From: Sympetrum striolatum
Taxonomy: Eukaryota; Arthropoda; Insecta; Odonata; Libellulidae
Direction: 5' to 3'
Assembly (NCBI GenBank): GCA_947579665.1
Contig: OX388350.1
Location: 28,801,393-28,865,392, forward strand
Length of the DNA stretch: 64,000 nucleotides
The translations under genes and the position numbers were made by a program. This document shows positions 1 to 64,000 of the stretch, one piece after another; within the stretch, counting starts at the first letter, position 1, and each line of letters begins with the position of its first letter. The notes below the pieces were generated by a model. The model was not told the DNA's origin and made no database searches. It saw only the letters and a list, made by a program, of their open reading frames with translations.

Positions 1-88
1 CTCCTGCGATGAAGAAAGATTATTGTTTCAGGCCAGTGTTATATTGTAGCTTTAATTAGTGTTTGTTATATCTTTCTTTGCTATGCAG

Positions 89-157
89 ATGTCTGCCCAA
101 GCTGTTGGAGTTATGGCCAGCATTGTAGATCGCACAAAAAATGGAATTGTTGAGTAA
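89..157 (+). CDS. possible 3'-terminal coding exon of an unidentified gene (partial)
   Basis: A pyrimidine-rich stretch ends in CTATGCAG at 81-88. From 89 the sequence reads MSAQAVGVMASIVDRTKNG-IVE and then TAA at 155-157. This looks like the C-terminal exon of a gene that starts left of the window. An alternative is that a weak donor (GTTGAG at 147 or GTAAAA at 154) splices it to the exon candidate at 1080. I do not recognise the protein. The reading frame is short and could be chance; the acceptor site and amino-acid composition are the only support. Confidence 0.25.
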   Translation: MSAQAVGVMASIVDRTKNGIVE

Positions 158-1079
158 AATTTTATGACGGTTCGATGGAGAATTGTTTGGGAATGAGCGT
201 GATTTAAACAAATTGGTGACATTAGTTGATGTTAGGGTTTACAGTTTGTACCAGTCATGATTTCTGAGAATGTGTTTTGTGATGCTGTTTATTTGTACTA
301 ATCAATGGTTTATTAACCCCCTTTGACTGATAGTTGTAATAATGAGTGACGTTTGATCTTTGGCATGATTTTGGAATTGAAAGCTTGTGTGTGTCCGTGT
401 GTTTCTGAACCATGAATGCATCTAACCAAAAATACAACTGTTTTACCTTGTTGATTTGCATGTTACGATGCATAATGTTTTTTGGAATGTATTGATGTTT
501 GCACACAATATTTTTGGAAGAATGTCGTCAAGTTCATCAAGTAATCTGTAGCCTTAATATTATTTCCATTTGAATAAAATGAAGAGTGATATATTGGTAA
601 GATAATTGTCTAAATTATGAGTATCTCTAGTCAAAGGTAATTAGAAGTTAAACAGTGACATTAACAGAAGTTTTCTTTGATATATGATGTTACATTTTAG
701 TATTGTGTAAATTAAAATGTGAATTTTGTGCATGCGAGTTATTAACCGTAAGTTGTCAAATAATGTGTGTTATTAGATCTGGACTAAAATCTTGTTCTGT
801 ATTCTTTTATCTCTCCTTACTAACCCTTTCCTGTTGTTGGTTTTTGTATATTTGTTTATTTTTCTCTCTGGTCATTTGTTAAATTTCTGGTTTTGTTATC
901 TTCATCTCAAAATTCATATTTTTGTATTTTATTTCCCCATATTCATTTGTTTGAAATCTTCCTAAATTAATTTTATTTTTGGCTTTAAAAAACTACTTTT
1001 CTTTGGTGTTTGCTTTTTACCTTTTTAAAATCCTCTCCTTGTTGCTTCATTTCCGTCAATTCCTGTCCCCCCTCTGTAG
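158..1079. other. AT-rich non-coding stretch
   Basis: Probable 3' UTR or intron of the flanking exon candidates. T-rich tracts at 780-1075 grade into a good polypyrimidine tract and acceptor at 1070-1079. No gene or repeat is recognised. Confidence 0.5.
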
Positions 1080-1175
1080 CTCACAGCCCGAAAGAGGGAG
1101 GTGTCAGATGAAGAAGCAACTGAGCTTTGGGATACTCCTGTGTTTGAGCACCCCTCATCCACAGGAAATCTTCAG
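1080..1175 (+). CDS. candidate internal exon, symmetrical phase 0, unidentified protein
   Basis: The acceptor CCCCCTCTGTAG lies at 1068-1079 and the donor CAG|GTAAAC at 1175/1176. The 96 bases between are open in phase 0 and encode 32 residues (LTARKREVSDEEATELW, then DTPVFEHPSSTGNLQ), an acidic, proline- and serine-containing segment typical of a disordered tail. A second frame is also open through the exon. Joining it to the acceptor at 4668 in this frame gives one alanine and a stop, so this could be nearly the C-terminus of the gene. The gene is not identified. Confidence 0.35.
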
Positions 1176-3681
1176 GTAAACCATTGGTGGTGCTATTCTT
1201 TGGCTGTGCTTTATTTCCTTCCTAACAACTTGGTAACATTTCTTTTCTGCTAACTCTTACCCATGGAAGGTGTTCAGTTTTATTGCATGTGAACTTATTT
1301 GTGTGGATAGATGATGTGCTGGTAGCCTAATAACATTCGGGGTGAAGGAGTTACGCATCCAAGGAATGGCTGGCGTAAATGACTACTATGATTTAACAGA
1401 TTCTTAGGCAACTGCAGGATTGAGAACTGAGGTACCAAGTAAGAGTGATTATTGATTGAGTGAAGGAAAATATAAAATTTCAAAAGGGACAACCTTTTTT
1501 GTCAGCATTTACTGCCTATCTAACAATTATTGGAAAAGTATCTGGAAATGGTAAATGAATAATCTTAGTAATAATTATTTTATAGCATTTTCTTTTAACA
1601 ATCAAGAAACTCGTTAGAAATATTTGTGGAACAGTCAGATCATAATTGTGAAGGAATTATTGAAAATCATTTGAAAATTTGGGCTGTCTAGGAAGGGAGA
1701 GGCATCTAGACTTGAAAATTTAAATATAATTAAATTTATGCCAAAACCAAATGTCATCATCACCTTCTGTCATCAAAAATGCTATCAATGTAGCCCATAA
1801 GTGATAGAATAAAAGCTAAAGAAAAGAAATTAACACTCAGTGCCTTTAGCATGGAGGTTTTGAATTATGGAATATCAGTTCCATAAGAATAAAAAACCTT
1901 ATATAACCTCCCAAATGAATCTCATTTTAATTTTGTACCATGAAGTGATAAGTGGTCTTCTGATGACTATTCCTTCCTTTCTCTCTTTTAGAGTTTGATA
2001 CATTGTGCCTTATAGAAGATTCCTTATTGTTTAAAGATGAACAAGATTTTCACTTAGTTTTTGCAGTGCTCTATGTATATAGATGTGTACAGATTTTCTT
2101 TAATGATCTTTTTAAACAAGTTAAAAAAATAAAATAGTGAAGAAAAAGTTTCTTTTTACAATTATGATGTATAATTTGGGACTAGATATTTACCAAAAAA
2201 TTTAAAAAATATATTCATGTTCATTTTCGGATGCGAGGTGCTTGAAAATCAATTATAGAGAAAATTGTGACAAAAGTGTGTCTAGAAATTTTTCTATACC
2301 AATGTTTGAATTCACTTTCCCCCTCTATTTTGTCAGCCTATTTATACCCAATAGTGAAATTATTAGGTGAACATTGAACTGTGGACACTTTACCTCAAAA
2401 TTTATTTTTAATTGTTATATCTTATTAACTTCATCCATTCTCTCTAGGGAAACTTTGGTTGCTCATCAGTTTTAATAATCTGATCTCCCATTTATTTTCG
2501 TTGGTTTCTTCTTCAAAACTAATTACCGAAAGAAGGTCTTTCAATTTTACTTATCCATGCAAGAATTTTTATTAACTTGATGGTTGTTCCGATAGCATTG
2601 TGAGGAATATTTTGTGATTAAGTGATGAATTCCTTTTCTTTATGTCAATTATGCTTAGTTGCTTGTATTTCTCATAGTAATGGGGTTGGCTGTAGATCAT
2701 AATGATGATTATTTAAGATGATACATAATTATTAAATAAATAATAAAAGATTTTGGCACAGACTTTTTATGGCTAGATAGATTGATTTATGCTAATCCTT
2801 ACCAAAAAAGTTTCTGATTGGTCTAAACAGGATGCGCTACTAATCAGGCATGGCTAGAACCAATTGTAATAATCGTGGATTGGAAGTAGAAAGAGTTGAA
2901 TTTAGGTACCTTCAGTTATAAGCCCTCACCATCTTCCCTTTTTTGCATAATATGTTGAGTGCATGAGCTAACATGATATTCTACATTCTGGGATTTTAAA
3001 CTTAGTTTTCTTCTTTAGAGAGTTAATTACCTGGCATCATCAATTTCACAGGACATTTAGAAGCTTGTGGCACCCAGCTTCCCTTTTCCTTGTCAGCTTT
3101 TTGATCAGATGTACTTGAAAAGGTACTATTTTGGAAATGCTGTCCTATGAGTGAAAGTACTCTGAAATGCAGAGGAGGAACTAAATTCCATTTTTAGTGA
3201 AAACTGAGAATTAAAAAAAAATTAATGATGACGTAGTTGAGCTCTATGAACTCTTCTTTATTAAGTTTTGAAGCCTTACAATTGGAAACTTATAGAGTTA
3301 GTTGTGTTTCACTTCAACTTAATCTCCATGTAGCAAGTTTGTCTAGAAATTGTGTATTTAAGAGAAAGAAGTATTTAATATCTGTTTAGTTTGATGGCGG
3401 AATATAGTCTTAATATCCTGAATTAATATTCAAAGCTAGCAAATATGCAGTTCCAAGAAATTTATTTGGTGAACCTATGATCTACATTGATAAGCTGACT
3501 TTCGGCATGACCAAAAGACCTATGTATATGTACATTTGTGGACGATATTCTAGCATACCAATCGATATCCTAAACCATTAATAGGGCATCATTCTCAAAT
3601 ATCATTGCCTTAAAGGCATTTTCTCCTGCATGTTTTCACAGTATTTGAGTTGTTTTATGTTCTTCAAAATTGTTTTTCATA
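1176..3681. other. AT-rich intron-like DNA
   Basis: Lies between two exon candidates on the plus strand. No convincing open frame, RNA gene or repeat was recognised. Confidence 0.5.
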
Positions 3682-4212
3682 TACCGTATTTCCCAGCCTA
3701 TAAGATGCACTTTTTTAACTCCAAAACATGCTCTAAAATCAGTCTGCGTCTTTTGCGCCGATGGTATACAGGTATAACTCCGTCCTATAATAAGCAAGAC
3801 AAATCGCCGGGATAAATGCATACCATTAAGTATTTTTTACCGTATCAGGCACTGAAAATAGTTCAGTTAATTACAAATTTCGATAATAACACTTTTTTGA
3901 TTAAGTAGTAAGGAATACCGTTTTAATATTTCAATAACAGAACTTCCTCTAAAAAAACTCCCAGGTAAATTCGGAAATGCATACAATGTAGCACGTTTAG
4001 TTTAATGTCGCATGTGGTGCTGCTGCAAAACTTATACACATTGAGCTAACGGAGATGTCATCCCTATGCTAATACATTGTATCTCTCGCGAAAGAGAGTT
4101 TAGTGGCACTCAACCTTATGTAACAAAGTATGAGTTTTTTTGTAAATTCTTACCTGAAAAATCAAGGTGCGTCTTATGCGCCGGTGCGTCTTATAGGCCG
4201 GGAAATACGGTA
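3682..4212. mobile_element. non-autonomous TIR DNA transposon, TA target duplication
   Basis: The left end TACCGTATTTCCCAGCCTAT and the right end GCCGGGAAATACGGTA are inverted copies, followed inward by TAAGATGCAC and GTGCGTCTTATA. The flanking TA dinucleotides fit a TA target-site duplication (Tc1/mariner/pogo superfamily). The 531-bp interior has no transposase. The termini resemble those of the nested element at 22394-22711 (TACCGTATTTGACGG), so both probably belong to one group mobilised in trans. Confidence 0.75.
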
Positions 4213-4667
4213 ATCCTCTTTTCTATTGCATTTCTCCTTGTTTTGATCTTCCATTTCTTCATAAATGGGATATAAACTGCTGTCAAAATTTAAACAGCAA
4301 AATTTGTTTATGCATCATCATTGATTTTTATGTTAAAGAGAATGGTTTTAAAGTACTATAATTTCAATCCTCCCTCCTTAAAGTAGAAAAGTTGTTCAAA
4401 ATTGTTTCTTTGGAGTATGTAATTGCTTATGGTGAGAAATGGAAGAATCAATAAAATATCCCTAATTTCATTATGGGTAAATTTTATTTATACCAAAGTT
4501 TAAGGAAACATTGTCACTCAGTTTTTAGATGTGTTTTCTAGAATTTTAAAATATATGTATATTTGATTCATTCCATCATTCTTAAAATTTGGTCTATCAA
4601 ATCATATAATATTTTTTTCATGCTGTTTGCAACGATGTGTTTTCATTGTTGACATTTTTCTTTTCAG

Positions 4668-4753
4668 GCGTGAAGTCGAAGCGTATGTGGCCTGAAATTT
4701 TTCTTGATACCCGTCCGCTGCAGCTTGGTGACGATGAATATTTAGGTGACTGA
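4668..4753 (+). CDS. candidate terminal exon with C-terminal frame, unidentified gene
   Basis: A strong acceptor (CATTTTTCTTTTCAG) ends at 4667. Two frames matter. In the frame set by the phase-0 exon at 1080-1175 the exon stops after one codon (GCG TGA). In a frame starting at 4670 it encodes VKSKRMWPEIFLDTRPLQ-LGDDEYLGD and stops at 4751-4753, which looks protein-like but needs an upstream exon of another phase that I did not find. An AATAAA at 5336 could be its polyadenylation signal. The protein is not recognised. Confidence 0.3.
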
Positions 4754-7700
4754 GTTAGGGAAGCAGTAAGGATATCAGTTGGCTGTCTCCAGTGTGACCC
4801 TATCCAGCATAGTCTGATGCAGTCTTAAAAATTCAGTGCAGCATTGAACTAGTTGATTCCCGCCACCTTTGACAGGTGTTATGTGATCTCTTCTTTGCCA
4901 TGAAGTTGCAGAATCTGTTAATCTGACATAAATGTGGTAAATCTAATGTCCCCAATATGTGAACCGTTGGCATATACATACAAGTACTTAAAAGTATGTA
5001 TATTCTTAAAAAAAATTCTCGTGATTTGGATTTTTACCTGCCATAATTTTGTATTTGTGTACCTTCTAAACAATAATGTAGAGGTTGTTCAAATTTTAGG
5101 TCGGAAATGTATATGTTTGATTCAGATTTTTATATCTTTATCAATCTTGATTTTCTGACATTGCTATGCATTTAGGTCCAGTTCCTCATTCAGAAACTGT
5201 CAATTTGTGATTGAGGATTTCTTTTGTATGGCAATCAAATTCTTGTGAACCGTGCCTAGGAATTTTTTAAAAAGTTGATGTTGTGCAATTTAGAATATAA
5301 GGAACTGAATGGGGATAGCTGTCAAATTGAAAACGAATAAAAAACAAAAATATTTATAACTTGTGGGACCAAGCTCAGGACTTCCGAGTTGTCAGATGTG
5401 TTAGCATTAATCGCAGGTCATGTTGGCACCTTTGCTGATTCTGTAATTTTTTGTATGGGTAAAGATATAAGTGTAATTTTTCTTGGCAAGTAACTGAATT
5501 TGAAAACAAATGTATCAGGACGATATCCTCTCATGACTGTTGTCGCCGAGCTGCATTTTAATTTTGTCAAGCCCACCACGTTGCACTTGGATTATTGGCA
5601 TATTTTTTGCCAGCTGTGTTTCCATATCCCCAAGTGTACCCTAAGTGTGGACATTGACATCAGTTGATAAAATGTGTAGATGAAGATGGTATTTATAAGA
5701 TATTTTTACTGCAGTTTCCATTCCTCATTTCAAAGGAGTTTAAATTATGAAAATGTTTCATAGAATGGACTGAAGCTCTTAGAAGATTTTATGTTAATCT
5801 TTTTGTGGATGTTTTGCCTTAAGTTCTGTCTAAAATGGTCTTAAAGAAATCGAGTGAATGCGGATTTGATGTTGTGATGTCCAGCTTATGAAATTGAGAA
5901 AGAAAGGTTGTTAAATTTGAAAGAACATTTATGATGTCTTGTATGAAGAGCAGGAATAACTGTTATCTATATCACCATAATAGTCAATATCTGCACGTTT
6001 CATTTAAGTGAACGGAGAAGAGGTTGCTCTTTGTATGATTTTACTTTTGTATTTCAGACAATATGATGCTTTTGAAAGTTATCCATGTCATCTAATCTGT
6101 TACACAAGTGGTCCACTATTTTTGCTAACTCTTTCTTAGTTTTGCTTGACCATATTTTGTTATTGTTTTGATTGATGGTTGTATTCCTTCTTGATTATTG
6201 CTGGTTTAAATGCTATATCTAACTTATCTAAGTTGGTTTGAAATATTTGGCCACTTTTTAATTTGGAACGGTTTGATGCCAGGATTTGGAACCAAATATA
6301 AAATGCAATCATGAAGATTTCTTTGGAAAAGAAACTTTGTTAATTTCGATTTCTTAAGAGTATGTTTTCTATACAAATGCCACTAAAGATTTATGTCAGT
6401 ATTCTGTTTTAATAGCATTGTGTTCTAGCTGCCCCTTTTTTACTCTGTAAAGAGGAAAGGTGAAATGTGTTATAAAGTGTGATTTATTATACAATTAAAA
6501 ATAAACAAGGAATTTTCTTATGCCTTTGTTGCATATTTACATAACTTCATTGAAAGCCAGTGATAATTTAATGTTAAAATTAAGGAGTCCTTGGGGCATT
6601 TTTCTGTCCATATGCTTTTTACTTTAAGTTAAAGGCCTTCACAGTGATATAACATGTCAATTTTTCACGAGCAATATAGCAAATAATCTGTAATAATTAT
6701 TAATTAGAATAATTCTGGTAATTAGATGAAGCTGCAAATCCATTTATTCTATAACATCCTTGGATATTCACCTACAAAAGGTTTGATTAGGTCAGCAAAT
6801 TGTATAACATGAGTAGTATACGCCTACTATGCCTTTAAATAGGTGGGCACCATATAATATGGTGCCCAGATTGTACTACCTGAAATGACTGACAATGAAG
6901 TATACAAACTATGACACTAATATTTAGACATGCAACTTGTGTGCTGATTTTTCTATTTAAATCTTTAGTATCTTACTCCACTAAGTGACCTATACTCTAG
7001 TATTACATACATCATGAAGACTGCTTTAAAATTCATTGTTCATGCCCCACATTGACTATATAGTGACATTATATAGCCAGATTTATTAAAAAAAAATTAG
7101 ATATCAAGTTGCTATTTGTTTAAAATGTGTCTGTGTGGTTTTTATTTAACTTGAAAAAGTATGACACATTTCCGATGCATTCAAGAAAATATCTTGGTTC
7201 TAACTCAAACCTCGTTGAAGACTTCAAGTTCAAACGTCAGCTCAATGTGTTTTGCTAGCAAAAATTTGTGAATGTCTTATTTTTGAAATTTTCAGCATAG
7301 AATCTATGAAATTATTGTGTAATAGAGGGTCAAACAATTACTCATTCCAAATCATGGAACAGATTTTTCCAGAGTCCTTTGTCGTAACTGACATTAAGTA
7401 TTGGAACGCTTCCATAGTGTATAAAATCTTCGATTTTCACCTGCTCTTTCAAGAAGAAATTTCTTTCTCATCTTCTTGAGAATCGGTCTCTTCTTCCTTG
7501 CTGTATCTACCTCTGCTCAGATAAATATGCCAATGACTGTTTTTTCAGGTTGCACTGAGCCGCATTTCTCTGTAATTGTCCTGAAATGTTTCTTGGTCTG
7601 AAGTTTTCCTGACTCCTTTATAATTCACAATTTGTTTTTCTATTGAATCTTCTTTATGTCCTATTTAGTACTTTTAATTGCCCTAATCTTAAATATTTTC

Positions 7701-7800
7701 TATTGAATGTTCTTACTTTAATTTTTTTGATGTTTTGCAATATGTTTGAAATTATAATTTCAATTTAATTCTCTCTCTCTCTCCCTTAATGATTGATCGC
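4754..7800. other. 3' UTR/intergenic AT-rich DNA
   Basis: Probable 3' UTR of the preceding plus-strand gene grading into intergenic DNA, with possible poly(A) signals at 5336 and near 6500. A short CT microsatellite lies near 7770-7785. No gene is recognised. Confidence 0.45.
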
Positions 7801-7842
7801 AGTGTATCCCATTTTTATTTCATTTATGTAATTTTTGACACA

Positions 7843-8700
7843 CTACTGCTTTAGAATTTCACAGGTGTTACACATCTCCCTTCTTTTTGGGTGTTGTAAT
7901 GAGATAAAATTAATAAAATAAGAGGTCCCATGTTGGGTGCCAAGTTGTATCAATATTAAATTTAGTAAAATGAGATAAATGCCACGCTGGGCATAAAACG
8001 TTATAAAGATCAAAAACTGATAAAGAGATCGAAAGTTGGGTGCCAATATTTAAAACAATCAATTAATTAAATTTATCGCGAAATGCATGCACTCAGGGTC
8101 GCTCGTTTTCCAAAGGAAATAAAAATCACAATTTCTCTCAATTGATATTAATCTAATTAAACAAGACAATACCAGACAAATTAACCTCAAAAATAATGAA
8201 AACCATAATCTCAAAAGACACCCATATTGTAACTCAAGGAAACACTAACGAACATAGATGAAGAAAACAAAACATAAAACACCACCACAAATAAGCCTCA
8301 CACTACACTATAACACCCAAACTCACAGAACACATATTAATAATCAAACCAAGATAATTGGGGGACGAATTCACACAAAGGGAGGGAACACTAAAAACAC
8401 AACAGGAGTGGGTCAGGGTTTTGGAGGACCGTTCTGGTCAAGCTGTATTTCTTGACTGTCTTTTACATAAAGGGAGGATTCCCAGAAGCCTGCGCCTTCC
8501 TTAGCGTGGGTTTCCCTCACCCAATCACTACGCTTTGTTTGAATTCTAAGGACCAACGCTTTCCAAAATCCCTTTCTGCAGATGGTCAACACATGGCATA
8601 ACCACCCGCATCCCGGAAACGCTCTGATTGTAGAAACAGGTCCAAGGTGTTGTGCATTCCTGTCTTTACATGATCCTTATAAATCGCTAACCATAAAATC
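7843..8700 (-). mobile_element. possible degraded LTR-retrotransposon remnant (PBS-like repeats)
   Basis: The minus strand shows TTGGCACCCAAC at about 8034-8045, similar to a primer-binding-site context, with two degraded copies at about 7931-7945 and 7983-8000. The adjoining 8040-8450 segment is markedly rich in A and C on the plus strand. No paired LTR and no gag/pol reading frame were seen. This is a weak call; a local minisatellite is the alternative. Confidence 0.2.
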
Positions 8701-9797
8701 ATCATTACAGTGTTAACCTGCCGTGGATCGTTTTTCCTTAGATATTGCCCTGTTTTTTTTTTAATCCCCTACTTCTAATCTTTGTCTTTTTCTATCTATC
8801 TACAATTTATTGCTTTTAATAATATCATTGATAGCAGGTTAGATGGAAGAAGAGCCTTTTCAATCTCACCTCAGTTAAGACATTAAAAACATGGCAACTA
8901 CTAACAATAAGATATGCATTCATATTAAGTTAATCAGCAATTTGTTGCTTGATAGATGATTTTGGAATAAGCTGATCATTAAGTCATCATTACCACTGCC
9001 ATCTGTTTGATGTATTTATTTGAGTATTGGCTGCTCTAGACCAGGTTTGGTATTCTTCTATAAATAATAAAAATATGAAGTGCTTCAATCAATTCATACA
9101 TCATATCATTACTAGAAAAATCAACACTTACAATTAGCATAAGGAGAACTTCTGCAGCCAAGCCTTTACAAAAATGAACCAACCTGAAATCATTGCTCAA
9201 TCAGTGCTGTTGATTTCCTTATTTTTGTTGTTGCACCCATCAGGGAATAAACTTAGGCTGAATTACTCTTTTCAGTTCATTTAATTTCAAGAATTCTGAG
9301 TGGCCTTAAGAACAATCGCTGACCCATGCTAAGTCTGTAGTGGGTAATCAAATGGTTTAAGCTAAAATTTTAATAGAATTTTGGCTTTTAAAGAAAATCA
9401 TCTATTTAACTGAACCCCATATCATTAGTATACTGTAAATTTGTCTAAATATGCTTTACTTCACCAATATTACATTTTCATGCAGTTAAGTTTTGGAGTC
9501 ATCTCTCCATCACAGGAATAGAAACAAAACCTTTGTGAAGTTTCACAAACATTTTATTGGAGCCAGTGGTTTCTATTCTCCGAGTGATTATCAGGCTCTT
9601 ACTATGCTACACATATAGCATATTGCAAACAGTTCTTGAGACAATAGAAGGCATGGATTACTGACATGAGATAGCCTATGTACTTCTCAATAGCCATGCT
9701 ATTATCCTTGGGGGTAGAAGAAAACAGGGTGGGGACAATGGGAGAGAAATTTGGTATGGGGCCTAGGTTAGCATTCATGTTTCTGTTTGTATTGATG
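8701..9797. other. AT-rich intergenic DNA
   Basis: No coding signal or recognisable repeat was seen. Short frames here lack any family resemblance. Confidence 0.4.
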
Positions 9798-9878
9798 TAC
9801 ACACCTGGCCAAAATTAACGCAGCACCTCCCTAGCAATCCTTACGGCTGGTGCTGCGTTAATTTTGGCCAGGAGTGTA
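9798..9878. mobile_element. 81-bp Tc1-like MITE/hairpin
   Basis: Two arms of about 28 bp (CACACCTGGCCAAAATTAAC and its inverted copy beginning CACTCCTGGCC, one mismatch in the terminal block) flank a short spacer, bounded by TA at 9798-9799 and 9877-9878. The CTGGCCAAAATTA core is typical of Tc1-family terminal repeats. There is no coding capacity. Confidence 0.8.
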
Positions 9879-9954
9879 CTTTGTGTATATAGAGGTGTTC
9901 AAATTCCAAGACATATTTTAAAATTTATTGTGAATATCTACAGCTTTTTTCACA

Positions 9955-10850
9955 CTAACTCTTTGTAAATACTCTCCCTTGTACACATTTTTCCTGGCAT
10001 TGCTCCACTGCAGAAAACGGTTTAAAATCATTCACTGTGATTAATGAAAACTCCTTCACTGAATTTTCCTTTATGGCATCTATTGTCGTAAATATCTTTC
10101 CTTTGCATGGCCTCTTGTATTTGGAGAACAGGAGCAGGTTGGCAGGGGCTAAATCATGGGAGAAAGGCAGTTGGGGTAGAAGAGACATTGAATTTAGGGC
10201 ACAAAATTCATAGATCCTGAGGGCTGAATGCAATGGGGTGTTATCATGATGGAGGAGACACGAGTTTTCACTCCTAAGTTCTGGTTACGTCCTCTAGATT
10301 TTTGATTTTTCTACAGAGATGTTACAAAGATCTGACATGAACCTACAGAGATGCCACTCTCCTCTGCTAGTTCTCTGACTGTGTCATCGATCGGCTTGCC
10401 CAAGAAACTTCACCTGATTGATCTGACCATAATCAATTGATGTTGATAGCCTTCCACTGCAACAAAAACACTGACTACAATTTACCACTTCTTCACTAAA
10501 AGCAGTTTTCAACATTTCAAATGTTGAACAGAGATGTTACAAAGATCTGACATGAACCTACAGAGATGCCACTCTCCTCTGCTAGTTCTCTGACTGTGTC
10601 ATCGATCGGCTTGCCCAAGAAACTTCACCTGATTGATCTGACCATAATCAATTGATGTTGATAGCCTTCCACTGCAACAAAAACACTGACTACAATTTAC
10701 CACTTCTTCACTTAAAGCAGTTTTCAACATTTCAAATGTTTCCGTTGCGGTTTTGCCACGTCTGTTACTGAATTTCACTCAATAATGTTGTTCCTTGGAG
10801 TCGATCATTTTTAAAATTTGCCACAAATGAAAAAAACACTTGGGCAAAAC
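9955..10850 (-). pseudogene. degraded mariner transposase copy
   Basis: Read on the minus strand, about 10845-10530 gives mariner N-terminal helix-turn-helix-like sequence (GKTATETFEMLKTALSEEV, GRLSTS). About 10300-9955 gives the catalytic C-terminal half: LLHHDNTPLH (the second catalytic D in HHDN) and FSHDLAPANLLLF (third position, D before LAP), followed by KRPCKGKIF. The middle with the first catalytic Asp is missing and the frame contains stops and shifts. An internal segment is tandemly duplicated (separate entry). Clearly dead. Confidence 0.8.
10316..10745. repeat. two tandem ~215-bp copies inside the mariner remnant
   Basis: The segment starting GAGATGTTACAAAGATCTGA at 10316 recurs at 10531 and remains nearly identical for the rest of the copy (one visible change: CACTAAAAGC versus CACTTAAAGC). 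The high identity implies a duplication much younger than the transposon it lies in. Confidence 0.85.
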
Positions 10851-13119
10851 TGGTATAACTGAAAACCAAGAAGGTTATCAATAAACTGGGGATGAATGCA
10901 TTGAAAATGGGATGCTAATCAGCAGAGATCAAAGTTTTAAATGCTCTACAGGATTTGTGTTACAAGTGACCCTGCAATTCAAGATTTCTGTGATGAACAA
11001 AATGAACATTCTGAGATGACAATGCAGTGTATACTCTCCCAATCCTACATGTTCCTTTGTTTCTTCTTGTCATTGTTATAACTGAGTACCCACTTGATGC
11101 AAATATTTGTGTTTAGCTGCTCAACCTCAGTAGTGCAAAGGGATAACTGTGGGATAGCAAGAAGTTTGCCTTTGTAGAAGCATTGGTCATGGCTATGTCC
11201 TCACAGATGGCATCCCATCTGCTCCAGGAGTAATTGATGGGCTGTTGCTACAATCACCATGATTTTTTTTCTTTCAATGAAGATTGCTTGCCAACAATAA
11301 ACCATCCAGTAAAAGATAGCATATTCACCATACTCTAAGAATATCCAATCCCCACTATTGTTTTGTTTTTGGCTGTCAAAATATAAATAACACACCATAT
11401 TTCATAGCTGATTGTTAAGGAATGGCCATGTAAATAAGCTTCCATGATAGTATTTGCTGTTTTATAGCAGCTTTGAGTTAAGTGACCTCAAATATTGCTA
11501 TTATTCCATCTGTATTATCATTCCCTTCTGATGACTTCCTCTTGCTTAAAATCTACTGCATCCAGACTTCTTCCTCATTCATAACCAACCCAATGTACCC
11601 AGGTTGTTGGTTCTTCCAAGTGCTTTGTCGTCTTAGGTCATTTTGCACATGGTAGCCCACTGGGAATCAAATCCAGGAATGCTTTCAACAAAGCCGAATG
11701 TGTTGCTCACATAGATTTCTGGAGGCCCATGTACCCAGGTATGCATATAAAATTATTACATTTCCATCCTCTTTGACCACTTTATTTTCGAAATTTTTCA
11801 TCCAGATCTTCATGGTCTGTTTGTCGCACCATAGTATTCTTCTGTTTTTGTTATCCTAAATATTTAAAACCTCTCTATTGCAGGTATTCCTTTGTTCTCA
11901 AGCAATACTTATATACTCACTCCTCATTAAAAAACAGTATCATTTTCTGTTCCTTCATTTCCATTTATACATCCTATGAAAATGATTCAAATGATTCTAT
12001 AATCATCACTCCCCTCTTTCCCTTTCTTCGAGCCAATTGATACTACTTATCTTGAAGACATCAAATTACACTTTGATTTTCTACCTTCAGATTCTCTTCA
12101 TGACCACAATCCTTGAAGACCTAGCATTTCATATTCCAATCTTAAAATAATTCTCGCTGACTTAGCTAGAACTTAGACTTAGCCTGAATGGCTATTGAAC
12201 TATTGCATCCTTGGAGAGGATACAATCAAGTAATTAAGAAGAGAGCTATATCTACTCAGTATGGTAATATGGAGGTCCCCTGTTGCCTTCCTTAGTATGT
12301 ACATCATTACTGCTATTAAAGAAAATGTATTACTATTCAGCCAATAATTAAGGAATTTTAAAAACATGTATTGCCTTAACATGTTCCCAGTGGTGGGACA
12401 TGGGGATCGTTGGCCCAAGCCCTCATAAGGATTCATGACCCACTGAAACCTTAAAGAAGAAACTAGGTTAATATTTATGCCCATAAGGACATTAATTATT
12501 GCCCAGTTATATTTTTCTGATTAACTTCAAAAAAGTTAGCAATTGAATTTTCAAGTCATATAATTAATATGGCCCTGTAGGAGAAATTTTAATCCTCCCA
12601 CTAAGGTCTCAAGTATGATTCGTATGCAAAATAGTGACAGATGACATAACGCAAGAGAGGGAAAAAGTGGAGGAGATGGGAAACTTTTGAGGGATAACTG
12701 CCTACCATGCTAAGTAACCCATTTTAGTTTGGAGCTACACTTAGTCTGCACATGGCTCCCCTCTTAGTAAGTGCTGCCTCTCCTATTTTTGGAGTTGGAC
12801 TAGGCCCACTTGAACATTAGGCTAAGTGTTATTGGCTACTAGTTAGCAAATGCACTATAATACAAATTGTAATGGCAGAGAAATTATAAGAAAAATGTAG
12901 AACCAAGTTTGACACTATACTTTTGAAGATTTAGGCATAATGTCTTTGACTAAGAATTTTAATTTCAGTTTACTCTGAGCAACATAAAGCATAACTTGTT
13001 AAAACAATTGACAAATTATCATGAGCCATAAACCTGATTTCATAAAATACATAACATACAGCTAGTTTTTATGAAGTTGAGGTAATTTATAAATGAAAGA
13101 AAATATTCTCTTTATAAAG
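10851..13119. other. intergenic DNA between mariner remnant and FAF2
   Basis: AT-rich, with no recognised gene. Several open stretches on the minus strand (for example 12200-12484) show no family resemblance. Confidence 0.4.
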
Positions 13120-14362
13120 TTTATTAGATGATGATCTTTGCAGAATGTCATTGTAGCATACGATCTTTTGTACATCAAAATAGTATATACAAACTTAAGA
13201 AATGCAATGTACATCACAATTATGACTTCAAATTACCATTCGTATCAATTGAAATGTTTGTTATAGGAAATCTATTGCTTTTGTGAGAAGCATAATTTTA
13301 TACAGCTGGTATCATAATTCAAAATTTATCCCTCAATTTCCATTATATAAGTGAAAGCCTTTAAAAGAGTTTCAAAAGCTCTTTCAATTCTTTGAATTTT
13401 TTTGAGGTTGCAACTTATTTGCAACGTGAGGAATTTTTTAGAGGAATCTTTCATGGTTTCCATCCAATTGATAACATCCGATACATGAATAATTTCTGGA
13501 ATAAAGAAAAGAAGAAATGCCAACTTCTTTGTTCAAGTGCACATTTAAAGGTTATCGAAATGATTGTCACTATTAATAAACTAACACACTACATATGCAT
13601 TTTAGAGTTTGACATCAAGGCTAATATTAGATGAAAAATCTTTTACAAATGCTTTACTTATAAAAGATTAATCAGTCTCCTGTAGTGAGCATGAAGTCAA
13701 TAACACTAAATAAAATAAATCAGAAGATAACATTTGTATAAAAATTAAAACAATGAAAATAATACCTCAGATCAAATGATCAGAATGATCGCTTTGAATA
13801 AAAAGACAACAGTAAATTTCTATGTCTTCGTAAGGAAATCAAACAAATCGTTGCTCTCAAGAAATGAAGGAGAAATGTAGTGCATAACTTTAATTAGATA
13901 AAAAAAACAACATAACAACACTGCATGGCTTCGCGATGAACTATCAATCAAAACTTAATAGAAACCCAAAATAAGTGCCAAGTAAAACCAAAAATTAAAT
14001 AGACTCTATCAGATTTAAAAGTAGACATTTGGAAGTTTAATGATTGAGAATTTTCCCTTTTTCGTGATAATCATCAAAAGAGCCGTAACTGCACATTTCA
14101 GACACTATAAAGAAATATTGTATTGCACCTTGACTTTAGGGTTTTGGCATACAAGAATTCTCTCTCAAATAGTTTCTGGATGAAGAGAGTGGAGTGTTAC
14201 CGAGGAAGGATTTTATAGAAATCCAACAAGTCCTTTAGAGTGAATAAATTAAAAATGCACAGATAAAATCATCACATGAGTAGGCAGGCAGTTTGACCTA
14301 GGGCACTTGGATGGAAGTGCTTGTCCTTTCTTCAGACGTGCCCCTTGCTAAAGACTGAGACA
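13120..14362 (-). other. probable 3' UTR of FAF2
   Basis: Follows the FAF2 stop codon on the minus strand. A minus-strand AATAAA lies at 13125-13120 and is one plausible polyadenylation signal. The true cleavage site cannot be fixed without transcript data. Confidence 0.35.
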
Positions 14363-17300
14363 TCATGCTTCAAGATCATACACAAAAAGAACTTCTCCTC
14401 TTCGTAGCCCAAACTGCTCCAGAGTCTGTGTACTTTCTTCATTTTCAGTTGGCGTACAGTTCAAAACCCTTTTGGGGAAATTGGTGGCAATCTCAAAGCT
14501 ATCGGGAGAATCAGGATGGCAGAAGACGTAATAATACAGTGCCTGGAATTAAAAATTAAGCGCCATTGCATTATTTCCCTATTATGCTGCAACTAACTAC
14601 TAAAACGTTACGGTAGCTACTGATCCTGCCCTTCTATTCACTATCTACTCAAGTAATTGCAATAGTAATAATCTAGAAGATGATTAAGAGTCATCTCCTA
14701 CAGTTAAAAAAATAAACAACTTCACTTGTCTTAATCTTAAAAGTACGTTTCCAAGTGAAAATAGGATGAAGTTTCAGCCATTGAAATAAAAGTTGGTACA
14801 CATTATCCAATGCATAATAAACAATTTCAAATTGAGTTTTCACAAGCTTTAGATCATTAGGCTATCACAATATTACTAATACAGTAAAAATATATGATGT
14901 TATTTTGAGGATATTGGTATAGTGCTGAATCATGACATTCAGTCATTCATATGGCAGTAAACAACCTTAAACAGAAAGCAGAAAATGACTCCACAAAATC
15001 TACAAACAAATATTCATGGATTGTTTGAGATCAACTGTTTTGTTAAGGGTGAAGTGAGAAAATAAATTGCTGAAGTTACAGATGGAGGATATGAAAATAT
15101 TTTAGACCTGAAACAAAGGAAAAAAATAATGGGAAGATTGAACATATTACCTGGAGAGGGTGGCCGAGTCTAAATCTACGTTCCAGCCTTTTCCCACTTG
15201 GCAACTTAATTACGACATGGACAGCTTCTGGATCATCCGCAGATGGTTCGTCAGGGACCCTGGTAGCCCACTCTATCTTTCTCCTCCTTATTTCCTAAAA
15301 ATCAAACGCAGAATAATGCATTAGGAGTTCAACTCTGAAAACAGCCATATATTAGAGCACTAGAATTTTATCCTTTATTTGAAACCAAATTTCATTTAAG
15401 ACTGAATGCCACTGAAGCTACTTCAAAACAAAGTTGACCATGCAGAGGACATATCTAAATGGCAGATTGATGACAAACAATATGATAAAATGTATAACTT
15501 CTCAACTTTTAACATATTAAACTACTGGTTGAGTGACTTCATCCTCTTTAAAATGTGCAAAAGGAGGAGTGTGTAACAATATCTATAACAATATAAAGCA
15601 CATTAAACGCATTATTTATGCCTTTACCTCTATCCTCCTCTGCTCTTCCTGTATTGCTTCTTCTACCTTCCTCCGTTCTGCCTCTTCCCTTTCCCTCTCC
15701 TCCTGTCTTCGTCTCTCTTTCTCGCGATCCGCCCTCAAGGATTCCGCATAGGCCTCGTCTTGTTGCCTTCGCAAGGTTTGGGTGAAACTGCGCTCATTCC
15801 TGCTCAGAAATAAAAACATTACAATCACTACAATTTTCTACTACTGCTTACAAATCATTTTCAAGGATAAAAGCAGTAACATTTTCAATTAAAGTTCCTT
15901 CCCATTGACCAACACCTAGTACATAGTTCCATTATGAAATCATAAGTTGTTTTAACAACAGCTTCACCAGCTGACAGTTCCATTATTATAACTATCAAGT
16001 CAATAACAAATTGTCTTGTTCATAAATACAGTTCCATCAACAATATGAACTGATATACCAGGCAACCATCACATAGACTTCTTAATCAGTTATCATAATA
16101 ATAGTCTATCAGGGATAGTCACTGCCATAAGTTGTTTGTTTATTGCCATTAAGAAGTTTATCAGTAAGTAATGTACCCAGCTATGCTATTATTCAATCTT
16201 AAGTTTTAACTCGGGCACTATTTTTAATAGGCAAAGCAAAACTACAGCCAAAAATCTCAGAAAAAAGGAAGCAGATGAACAGTCTTGTTTGGAGATAGAA
16301 CCAGCTTTTCGGAGCTAAGCACATGCCTAGATCACTATGTCTCTGATGACATTGGATAATGTTACTCTGAAATAACAAGCTATGAGAAAAAGAGACTTAT
16401 TACGATATGAATACACTTATATATTTTCTACTAAGTCTTATTCCCAGCATAACTACTTATAGCAAGGTTATTGAACCAGCTCCAGTTTTCAACACGATTC
16501 AATTGAATCTCAAATAATATTAATACTAATTAAGAAATATGCTAACTCACTCACCTATCGGCTCGGGCAGCAATCAGTGATGCTTCATTTTCTGACATAA
16601 GAGTCTGCAGAGTCATGATCAGCTCTCTTGGACCAACGGCACCCTCCAATCTAAATCAAAAAGGAACTTAGTGAAGAATAACATTCCAGCAAAAGAATCA
16701 TCCTGGAATATGTGGATGAATATTACCTTCCAACCACTGTCATCTTTGTGTCCCTCAGTACAAGGAGTGCCAAGAATGGATAGGAGCATTCTCTTAGAGT
16801 AAGGGCCACTTTATAACCTTCTGGACTAGTAACGGAACAGCCCCAAAAAAGGGCCTGGGAATCGACAAAGGCCACAAAATCTGGATCCCCTAAAGTTGAT
16901 CTGGAAAGAAGAGAGGTAAAGCAAGCTGTTTACTAAAAATGTGGTGTGCAACTGATAAAGATGACAGAAATAATGAAATAAAAACAAATATGAAGATCTT
17001 GAAATCCCCTTGATTCCTATCATACTGAATGAGGAATACTTATGCACGCTTACCGGCAAAATGTTGGGGTGTCTTGGTGCTGGGGACAATGCAGATAGAC
17101 AATGAGGAACCGAAGATCTCGTTTTGCGTGAGCTAATGCATCAGAATATGATCCACGAAAGAAAATAGGATGAATGGTTCCAAAGTTGCTTTCAAATTCA
17201 GCAACAAAAGATGCAACATCAGCCACTGGGTCAGTTCCAACTGAAAATAAAGGTGAAATGGATATTGTTCAACATATTAAATTACAAGTATTTTACACAA

Positions 17301-18856
17301 CCTTAAGTAGATAAAACTCATGTTAAGTGTTGTGGAAGATCATTGGATAGAATTTATATATTTTTCCTTGATAAAGAAGGGTCAAGAATAAAAAATATCT
17401 AAGAATCAAATCTTGGATAAAATCAGTTTATCACTTCTTATTAGTGCATCATTTATTAGGATAAATAGGGCAATTTATTCCATCGATATGTTCGAAAATA
17501 ATAATACACATAATATAATAAAAATGTGTCAAATTTAGAACTTAATTGGAATAGCAAGAAACAAATCCTTAATTAAAAGAAGAACTCACATAGTCTGGGA
17601 TCTGGACGTAGCATATTAACAGCTGAAAATATAATTGATGCAATTGTGCGATAGCAAAGTTGGAATACATAGGAAAAGAGGCCAGATATAAAGCCAGTTA
17701 TTCCCCTCCGCCTTGTTTCTCCGGATGATTCTCCCCATCGCCACCAAGATCCAGAGGGGTAACTTCTTGAAGGAATCACAGATCTGCTTCCAACAGCATC
17801 CACTACAGGGCTTGGAGTATCTCTCTGCAAATAAGTTACTCTCACATTACAAAAAATTCAAACTATATAACTTTTGTTCATAGATAGCAAGATAAAGACG
17901 AAATATTAAGTCAAATTATAATTCTATAGACATGACAAAGCAAAAAAGCGATATAACATTCGCGCCTGCGATACTTCATAGTTTATTTCATCGTATTGAT
18001 GATCAGCGGAATAATTTAGCTGAAATACATACTTCTCGAGAGGAGAAAAACACTGACGGTCGACCTTCTCTCATATTTAATTGGTCCTGAACAGCAACTT
18101 CCAGATCCCATGAATGTCTCTGAAGCACATCCTGACACACAGATATATCTTCAATACCAGTTAGTTCCTAAAACAGATATGACAAAAGGTATTACGCTGT
18201 GGCAGTGAATCATATGTTATGATACCCTTTTGTAAATATACTTTATTTGCATGCATGATTACAACAAGTTTATTCTAGCACAAATTTTCTCGCAATTCAT
18301 CAAAGAGTTAAGTTAAGGAGATTAAGCAATCGACAATTAAACCAAAAATGGTCACATAGTCGGCGAGAGCAAAATGAAAGTCATTCAGAAAAAACAGCCA
18401 TAAAATCTTGAAAATACATTTTACGTAAATAAATGTAAAGTCACTATTGTAAAATACATTATTAGTAATCTTTATAGATGTAGATAAGCTCCAAAAACGC
18501 ATTACAAACTACGATGACTGTGAAAAATGTAGACAGAAATATTTTACCATATAGCATTAAGTTAGTTAACTTGAGAGCAATTTTTCCAAGTTTTAACTAA
18601 TAATTTTTTAAACAATGAATTTCTGAGCAAATTCTGGAGCACCTTAAAGCGACTTGATCAATGTTATATACTAAATAACGTTGACGGGGAAACCATATTG
18701 AGAAACATATTATTTATGCCTTCCCAAAAAATAATCATGATCAATACACTTCATAAGGGTAAAAATTAATGAGCTATTGACAGTGATATTTCATATTACC
18801 TGAAACTGCAGCAACTTTTCCGTTTGCTCCCCCGTTAGGGCCTCGTTTTCGGCCAT
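14363..18856 (-). CDS. FAF2: FAS-associated factor 2 / UBX domain protein 8, nine coding exons
   Basis: Coding exons (minus strand): 18856-18800, 18167-18033, 17824-17590, 17240-17054, 16900-16727, 16650-16555, 15799-15628, 15294-15151, 14542-14363. All junctions are GT-AG and phases agree, giving 459 residues (human FAF2 445). UBA domain: about residues 10-52 (GEQTEKLLQFQELTGIED). Hydrophobic hairpin: about 105-136, for ER and lipid-droplet insertion. Then RPDPR and a thioredoxin-like UAS domain (about 145-275; FRGSYSDALAHAKRDLRFL, MTVVGRLEG). A charged coiled coil (about 290-350) and a C-terminal UBX domain (about 373-459) follow. Known family role: recruits p97/VCP to ubiquitinated ERAD substrates and regulates lipid droplets. 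The UBX loop reads NFPKRV where human has NFPRRV, a conservative change at the p97-contact FPR motif. Start chosen at 18856 because MAENEALTGEQTEKLLQFQ matches the family N-terminus. Confidence 0.97.
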
Positions 18857-19186
18857 GATTACTGCGTGAAATGACTTTTATCTTCCACTTTTATGATAAC
18901 AAGGAATTACCTGGTTTATCAATTTGCATTATCAAATTCTGAAGAAGCTCAGTATTCTGTATGGATGTGATCTTATGATTTCGTCAGAATTACATTGCAT
19001 TTTCCGGAAATAAATATGCTACTCTCACTCTGGAAACATTTACAGACTCACTATCGATATCTCGCTCGTTATTACCGTTCAGTCAAGATTTTCGTAAGTC
19101 GAATGATTGAGCGGTATATTCAAGATTGACTCAAACGGCTCAAACAAAAGAATAAAAAATCTTGTTATGGTGTTCATCAGTCTCCC
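18857..19186. promoter_or_regulatory. head-to-head intergenic interval, likely shared promoter
   Basis: Only 330 bases separate the FAF2 start codon (minus) from the first ATG of the divergent gene candidate (plus). 5' UTRs and promoter elements of both must lie here or in upstream introns. No TATA box or CpG island stands out. Confidence 0.5.
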
Positions 19187-22100
19187 ATGAGATTCATTAC
19201 GGAGGAAAATATGTTCGATGGTCCAGGTAATTCGACAATGCTGATTTCAACTTTATCATTCTGTCTAATATATACACATGTCGATTATATTCAATGTGTC
19301 TGTTCGGACATCTATAGATTATTGTTTGGAGGTATTTCTATTTGCTGTATTCGTAGATTGTTTTCCCCAGATTGACATCCAAATTTTCGCATTTAAGATA
19401 TTTTATTAATCAAAAGACTATTCGTGAACGTCATTTCTTGTGAAAATGCTCCTTGATTTTGAGATTAAAGTTTTAAATGCAAGGTGTGGCTGCATTTGGA
19501 AGAAGTGAACGTACTGATTCTTTGGTCAACAATGGAATGTTGTTGGAATTTCCTTATAATTTATTTTGGAAAATGGATATTTTGATATTATATAAATGGA
19601 ATTGAAATATTTTAGAAATACATAAATTATTTACTGCAATAAGCTCACATCATGCAGCATTAGCACTGATTAGCGCTATCAACTTTCAAATTCTAAGTTA
19701 CTCCAAATCATGATCACCAACTAATATATTAGTCTAAAATGTTTTAAAATACTTTCTTACTTATGAGGAATAGTTTAAACCTTTTTAATGAAACCCAAAG
19801 TTTTGTGTCAACATGGAATTTATTTTCTTACTAATGCTCAAATGATAGCTGTCATAAATCTGGCTGATTATTTTTAGCCTAAACTATATAAAAAATATTT
19901 CTGATGATAAGTATAAGACTTTGAAACTGTTGTTGACATAAAACTCAATTATTCTTACTATTCTTGTTGAAATTCCACAAAGTGAAGGCCTCTTGTGAAG
20001 GTTATTTTTTTCTAAACTATTACTGACGTTGTCTATTTCAGTACTGTTACCTCTTACTGTGAGTTATTTTGAAAGCACACCCATGCAGGTATTCTTTAGT
20101 TTCTGCTTATTTCTTTTCCAAAGCTTTCAAGGCTAATTATCTCTAATGAAATTATGTATTATATTGTCAAGAACTATGAAGAATCACATATTTGTGCATG
20201 AACTCCTTGTAATCTTATTATCCCTTAACTGACTGAACTCAAAAGCATTGATTTTGTTAATTAAGTTAATCATGACCATTTTGCTGAATTGGTTATTCCA
20301 AAATTTTAACCACATTTCTTATCCTGTTCATCAAGATAAGAATCAGGTTCATTATCTTCATCCAGTTTTTTTTTAAGACAGTAGTGTGTTCAGTACCAAT
20401 AATCAAATGATATTGTATTCTTGAAACATTTTTCTTAGATTTTACCATAGAGTAACTAGAGTTACTCTATGATTTTACATATTTTTTTTGGTTTGTCTGT
20501 CTTTCATTCTTTTATCCATTGTTTTTTCAACAAAAATCCTTGCAGTTTTATTGAGTGTTTTGTTTCCTGGTCAGTTAAAAAAATAAAAATAGTGGAGTGC
20601 CACTGGTTTCTTCTTATAATGAATATTTTTAATAAACCTACCCACACAGGCATGTACATACATACCTCAAGACTGAAATTAACATATACCTTAAATGCCA
20701 GCCCAATTCCACTCCATGATAAATTAACTTCTAAATATACTGCCATCAAGAAATGATTTCAAAATAGAATCAATGCACAAACAAACTGTTGGAAAACAAA
20801 ATATAATTTGTATTACCTCAGAATATTGGTTACTTCTATATTATTTTCTTTTAACTCTAGCTCAATGTTAAACAGCCCACAACCTTGTCTCAACTCAAAA
20901 ATAATAATTTCATAAAAGTGGCTTTTGCAACAAGCAACAAGTTGAAACATCCAAATTTAAGTTAACCCATGTTTTGTTAGTAACATAAACCATCTTTCTC
21001 TGTAATTCTTCCCATCCATTTTTCCTTCACTTACTGTTTTAAATAGACTATTGTAATGAAATATATATTCATTCATAAGTTCTCTCCTTCTCAGAGTTTT
21101 TTTAGACCTTTTTCTCTCTCTCTCTCTCCAGGATAGCTATATCACCAGTAAAGCTGATGATATAGCTATCCTGGCAGAGGAGAAAAACCATAGCTTGCTG
21201 ATTTTCTGTGGTTTTATGCCTGTTTTAACATTCTTCTGTACTTTATTTATTGCCTTTTTGTTGTAAATATTGAATATCACAAATGTCAAAGCACATGCTC
21301 TCTCCAGATTGATGAAGCAAATATACGTTGGTTGGTCTTTCTTTATTGTCTTATCTTTGATTAGTGTTAATGCTATAATAGTTTCTCTTGTTCCCTTACT
21401 TTTCCTCAAACTGAATTGGTCTTCATCCAGAAACTCATCTGTCTTCGGATTCATTCTCCTATAATTGATTTTGGACGGAAATTTTATACATGGGTAGTAA
21501 AGCTTATTGTTTGGAAGTCTTTGTATCTCTGGGCACTTTGTTTCTGCAGTAGAGCAAATATTACATTCTTTTTATGTTCCTTTGGTATTTACCAATTTCA
21601 GTGTATAAAATTAATCTACTGTATATGCCGGCGTATAAGTCGATCCCTAAAATGTGGTGTATGGTGGGGTGAATTTTAGGTTTTGGCCTATGTTCAGTGT
21701 ATAAGTCGACCTAAAAATAAGGCAACACCTCTTCCCCAGCTCTATTTTCTTTGAAGAAAAACTGTAGTATCCATAAATGTATGATAGGTTAAGGAATATT
21801 TATCGTATAAGATTAAGATGCTAGAATTGTTTCTTTCAGCTGTCATGTCAACTTCTCGCCTCTACTTAACTTTTACACAAGTTACTTTTGTTGGTATAAC
21901 ACAGCCTTTACAAATAAAAATGCATTATGAAGCCGAAACACAATGGTATTAAAAATTTATTATAAAATTGATGGCAGTATAGCATGGTAATATCAAATCA
22001 CGGCACTGCTAAAACAATTTCCATTAACTCCTAATACTAAGTCGAATCACAACTATTATCAAAATATAAATAAAAATACATGTGGAGAAATTAATATAAT

Positions 22101-24299
22101 TTGTGAAGAATAAATGTGTCAAATTTATTCTAAAGATATGAAAATGGTTTATTAATTTAACTCTTTTATTATGAAAACATGTCATAGCATATCATTCTTT
22201 CAGGCACAATTGTATTTTGTGATGAAATTTGTTTTATATGATATATATCTACGTTGATTATACTTGCCAAAAATTAGTTTCAGTAAGAAATGATTGTGGT
22301 GAGTTGCGAGAGTTTGTGTACAACAAGTGTTAAGTAGGCAGTTTCACTTATTTATCCCCCGGTGTTAAAGGGTTACATTTTATGTTTGGCGTATACCGTA
22401 TTTGACGGCATATAAGACGCACCTTTTTTCCTAAATTATGTCTCGAACTGTTAACTGTACTTGTTAACTTTCAAAACTTAATGCTGTTTTTTTGCCTAGA
22501 TGGTCTATGCTACCTATTTCATTATTGCATTCAATGAATGTGTTAATATTTGGCTTTTACGAAACCTAACAACTAAAAGAAACTACAATTTAAGTTATTG
22601 TGGTACTGCGCTTTCGCACGAACTATTAAAAATTTTTTTCCTTGTAAGTGCCCAACTTAATGAGGGAGCGTCTTATATGTCGGTGGATCTTATATGCCGT
22701 CAAATATGGTAAGTTGACACCTGGTTTTTGAGAGATTTTTTTAGGCTTCAAAGGTCGACTTATACACTGGCATATGTAAGTAACTGAAATAGGAGTTCAT
22801 CAACTCCTGGCATTCTTCTGTCTCTTCAATTCTTTATTTATGCATCAAGTTCTAATCTCAGTGTAAAGTATTTTCATTTATGGTATTCCTAGCTATTACC
22901 CAACTATATAATGCTTTGCTGATGTAAATCTTCTCTAAATACTCTTTATTTTATCTTCAGCTTCAATGACTATTTCATTTCCATCACATTTAATGGCATT
23001 ACCATTGATAAGATGTTGTTTGTAGTAACTCCTTTCAGTTGATGTTATGTTTCTACCTTCTGCTTTTAGTGTGGAAAGATTGGGTTCCCCTTCTTTAAAA
23101 AGTTTTTCATCCATTCATCTTGCTTTACAAATTTTAAAATTATTTTATATATATGCTGTCCTGTTTTTGAGTTTTTAAACTTTCTTCTTTCATTTATTAA
23201 GTCCAATACTTTTCATGTAATCTAAGGTTTCTGATTATCTGATTTTCCTTTCCCTAATTTCTCTTTTGCTGTCTTGAGGATTACTTTTTAATCTCCTGCC
23301 ATCTTTCTTCAGTTGGTACTTTATCATTTCTGTCTTCTTCAGCTTTGTCTAGTGTACTTTGATAGTTAAATTTTGTGCTCTGTTTTCATCAGCCTTACCA
23401 GCTGCCATTCTTTGTTAGTTGATTTTTTTAAGCTTAAGCTGGCATTCTATTATGACCAAGCAGGAACGGATCTAGAGAAAAATTTTGGGGGGGGTCCGAT
23501 CAAAAAATTTAAAAATAAAAGACATTTCGGCTTTCACAAACGTGACGTAAGAATTGTGTTAGACAAATTCGAATATTTTCGCTAGTGATTGCTTATTAAA
23601 TTGTGTTTTATTTGCGTTATTCGAGTTTCATTTTCGAAAAATAGGCACAAGTGATATTTCGGGGGGGGTCCGGACCCCCAGGACCACCCCCCTGGATCCG
23701 TCCCCGTGACCAAGTTATTTTTGCTATCGATATTCTCATAAGAGAAGCTCTTAATAACTTTAACTTGATTTCTAAACAGTTATTTCACTAGTTTCACAGT
23801 GCTCTAAATGTAACAAATTTACATTACTGTCAGGCTCTGTTATTAGTAATTTATCTGAATTTTCTGAAGGAATTCCCTATATATGCTTTTTGGCATTATG
23901 ATTGCTGAAGTCTATAATGTGGAAACCTGTAATCTCAAAGTGTATTTTATAATATTGAATGAATTAGTACTATTATAATGATTATCAAAAAATTGGGGTT
24001 GAACCAAAAGCCAGTGTGAAATTTGGTTTTTAATATTTTTAAATCTATTTTAGAAATGTACAAAATTATGAAAAGTGTATGTAATAGTGTTTGTTTGAGT
24101 TTTATCAATAATTTATTAATGGTATTCTTTATTATTTGAAGGGCCTTCCTATGCTTCGAGGCTGAGAGCTAGAATCTCAGAAGAAAATGTTGCTAAAATT
24201 TTAGCTTACAAAATTCGTATGCCTACAAAACTCATAGAGAAGCTTTCAGCAATACCAAACAGTTTTGCTAGTCTGATTTGGTACAGACATTTGATGTAA
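19187..24299 (+). CDS. divergent two-exon gene candidate, unidentified protein (may be the 5' part only)
   Basis: Exon 1 (19187-19226) encodes MRFITEENMFDGP plus one base and ends at a good donor, CAG|GTAATT. Exon 2 begins after GAAG at 24141 and completes the split glycine codon in phase (MFDGP-G-PSYASRLRARISEEN). It continues VAKILAYKIRMPTKLIEKL, SAIPNSFASLIWYRHLM and stops at 24297-24299: a basic, helical-looking 65-residue product. A possible donor (TTTG|GTACAG) at 24280/24281 would instead remove the last residues, and the following bases match a minus-strand LINE fragment, so the true gene may continue beyond the array. The second ATG (19211) has the better A at -3. No family recognised. 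Confidence 0.45.
20446..20471. repeat. 26-bp palindrome with flanking direct repeats
   Basis: CATAGAGTAACT and its exact inverse AGTTACTCTATG are separated by AG and bracketed by ATTTTAC on both sides. This resembles a tiny palindromic insertion with a 7-bp target duplication. Confidence 0.6.
21128..21174. repeat. fold-back junction inside LINE remnant
   Basis: CCAGGATAGCTATATCA (21128-21144) and its exact inverse (21158-21174) form a 17-bp stem. The plus strand across the right arm reads ADDIAILAEE, a reverse-transcriptase active-site block, while the minus strand reads a degraded version (TGDIAILE) across the left arm. This suggests two RT fragments joined head to head. Confidence 0.65.
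21617..22782. mobile_element. TIR DNA transposon (pogo/Tc1-like termini) inserted in the LINE
   Basis: Left end TACTGTATATGCCGGCGTAT followed by AAGTCGA; right end TCGACTTATACACTGGCATA followed by TGTAAGTA, inverted and about 80% matching. A further internal GTATAAGTCGACC copy occurs near 21701. Terminal TA fits a TA duplication. The LINE reading resumes on both sides, which confirms insertion. No transposase is visible; part of the interior is the nested element at 22394-22711. Confidence 0.75.
22394..22711. mobile_element. 318-bp TIR element nested in the preceding transposon
   Basis: Termini TACCGTATTTGACGGCATAT and ATATGCCGTCAAATATGGTA are inverted with one mismatch, followed inward by AAGACGCACC and a GCGTCTTATATG copy. 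TA at both ends. It lies wholly inside the 21617-22782 element, so it is younger than that insertion. Related termini occur at 3682-4212. Confidence 0.8.
23461..23706. mobile_element. 246-bp hAT-type MITE with 8-bp target duplication
   Basis: The flanks carry exact TGACCAAG copies at 23453-23460 and 23707-23714, the 8-bp duplication diagnostic of hAT transposition. Termini CAGGAACGGATCTAG and the inverted GGATCCGTCCCCG correspond. G- and C-rich runs (GGGGGGGGTCCG) sit just inside each end. It is non-coding and inserted into or beside the minus-strand LINE. Confidence 0.85.
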
Positions 24300-24309
24300 T
24301 ATTGAGACC
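24282..24309 (-). pseudogene. short LINE reverse transcriptase fragment
   Basis: On the minus strand this reads VSILHQMS, matching the RT block that follows NYRP in Jockey/CR1/I-type elements (RPVSILPQMSK). Together with 24528-24645 it suggests one LINE copy interrupted by the LTR at 24310-24527. Confidence 0.4.
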
Positions 24310-24527
24310 TGTAGCAGAATGGTAGTCCTTTTCCTGTTTTGTGTGCGAGCCGCAAGAGGGACAAGCGCATAGGGCAGTCGAGTAGTGAAAGCCTCCGCGA
24401 CCACAGCGAGAAAGCATTGGTGTCGATCATCTCCTGTACGTTTGTCGCGCTTTGAAATAAAGGATTTTCTTGAGCCGAGAATCGTTTTCTATCTTTTCCT
24501 CAAACATCCCAGTGTATCCTCGCTACA
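24310..24527 (+). mobile_element. probable LTR-retrotransposon long terminal repeat (solo or truncated)
   Basis: Starts TGTAGC and ends GCTACA (TG...CA with a 6-bp terminal inversion), 218 bp, with AATAAA at 24456-24461 followed by the TTCTTGAGCC segment expected of an R/U5 boundary. Internal sequence is GC-richer than its surroundings. It interrupts a minus-strand LINE. No clear target duplication and no second LTR, so family assignment (gypsy or BEL-like) is open. Confidence 0.6.
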
Positions 24528-24645
24528 GTGGTAATTTTTTAGCAAGTTTGTTGGTCCACTCTTATGTAAAGGTTTTACAATTGTATATTTGAGCCTTTCT
24601 GGAAAAACACCACTTTGAAAGGACTGATTTATTAATTACTCTATC
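24528..24645 (-). pseudogene. LINE reverse transcriptase fragment
   Basis: Minus strand reads LINQSFQSGVFPERLKYTIV then KPLHKSGPTNLLKNYH, matching the RT block S-x-G-x-FP-x-x-LK-x-(A/T)-x-V-x-P-x-x-K-x-G of Jockey/CR1/I-type LINEs. It stops at the LTR on one side and at the tandem array on the other. Confidence 0.75.
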
Positions 24646-24655
24646 TATTATATAT

Positions 24656-25757
24656 ACGAGTAAAATGTAGCTTGCATACTGCTAGCATATCGATAACACT
24701 AATTTCAAGTCGGCATCATATCGAGATGGTTCTCAAAAGAAAGAAATGATTGATAATATTCTTAAAATTTGCTGCATTTTATCTGACCGGCATCAAACAC
24801 GGGTATTCCTGGTGATACTTACTATGCAGCACTACAGAAGTTCACAATCTCTAACTATGTGTGAAAACTCAATCAGATATATTTGCTGCAACTGCCTTAA
24901 ACGACGTCCTACTTTTCCCTTATATTTCTTATGTGAGAAAAGTTAATAGGTCTGGCATCGAACCCAGAAACAGCATGGACTTATCTAATTTTTTTTATCT
25001 TAAACCGAGTCTTAATATACATCTTCTATGTAAGCAAGAACTCCATATTATTTCGATAAGTGCATGAAAGAATTAATGAAATACTATCCCAATGTGTTTT
25101 ATATGGCAGATATATTTACCGCCCCGTATCGAACCTGGGACTTTCTGGTGATACTTCCTATAGAACACTACAGAAGATCACTATCTCTAACTATTTGAGA
25201 AAATTCAGGTAGAAATATTGGCTGCAACTGCCTCAAACGACATCCTACTTTTCCCATATATTCCTTATGAGAGAAATTTTAATGTGCCCCGGTATCGATC
25301 CCAGGAGCAGTATGGTCTTATATAAATTTTTTCTAAATCTTAGTCTTAATATATAACTTCTATATAGGCAAGAACTTCCTATCATTTCGATAAGGGCATA
25401 AAAAAATAAGGAAAAACTACCTCGATGTATTTTAAATAACAGATTTTTGCATCGCCCTAACATCAAACTCAGGATATTTTCTGTAGAAGTCATTTATGTT
25501 TTCGATAGATCATGACCATATATATAGGCTCCTTGAGTTTTAATTCTCTACCTATCCGGGAAGTATTTTTTTTAAATTCCCAAAAATCAAAGCAATGCTT
25601 TAAATGGGAAAAATCAGGACTTTGGGGCCCTCTGGAATCGAACCCATGACACTGATGATCAAAATCGCAATTTTTCTGGTGGTTACACGTTATGGCCAAT
25701 ACGTCGTAAAAATTTCAAGTCAATCACGCTTGTGGTTTACCCTGTGAATTAGCACCC
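24656..25757 (-). repeat. array unit 1, inverted (F), type B, most diverged
   Basis: The hairpin end at 24667-24690 is mutated (TGCTAGCATATCG instead of TGCAAGCAGATCG), as expected for an edge unit that escapes homogenisation. Ends in GTGAATTAGCACCC near 25757. Confidence 0.75.
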
Positions 25758-25793
25758 TATCTATCTATCTATATCCCTATATATATGAATGAA

Positions 25794-25845
25794 TCCGGAG
25801 AAGCATCTATAGATATAATCTATTATATATAGACGCTTCTCCGGA
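25794..25845. repeat. imperfect palindrome at unit 1/2 junction
   Basis: TCCGGAGAAGCATCTAT and the inverted ATAGACGCTTCTCCGGA (one mismatch) flank AT-rich spacer; the junction turns the array from F to R orientation. Confidence 0.7.
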
Positions 25846-25885
25846 TATACCTATATATATATTCATATATATACACATTCATAGG

Positions 25886-26959
25886 GGATCAAAATTCTAA
25901 CCATGTTCCACAAGTGCCACCGACTTGAAATTTTTACGACGTTATGGCCATGACGTGTAACCTCCAGAAAAAGTCCGACTTTGAACCTCAGTGTCATGGG
26001 TTCGATTCCAGAAGGCCCCAAAGTCGCGATTTTCCCCATAAGATTACATGGCGGGGATTTTCGAAAATTTATTTGAGGCACTTCCCGGAAAAGGAGAGAG
26101 TTGAAACTCGAGGGATCGCTAGATGCCGCGCATATCAAAAGGAAACCATAAAGACATCTACGAATATTATCCTTGGTTCGATGCTAGGTCGGGGCAAAAA
26201 TTTGCCGTTTAAAATGCATTGCGGCGATTTTTATGATTTTTTTTGAACCCTTTTCCAATGGCATAGAAACTTGAAATTCGGCATGGCGTTAGATATCATA
26301 ATTATATTTCATAATCAAATTTTAAATATTCCCTTATGGTCCTTGGTTCGATCCCAGAGGGCCATTTACATTCCTCAATGCATTTCTTATGGAGATTACG
26401 GAAACACATTTTAGGTGCTTCCCGATATTATATCTACTTGAAGCTTTGCATAAGATAAGATCAAGTCATTACTAATCAAACTGTGAACTCACAGCTACCA
26501 ATGATTTCTGGTTTCACCACCAGGCTTCTCTACAATCAGTAAATGATCCGATTTTTAAGAATTTTTTGGTACCATTTCCCAATTACATATAAAATTGAAA
26601 TTCAGCATACAGATAGAAACTATAGATACATTTCAGGAACATATTCTAGATTCCCACGATCGTCCTTGGTTCGAATCCAGAGAGCCATTTACATTCGGGA
26701 AAAGTAGAACGTCGTTTGAAGCAGTTGTAGCAAATATTTCTGCTTGAATTATCACACATAGTTAGATATAGTGATCTTCTATTGTGCCGCTTAGTAAGTT
26801 CATCAGGAAGACCCGGGTTCGATGCAAGACGCTGAAATTGAAGCGAATTTTAAGAATATATTCAATCCTTATTTTTCTTTTGAGGACCGTCTCGATATGA
26901 TGCCGAAATAAAATAATATTGCCGATCTGCTTGCAGTATGCAAGCTACATTGAACTCGT
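25886..26959 (+). repeat. array unit 2 (R), type A
   Basis: Diverged start GGATCAAAATTCTAACC; contains the ACATGGCGGGGATTTTCGAA module; ends with the hairpin and ACATTGAACTCGT. Confidence 0.8.
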
Positions 26960-26975
26960 ATCATATCTATTATAT

Positions 26976-28051
26976 ACGAGTAAAATGTAGCTTGCATACT
27001 GCAAGCAGATCGGCAATACTAATTTCATATCGGCATCATATCGGGACGGTCCGAAAAAGAAAAAAAAAGGATTTAATTTTTTCTTAAAATTCGCTGAAAT
27101 TTCATCGTCTGGCATCGAACCCGGGTCTTACTGGTAAACCTACTATAAAACACAATAGAAGATCACCATCTCTAACTATGTCTGAAAATTCAAGCAGAAA
27201 TATTGGCTATAACTGCCTCAAAAAACGTTCTAATTTTCACGAATGTTAATGCCTCTCGGGACTCGAACCAAGGACGATTGTTGAAATCTAAAACATGTTT
27301 CTGAAAGATATTTATGATCTCTATCTATATGCCGAATTTCAAGTTTCTATTTTATTGGTAAAGGTTTCAAAATAATTCCTAAAAATCGGATCAAATTCTG
27401 ATTTCAGAGACACCTGGTGTCGAAACCAGGACGTATTGCAAGCTGTGAATGCAAAGTTTGATTTGTAAAGACTTGCACTTGTATTATGCAAAGTTTGAAG
27501 TTGATAGCATGCCGGAAAGTACCTAAATTTTGTTTCCGTTATCTCCGTAAGAAATGCATTGAGAAGTGCAAATGGCCCTCTGGGATCGAACCAGGGACCA
27601 TCAGCGAACATGTAAAATTTGATTGTGAAGTATATTCCTGATATCTATCCACGTGCCGAGTTTTGAATATCCATGTTATCGGGAAAGGATCCAAAAAAAA
27701 TCTTCAAAATCGCCGTAATGCATTTTAAACGGCCGATTTTTGCCCCGACATAGCATCGAACCATGGACTATATTCTAAGATGTTTTTCTGATTTTTGTTG
27801 GATACGCATGGCTTCTAGCGATCCCTTGAGTTTCAGCTCTTTCTCTCTCCGGGAAGTACCTCAAAAAAATTTTCGAAAATCCCCGCCATGTATTCTTATG
27901 GAGAAAATCGCGACTTTGGGGCCCTCTGGAATCGAACCCATGACCCTGAGGATCAAAATCGCAATTTTTCTGGCGGTTACACGTTATGGACAATACGTCG
28001 TCAAAATTTCAAGTCATTCACGCTTGTGGTTTAGGCTGTGAATTAGTATCC
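26976..28051 (-). repeat. array unit 3 (F), type A; six dyads mapped
   Basis: Back to back with unit 2, hairpin ends facing. B-box dyads (as GGNNTCGAACC on the plus strand) lie at about 27114, 27263, 27420, 27586, 27755 and 27931, spacing 149-176 bp. Confidence 0.85.
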
Positions 28052-28109
28052 TATCTATCTATCTATATAGGTATATCCATGAATGAATCCGGAGAAGCAT
28101 CTATATATA

Positions 28110-29263
28110 ACGAGTTAAATGTAGCTTGCATACTGCAAGCAGATCGACAACACTTATTTCACATGGGCATCATATCGGGACAGTCCTAAAAAGAAAAAAA
28201 AAGTTGAAAATTTTCTTAAAATTCTCTGTAATTTAATCGTCTGGCATCGAACCCGGGTCTTTCTGATGATACATCCAATGTAGCACAACAGAAAATCACC
28301 ACCTCTAACTATGTTTGAAAATTCCAGCGGAAATGTTGGCTTCAAATGCCCCAAAGGACGTCCTACTTTTCCCATATATTCCTTATGAGAGAAATTTTAA
28401 TGTGCTCTGGCATCGAACCCTGGTAGAGCATGGTCATATCTAATTTTTTTCTTAAACCGAGTCTTAATATACATCTTCTAGCAAAGCAAGATTTTCCTAT
28501 TATTTCGATTAAATACAAATAGATACATCAAAATAGAATAAAAAATAATAAATAAAATAGAATACATCAAAATAAATAATGAAAACTAACTCAATGCATT
28601 TTAAATGGGGGGTATATTTACTATCTGGCTTCGGACCCGGGTCTTTCTGGTAATACTTTCTATGCAGCACTAAAGAAGGTCACATCATTTAACCATGTGT
28701 GAAAATTCAAGCAGAAGTAATTGGTGCAACTGCCTCAAATGACGTATTACTTTTCCCTTATATTCCTTATGAGAGAAACTTTTAGGTGCTCCGGCATCGA
28801 ACCCAGGAACAGTAAGGTCTTATCTACATTTTTTTCAAAAATCTATCCTTAATATACATCTTCCATAAAAGCGAGAACTTCCTATCATTTCGATAAGTGC
28901 ATGAAAAAAAATAATGAAAATCTACCTCCATGTATTTCAAATGGCCGATTTTTGCATCGTCTTAGCATTGAACCCAGGATATTTTCCGTAAAAGTCATTT
29001 ATATTTTCGATAGATCATGACCATATATATAGGCTCCTTGAGTTTCGATTCATTACCTATCCGGTAAGTATTTTTTTTTAATTCCTGGAAATCAAAGCAA
29101 TGCATTTAAACGGGAAAAATCGGGACTTTGTGGCCCTCTGGAATCGAACCTATGACACTGAGGTTCAAAATCACAATTTTTCTGGTGGTTGTACGTTATG
29201 GCCAATACGTCGTAAAAATTTCAAATCAATGACGCTTGTGGTTTAGGCTGTGAATTAGTATCC
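28110..29263 (-). repeat. array unit 4 (F), type B
   Basis: Starts ACGAGTTAAATG, hairpin intact; contains a local AAATAGAATA... duplication near 28500-28570. Confidence 0.8.
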
Positions 29264-29297
29264 TATCTATCTATCTATCTAGGTATCTTTTATATAT

Positions 29298-30372
29298 ACG
29301 AGTAAAATGTAGCTTGCATACTGCAAGCAGATCTGCAATACTAATTTCATATCGGCATCATATCGGGAATGTCCTCAAAAGAAAAAAAAAGGATTGAAAT
29401 TTTTCTTAAAATTCGCTGAAATTTCATCGTCTGGCATCGAACCCGGATCTTACTGGTGAACTTACTATGTAGCACAATAGAAGATCACCATCTCTAACTA
29501 TGTGTGAACTTCAAGCAGATATATTGGCTACAACTGCCTCAAAAGACGCTCTAATGTTCACGAATGTAAATGGCTCTCGGGACTCGAACCAAGGTCGATC
29601 TTGGAAATTTAAAAAATGTTTCTGAAATTTATTAATGATCTCAATCCATATGCCAAATTTCAAGTTTCTTTATTATTGGGAAAGATTTCAAAATAATTCC
29701 TAAAAATCGGATCAACTTCTGATTGCAGAGACACCTGGTGTCGAACCCAGGACACATCGATAGCTATGAATGCATAGTTTGATTTGTTAAGACTGGTTCT
29801 TCTATCAAGCTAAGTTTTAAGTCGATAGCATGCCGGGAAGTACCTAAAATTTGTTTCCGTTATCTCCATAAGAGATGCATTGAGAAATGTAAATGGCGCC
29901 CTGGGATCGAACCAAGGACCATCAGCGAATATGTAAAATTCGATTATGAAATATATTTATAATCTTCAACTCCATGCCGAATTTCAGGTTTCCATGCCAT
30001 CGGGAAGGGGTCCAAAAAAAATCTTAAAAATCGCCACAATACATTTTAAACGGCCGATTTTTGCCTCGACCTAGCATCGAACCCAGGATATTTTCCGTAA
30101 AACTCATTTATGTTTTCGATAGATCATGTTCATATATATAGGCTCCTTGAGTTTTAATTCTCTACCTATCCGGAAAGTATTTTTTTTTAATTCCCGAAAA
30201 TCAAAGCAATGCATTTAAACGGGAAAAATCGAGACTTTGGGGCCCTCTGGAATCGAACCCATGACACTGTGGTGCAAAATCGCAATTTTTCTGGCGGTTA
30301 CATTCTATGGCCAATATGTCGTAAAAATTTCAAGTCAATGACGCTTGTGGTTTGGCCTGTGAGTTTGTATCC
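29298..30372 (-). repeat. array unit 5 (F), type A
   Basis: Intact hairpin end at 29298 onward; last module ends at GTATCC before a (TA)n run. Confidence 0.85.
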
Positions 30373-30419
30373 TCTCTATATATATATATATATATATATA
30401 TGAATATATATATGGATAC

Positions 30420-30480
30420 ATGAATGAATCCGGAGAAGCATCTATATATAATAGATAGATGCTTCTCCGGATTCATTCAT
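30420..30480. repeat. perfect 61-bp palindrome between units 5 and 6
   Basis: 26-bp arms beginning ATGAATGAATCCGGAGAAGC with a 9-base spacer and no mismatch. The same palindrome recurs at 41468-41528. Confidence 0.9.
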
Positions 30481-30503
30481 ATATCATATATTCATATATA
30501 TAT

Positions 30504-31604
30504 ACGAGTAAAATGTAGCTTGCATACTGCAAGCAGATCGACAACACTAATTTCATATCGGCATCATATCGGGACGGACATCAAAAGAAAAAAAATTCAA
30601 AATATTCGTAGAATTCGCTGCAATTTAATCACCTGGCAGCGAACCCCTTTCTTCCTGGTGTACTTACTATGCAGCAAAATAGAAAATTACCATATCAAAC
30701 TATGTGTGAAAATTCAAGCAAAACTATCAGGTGCAACTACCTCAAACGACGTCCTACTATTCACATACACTCCTTATTTGAGAAATTATAATGTGCTCTG
30801 GCATCGAACCCAGGAACAGCAGTGTCTTATCTATTTTTTTTTCTTAAACAAAGTGTTAATATACATCTTCCATCTAAGCAAGAGCTCCCTTACATATCGA
30901 TAAATGCATAAAAAAATTATGAAAAGATACCCCATAGTATTATATATGGGTGATATTTTTACCGCCCGGCATCGAACCCGGGTCTTTCAGGCAATACTTT
31001 CTATGCAGCACAAAAGAAAAACACCATCTCTAACCGCGTATGCAAATTCAAGCAGAAATATTGGTTACAACTGCCTCAAATGACGTCCTACTTTTCCTTT
31101 ATATTCCTTATGAGAGAAACATTATTGTGCTCTGGCTTCGAACCCAGGAACAGTACGGTCTTATGAAAATTTTTTTCTAAAACTTATTCGTACCATACAT
31201 CTTCCAGCCAAGCACGAACATCCTATCATTTCGATAAGTGCATCTAAAAAAATAATGAAAAACGGCTCCCATGTATTTTAAAGGGCAGATCTTTGCATCG
31301 TCCTAGCATCGAACCCAGGATAACTTTTGTAAAAGTCATTGATGTTTTCGAAAGTCCAAGACCATAAATATAGGCACCTTGAGTTTTACTTCTCTACCTA
31401 TCCGGAAAGTATTTTTTTTTAATTCCCGAAAATCACGGCAATGCATTCAAACGGGAAAAATCGGGACTTTGGGGCCCTCTGGAATCGAACCTATGACACT
31501 GAGGATCAAAGTCTCTTTTTTCCTGGGGGTTTCACGTTATGGCCAATATGTCATAAAAATTTCAGATCAATGACGCTTGTAGTTTAGGCTGTGAATTTGT
31601 ATCC
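30504..31604 (-). repeat. array unit 6 (F), type B, near-identical to units 13, 16, 17
   Basis: Long stretches match units 13, 16 and 17 in inverted orientation with few differences, including an identical 64-codon by-product frame. Confidence 0.85.
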
Positions 31605-31631
31605 TATCTATCTATCTATCTATATAGGTAT

Positions 31632-32257
31632 ACGAGTAAAATGTTGCTTGCATACTGCAAGCAGATCGACAACACTATTTTCATTTCGGCATCATATCCG
31701 GACGGCCATCAAAAGAAAAAAAAAGATTGAAATTTTTCTTATATATATCTCCATAAGAAATGCATTGAGGAATGTAAATGGCCCTCTGGGATCGAACCAA
31801 GGACCATCAGCGAATACAAAAAATTTGATTATGAAATAAATTTATGATCTCCAACCTCATGCCGAATTTCAAGTATCCATGCCATCGGGAAAGGGTCCAA
31901 AAAAAATCATAAAAATCGCCACAATGCTTTTTAAACGGCCGATTTTTGCCTCGACCTAGCATCGAACTTAGGATATTTTCCGAAAAACTCATTTATGATT
32001 TCGATAGATCTTTACCATATATATAGGCTCCTTGAGTTTTATTTCTCTACCTATCCGGAAAGTATTTTTTTTTTATTCCCGAAAATCACGGTAATGCATT
32101 TAAACGGGAAAAATCGGGACTTTGGGCCCCTCTGGAATCGAACCTATGACACTGAGGATCAAAGTCGCTTTTTTCCTGGGGGTTTCACGTTATGGCCAAT
32201 ACGTGGTAAAAATTTCGAGTCAATGACGCCAGTAGTTTAGCCAGTGAATTAGTATCC
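31632..32257 (-). repeat. array unit 7 (F), internally deleted
   Basis: After the hairpin and first part the sequence jumps at about 31740 (TTCTTATATATATCTCC) to the fourth module; roughly three modules are missing. The following spacer has a GGGTATCT triplication instead of GATA. Confidence 0.8.
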
Positions 32258-32318
32258 TATCTGGGTATCTGGGTATCTGGGTATATCATGAATGAATCCG
32301 GAGAAGCATCTATATATA

Positions 32319-33352
32319 ACGAGTAAAATGTAGCTTGCATACTGCAAGCAGATCGGCAATACTAATTTCATATCGGCATCATATCGGAACGCTCCTCAAA
32401 AGAAAAAAAAAAGGATTGAAATTTTTCTTAAAATTCGCTTAAATTTCATCGTCTGGCATCGAACCCGGGTCTTACTGGTGAACTAACTATGCAGCACAAT
32501 AGAAGATCATCATCTATAACCATGTGTGAAAATTCAAGCAGAAATATTGGCTACAACTGCCTCAAAAGACGTTCTAATTATCACGAATGTAAATGGCTCT
32601 CTGGATTCGAACCAAGGACGATCTTGGAAATCTAAAATTTGTTTCTGAAACCTATATATGATATCTATATATAATAATTCGTAAATATCGGATCAATTTC
32701 TGATTGCAGAGACACCTGGTGTCGAACCCAGGAAATATTGTGATCTGAGAATGCAAAGTTTGATTTGTAAGGGCTGGCTTTTTTATCATGCAAAGTTTGA
32801 AGTCGATAGCATGCCGGGAAGTACCTTAATTTTGTTATCGTTATCTCCGTAAGAAATGCATTGAGAAGTGCAAATGGCCCTCTGGGATCGAACCAAAGAC
32901 CATCAGCGAACATCTAAAATTTGATTATGAAATATATTCATTTTATGTATTCACGTGCCGAGTTTCAAGTTTCCATGCCATCGGGAAAGGGTCCAAAAAA
33001 AATCTTAAAAATCGCCACAATGCATTTTAAACGGCCGATTTTTGCCTCGACCTAGCATCGAACCCAGTATATTTTTAGTAAAACTCATTTATGTTTTCGA
33101 TAGATCATGACCATATATATCGGCTCCTTGAGTTTTGATTCTCTACCTACCCGAAAGTATTTTTTTTTAATTCCCGAAAATCTAAGCAATGCATTTAAAC
33201 GGGAAAAATCGGGACTTTGGGGCCCTCTGGAATCGAACCCATGACACTGAGGTTCAAAATCGCAATTTTTCTGGCGGTTACACAATATGGCCAATATGTC
33301 GTAAAAATTTCAAGTCAATGACGCTTGTGGTTTATGCTGTGAATTTGTATCC
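32319..33352 (-). repeat. array unit 8 (F), type A
   Basis: Typical hairpin end; a short deletion near 32660-32690 removes part of module 3. Confidence 0.85.
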
Positions 33353-33409
33353 TCTCTATATATATATCTATCTATTAAATATAGATGCTTCTCCGGATTC
33401 ATTCAAGGA

Positions 33410-33438
33410 TATAGATAGATAGATAGATAGATAGATAG
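33410..33438. repeat. (GATA)n microsatellite at an F-to-R switch
   Basis: Seven or so tandem GATA units immediately precede unit 9 where orientation changes. Confidence 0.8.
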
Positions 33439-34512
33439 GATACTAATTCATAGCCTAAACTAGAAGCGTCATCGACTTGAAATTTTTACGAAGTATTGGC
33501 CATAACGTATAACCGCCAGAAAAATTGCGACTTTGAACCTCGGTGTCATGGGTTCGATTCCAGAAGGCCGCAAAGTCGCGATTTTCCCCATAAGGATACA
33601 TGGCGGGGATTTTAGAAAATTTTTTTGAGGCACTTCCCGGGAAAGGAGAGATTTGAAATTCAAGGGATCGCTAGATGCCGTGCATATCTAAAGGAAACCA
33701 TAAAGAAATTAACGAAATTCATCCTTGGTTCGACGCTAGGTCGGGGCAAAAATTGGCCGTTTAAAATGCATTATGGCGATTTTTAAGATTTTTTTTGGAC
33801 CCTTTTCCGATGGCATAGAAACTTGAAATTCGGTATGAGGTTAGATACCATAAAAATATATCTTAATCGAATTTTACATATTCGCTGATGGTCCTTGGTT
33901 CGATCCCAGAGGGACATTTACATTCCTCAATGCATTTCTTACGGAGATAACGGAAACAAATTTTAGGTACTTTCCGGCATGCTATCGACTTCAAACTTTG
34001 CATGATAGAAGAGCAGGTCTTAAAAAATCAAACTATGCATTCACAGCTGTCAATGTGTCCTGGGTTCGACACCAGGTGTCTCTGAAATCAGAAGTTGATC
34101 CGATTTTTAGGAATTATATTGAAACCTTTCCCAATAATATAGAAACTTGAAATTCGGCATATAGATAGAAATCATAAATAACTTTCAGAAACATGTTCTA
34201 GATTTCCAAGATCGTCCTTGGTTCGAATCCAGTGATCCATTTACATTCGTGAAAATTAGAAGATCTTTTGAGGCAGTTGAAGCCAATATTTCTGCTTGCA
34301 TTTTCAAACATAGTTAGAGATGGTGATCTTCTATTGTTCTGCATAGAAGTTTATAGTAGAGACCCGGGTTCGATGCCAGACGATGAAATGTCAGCGAATT
34401 TTAAGAAAAATTTCAATCCTTTTTTTTTCTTTTGAGGACCGTCCCGATATTAGGCCGATATGAATTTAGTATTGCCGATCTGCTTGCAGTATGCAAGCAA
34501 CATTTTACTCGT
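33438..34512 (+). repeat. array unit 9 (R), type A
   Basis: Start GGATACTAATTCATAGCC; hairpin end with GCAACATTTTACTCGT. Followed by two tandem copies of the GAATCCGGAGAAGCATC spacer. Confidence 0.85.
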
Positions 34513-34612
34513 ATGATATATGAATGAATCCGGAGAAGCATCTATATATAATAGATAGATATATGAATGAATCCGGAGAAGCATCTATATATAATAGATA
34601 TATATATAGAGA

Positions 34613-35707
34613 GGATTCAAAGTCACAGGCTAAACCACTAGCGTCAATCGCTTGAAATTTTTACGACATATTGGCCATAACGTATAACCTCCAGAAAAAT
34701 TGCGATTTTGAACCTCGATGTCATGGGTTCGATTCCAGAGGGCCTCAAAGTCCCGATTTTTCCCGTTTAAATGCATTGCTTTGATTTTAGGGAATTAAAA
34801 AAAAATACTTTCCGGATAGGTAGCGAATCAAAACTCAAGGAGCCTATATATATGGTCATGATCTATCGAAAACATAAATAAGTTTTTCGTAAAATATCCT
34901 GGGTTCGATGGTAGGTCGGGGCAAAAATTGGCCGTTTAAATTGCATTGTGTCGATTTTTAGGATTTTTTTTGGACCCTTTCCCGATGGCATGGAAATTTG
35001 AAATTCGGCATGGAGTTGAAGACCAATAATAAATTTCAGGATCAAATTTTACATATTCGCTGATGGTCCTTGGTTCGATCCCAGAGGGCCATTTAAATTC
35101 CTCAATGCATTTCTTACGGAGATAACGGAAACAAATAATAGGTACTTCCCGGCATGATAAAGACTTCAAACTTTGCACTAAGAAAGATTAAGTGTATACA
35201 AATCAAACTGTGCATTCCCAGGTGTCAATAAGTACTGGGTTCGACACCAGGCGTCTCTAATATCAGTAACTGATCCGATTTTCAATAATTATTTTGAACC
35301 CTTTCCCAACAATATAGAAACTTGAAATTCGGCATGTAGATAGAGATCATAAATAAATTTCAGAAACATTTTTTAGATTTCCAAGATCAACCTTGGTTCG
35401 AATCCAGAGAGCCATATAAATTCGTGAAAATGAGAACGTCTTTTGAGGCAGTTGTAGCCCATATTTCTGCTTGAATTTTCACACATAGTTAGAGATGGCG
35501 ATGTTCTATTGTGCTGCATAGTAAGTTCAACAGTAAAGACCCGGGTTCGATGCCAGGCGATGGAATTTCTGTGAATTTTAAGAAAAATTTCAATCCATTT
35601 TTTCTTTTGATGGCCGTCCCGATATGATGCCGACATGAAATTGGTATTGCCGATATGAAATTAGTATTGCCGATCTGCTTGCAGTATGCAAGCTACATTT
35701 TACTCGT
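34613..35707 (+). repeat. array unit 10 (R), type A
   Basis: Start GGATTCAAAGTCACAGG; a short CCGATATGAAATTAGTATTG duplication just before the hairpin near 35640-35670. Confidence 0.85.
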
Positions 35708-35766
35708 ATACATGAATGAATCCGGAGAAGCATCTATATATAATAGATAGATATATATATATATAT

Positions 35767-36835
35767 ACGAGTAAAATGTAGCTTGCATACTGCAAGCAGA
35801 TCGGCAATACTAATTTCATATCTGCATCACATCGGGACGGTCCTCTTAAGAAAAAAAATGATTTAATTTTTTCTTAAAATTCGCTGTAATTTCATCGTCT
35901 GGAATCGAACCCGAGTCTTACTGAAAACCTACTATGAAACACAATAGAATATCACCATCTCTATGTGTGAAAATTCAAGCAGAAATATTGGCTACAACTG
36001 CCTCAAAAGACGCTCTAATGCTCTCGAATGTAAATGGCTCTCGGGACTCGAACCAAGGACGATCTTGGAATTTAAAAAATGTTTCTGAAATTTATTATTG
36101 ATCTCAATCTATATGCCGAATTTCAAGTATATATATTATTGAGAAAGGTTTCAAAATCATTCCTAAAAATCGGATCAATTTCTGATTTCAGAGACACCTG
36201 GTGTCGAACCCAGGACATATTGTGAGCTGTGAATGCACAGTTTGATTTGTTAAGACTGGTTCTTCTATCATGCAAAGTTTTAAGTCGATAGCTTGCCGGG
36301 AAGTACCTTAAACTTGTTTCCGTTATCTCCATAAGAAATGCATTGAGGAATGTAAATGGCCCCCTGGGATCGAACCAAGGAACATCAGGGAAAGCATAAA
36401 AATCGATTTTGAAATATATTTATGATATCTAACCCCATACCGAATTTCAAGTTTCCATTCCATCGGGAAAGGTTCCAAAAAAAATCTTAAAAATCGCCAC
36501 AATGCATTTTAAACGGCCGATTTTTGCCTCGACCTAGCTTCGAACCCAGGTTATTTTCCGTAAAACTCATTTATGTTTTCGATAGATCATGACCATATAT
36601 AAAGGCTCCTTGAGTTTTGATTCTCTACCTATCCGGGAAGTATTTTTTAAAAATTCCCGAAAATCACGGCAATGCATTTAAACGGGAAAAATCGGGACTT
36701 TGGGGCCCTCTGGAATCGAACCAATGACACTGAGGTTCAAAACCGCAATTTTTCTGGTGGTTACACGTTATGGCCAATACGCCGTAAAAATTTCAGCTCA
36801 ATCACTCTTCTGGTTTAGGCTGTGAGTTTGTATCC
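35767..36835 (-). repeat. array unit 11 (F), type A
   Basis: Back to back with unit 10 (R-to-F switch, hairpin ends facing across a TA-rich spacer). Confidence 0.85.
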
Positions 36836-36895
36836 TCTCTATATCTATTATATATAGATGCTTCTCCGGATTCATTCATGTATCCATATATATAT

Positions 36896-37971
36896 ACGAG
36901 TAAAATGTAGCTTGCATACTGCAAGCAGATCGACAACACTAATTTCATAACGTCATTATATCGGGACAGTCCCGGAAAGGAAAAAAAAGGATTGAAAATA
37001 TTCTTAAAATTCGCTTCAATTTAATCGTCTGGCATCGAACCCGGGTCTTTTTGGTGAAATTACTATGCAGCACATCAGAAGATCATCCTCTCTAAATTCG
37101 TGTGAAAATTCAAGCAGAAATATTGGCTGCAACTGCCTCAAACGAAAACCTACTTTTCACGAATGTTAATAGCCCTCTGGATTCGAACCAAGGACGATCT
37201 AGGAAATATAAAATATGTTTTTGAAATGTATCTATAAGTTCTATATATATGCCGAATTTCAAGTTTTAATATTATTGGGAAGGGGTTCAAAATAATTCTT
37301 AAAAATCGGATCAGTGACTGATTGTAGAGACGCCTGGTGTCGAACCCTGGACGTATTGGAAGCTGTAAATGCACAAAATGACATGCTAGGACCTGATCTA
37401 ATTTCATAGAAAATTTGAAGTCGATATCATGCCGGGAAGTACCTAAAACTTGTTTCTGTTATCCCTATAAGAAATGCATTGTGGAGTGCAAATGGCCCTC
37501 TGGGATCGAACCAAGGACCATAAGCGAATACAAAAAATTTTATTATGAAATATATTTATGATTTCTAACCCCATGCCAAATTTCAAGTTTCCATGCATTC
37601 GGAAAGGGGTCCAAAAAAAATCTTAAAAATCGCCACAATGCATTTTAAACGGCCGATTTTTGCCTCGACCTAGCATCGAACCCAGGATATTTTCAGTAAA
37701 ACTCATTTATGTTTTCGATAGATCATGACCATATATATCGGCTCCTTGAGTTTTAAGTCCCTACCTATCCGGCAAGTATTTTTTAAAAATTCCCGAAAAT
37801 CAAAGCAATGCATTTAAACGGGAAAAATCGGGACTTTGGGGCCCTCTGGAATCGAGCCCATGACACTGAGGTTCAAAATCGCAATTTTTTTGGCGGTTAC
37901 ACGTTATGGCCAATATGTCGTAAAAATTTCAAGTCAATGACGCTTTTGGTTTAGCCTGTGAATTTGTATCC
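36896..37971 (-). repeat. array unit 12 (F), type A
   Basis: Typical module order and intact hairpin; ends at GTATCC followed by CTATCTGGGTATC. Confidence 0.85.
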
Positions 37972-38048
37972 TATCTGGGTATCTATTATATATAGATGCT
38001 TCTCCGGATTCATTCATATATATACCTATATAGATAGATAGATAGATA

Positions 38049-39150
38049 GGATACAAATTCACAGCCTAAACTACAAGCGTCATTGATCTGAAATTTTTAT
38101 GACATATTGGCCATAACGTGAAACCCCTAGGAAAAAAGAGACTTTGATCCTCAGTGTCATAGGTTCGATTCCAGAGGGCCCCAAAGTCCCGATTTTTCCT
38201 GTTTGAATGCATTGCCGTGATTTTCGGGAATTAAAAAAAAATACTTTCCGGATAGGTAGAGAAGTAAAACTCAAGGTGCCTATATTTATGGTCTTGGACT
38301 TTCGAAAACATCAATGACTTTTGCAAAAGTTATCCTGGGTTCGATGCTAGGACGATGCAAAGATCTGCCCTTTAAAATACATGGGAGCCGTTTTTCATTA
38401 TTTTTTTAGATGCACTTATCGAAATGATAGGATGTTCGTGCTTGGCTGGAAGATGTATGGTACGAATAAGTTTTAGAAAAAAATTTTCATAAGACCGTAC
38501 TGTTCCTGGGTTCGAAGCCAGAGCACAATAACGTTTCTCTCATAAGGAATATAAAGGAAAAGTAGGACGTCATTTGAGGCAGTTGTAACCAATATTTCTG
38601 CTTGAATTTGCATACGCGGTTAGAGATGGTGTTTTTCTTTTGTGCTGCATAGAAAGTATTGCCTGAAAGACCCGGGTTCGATGCCGGGCGGTAAAAATAT
38701 CACCCATATATAATACTATGGGGTATCTTTTCATAATTTTTTTATGCATTTATCGATATGTAAGGGAGCTCTTGCTTAGATGGAAGATGTATATTAACAC
38801 TTTGTTTAAGAAAAAAAATAGATAAGACCATGCTGTTCCTGGGTTCGATGCCAGAGCACATTATAATTTCTCAAATAAGGAGTGTATGTGAATAGTAGGA
38901 CGTCGTTTGAGGTAGTTGCACCTAATAGTTTTGCTTGAATTTTTACACATAGTTTGATATGGTAATTTTCTATTTTGCTGCATAGTAAGTACACCAGGAA
39001 GACCGGGGTTCGCTGCCAGGTGATTAAATTGCAGCGAATTCTACGAATATTTTGAATTTTTTTTTTCTTTTGATGTCCGTCCCGATATGATGCCGATATG
39101 AAATTAGTGTTGTCGATCTGCTTGCAGTATGCAAGCTACATTTTACTCGT
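38049..39150 (+). repeat. array unit 13 (R), type B
   Basis: Inverted near-copy of unit 6, about 7 kb away; orientation is R from here to the array end. Confidence 0.85.
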
Positions 39151-39204
39151 ATATATGAATGAATCCGGAGAAGCATCTATATATAATAGATATATATATA
39201 GAGA

Positions 39205-40279
39205 GGATACAAACTCACAGGCCAAACCACAAGCGTCATTGACTTGAAATTTTTACGACATATTGGCCATAACGTGTAACCACCAGAAAAATTGCGATTT
39301 TGAACCTCAGTGTCATGGGTTCGATTCCAGAGGCCCCCAAAGTCCCGATTTTTCCCGTTTAAATGCATTGCTTTGATTTTCGGGAATTTTTAAAAAATAC
39401 TTGCCGGATAGGTAGGGACTTAAAACTCAAGGAGCCGATATATATGGTCATGATCTATCGAAAACATAAATGAGTTTTACTGAATATATCCTGGGTTCGA
39501 TGCTAGGTCGAGGCAAAAATCGGCCGTTTAAAATGCATTGTGGCGATTTTTAAGATTTTTTTTGGACCCTTTCCCGATGGCATGGAAACTTGAAATTCGG
39601 CAAGGGTTTATATATCATAAATATATTTCATAATAGAATTTTACATATTCGCTGAGGGTCCTTGGTTCGATCCCAGAGGGCCATTTGCACTCCACAATGC
39701 ATTTCTTATGGGGATAACGGAAACACATTTTAGGTACTTCCCGGCATGATATCGACTTCAAACTTTGTATGAAATAAGATGAAGTCCTAATAAGTCATAC
39801 TGTCCACTCGCAGCTACCAATATTTCCTGGGTTCGACACCAGGCGTCACTACAATCAGTAAATTATCCGATTTTTAAGAATGAATTTAAACCCCTTCCCA
39901 ATAATCTTAAAACATGTTATTAGGCATATAGATAGAGAACATAGAGACATTATAAAAACATGTTTTAGATTTCGTAGATCGTCCTTGGTTCGAATCCAGA
40001 GAGCCATTTAAATTCGTGAATATTAGAACGTCTTTTGAGGCAATTGTAGACCATATTTCTGCTTAAATTTTCACACTTAGTTAGAGATGGTTATGTTCTA
40101 TTGTGCTGCATAGTAAGTTCACAGTAAAGACCCGGGTTCGATGCCAGACGATGGAATTTCAGCGAATTTTAAGAAAAATTTCAATCCATTTTTTTCTTTT
40201 GATGGCCGTCCCGATATGATGCCGACATGAAAATAGTGTTGTCGATCTGCTTGCAGTATGCAAGCAACATTTTACTCGT
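39205..40279 (+). repeat. array unit 14 (R), type A
   Basis: First module like units 9-10, later modules like unit 18: mosaic composition. Confidence 0.85.
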
Positions 40280-40336
40280 ATATATCTATCTATTATATAT
40301 AGATGCTTCTCCGGATTCATTCATGGATATACCTAT

Positions 40337-40375
<39 letters not shown>

Positions 40376-40376
<1 letters not shown>

Positions 40377-41451
40377 GATACTAATTCACAGCCTAAACCA
40401 TAAGCGGCATTGACTTGAAATTTTTACGACGCATTGGCCATAACGTGTAACCGCCAGAAAAATTGCGATTTTGATCCTCAGGGTCATAGGTTCGATTCCA
40501 GAGGGCCCCAAAATCGCGATTTTCTCCATAAGAATACATGGCGGGGATTTTCGAAAATTTTTTTGAGGTACTTCCCGGAGAGAGAAAGAGTTGAAACTCG
40601 AGGGATCGCTAGATGCCGTTGATATCCAACGAAAATAAAAAAGACATCGCCGAATATGGTCCATGGTTCGATGATAGGTCGGGGCAAAAATCGGCCGTTT
40701 AAAATGTATTGCGGCGATTTTGAAGATTTTTTTTGAATCCTTTCCCGATAACATGGATACTTGAAACTCGGCACGTCGATAGATATCATGAATAAATTTC
40801 ATAATAAAATTTTATATGTTCGCTGATGGTCCTTGGTTCGATCCCAGAGGGCCATTTGCACTTCTCAATGCATTTCTTACGGAGATAACGGAAACAAAAT
40901 TTAGGTATTTCCCGGCATACTATCGACTTCAAACTTTACATTATACAAGAGCAAGTCTTTACAAATCTAACTGTGCATTCACAGCTTAAAACATGTCCTG
41001 GGTTCGACACCAGGTGTCTCTGCAATCAGAAATTGATCCGATTTTTAGGAATTATTTTGAACCCTTTTCCAATAATATAGAAACTTGAAATTCGGCATAT
41101 AGATAGAGATCATAAATATCTATCAGAAACATATTTTAGAATTCCACGATCGACCTTGGTTCGAGTCCCGAGAGGCATTAACATTCGTGAAAATTAGAAC
41201 GTTTTTTGAGGCAGTTATAGCCAATATTTCTGCTTGAATTTTCACACATAGTTAGAGATGGTGATCTTCTGTTGTGTTTCATACTAGGTTTACCAGTAAG
41301 ACCCGGGTTCGATGCCAGACGATGAAATTTCAGCGAATTTTAAGAAAAAATTAAATCCTTTTTTTTTCTTTTAAAGACCGTCCAGATATGATGCCGATAT
41401 GAAATTAGTATTGCCGATCTGCTTGCAGTATGCAAGCTACATTTTACTCGT
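40376..41451 (+). repeat. array unit 15 (R), type A; six dyads mapped
   Basis: Preceded by a long (GATA)n run (40335-40377). GGTTCGA dyads at about 40490, 40667, 40832, 40999, 41157 and 41305. T-tract at about 41357, hairpin then end. Confidence 0.88.
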
Positions 41452-41467
41452 ATATATATATGGATAC

Positions 41468-41528
41468 ATGAATGAATCCGGAGAAGCATCTATATATAAT
41501 AGATAGATGCTTCTCCGGATTCATTCAT
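41468..41528. repeat. perfect 61-bp palindrome between units 15 and 16
   Basis: Same arms and spacer as 30420-30480. Confidence 0.9.
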
Positions 41529-41559
41529 ATATATACCTATATAGATAGATAGATAGATA

Positions 41560-42664
41560 GGATACAAATTCACAGCCTAAACTACAAGCGTCATTGATCT
41601 GAAATTTTTATGACATATTGGCCATAACGTGAAACCCCCAGGAAAAAAGCGACTTTGATCCTCAGTGTCATAGGTTCGATTCCAGAGGGCCCCAAAGTCC
41701 CGATTTTTCCCGTTTGAATGCATTGCCGTGATTTTCGGGAATTTTTAAAAAATACCTTCCGGATAGGTAGAGATTTAAAACTCAAGGTGCCTATATTTAT
41801 GGTCTTGGACTTTCGAAAACATCAATGACTTTCACAAAAAGTATCCTGGGTTTGATGCTAGGACGATGCAAAGATCTGTCCTTTAAAATACATGGGAGCC
41901 GTTTTTCATTATTTTTTTAAAAGCACTTATCGAAATGATAGGATGTTCGTGCTTGGCTGGAAGATGTATGGTACGAATAAGTTTTAGAAAAAAATTTTCA
42001 TAAGACCGTACTATTCCTGGGTTCGAAGCCAGAGCACAATAACGTTTCTCTCATAAGGAATATAAAGGAAAAGTAGGACGTCATTTGAGGCATTTGTAAC
42101 CAATATTTCTGCTTGAATTTGCATACGCGGTTAGAGATGGTGTTTTTCTGTTGTGCTGCATAGAAAGTATTGCCTGAAAGACCCGGGTTCGATGCCGGGC
42201 GGTAAAAATATCCCCCATATATAATACTATGGGGTATCTTTTCATAATTTTTTTATGCATTTATCGATATGTAAGGGAGCTCTTGCTTAGATGGAAGATG
42301 TATATTAACACTTTGTTTAAGAAAAAAAATAGATAAGACCATACAGTTCCTGGGTTCGATGCCAGAGCACATTATAATTTCTCACATAAGGAGTGTATGT
42401 GAAAAGTAGGACGTCGTTTGAGGTAGTTGCACCTAATAGTTTTGTTTGAACTTTCACACATAGTTTGATATGGTTATCTTCTGTTTTGCTGCATAGTAAG
42501 TACGCCAGGAAGACCGGGGTTCGCTGCCAGGCGATTAAATTGCAGCGAATTCTACGAATATTTTGAATCCTTTTTTTTTTCTTTTGATCTCCGTCCCGAT
42601 ATGATGCCGCTATGAAATTAGTGTTGTCGATCTGCTTGCAGTATGCAAGCTACATTTTACTCGT
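41560..42664 (+). repeat. array unit 16 (R), type B
   Basis: Close to unit 17 and unit 13 along its full length. Confidence 0.87.
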
Positions 42665-42722
42665 CTATTATATATAGATGCTTCTCCGGATTCATTCATA
42701 TATATACCTATATAGATAGATA

Positions 42723-43828
42723 GGATACAAATTCACAGCCTAAACTACAAGCGTCATTGATCTGAAATTTTTATGACATATTGGCCATAACGTGAAACCC
42801 CCAGGAAAAAAGAGACTTTGATCCTCAGTGTCATAGGTTCGATTCCAGAGGGCCCCAAAGTCCCGATTTTTCCCGTTTGAATGCATTGCTGTGATTTTCG
42901 GGAATTAAAAAAAAATACTTTCCGGATAGGTAGAGAAGTAAAACTCAAGGTGCCTATATTTATGGTCTTGGACTTTCGAAAACATCAATGACTTTTACAA
43001 AAGTTATCCTGGGTTCGATGCTAGGACGATGCAAAGATCTGCCCTTTAAAATACATGGGAGCCGTTTTTCATTATTTTTTTAGATGCACTTATCGAAATG
43101 ATAGGATGTTCGTGCTTGGCTGGAAGATGTATGGTACGAATAAGTTTTAGAAAAAAATTTTCATAAGACCGTACTGTTCCTGGGTTCGATGCCAGAGCAC
43201 AATAACGTTTCTCTCATAAGGAATATAAAGGAAAAGTAGGACGTCATTTGAGGCAGTTGTAACCAATATTTCTGCTTGAATTTGCATACGCGGTTAGAGA
43301 TGGTGTTTTTCTGTTGTGCTGCATAGAAAGTATTGCCTGAAAGACCCGGGTTCGATGCCGGGCGGTAAAAATATCCCCCATATATAACACTATGGGGTAT
43401 CTTTTCATAATTTTTTTATGCATTTATCGATATGTAAGGGAGCTCTTGCTTAGATGGAAGTAGTATATTAACACTTTGTTTATGAAAAAAAATAGATAAG
43501 ACCATGCTGTTCCTGGGTTCGATGCCAGAGCACATTATAATTTCTCAAATAAGGAGTGTATGTGAATAGTAGGACGTCGTTTGAGGTAGTTGCACCTAAT
43601 AGTTTTGCTTGAATTTTCACACATAGTTAGATATGGTAATCTTCTATTTTGCTGCATAGTAAGTACACCAGGAAGACCGGGGTTCGCTGCCAGGCGATTA
43701 AATTGCAGCGAATTCTACGAATATTTTGAATCCTTTTTTTTTTTCTTTTGATGTCCGTCCCGATATGATGCCAATATGAAATTAGTGTTGTCGATCTGCT
43801 TGCAGTATGCAAGCAACATTTTACTCGT
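42723..43828 (+). repeat. array unit 17 (R), type B
   Basis: Close to units 13 and 16; minor substitutions and T-tract length changes only. Confidence 0.87.
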
Positions 43829-43876
43829 ATATATGAATGAATCCGGAGAAGCATCTATATATAATAGATATAGAGA

Positions 43877-44951
43877 GGATACAAACTCACAGCCTAAACC
43901 ACAAGAGTGATTGAGCTGAAATTTTTACGGCGTATTGGCCATAATATGTTACCACCAGAAAAATTGCGATTTTGATCCTCAGTGTCATGGGTTCGATGCC
44001 AGGGGGCTCCAAAGTCCCGATTTTTCCCGTTTAAATGCATTGCTTAGATTTTCGGGAATTAAAAAAAAATACTTTCCGGGTAGGTAGAGAATCAAAACTC
44101 AAGGAGCCGATATATATGGTCATGATCTATCAAAAACATAAATGAGTTTTACGGAAAATATCCTGGGTTCGATGCTAGGTCGGGGCAAAAGTCGGCCGTT
44201 TAAAATGCATTGTGGCGATTTTCAAGATTTTTTTTGGACCCTTTCCCGATGGCATGGAAACTTGAAATTTGGCATGGGTTTAGATATTATAAATATATTT
44301 AATAATCAAATTTTATACATTCGCTGATGGTTCTTGGTTCGATCCCAGAGAGCCATTTACATTCCTCAATGTATTTCTTACGGAGATAAAAGAAAAACTT
44401 TTTAGGTACTTCCCGGCATGATATGGACTTCAAAATTTGTATGAAATAAGATGAAGTCCTAATAAGTCATACTCTTCATTCACAGCTACCAATATTTCCT
44501 GGGTTCGACACCAGGCGTCTCTACAATTAGTAAATTAACCGATTTTTAAGATTGAATTTAAGCCCCTTCCCAATAATATTAAAACATGAAATTAGGCATA
44601 TAGATAGAGAAATTAGGTACAATTTAAAAACATGTTTTAGATTTCCTAGATCGTCCTTAGTTCGAATACAGAGAGCCATTTACATTATTGAAAAGTAGGA
44701 CGTCGTTTGAGGCAGTTGGAGCCAATATTTCTGCTTGAATTTTCACACATAGTAAGAGATGGTGATTTTCTGTTGCGCTGCATAGTAGGTTTTCCAGTAA
44801 GACCAGGGTTTGATGCCAGACGATGAAATTTCAGCGAATTTTAAGAAAAAATTAAATCCTTTTTTTTCTTATGAGGACCATCCCGATGTGATGCCGATAT
44901 GAAATTAGTATTGCCGATCTGCTTGCAGTATGCAAGCTACATTTTACTCGT
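43877..44951 (+). repeat. array unit 18 (R), type A
   Basis: One dyad has decayed (AGGGTTTGATGCCAGA near 44808; CTTAGTTCGAATAC near 44657). Confidence 0.85.
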
Positions 44952-45017
44952 ATTCATATATATATATCTATTATATATAGATGCTTCTCCGGATTCATTC
45001 ATATATATACCCAGATA

Positions 45018-46094
45018 GGATACAAATTCACAGGCTAAACCAAAAGCGTCATTGACTTGAAATTTTTACGACGTTATGGCCATGACGTGTAACCTCCAGG
45101 AAAAAGCCGACTTTGAACCTCGGTGTAACGGGTTCGATTCCAGAAGGCCCCAAAGTCGCGATTTTCCCCATAAGATTACATGGCAGGGATTTTCGAAAAT
45201 TTTTTTGAGGCACTTCCCGGAAAAGGAGAGAGTTGAAATTCAAGGGATCGCTAGAAGCCGTGCATATCCAACGAAAATAAAAAAGACATCGCCGAATATG
45301 GTCCATGGTTCGATGCTACGTTGGGGCAAAAATCGGCCGTTTAAAATGCATTGCGGCGATTTTGAAGATTTTTTTTTGATTCTTTCCCGATAACATGGAT
45401 ACGTGAAACTCGGCACGTGGATAGATATCATAAATATATTTCATAATCGAATTTTACATGTTCGCTGATGGTCCTTGGTTCGATCCCAGGGGGCCATTTG
45501 CACTTCTCAATGCATTTCTTACGGAGATAACGGAAACAAAATTAAGGTACTTTTCGGCATGCTATCGACTTCAAACTTTGCGTGATAGAATAACAGGTCT
45601 TTACAAATCAAACTGTGCAATCACAGCTTACAATATTTCCTGGGTTCGACACCAGGTGTCTCTGCAATTAGATGTTGATCCGATTTTTAGGAATTATTTT
45701 GAAACCTTTCCCATTAATATAGATATTTGATATTCCGCATGTAGATAGAAATCATAAATAACTTTAAGAAACATTTTTTAGTTTTCCAAGATCGTCCTTG
45801 GTTCGAATCCAGATAGCCATTTACTTTCGTGAAAATTAGAACGTCTTTTCAGGCAATTGTAGTCAATATTTCTGCTTGAATTTTCACACGTAGTTACAAT
45901 TGGTGTTCTTCTACTCTGCTGCATAGTTAGTTCACCAGTAAGACCCGGGTTCGATGCCAGACGATGAAATTTCAGCGAATTTTAAGAAAAATTTAAGTCC
46001 TTTTTTTTTTCTTTTTAGGACCATCCCGATATGATGCCAATATGAAATTAGTACTGACGATCTGCTTGCAGTATGCAAGCTACATTTTACTCGT
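45018..46094 (+). repeat. array unit 19 (R), type A
   Basis: Carries the ATTACATGGCAGGGATTTTC module variant shared with units 2, 3, 15 and 20. Confidence 0.85.
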
Positions 46095-46113
46095 ATATAT
46101 ATATATATAGAGA

Positions 46114-47189
46114 GGATACAAAGTCACAGGCTAAACCACTAGCGTCAATGGCTTGAAATTTTTACGACAAATTGGCCATAACGTATAACCTCCAGAAAAA
46201 TTGCGATTTTGAACCTCAGTGTCATGGATTCGATTCCAGAGGGCCCCAAAGTCGCGATTTTCCCCATAAGATTACATGGCGGGGATTTTCGAAAATTTTT
46301 TTGAGGCACTTCCCGGAAAAGCAGAGAGTTGAAACTCGAGGGACCGCTAAATGTCGTGCATAGCCAACGAAAATCGGAAAGACATCTTCGAATATTGTCC
46401 TTGGTTCGATGCTAGGCCGGGGCAAAAATCGGCCGTTTAAAATGCATTGCGGCGATTTTTAAGATTTTTTTTGGATCCTTTCCCGGTAACATGGATTATT
46501 GAAACTCGGCACGTCGATAGATATCATGAATTTATTTCATAATCGAATTTTACATATTAGCTTATGGTCCTTGGTTCGATCCCAGAGGACCATTTGCACT
46601 TCCCAATGCTTTTCTTACGGAGATAACGGAAACAAATTTTAGGTACTTCCCGGCACGATATCAACTTCAAACTTTGCATGTACAAAGATCAAGTCCAGAC
46701 AAATCAAACAGTGCATTCACAGCTATCAAAGAGTCCTGGGTTCCACACCAGGTGTCTCTGCAATCAGAAGTTAATCCGATTTTTAGGAATTATTTTGAAA
46801 CCTTTGCCAATAATATAGAAACTTCAAATTCGGCATATAGATAGAGATCATAAATAACTTTCAGAAACATTTTTTAGATTTCCAAGATCGTCCTTAATTC
46901 GAATCCAGAGAGCCATTTAAATTCGTAAAAATTAGAACGTCTTTTGAGGCAGTTGTAGCCCATATTTCTGCTTGAATTTTCACACATCGTTAGAGATGGT
47001 GATGTTCTATTGTGCTGCATAGTAAGTTCACAGTAAAGACCCGGGTTCGATGCCGGACGATGGAATTTAGGCAAATTTTAAGAAAAATTTCAATCTTTTT
47101 TTTTTCTTTTGATGGCCGTCCGGATATGATGCCGACATGAAAATAGTGTTGTCGATCTGCTTGCAGTATGCAAGCAACATTTTACTCGT
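46114..47189 (+). repeat. array unit 20 (R), type A, right edge
   Basis: Last unit; one dyad reads GGGTTCCACACC and another TTAATTCGAATCC, mild decay at the array edge. Outer end is the hairpin end, so both outer ends of the array are the same terminus in opposite orientation. Confidence 0.85.
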
Positions 47190-47690
47190 ATAATATATAG
47201 ATATAATAGATGGAGTAACTCATCCCTTGATAATATTGTACATTTGTACCACTATCCTCTATGTATTCTTTTATTCCGCTTTCAAATCTGTATGCTGATA
47301 TAGTTAATTTCTTTTCCTTGGAGTTGTCCTATTTAGCACAATAATTGAGAAAAATGATTGGTTTTTATAATGGCCAGTTTAGGTTAGTATTGACAATACA
47401 CATCGGCATACACTCAATCTATAATACTGTAAATGGTTTTATATATGAATTATGTTACTTTAATGTAAGATTCTGTAATAAAAAATTAATTACATTACTT
47501 TAGGTAGAACTTGTTGCTACAATTACATAGAGAATAGTAAATCTATGGCAATATCTATGAGTGATGTATAACAGTGTGGATTTAAAATGCAATCTCATTA
47601 CTAAGCAGCAAAAACGAATAAAACATAAGGAAAGCTTTTACATTGAAGATGATACTTGAAACTTTTGCTCATTTTTCAGCCAGTAATTTA
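47190..47690. other. AT-rich DNA right of the array
   Basis: Nothing recognised apart from a short TA-rich border. Confidence 0.4.
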
Positions 47691-49545
47691 AAAGTTTATG
47701 ATTGTGAGGAGAAAAAATTTATTTATTGATTTGGAGAATGTGTATGATAAGGAAAGCTGGAGTGAACTGTGGAAGTTTCTGGAGGAGAATGGAGTAGATG
47801 AATGATTTCCAAAGTGGCCAATCCATCCCCTAGGTGTGCTGAACCAATCCAATCCATGATGCTTGATGTAAAAGGATTTTTATCACATTGCCTCTTACCT
47901 TGATTTTTCAATTGAGTTTTACTGTATTCTAGGGATCAATCAAAGTCAGAAAATTGGCTAATGGAGTTTTGGTTGAAGTTTTCATTTTCCTTTTTTATAG
48001 TTTGGGGCAGTGATATGGATACTATGGCGATGGTATTTGAAGTTTGAAGTTTTAGCCATTTCAGTATTTATTTTCCTTTTTACTGTTCTCCTGATTTGGC
48101 CTGGCAGACAATATTATTTTTGCAGATGATTGCTTGCGGGCATGGTAATGTATGGGAATGCTTGTTTTCACAAAGCTCTGGAATAGATAAATGACTGATT
48201 AGTAGTGTAAAGTTAGTGAGAAAATATTTCAAAAAATGTCTAAAAATCATAATAAGGAGATGTCTTCTCCCCTTTTCTATGAGTGGAGCCCATGAGAATC
48301 CTTAATATTAGGAATTTGGAAATGTAGTAATTGTATTGATTGTCAAATTACCAAATGAGTTACTTTGTTTTTAGACAGTAGTATGGCTGCAGCTGAAAAA
48401 GGAATGGATTTAATGATAAATTTTGCTACAGTTAAAATTCTTAGAGAATGAATTAATTGAATGATTTTAACTAGAGAATTAAAAATGAGATAATTGAAAT
48501 GGTAGATAATTTTGTATACTTGGGTAGAATACTTCTCTCCTGGAGTGACATAAACCTTTTACCTATAAACTTAGAAAATGGTTGATGCATCTCATTTTGT
48601 AGAATATTAAATCCAGTCTATTTTGATTACTTTCAGGGTAATCAAGAGTTGTTAATATTAAGGACTAAGGAGTAATTTTTGACTCCAAATTAAATTTTCA
48701 CTTACATTTTTTTAATGATAAAAGCTAAAGCCTTATGAATATTGGGTTTTATTTTAAGATTTTGCAAAATTTTTGAAAATGTTAATTGTGTTATGTTACT
48801 ATTCTTCACTGTTGTTAGACCTACCATGTTGTCTCCCTTTTATAAAGACCGTAATCAAAGTTAAGAACTGGTGGAACAGAAATTTGTTTGATTTTTATCA
48901 TACTATTTCAAATTTTCCCATCTAAATTATTATGAAAGACTGTCTTTATTAAGTATGAAAACTGTAGAAACTAGGAAAAGAAAGTTTGGAATTGTTTTTC
49001 TACATAAATTACTAAACAACTATACAGAATCACCAGAGTTGCTCTCATTAATTGATATTAATATTCCTCAATGTTGTGTAAGAAATAAATATCCTTTCCA
49101 AGTATCATATCATAAAAACAACTTTTCATATTTTTTGCCTATATCAAGATTTATGAGAGATGCTAACACCGTTGATTTAGATTGGTTTAACTTCCCTTTA
49201 TAAGTCTCAATCTCGCCCAAATAAAGACGATTTATTATTATTTATACACTTAAAAGACACTTAAAAAACTTATCTCTGTAAGAATGTTTATTTTAAGTTT
49301 AAGAATCTAGTCTTTGTCAAATTTACTTTTTATATGTATGAATATATTTTTATGGATGTCTTTGTCATATTGAAATTTATTGACTTTTTTATTTCAGATT
49401 TTATTAGAAAACTTATACTGTGCATTTTGATTACATGTTCCTGCCATTTACTTTGTACAGTTAATGATGTACTATGATTTTTTGTTATTTTGACTGGTAA
49501 TTGGGTCTTATGACCTGCAAATAAATTATTATTATTAATAGTGTT
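47691..49545 (+). pseudogene. degraded non-LTR retrotransposon (reverse transcriptase, 3' end)
   Basis: Plus-strand blocks in order: FIDLENVYDKESWSELWKFL (47720-47780; family F-x-DLEKAYD, here the catalytic Asp is kept), ADNIIFADDCL (48108-48140; the F-ADD active site), KDLGVIFDSKLNF (about 48660; thumb), and a C-terminal tail (48955-49203) with RKRKFGIVFLHKLLNN and SPELLSLIDINIPQ, matching the C-terminus of Jockey/CR1/I-type elements. A TTATTATTATTA tail near 49530 fits a LINE 3' end. Many stops interrupt it. The first block may come from a different LINE, making this a composite. Confidence 0.8.
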
Positions 49546-50562
49546 TAAGAGGGGAAAAAGAGATGGAGAATTAGAGTTGTGAGTGGACAGAGATAAAAAT
49601 TGGTTGGTGATACAAGGTAAATTGTTGAATTAAATTAAATTTAAAGGAATTTAAACATAGGATAATTAAATGAGAGGAATAGTTAAAAAATAGCTGTATA
49701 CATAAGATTTTCTTGCCCACCTGTTATTATGGAAACAGAAAATAATCTAGAAACCTAAAAATTCAATTGAAGCATATGGGTTAACTAGATGTTACTGGAA
49801 TACATTAAAAGTTTTAAAAATGGTGGAGAGAGAAGACTGGAAAAGCTAAATTAAATGTTAGATAATGAGACTTAGGGAGTTTTAATTGTGGAAAGGTTTT
49901 TATTGAGTCATCAAAAAGTCCTCTTTGATTTGAAATTTATTATTTATTGAGGATAGTATCTCCTTGCTACCATTTGCATTTGAAGTCTCTTGAACAGTCT
50001 GGAAATTGATATTATTTACCTGATGCTAGATTTTCTTGCCTCAATGCTTCACAGCTTTCTTTGAGAATGTATGCCCCAACTTCCTTGGCTAGTTACACTT
50101 AATTTTTGCGATCAATAGCAAGCTATTATGTATATAGAATATAGCAAGCTATTATATATATAATAAAAATTTTAAATTATATTAATATTCATTATCTCAA
50201 ATAAAATATTTCTCTAACGAAGATAAATTATATGCTGCCTATAGCTGTAAAAACGTACATCTGGCACCTAATAAACTAGTAAAGCAAAAGCTTTTTGCGG
50301 CTTGCTTTATATGAAACTTTCACAGTGTAGCATTATTGGCTAGAATTCATTAATTGCAAAAAACCTACACAAATGGGATTATGAAACTTGATAGGATTTT
50401 TGGAGAAGTTCCCCTCTGTGTATCTTAACTGCTATAATAAGGAAGGCCAAAATTCTTTTTTTTTCTATTGTTCCAATTTAAGCGAACCAATCGTAATGTT
50501 TCTTTTTCGAGGTTTCAGTATTTTAAACTTAAACGTAAATTAGGCATCTCTTTTACTCTCAG
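49546..50562. other. AT-rich DNA, no gene recognised
   Basis: A small local duplication (ATAGCAAGCTATTATATA) lies near 50115-50160. Confidence 0.4.
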
Positions 50563-50763
50563 AATCCCTTGCTGACGGGGAAATTGCGACCTGGATGATT
50601 TTCATGGTGGAATTCAAATTGCTCTGACCTGTTGCTTTGATCGGTTATCCGGCCATTCAGCGGAGGTTTGCGATTCAAGTTGACGATGTGCTGAGAGATA
50701 ATGACGGGAAGGGGAGGACTTCGTGTTTCAGCGAGATGACTTGCACGGAGAAGGTTGTTCAAG
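50563..50763 (+). pseudogene. decayed cytochrome P450 I-helix exon
   Basis: Acceptor CTCTCAG ends at 50562 and donor CAAG|GTGAAA starts at 50764. The phase-1 reading starts SLADGEIATWMIF (family LSDDEI-A), shifts frame into GIQIALTCCFDRLSGH (remains of AGFETTSTTLTFCLFQLSRH), then shifts back to IQRRFAIQVDDVLRDNDG and MTCTEKVVQG. The first frame has a TGA in the I-helix. The AGx(D/E)T oxygen-binding signature is destroyed. Same intron phases as the exon at 55655-55871, so both derive from a related P450 gene. Confidence 0.75.
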
Positions 50764-53680
50764 GTGAAAATTTTAATTATACCCCTCGGAAATTGTAAGA
50801 GAATCGTTAAAAGACACATAGTTCAGAGATCTCACCTTAAATCGTGTGATCAATCTCGATCGTTTATAAATTGTCGATTCGAAAGTTGGATTAGAAAGCG
50901 ATGATTTTCCAACAACAACCTTTAGTACCTATTCAATGCAGTAAAAATTATCGTAAAGGTGGATCGAAATGAATGGTTATGTGTTCCATTGCAATTTTCT
51001 TTTGCGTGTTTTGGAATATTTCCATTTCATACCTGCTTTTAAAATGAGAACGAAGGAATAATTAATCAATTAATTAAACACAAGTCTTAGGAAATAATTA
51101 ATCGTTATAATTACAAGCAAATCCATTCCTAACGAGGAGGTATGGATGTATTAAAATTCATTTTATGAAAAAAGTAATTTGGTTAAATTACGTTCATAAT
51201 TTAGAAATTAGAATTATTTTAAAATCTGGGTTTATAAACAAGACGTGAGAATTACCAAAAAACAGAAAAAATAGTTTATAAAATTGCATAAAATAGTTTA
51301 AAAATATATAAGAATCGAAACAAGCTTCTGATATTTTTCTAAGTGCTGATTTTTTTAAACTGTCGGTATTGAATGCGAAATTTGGAAGGCCAAGTTATTT
51401 GCGAGTGCAGTTATGTTTTAGGATTTCAATGCCATTCACCCTTTAAGCATTCAAACCAATTGTTTTTATTCGAATTATGTTTAGATTTAGTCTAATATCG
51501 CTTTATTTGCTATAGCCATACGAAATAAGAAATTAATCTAAATCACCTTAATGCATAGCGTATTGGAGGAAAGTATATACGTGGAGAATTTACTCCTTTA
51601 TTTCATTGATAACATGAGATACATAACTACTAGAAGTGGGAATGATGTGCTAATTACAGAATGTTTGGAAAATGATTTAAGTATTGTAAATGTAATGAAA
51701 GATATTACAATGGAGAATTAGACATTTGGATAAATAAATTTCACTTAAGTCGAATAATATTAAAAGTTCATGCGAAAGATGACTTGCACAGGAGGCCCAT
51801 AAACCACCATTCTGTGGTTGGATCCATTTACATGTCGGGATCTTTGCTTGTCACTACCTCATGTGGTCGGGAAGTAGCTTTTGTATCTTACACACACATA
51901 TACATTGTCGTTTATGATCGAGGGTGACCTAAGGGAGGGTCAACTTTCAAAGTATCATTTCGACAAATCAAAGGAACGAGTTGAACCCTTCATTGAGCAC
52001 TCTGCTCCAGGCATTTACTCAGGACGGTTTACTAGGAAAAGACAACTCGGAAACCTCGGAAGAGCATTACTAAAGGTCTGTTTTTTATACATTTACGTGA
52101 CATTTTCTTCTTTCATGAGAACGTCACCTTTTTTATTGTAAAGTAGTTAAAATGTACAATATTCCTACTCCGTTACGTCGCAAGTCTGATTCTTGAAGTT
52201 TGTTGCAGTCACTCTAATTTTCGAAATTTATAATTTTTATAATTCAAATTTTCATAGAAATAGGTTAAAGAAAAGGAATGCTGAGTTAGTAAATTGTTTC
52301 GATGATTATTACTAAAAATGCATGCCTGTGTACCTAAATTACTTTTATCGTGAGCATTAAAAGTTTCAGAGATCAAAATTTCGTCAATATCGCGGATATG
52401 ATTGAATCTTAGGAGTTAGTTGAAGAATTTGTTTAATTAGAACATCTCAGCAGAATTGTTTCCTATTCAGGGGAGTTTTCTAACAAGTGAGGGAATTTCC
52501 ATTAGAAAGGACATATTGTTTATCCTTTTGCTTCTGGAACCTTACTGCTCTTTCTAATCTGCGGCCTCTGGAAATACGGTCTCTCCGTCATTCCCATTTG
52601 GAAACTTGGAAAGAACGACGAAGGCAAAAGTCATTCCGTTGTGAAATGAAATGAAATTAAGTTTAAAAAAATAAATAATTAGATAATATGATTAAGTAAA
52701 ACAATTGAATCAAAGTAAAACATATTATATGGAGCCTGGTTTTAAAGCAGTAGAATTGTAATAACTCCTTGGATTTTATATCTATAAAATTTCATGAGTC
52801 CTTTACCAGAATAACCCGAGATAACCTTAGATTTGCGGATGGAAACAATTTGAATGTACCAAAAAGAAAAAAATCACTTCCTTCGAATGTTTTGTTTAAA
52901 TATTCTATTGACGCCTCAACGTGGGTATAACACATATCTGGAGAGCTACTATAGTCGGGGGAGATCATTAATTGATTAAGCATTGGATTAATTGCTGATT
53001 GGTTAAGATCCCATTAAAAATGCTTTTAATTTGGGCCTAACCTCCAAAGTCTTCCTAAAAAACTACGAGAAAATACTTTTCGTGATTGCTCGAAGGATAG
53101 AGCAATCCACCCTGCAAGTGGAAGATCCAAAATTGGGTTCCGGGTCTCGTAAGACTTTTCTCACGTTCGTTTATCCGTATGGATTTCCTTGGATGCATGG
53201 GTTATCATTCCAAGGCACCTAAAATTCTTTCATATGATCATTCATAAAGTTGGCCAATGTAAAAATTGTTTTTTTTTCCGCGCTTATTTATTTCTGCATT
53301 CCAGAGCTTTCATACGCAGGCGATGTTATTCTTTTCTACAATTGCGAAACTATTGAAACTGAATTTCGCCCCTATTAGCGCGGAGCACTTATTCCACGAC
53401 GTACTACAGAGGCACCTCAATGCAGGGAAAGGAGACGCAAGAACATCTGTCGAGAATGAGGCGACATTCAGTGTGGGTTTCATCGACACGCTTCTGCGAA
53501 TGCGCGAAACCCCTCATTGTCCAAACATTCGTAAGTTTTCAGCGGAGATGTTTTGTGAAAGGAAGCGGCTACCCTTTTGTGTTCCATTCCCCCAAAGAGT
53601 TTACTTCCCGCGAAATCCATAGAATTCTTCGTTTGGAATAAGGTGGATGGACTGAATTGTGTCTTTTTTACACTAATTGT
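50764..53680. other. AT-rich DNA with short unassigned open stretches
   Basis: Open stretches at 51881-52141 and 53266-53622 (plus) have GC-richer, possibly exonic composition, but I could not match them to P450 exons or any family. Nothing else is recognised. Confidence 0.3.
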
Positions 53681-53682
53681 CG

Positions 53683-54030
53683 TTCCTGCTACCATATTCT
53701 GACGCGTAGAATATTTTTCATTTACCGTTTGTTACAGGATAAAGAAAACATCGTCTTTCATTTACTTTTGTCACAGTCTTGATCATGGCACGAGTACACT
53801 GAATATTGGCATTAAAAAAGGTATTTCCTTATGGAGTGCTACGAAAATTCGTAGAGTCATTGTCGTTCACTTACGTGGACATATTCCTCTTATAACATTC
53901 TGGCTTATAAAAGAAAGCAAGAGCAAACTACCTCACTCCTCATCCTGCCTAGTAAGCCACACCCCCCCTGTATCTTGGTTGTTAATTTTAAAATGGGTGA
54001 AATTCCAACCGGCTGGATACTTTACAGGCA
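53683..54030. repeat. dispersed ~350-bp repeat, copy 1
   Basis: Matches 63178-63552 in the same orientation with scattered differences. Shared landmarks: TACAGGATA, TGTCTTGATCATGG-like, CGTGGACAT, GCAAACTACCTCACTCCTCA, TCCTGCCTAGTAA and CCAACCGGC. Non-coding; SINE-like size, family not recognised. Confidence 0.75.
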
Positions 54031-55654
54031 TACCCTAATTGTGGCTTATTACTGTAGGTTAAAGCTCACAGTTACTTTTTATGATGTATTATCATTTGGC
54101 CCTTTACTAGGCGAGGTTAGATCCGAGGGCCCTCTTTCAGCTAACCTCGTTTGAAATTTATCAATATGTACTTTTAATATAAAATGAATAAGAAAAATTC
54201 AAATAGAGAGAAAAAAACCAAAAGGAAAAGATTGGTTTGTGGGAAAAATTCTCAGTAAAATGATAAGAATTATTTCTAATATGGAACCTATGATTTTATT
54301 CGTATTATGATATGTTTTTTAAGATATAAAGCAAAATGTTTAGCTAAATCTCTCAATTTTTGTATTACTTATTTATAATTTTATGGATTAAAATAAAACT
54401 GATCCAATAATATTTGGTGGAATTCTATCAGAAAAATGATTAATTGTAACATAAATGTGTGTACAGTAAAATTTAAATTAATTAAACCTGTACAAATCGT
54501 CATAATTTTCCAAAAAAGACAAAGTTTCAGCGTATTGTGCCATAATCAGGTGCATGGCAAAGTTTGAGGCGCTGTCTAAGAGTGAAAGAGAAGGAAAAGG
54601 GGGAGGGGAAGAGGAAGGAAGGGAAGTGACCACAGATACGGAAAGGAAAGTGGTGTCATATGAGGGAGGGGGGAAGAAGAAAGAAACAGAACATGTGAAA
54701 CCAAGGTAGTCCTCGAAGGGGAGGTAGTCAAGGAAGGGTAGTCTTGGATGGAAGCTAAATTTAGTATAAATAGGTGTTCATCTGTAAGGTGGTGGGAAAA
54801 ATATTTGAGGCGGAGGATATGGAATCTATCGAAGTAGTATTGGTCTAGTAACTTGGAGATTTTCAAGTATGTTTGGCGGATGAATGTGTAAGTGGAAGAA
54901 TACTGGTTATCAAAGTGTAACGGGAGGAATTATCTTCAAAAGCAATACGGTGTTCAGTAACATTAGTATTCATTTTGCTACCTTTTAGCTAATGTGTAGT
55001 ATAGAATTACAATGTAAAATACAAATAAAACAAAATACACTAATCGTATACGTACACAAGAATTTTACGTATAATTCCAAATATATTCCAAACCACCACC
55101 ATGATACCAGGGATTTTATCTAGTATCTTTTAAATTATCCAATACACAGGTCTAAATCTGATGAAAATTGCCCCTTATATATAGGAATAAATTTTTTTAA
55201 ACAATTTGCAAGTCGAAATAAGGAAAAAGTTTCACGAGAATTTCCCTAGTTTTTCTGGAGAATTGAAAAAAATGTCAGTTGAAAAATGTTTTTATTCAAT
55301 TAATGAATTTTTAAACTAACTTGTTTAATCGTATAATTAATTTACTGTCATCTTATTGTAAATAAGTGTGTGCTTATTTCTTCTTTTGTGAAAAGTTTGC
55401 ATTTTTATATGTATGTAAATATAAATGTTTGCATATTTATGTTTATTTTGTAATATGGAGTACATGATTGTAATATTAAGAATGTGACATTGGCATATGT
55501 AATAAGTTATATTTAACTATACATACCGTTTTGTATTCACTTCAGTGCAATATCTGAATTTATTGTGAATGTTATATGTCAATAAATAAACTAAACTAAA
55601 CCAATCCTTTTATTGTTTAAGTTAAGTTTAAATCGGTAATTGTTTGTTTTATAG
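54031..55654. other. AT-rich DNA with a hairpin, a purine-rich tract and a possible LINE tail
   Basis: A 9-bp stem (CGAGGTTAG/CTAACCTCG) lies at 54112-54149. A purine-rich G/A tract occupies about 54575-54720. AATAAATAAACTAAACTAAA at about 55582-55602 resembles the 3' tail of a retroposon. No gene is recognised. Confidence 0.4.
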
Positions 55655-55871
55655 TTCCTCTATCTGATGAGAAAGTGATGGCTCAGATGGCATTCCTCTT
55701 CCTCGCTGGTTTTGAAACGACATCGACCACTCTGACCTTCTGCCTCTTCCAGCTGAGTCGTCATCCAACCGTACAGAAGAGACGAAATCATGGATGTGCT
55801 CCTAGAGAATGAATGGAACCTTGACTATTTCTCTATTGACCAAATGAATTACATGGAGAAAGTTATTCAAG
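55655..55871 (+). pseudogene. cytochrome P450 I-helix exon with a frameshift (CYP3-clan-like)
   Basis: Acceptor TTTTATAG ends at 55654; donor CAAG|GTGAAT starts at 55872. The exon begins in phase 1 with PLSDEKVMAQMAFLFLAGFE then TTSTTLTFCLFQLSRHP: an intact AGFETTST oxygen-activation motif as in CYP6-type microsomal P450s. After TVQKRR two bases are missing compared with the expected R-x-E-I-M, and the frame resumes as IMDVLLENEWNLDYFSI and DQMNYMEKVIQG. Length 217 is two short of a multiple of three, matching the deletion. No heme-binding exon was seen nearby. Either a recent pseudogene or a sequencing error in a real exon. Confidence 0.8.
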
Positions 55872-57470
55872 GTGAATGTTTGCTTATAGATAAAACCCTA
55901 ATACGAAGTAAATATTTTCAGATGGCCTCTCTCGATTTATTTTCGAGAAGTTCCGAAGTTAATTTACTAGGAAACATTTGTTGTATAGTTGCATTGACCT
56001 CTAACATTCTTTCATAACGCTTTTATTTCGATAAAAAGGTTTAGGAAGACTCTAAGTCTCATTAAATGGTATATGAGCTTAGATCTCTACCTTAAAATTG
56101 CTTCTATATGGATACTATTTTCTTTTACCTCATGTACATACATAAACATTTACACGTGAATGTTTTCAAAGGACTTTCTTTGGTTTGATACATCACTGTT
56201 CCCTGGCTGTTGAGACGGGTGCCACTTATTGGGCTTACGAGCCTGTTAGTTGGGAGTCGATGTTTTATTTATTTTTTGAGTTTTTCTCTTCGTTTAAGAA
56301 TACTTATCAAATACATAATAGCTAAAAAATAATATGATTTATTCTTTAATTTAATAATAATAAATACATGAGAGGTAACCTTAAAAGTAATAATTTTGAG
56401 GAAGTTAAAGTACTAGATGTGTAAGACTCAATATTAAATGAATTAATCTAATGATCATGGGCGCACTTTCTCAATATTTGGTGATATATTTCATAGCTGC
56501 TTTTATCGAAAAAATCCATTTATCGATTTTCCGGCGATGAAAATATTTTGTGTTAAAATGGAGTGATTTTATATGATTTAATTGTAACTTATCTCATAAC
56601 GCTTCGTGTATCAGGACTATATAAAATGCAATGCAGATTTTCCAAAATTAGAAATAGTTTTAGCTGTACATACAAATTCATTTTGGAAGATTTCTTATTT
56701 AATAATGATCCATCCATTGCAGCGATATTGGTTTCTGCGGTAGATCATCTGAATTATAATACAAAAATTATCTCGTGTGACTTAGGATAATGAAGGCATA
56801 TTTTGTAAGCGAACAAGGGTAAAAGTGAAGGTTAATTTCGTTTACGGAAAAAGATAAACGGTTTGAACTACGATTGGTAATATTTTATATTTTCTCAGCT
56901 ACCTGACTCTGTACTCTGATGGGTTGACCAGATAGAAGTCATCGGCTCATATTTTTAACCATTTTTCTTCTTTATGATTTTTGTTTTATCTTGCAGTTTT
57001 TATTTTCTATAAGATATTGATAAGTACTTAAGAAATTCGATCTATAAATTAATATGGTTAATTATTTTTTATTTTATCTACGAATTTATGTCGAGTTATA
57101 TCTGAAAAGAGGATCAAGTTTGATGACATAGTCATTTGAAACAATTAGAAAAGCATTTCATAATATTGAGCCTCTAGAAAGCTAACATCCATAGCATAAA
57201 TGTTTATAATTGATTTTATTGTTCTTTTAAAAAGTAAAGCGAAACTAGCGATCGTATCTTATTTTCAAGAAAATGAAAATACGTAGACGTTTGCCAATAT
57301 AAACAAATTTTATAATCCCGAGCTTTGAAAATATAAGCGAAAGCAAATGTATCTCTCTACCCCTAAATTAGGTCATTTTTAATCTTTATTTATTATTATT
57401 TAATAATATTTATTTTAGTTTTATTTATATATCCCCTTCTCCTCTCTTTTCAATCTTTCCTTTCCTCATA
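55872..57470. other. AT-rich DNA, no gene recognised
   Basis: No P450 exon (ExxR, heme loop) could be found downstream of the I-helix exon. Confidence 0.4.
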
Positions 57471-57950
57471 TTTCCCTTTCATTCCAAGTCTGTTGACTCT
57501 CTCGTGACCTCAGCCTCCCTTCCACAGCGGAGAATTTCCATTTCCAGCCTCGCAATAGCACCGCGGTACTCCATTGGACTCTAGATATTCGTCTGCAGTC
57601 AAATGGAGTGAGATCGCAGCCGCGCGAATCCGTTCTTGCCGGTCATTCAGCTTTTCGTCTGGTCGGCACGTCAAAGGACTTGGAGCGGCATTTCCTCTTC
57701 TCCCCCGCCCCAACGATCATACGAAGAGGAGAGCGAAAGAGTTGAAGGCACTGGTGTTGAACTTCACTAGTAACTGAACTGAAGAAGGACGTAATTAAGC
57801 TAGAGAACCGGCGCAAAAGATTTAAAATCTTCGCGGAGAACGTTGTAACAAAAACTATTACCATGGTGCTTGGTTGATATCGACCGGTGATTCCAAATAG
57901 AAACAAGCCGACCAAAAGTCATTTTTTGGACTGTCGGCGAGGAAGTTGTG
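57471..57950. other. GC-richer island, function unknown
   Basis: Distinctly higher GC and CpG content than its surroundings, with open frames on both strands (minus 57713-57510, plus 57574-57777). Could be a promoter/first exon or part of a transposon. No family match. Confidence 0.3.
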
Positions 57951-60900
57951 AATGCTGTATTCGGATTCTACAGAAAATGGTCTACAATAGTAGACTAGCT
58001 ACTATAATTGTATCTACTTTCATCAGAGTAGTCTCTGGTACCCATAAAACATTCAGGCATTCAGTGTGAAAATGCCAGTCGCGTGAAATCAGTCGATTAC
58101 GGAGTTCACTTCCATGGAGGGCACATTTTGGACGATATATTTAACCAGTAAACGTTATTACAATACATATAAGCCTTTTTGTAGTATTACAACCTTATTT
58201 AGTTCGTTTTATGTTTTATTTACTATTTTTAGTATTAAAAAATCAGATACTTTGTCGGTCGTGGCTAATAATTGAGAAGATTCTTAAATTTCAAATAATT
58301 TTCATTACCTATTTCATAAGTTTATAGTACATCTAATTGTGAGATGGAATCTAGGCTTTCCGTGGGTTTGGTAAAATAAAACATTAGGCTCAGAAATGCG
58401 AGAAAAGTAATTTAATATTTTTCGATTCAGGGAATGCAAACTTTGCTTCCATAATTTGATCGCGGTCGAACGAACAGTGTCAAAGTCGATGACTGCAGGC
58501 GGTAAGTGGTCCATCCCTGCTTTAAATATTTATCTTTGGTGTATATTCTACAATTCTGCCGCGGAACTCAACAAAATATATGCACCCATTACTTATTTGA
58601 AACCACCATTGAATAGCTTTCTTATTTGTATGTGAATTCAAAGCTAAGGTAGCGTACGGTCGCCGTCTATGACATAATAAGTTAAATATTTAGTATTCTT
58701 AAGATAATTCCACAATAACGTGATAATAGTTGAGTGGGGGAAACATAACTTTCAGAAAATTTATAATAAATGATAAATTTACTTTGGAGAATACCGAGAA
58801 CAGAACTAGGTTTTCGATTTGACATTCTTACTGCCTATTTGCATCTGGCAATAAATCCTAGCGATTTTCGTTATGCTCATTAATTTTCTTAGCTATATTT
58901 TAGACACAAAAGAAAAAGAAAGAAAGACCGAATTGATTTGGATGTTTTGATGGTGCGAATCATAATTTACTTAAAAAAACCTTGGCATTTTTTAGAAGAA
59001 TGAAAGGTTCTCATTCAAATAAAAAGGTAAATTTTTCCCTTGTCTATGTATACAATGCAAGTATCTCTTTAGTTACGAACGAGCTTAAATAGAAGTATAA
59101 AAATCTGTTTGTGTATTTGATTATTTAAAACTATTTATTTTTTTAACCTCCTATAAATTCAAAACTGTTCATTTTTAATCTTATTAGAGTGTTATTGACC
59201 ACTCGTTTGTATCGATGCACTTCGCATGCCGAAATTTGCCAATTCAGCGTCATTTCGTCGCGGCACCAAAGGATAAAAATTGATGAATGCATCTCTCCAG
59301 GCCTTTCTTTTCTTACGAGCTTCTTTAGCATCAAAATCATGCATTTGTCACGTCTTACATCTGCTTACATACTCCGTACAAGCTTCTCATCTTCTTTACT
59401 CGAAATACTCACCCCCATCAAATCTTCCTCGTGACCCGTGCTCTCACATATTTTTTGGTAAACCGGCTCTCATACATTCTCCGCACCCCTTTAGCACACT
59501 CGTGTTCAACTTCTGACATTTCCTCCATTCCGCATTCATTCGCTATCTTCACGTTCTTCCGTGGTCCTTCTACTTGTTTTTATATACGCTTGTTATTTAT
59601 CCAAATTGCATTCCTTATATGGTTAATACGCTCAACTCACCCTCCTGGTTCCTTTATGAGTAATTTTGCTGTCATGAATTATTAATGGAACAAAAATTCA
59701 TTATTAATGGAATGGACATGTATAAAATGTACTTGGATTAAGTGCACATTTGTCAGGTGCACTTTTCTGCTAATTATTCATTTATAAATTTGGCTGTTAT
59801 GCTTTCTGAGTTAATCGTGAAGTAAATTATCCGTTATGCAACTTATTTATTCATGACATCCATTCCAAATTTGTTGAAATCATCTAATATTGCAACTATG
59901 GAATATGAAGGCATACGACAAAGTCTCTCCTTAATTAGGCCATCAGTGATTATCTCGGTGATCACCGGAAATATCGGAAACTTTGCCCCGGACGTAATTT
60001 TTCCTAGGCGGAGATATTATGTTAAAATTACTTCAAATGTGAAAAACAGTCAAATGGTTTTTGCAAATTTCCGTTTTGAGATTGTTTCAGTAATTTTCAA
60101 AGATTCTATTTAGATAGTATTCTGCCTGAGCTTAAGCCTGAAAATATTGTTCAGAGCAAGAAAAGATACAATGTAGTAAACAACATGTCTAAAGAAGGGT
60201 TGTTAGTTCCAATTTCCTTGTTTCACATGATTCAGAGGAATTTTATATGTGACTAACATGTAGTGATTCAATTTCTTAAATACTCTTTGTCAATAATTGT
60301 CCTACAGGTGTATCTTCGAAAAATTCTTCTCTGAGGTAGAAAGATATTTCATGTCAAGTTTTTTTGAGAATTATTAAATTATTACTTTATTTCGTGAAAT
60401 CGATGAAACACGTTGAGCTTTAATTATCTATGCCAGAATTTAGGGCAGTCAAATTTCGAATTTCACTCTTTACTTATGATAAAATTTCAAAATTTAGCCA
60501 TTGATATATGCCGATAATGTTAACCGGCAAAATGTATTGTATGTGTTTGAATGCGACTTTTAACGTCGAGAATGATTATTTTGACAAAATTGTCAATAAA
60601 TCGATAAAAACTGATTATATCGAGCTTCTTGCTCAGGTGTTGTTAATTGTATGTTGTTAATAATGCAGAATATTCATTTGCTCAAACTCATTCCAAAAAA
60701 TCGGTTTTTATTGCTGAGTTACGGTCAATGGGACGTTGTTGCCTGTTTTATTAATGTTTCATAATATCCTTGATCATTTAAAAAATTAAACATTGTAATA
60801 AATAATGACCATCGTTTATGTCTACCATATTTTTAAATAACTTTGCAAATAATTGTGTTTTGAGTCATAAATAATCAATTCACTTATTTAGATAATGAGT

Positions 60901-61560
60901 TAATTTTTTTAACTCATATTTAAATACGATTGGTTTTAAAAGCTCTCTTTCATTTAAAATCGAATCTTAAGTAAATTAAAACGGTCGACTCTAATTGTAC
61001 AACGAATACAATCTCAATATCTCATGTGACACTTCAAGTGAACCCTAATGCATTTGGTTTAATTGATCAACGATCAGTTTGGAGCTACAAAAGTTATTTT
61101 ACTTATATTAGTGTTAGTCTGGACGGACTGCTGCTATAAATAGAGGAAAGAGGTAGTTTTTTCTTGATTTATTAACAATTTATGCTCAAAAATGGTAATT
61201 AAGTCGGTTATAGATTTCGCGACTAATTAGGATCTCAGTATAATCTATTTGCAATATTTTATTAGTTTTTAGGTGAATTTAGAAAGTTGGCTGCAGAGAA
61301 TAAATGATTTTTCCACCTCAGTAACATTTTTAAAGTGCAAAATGTGATAAATCCATGGTATGAACCCACAGCTGATTCTGTACTTATCTGTACAGTTTAT
61401 GCTCAAACGTTTACGCTCGAGACTTCAGAAAAAGAAATATTCTGGTGTCTTTCTTGGTATTATACTAGTTCTTTTATACTTTAACGACGTTGGTATTTGA
61501 TTGTCAAAGATTTATTTCTCTGCCAGCAGTAAACGTAAAGCGGAAGGTAATTTTATTTAT
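57951..61560. other. AT-rich DNA, no gene recognised
   Basis: A GC-richer patch at 59190-59660 has overlapping open frames on both strands, none recognisable. A short direct duplication (TTATTAATGGA) lies at 59678-59712. Confidence 0.35.
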
Positions 61561-61645
61561 TTTACACTAGTTAGTTACTAGGACAGTTAGTAGTAGTCAC
61601 AGTAGTTAGTAGTACAGTAGTTAGTCACTAGGACAGGATAGGACC
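61561..61645. repeat. degenerate TAGT minisatellite
   Basis: Repeats of AGTTAGT, TAGTAGT and CACTAGGACAG; for example TAGTTACTAGGACAG recurs as TTAGTCACTAGGACAGG. Confidence 0.6.
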
Positions 61646-62574
61646 TTATCTTGCACTAAATTTAACAAGTAACACAAATAATATTTCATATTATGTATAC
61701 AACTACAGTTCATAAGTATTCAGCAAGATTGGACATCAACGATATTAGTTTAAAAACGACGCTAGTTAAAATTTAATGTATATTAAAAATATTTTCTATT
61801 TTATGTAAGCATTTACGGCATTTTTACATTAAATAAAGCACTTTATGAATAATTGTTTGTCTGTAACTAACATATACTAATAATCGTTTACATCTCGCAT
61901 CCCTACTGAACTTCCCGTTGTTCTTCGCCCAAGCGTTTCCACTCAGTACCTCTTATGTTTTCCTCGGCCTGATTTTTTCAGGTGCCACTTAAAATATAAT
62001 ACTATTATCCATTTTTTGTGCCTCCATTTTTTTACAACCTGCAGCCAGGATAAAGGTAGTGGAAACGTGTAGGGGTGGTAATCCTACTTATCTCTCATCT
62101 GAGCTTCCGATCGGCGCTATCCATTCGACCCTGAAAACTGGCAGGGTCGCCGTTGCGGTTGCGAGGGACGGATGGTGAAGAGGAAAAAAGTGTGGCTCTT
62201 AGATCTCAAGATTATGGAGAATCGGACAAAAAATCCCCATTATGAGAATCGCCCGTTTTCCTCCGCCCTCGGCGACAGTGGAAAAATCTTTCCTGGAAAG
62301 TCAGGTCAGAGAGCGTTGTGTGTCAGGTAGCGTGGGAAAGATTAGGGCTAGGCTTCCTTACCCGGAAACCCTCAACGTTATTAATGCAAGGTGCAGTGTC
62401 ACCCTAAGAAGCGATTGCTGGTAAAGAAGTATCCCAAGGGTGTTGAAATGGATAATAAATGACTTATTGCGATTGGTAGGAGATGAAAGATTGTTTAATG
62501 GGGCAAGACCCCCTACTATGGATTATTTCTTCAGCAAAGGTGATCAAAGTTAAATTGATGGTTTACATAAAAAC
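61646..62574. other. intergenic DNA with a GC-richer patch
   Basis: 62040-62420 is GC-richer and open in one plus frame (62242-62424), with no family resemblance. Confidence 0.35.
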
Positions 62575-62777
62575 TACTATGTTCAAAAAGTTCCCGAACT
62601 TATTTTTCCCCCTCGGAAACGCCGAGCAGGAGAAATATAAATTTCTAGTGGTAGGTAGGTAGGTGGTAGATAGCTATACCCACAATATGTGGCGCTATCT
62701 ACTACCAGAATTTTAAGTTTCTCCTGCTTGGCGTTTTCGAGGGAAAAAATAAGTTCGGGAACTTTTTGAACGTAGTA
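62575..62777. mobile_element. 203-bp mariner-type MITE with long terminal inverted repeats
   Basis: Left TACTATGTTCAAAAAGTTCC and right (inverted) TACTACGTTCAAAAAGTTCC begin arms of about 75 bp that stay nearly complementary through CGAACTTATTTTT, CGCC and GCAGGAGAAA. TA at both ends fits a TA duplication. The short spacer has a GGTA repeat. No coding capacity. Confidence 0.85.
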
Positions 62778-63177
62778 ATTACCTTAGACATTGAATAGCC
62801 TTTTACTCATTGATTGAGGACAGCGTATATTTGACGATTAATTACAATTACTGACTAAAATTTGTCTTGATTGGTTCCATAGTTTTAATATCATGGTGTT
62901 TATTTCGGAAAGTGACATCTGAAAAACGTTACATCCGGGACCTAGATAAATATTAGGAATGAATAAGAAGATATTATTTATCATAGCAACTAATGCTATG
63001 CAATCTATTGTTTATTTCTAATATTCTATTACAATTTTCACTAATGTTACTGAATTAATTACAAATTTACAAAGTATTTGTTTGAATAATTTCGCCAACG
63101 TGGATTTATTTGAATTCTTCTCAAAATTTGAAAGGGCATTAGTATCTAGAATGGTATAAATTAAGGAAATTCTGATC
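62778..63177. other. AT-rich DNA, nothing recognised
   Basis: No gene or repeat was identified in this stretch. Confidence 0.4.
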
Positions 63178-63552
63178 CTGTTACCATACTATGATGAATA
63201 TACTATTTTCATTTGTCATGTGGTACAGGATAGAGAAAAATGTATCTTTCATTTTCTTTTGTCCCTGTCTTGATCATGGATGTGATGAAATGAAAGTACC
63301 GAGGTATGAGTGAATAATTACACTAATCAAGGTCTCTCCTTACGGAATACCAAGAAAAGTGTTACTCATAGAGTCATTGTGCTACACTTGCGTGGACATG
63401 TTCCGCCTATAGCGTACTCTACTCAGTGAGTAAAGCAATGGCAAACTACCTCACTCCTCATCCTGCCTAGTAAACCTCATTCCTCTCTGCAAGTTCTTAG
63501 TAGCTTATGGGAGAGGGGATGAAGTACCAACCGGCCTTTGGGCTGAATACCA
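63178..63552. repeat. dispersed ~360-bp repeat, copy 2
   Basis: Second copy of the repeat at 53683-54030, same orientation, slightly longer and ending CCAACCGGCCTTTGGGCTGA. Differences are scattered, so the copies are old. Confidence 0.75.
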
Positions 63553-64000
63553 TAAAGACAAGGGAATTCAACTGTTTAGAACTGTATATAACTTTTGGAG
63601 TGTTTTTGCAATAAAAAAGCTATAAATTTAGGATCTCTTCCAATATATATCGTTATTTAAAGGTGTATTATGTTGTAAAAAGTATTACTAAAGTTATGAG
63701 AGTTACATCGTATAGCCTTTTAAGCATTCATTTCTACACGGAACTGTTTAACACTTCCGCAGGCATAAACCGCTCAAGATGGCCGTAAAAGCCTGTCTCG
63801 AGACGTAATGCCATCTTAATAACGATTCGGAGCGCCTTAAATCCGGTCCGCGGGAGCATTCGCGTGGAAGATCAGAATAAATAACATCAAAGCGAAGAAT
63901 CCGCGAACTTATGAATGGCGATTTTTCTCATTCTCCCCTCGACACGCTCCGTGCGTCTTGCACCTCGACTCAGCGGGTGCTAAACCCGAGATAAAATAGA
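63553..64000. other. window end, GC content rising after 63740
   Basis: 63750-64000 contains several CpG sites (GGTCCGCGGGAGCATTCGCG); possibly the edge of a promoter or gene outside the window. Confidence 0.3.

Follow-up and report, generated by a model that had tools for sequence, protein, structure and literature searches.

A dispersed, probably Helitron-like noncoding element with arrays of a conserved B-box-like motif in the dragonfly Sympetrum striolatum

Background

To our knowledge, the cis-acting elements known for Helitron-like transposons are mostly their ends. Satellite-like arrays with a single conserved box are easily mistaken for host functional sites. The CENP-B box of alpha satellite is a single short motif kept among diverged monomers. 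Canonical Helitron1 elements (e.g., Helraiser) are described in the cited sections as having a 5′-TC, a 3′ hairpin about 10 to 13 nt from the end, A/T insertion, and head-to-tail end-joined copies (PMC5876387, PMC5148889). HINE, DINE-1, and oyster Cg_HINE elements, as presented in the passages cited, have a microsatellite in the left module, satellite-like repeats in the center, and a 3′ palindrome in the right module, and occur as many short dispersed arrays (PMC7492417, PMC4067079). The sources cited here for TFIIIC report nanomolar affinity for the B box, little added by the A box, and the existence of TFIIIC-only sites (PMC11724288); in Schizosaccharomyces pombe, B boxes serve as boundaries independently of Pol III, and IR-L holds five of them within a 327-bp span (PMC4502379).

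The locus analyzed here is a window of 64,000 nt from Sympetrum striolatum (GCA_947579665.1, contig OX388350.1, 28,801,393 to 28,865,392, forward strand), which contains an array of repeated units (Table 1). We propose that this array consists of some 20 clustered copies of a Helitron-like noncoding element, and that its motif is a cis site needed by source copies for spread; on the evidence below, this reading is probable rather than secure.

A repeated B-box-like motif

Exact matches to GGTTCGANNCC number 80 in the window, every one within positions 24,954 to 47,054; in 100 dinucleotide shuffles of the window the mean was 0.14 and the maximum 1. Twenty units of six modules each were delimited, and 116 of the 120 expected sites were located (80 exact, 27 with one mismatch, 8 with two, and 1 with three), the four unlocated modules being module 2 of U01 and modules 4 to 6 of the shortened U07. 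An earlier note on this DNA had described a near-invariant B-box motif in nearly every module and extrapolated 110 to 120 sites in 22.5 kb; this observation is confirmed, and the extrapolation was right. Information content is 1.74 to 1.93 bits per position across GGTTCGA and 1.80 at C10, compared with mostly <0.6 in the flanks, and module types compared whole, motif included, are mostly 38 to 57% identical (62 to 90% in eight closer pairs), which bears out the claim that the flanks have diverged more than the motif. The conserved block, TCC-NN-GGTTCGA-N-NCC-N-G, is asymmetric, wider than the dyad, and includes a Pol III B box in full; the motif agrees with the B-box consensus at all nine fixed positions, and 107 of 116 sites have at most one mismatch.

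The inverted repeat in which the motif had been placed is not what is conserved. Counted outward over 115 sites, arm pairing was 95, 63, 75, 79, and 40% in the 8-nt-loop register and 95, 96, 26, 92, and 40% in the tRNA 7-nt-loop register. Transcripts could nonetheless form T-arm-like hairpins for T-loop-modifying enzymes or other tRNA-binding proteins, since two standard pairs close a 7-nt TTCGANN loop at 95 to 96% of sites and the A4 and B4 consensuses, folded singly with DNA parameters, fold well (−4.2 and −5.4 kcal/mol). Such an RNA-level function is very improbable, given the loss of pairing at pairs 3 and 5 of the tRNA register, A1, A5, and A6 consensuses that hardly fold (−0.5 to −0.6 kcal/mol), and arm positions −1 and 0 with shared variants at about the background rate (A units, 66 and 115 per 1,000; B units, 71 at both). 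The motif also has one C fewer than a standard T arm.

Nor is the motif the sole retained sequence. The 22-mer of the 3′ hairpin, GATCTGCTTGCAGTATGCAAGC, is exact at 19 of the array's 20 unit ends, and no invariant run in the A units is longer. When substitutions inside and outside the motif were compared, as the earlier note had suggested, retention was strong among the 13 A units of the window (pairwise difference of 0.050 in motifs versus 0.167 elsewhere) and weak among the 6 B units (0.081 versus 0.122), in which two of the six motif windows were among the best conserved and four were middling.

Table 1. Features of the cluster, in window positions; unit limits derive from a pair of sequence anchors with fixed margins added and are hence conventional
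Feature	Position	Strand	Motif sites or remarks
Whole cluster	24648..47199		20 units, 9 on − and 11 on +, with AT-rich spacers; BLAST of unit consensuses against the window, 8 merged segments
U01, type B	24645..25761	−	exact 24954, 25634; 1 mismatch 25125, 25291; 2 mismatches 24789
U02, type A	25882..26970	+	exact 25999, 26345, 26668; 1 mismatch 26175, 26816
U03, type A	26965..28055	−	exact 27111, 27259, 27582, 27928; 1 mismatch 27416, 27752
U04, type B	28099..29267	−	exact 28243, 28409, 28793, 29140; 1 mismatch 28627; 2 mismatches 28964
U05, type A	29287..30376	−	exact 29433, 29580, 29737, 29903, 30249; 1 mismatch 30073
U06, type B	30493..31608	−	exact 30800, 30968, 31134, 31481; 1 mismatch 30635, 31305
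U07, a shortened unit of 641 bp with three module sites	31621..32261	−	exact 31788, 32134; 2 mismatches 31958
U08, type A	32308..33356	−	exact 32455, 32603, 32718, 32884, 33229; 1 mismatch 33054
U09, type A	33434..34523	+	exact 33551, 33897, 34063, 34220, 34367; 1 mismatch 33727
U10, type A	34609..35718	+	exact 34726, 35072, 35238, 35395, 35544; 2 mismatches at unit position 294
U11, type A	35756..36839	−	exact 35901, 36044, 36200, 36366, 36712; 1 mismatch at unit position 294
U12, type A	36885..37975	−	exact 37031, 37179, 37336, 37502; 1 mismatch 37672, 37848
U13, type B	38045..39161	+	exact 38162, 38509, 38675, 38842; 1 mismatch 38338, 39007
U14, type A	39201..40290	+	exact 39318, 39664, 39830, 39987, 40135; 1 mismatch 39494
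U15, type A	40372..41462	+	exact 40489, 40835, 41001, 41158, 41306; 2 mismatches 40665
U16, type B	41556..42675	+	exact 41673, 42020, 42186, 42353; 1 mismatch 42518; 2 mismatches 41849
U17, type B	42719..43839	+	exact 42836, 43183, 43349, 43516; 1 mismatch 43012, 43681
U18, type A	43873..44962	+	exact 43990, 44336, 44502; 1 mismatch 44166, 44807; 2 mismatches 44659
U19, type A	45014..46105	+	exact 45131, 45477, 45643, 45800, 45948; 1 mismatch 45307
U20, type A	46110..47200	+	exact 46573, 47044; 1 mismatch 46227, 46403, 46739; 2 mismatches 46896
U16 3′ end	42629..42663	+	hairpin GCTTGCA-gta-TGCAAGC, 9 nt, CTCG; one of the cluster's 20 right ends
U17 5′ end	42664..42691	+	TCTATTATATATAGA...; begins on the base directly following the U16 CTCG (head-to-tail, zero gap)
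Intact 5′-TC end piece left of U15	40289..40316	+	
Inverted 5′-TC end pieces after + units (examples)	34528-34555, 34571-34598, 35720-35747, 39163-39190, 41476-41503, 43841-43868	−	

A dispersed mobile element

The array is not a satellite in its own right; it is one cluster of a mobile element that is dispersed through the genome. The noncoding unit of ~1.15 kb consists of a 5′-TC end piece, an AT-rich or tetranucleotide microsatellite, six core repeats of ~150 to 175 bp, a 3′ hairpin, and CTCG-3′. A 22-mer of the right end has 30,570 exact matches in the 1.35-Gb genome, compared with 0 for the same pattern read backwards, which puts the element at about 30,000 copies. Among 40 scored of 7,776 preliminary candidates, unit matches comprised at least 138 pieces on many contigs, many of them 97 to 99% identical, part of these along only a portion of the unit. 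Solitary copies having both ends were also found (L060, L061, and L063).

The 3′ terminus was CTCG in 125 of 126 exact-hairpin ends (CTCC in 1), and the next base was T in 124 of the 126. The hairpin has a 7-bp stem and a 3-nt loop and lies 13 nt short of the terminus; folded as DNA, the consensus end gives −7.2 kcal/mol. The 90 left ends were found by TCTATTATATATAGA, so that their 5′-TC count is conditional on that sequence; the same start is also seen against non-element flanks (L061, L063, and others). The base before the intact 5′-TC was A in 85 of 90, and CG precedes three of the remaining five, as in CTCG|TC. Spacers of 0 nt made up 3 of the 24 measured, and a zero-gap junction lies in the window at 42,663/42,664.

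A transposon of another kind, whether cut-and-paste (TA-duplicating) or otherwise not a Helitron, with the motif as a transposase site, would also account for some of these features. TA flanks the element at 81 of 90 left ends and 119 of 127 right ends (insertion is mostly within TA repeats), which would also fit a 2-bp TA duplication, and the 5′ end piece lies inverted behind the right end in 35 of 127, which simple rolling-circle copying leaves unexplained. The 3′ end, CTCG rather than CTRR, likewise counts against a Helitron. However, the canonical ends have no common terminal inverted repeat, the longest exact inverted match being 7 nt when one 95-nt left-end string was compared with the 3′-terminal 135 nt of the A consensus, and rolling-circle copying fits the TC start, the 3′ hairpin, the A|T flanks, and the CTCG|TC junctions. 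We therefore regard a non-Helitron transposon as improbable. The mixed orientation of the cluster may reflect insertion into, or recombination between, self-complementary TA tracts flanking older copies.

Constraint on propagating copies

Where constraint acts was examined in 109 copies (83 A units and 26 B units) from loci that are not a random sample. In A units, shared variants were 9-fold rarer in motif cores than in the rest (10.5 versus 98.0 per 1,000 cells), while private variants were nearly equal (6.26 versus 7.25; Fisher P = 0.58). B units showed the same trend more weakly (shared, 16.5 versus 70.6; private, 16.5 versus 18.2; P = 0.83). Among 20,000 random six-block placements, shared variants were equally low in none (A) and 0.245% (B), and private variants in 22% (A) and 38% (B). 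Sites with any shared variant numbered 16 of 54 in the motif versus 615 of 952 in the rest for A and 5 of 54 versus 297 of 980 for B. When the six windows were shifted jointly from −70 to +70, the shared minimum fell at offset 0 in A and was tied between 0 and −1 in B. The most constrained 12-mers in A include the motifs, the 3′ hairpin, and the 3′ terminus; others in A are non-motif, and 13 twelve-mers in B, mostly outside the motifs, have no shared variant, indicating that the motif is not the sole constrained part of the cores.

Rare shared variants combined with near-equal private ones indicate constraint on the motif in the sources that propagate and near-neutral decay once a copy has inserted. 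Its retention looks to reflect the element's own need for spreading rather than host upkeep of copies. The private motif/rest ratio was nonetheless <1 at every threshold tried (0.65 to 0.92, and 0.65 to 0.77 in both unit types if variants with two or three occurrences were also counted as private), and some weak constraint may act in young inserted copies.

This ratio, the 116 sites within 22.5 kb, and the S. pombe precedent of IR-L boundaries without Pol III (PMC4502379) would favor a host-level function, either a TFIIIC insulator or boundary or a CENP-B-box-like satellite site kept by host selection. Yet copies are dispersed genome-wide, and inserted copies lose the motif at a near-background rate, which leaves the insulator or CENP-B-like role suggested by the earlier note unsupported; we consider it quite unlikely. 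That note had also suggested a relic of a tRNA-derived ancestor, here a SINE tandemly amplified within the element and now without function. Fragments of tRNA-like, SINE-looking sequence with GACCCGGGTTCGATTCCCGG do occur in the genome (L035 and L038), and that sequence resembles the B4 motif GACCCGGGTTCGATGCCGG. A passive relic should diverge as its flanks do, yet the motif shows shared variants at a 4- to 9-fold lower rate, and an Rfam scan of 24 to 48 kb gave no tRNA match at E values up to 10. As an explanation of retention, a relic is thus highly improbable; a tRNA-derived origin of the motif may still apply.

Possible role of the motif

None of the 116 sites has a full match to the A box (consensus TRGYNNARNNG) 15 to 95 nt upstream, and matches with at most one mismatch occur at 30% of sites, versus 43% in mononucleotide shuffles. 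ARAGORN (bacterial code) returned no tRNA genes, and Rfam returned no tRNA body at the gathering threshold. The B box is present, but the A box and tRNA body were not found, so a type 2 Pol III gene, whether a tRNA gene or a SINE, is not supported.

If the motif is a cis-acting site required by source copies to propagate, host TFIIIC (τB) could bind its B boxes and, with no A box, would not lead to a Pol III start there. Bound TFIIIC would keep the source copy open and unsilenced, and a putative Rep/helicase from another element would then nick and copy it. TFIIIC binding by source copies is possible, and this is the most likely single mechanism, which we advance tentatively. Constraint that extends past the B box counts against it. 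The full scenario, in which sources of a Helitron-like element load TFIIIC on six A-box-less B boxes and so remain accessible or in position for rolling-circle copying, is rather doubtful as a whole. If true, it would imply ~180,000 decaying TFIIIC-type sites across one animal genome, a figure obtained as 6 × 30,570 rather than by counting.

The motif might instead bind a protein of a putative autonomous partner (Rep/helicase or accessory), as internal sites do in some other transposons, its B-box likeness being a coincidence or a borrowed tRNA arm. Constraint confined to propagating lineages, in step with the 3′ hairpin and terminus, its extension beyond the B box on either side, and the missing A box are consistent with such a site. 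Against it, all nine fixed B-box positions are satisfied, and known Rep substrates are Helitron ends, not the interior. We consider a partner-protein site unlikely, if a serious candidate. Either way, the motif would give a Helitron-like transposon a concrete cis-element in its interior. If it binds TFIIIC, a rolling-circle transposon would be using a Pol III factor in cis, with very many TFIIIC sites as a result.

Comparison with known systems

The earlier interpretation is partly supported overall. Like Helitron1, the element has a 5′-TC, insertion between A and T, a 3′ hairpin 13 nt from the terminus, and CTCG|TC head-to-tail junctions. Unlike Helitron1, it ends in CTCG rather than CTRR/CTAG, is noncoding, carries a B-box-like motif in every one of its six core repeats, and forms TA-flanked clusters of mixed orientation. 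It shares with HINE, DINE-1, and Cg_HINE a microsatellite, central tandem repeats, a 3′ palindrome, and dispersed short arrays, a modular layout also seen in Pearl elements. In contrast to HINE and Helentron elements, no 11- to 15-bp subterminal inverted repeats were found in the A consensus, the one compared, and the flanks are A|T rather than the T|T of HINE insertion. A B-box motif under propagation-level constraint in the cores likewise sets it apart from HINE, DINE-1, and Cg_HINE as described in the passages cited. Host-level maintenance of the motif, as for the CENP-B box, is unsupported here.

As in TFIIIC-only (ETC) sites and the S. pombe IR, in the accounts cited, B boxes are proposed to work without Pol III, several per short span in the IR (PMC11724288, PMC4502379). 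Unlike those sites, the element is mobile, present in about 30,000 copies, and subject to near-neutral decay after insertion. The Patella limpet PcH-sat, a SINE-derived satellite, similarly links a satellite-like repeat to a tRNA-related mobile element; in the portion of that report cited here, PcH-sat is without boxes A and B, whereas in the S. striolatum element the B box ranks with the best-conserved parts of the core (PMC11121367).

A B-box-like motif kept among diverged modules

Twenty units were delimited in the cluster, mostly ~1.1 kb long, in both orientations and of two types, A and B, that have modules 1 and 2 in common; 116 of the 120 expected modules were located. The pattern GGTTCGANNCC had 80 matches in the window, all within 24,954 to 47,054, versus 0.14 expected. 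Module types, with the motif counted in, were mostly 38 to 57% identical, the exceptions being eight related pairs (62 to 90%), and the block TCC-NN-GGTTCGA-N-NCC-N-G was prominent across otherwise diverged types. The motif is real and well above chance, and these values bear out the earlier note's description of a near-invariant motif amid diverged modules. The inverted repeat (dyad) that the note also took to be conserved did not hold up: symmetry is not what the modules keep. Alignment of motif against flank, on which the note had staked lower divergence in the motif, agreed strongly for the 13 A units of the window (difference of 0.050 in motifs versus 0.167 elsewhere) but only weakly for its 6 B units (0.081 versus 0.122).

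Dispersal and ends of the element

The unit is scattered over many contigs of the 1.35-Gb assembly at up to 99% identity, and this genome-wide dispersal rules out a purely local satellite. The 22-mer of the right end, taken from the 3′ hairpin, had 30,570 exact matches in the assembly, and a backwards-read control pattern had 0. If every match represented a whole ~1.15-kb unit, the element would by arithmetic make up 2.6% of the assembly (~35 Mb). An apparent regional strand bias of copies was an artefact, as fetched locus L059 has an exact minus-strand copy absent among the matches listed. A plasmid collection gave no match.

Left and right ends were gathered from the window and the fetched loci. 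The right end is a hairpin with a 7-bp stem, nine nucleotides, and then CTCG (125 of 126 ends), and the next base is T in 124 of 126. Left ends start TCTATTATATATAGAYGCTTCTCCGGAT..., making the pair of ends TCTATTATATATAGA... and hairpin...CTCG, and have A before them in 85 of 90 cases; among the five exceptions, three follow CG, as at junctions where CTCG directly meets TC. Single copies with both ends were found in three loci (L060, L061, and L063). We read the motif as a component of a mobile element, which explains it better than a host site borne by a satellite does.

Constraint on source copies and decay after insertion

A total of 109 distinct units (83 A and 26 B) from the window and 64 fetched loci were aligned to their type consensuses. 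Variants in one copy (private) were taken as mostly postinsertion and those in at least two copies (shared) as mostly inherited from source copies. Shared variants were scarce in motif cores, at 10.5 per 1,000 cells versus 98.0 elsewhere in A units and 16.5 versus 70.6 in B units; when six blocks were placed at random 20,000 times, no placement was as low as the motifs in A units and 0.245% were in B units. Private variants were nearly even, at 6.26 versus 7.25 (A) and 16.5 versus 18.2 (B), and 22% (A) and 38% (B) of the same placements reached the motif value. This near-neutral decay speaks against a TFIIIC insulator or a CENP-B-like host site, both raised by the earlier note, and makes a host role of either kind unlikely. 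When the private class was widened to variants found in up to two or up to three copies, the ratio fell to 0.77 and 0.65 (A) and 0.72 and 0.70 (B), as expected if inherited variants begin to be counted; weak constraint on young copies may also contribute. Outside the motif, the private rate of CpG sites exceeded that of other sites by little in A units (8.05 versus 7.18) and by more in B units (25.5 versus 17.7). Since the rates at CpG sites within the motif were 7.0 (A) and 21.0 (B), CpG decay does not account for the pattern.

The 64 loci are a nonrandom sample: L001 to L008 were the top matches to a single A-type unit, L009 to L028 were hand-picked from that unit's match list, L029 to L058 were the first 30 right ends among the matches listed (all on contig C1), and L059 to L064 were hand-picked from the right-end match list. 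The 22-mer served to find units, which biases its own variant rates. Units cut by a locus end or having no recognizable left anchor (up to 4 mismatches) were excluded before counting, duplicates from overlapping loci were dropped by identical core sequence, and all 109 remaining units passed the coverage filter.

Possible function of the motif

In its behavior the motif resembles a cis-acting site that propagation would require, together with the 3′ hairpin and terminus. Other short core stretches are constrained too, especially in B units. The motif includes a complete B box, and a published account gives nanomolar affinity of TFIIIC for B boxes, to which an A box adds little (PMC11724288). 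No full A box was found 15 to 95 nt upstream of the B box in any of the 116 modules, and near matches were rarer there than in mononucleotide shuffles. Because of the complete B box, this affinity, and the missing A box, we tentatively favor, as the single most likely mechanism though at less than even odds, that B boxes of source copies would recruit TFIIIC with no Pol III start. Close behind, and somewhat more doubtful, is a site for an element-encoded protein.

Three other candidates were rejected. A Pol III transcription unit in each module is at odds with the missing A box and with TTTT, which 58% of the 116 modules have no more than 50 nt upstream of their B box; tRNA searches (ARAGORN and Rfam) ruled out a tandem tRNA gene array; and an RNA T-arm hairpin was ruled out, as the hairpin arms are not kept.

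Possible origin and older relatives

From sequence likeness, the motif may plausibly derive from a tRNA: tRNA-like genome fragments in loci L035 and L038 carry GACCCGGGTTCGATTCCCGG, and the fourth module of B-type units has nearly this sequence, with one C fewer. The fragments look like SINEs (L035 at about 481 and 577; L038 at about 1344); in them GACCCGGGTTCGATTCCCGG leads into a T run and TTCAAGTC, and they fall outside BLAST matches to units. They are a possible source of the motif. Core-like modules or motifs also occur outside typical units (L016 at about 3,300 to 3,500, L062 at 1,535 to 1,700, L017 at 1,492, and L023 at 1,533), some with TTTGA instead of TTCGA, and hint at an older, deeper family.

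Cluster architecture and neighboring features

The next recognized feature downstream of 127 distinct right ends, scored by script, was a forward 5′ piece (the short left-end segment starting TC) in 38, an inverted 5′ piece in 35, an inverted right end in 15, and a left module lacking a 5′ piece in 15. In the other 24 the script recognized none; by eye, a left module follows in seven of those. TA repeats are abundant in many spacers. Tracts of (TA)n are self-complementary and the element lies between A and T, so the mixed orientation could stem from nested insertion as well as from recombination among such tracts.

In addition, the 5′ piece is found in inverted or doubled form or at right cluster edges (window positions 34,528 to 34,598, unit junctions, and loci L016, L020, and L058). 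Such pieces lend clusters a terminal-inverted-repeat look for which simple rolling-circle copying does not account. The matching edges of the cluster (see the table) may be coincidental or left over from a single original insertion. The Rfam matches to microRNAs, most of which lie at unit junctions, were all under gathering scores and stem from AT-rich palindromes.

The minus-strand gene beside the cluster we take to be FAF2-like. A Pfam "Conotoxin" match there was weak, under the family cutoff, and seems to be a chance hit to a charged exon resembling a coiled coil. The mariner-like open reading frame (ORF) had no Pfam match at an E value of 0.01.

Features in and beside the cluster, in window positions
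Feature	Position	Strand	Description
ORF	9,958-10,284	-	Mariner-type transposase likeness by eye; adjoins the 215-bp tandem copies
Two tandem 215-bp copies	10,313-10,740		99% matches
Gene exons near cluster	15,079-17,857	-	UBX and FAF1 domain matches
Pfam "Conotoxin" match	15,619-15,837		Probably chance
Cluster edge	24,560-24,660		TTACTCYA then TCTATTATAT, outside-in; strand opposite to the other edge
Cluster edge	47,188-47,330		TTACTCYA then TCTATTATAT, outside-in; strand opposite to the other edge

Comparison with known elements

None of the titles and abstract openings listed by literature searches dealt with a B box in the core repeats of Helitrons or HINEs. The element is reminiscent of HINE and Cg_HINE in its microsatellite, its central repeats, and its 3′ palindrome (PMC7492417, PMC4067079). 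However, the subterminal inverted repeats of HINEs were not found in the A-type consensus, nor is insertion T-to-T here, and HINE/Helentron membership was rejected on these grounds. Two further papers list a TC start, flanking A and T, a 3′-proximal hairpin, and copies joined end to end as Helitron features (PMC5876387, PMC5148889), and the element here has all four but terminates in CTCG rather than CTRR. Because of this terminus, we class it as probably Helitron-like rather than as a canonical Helitron.
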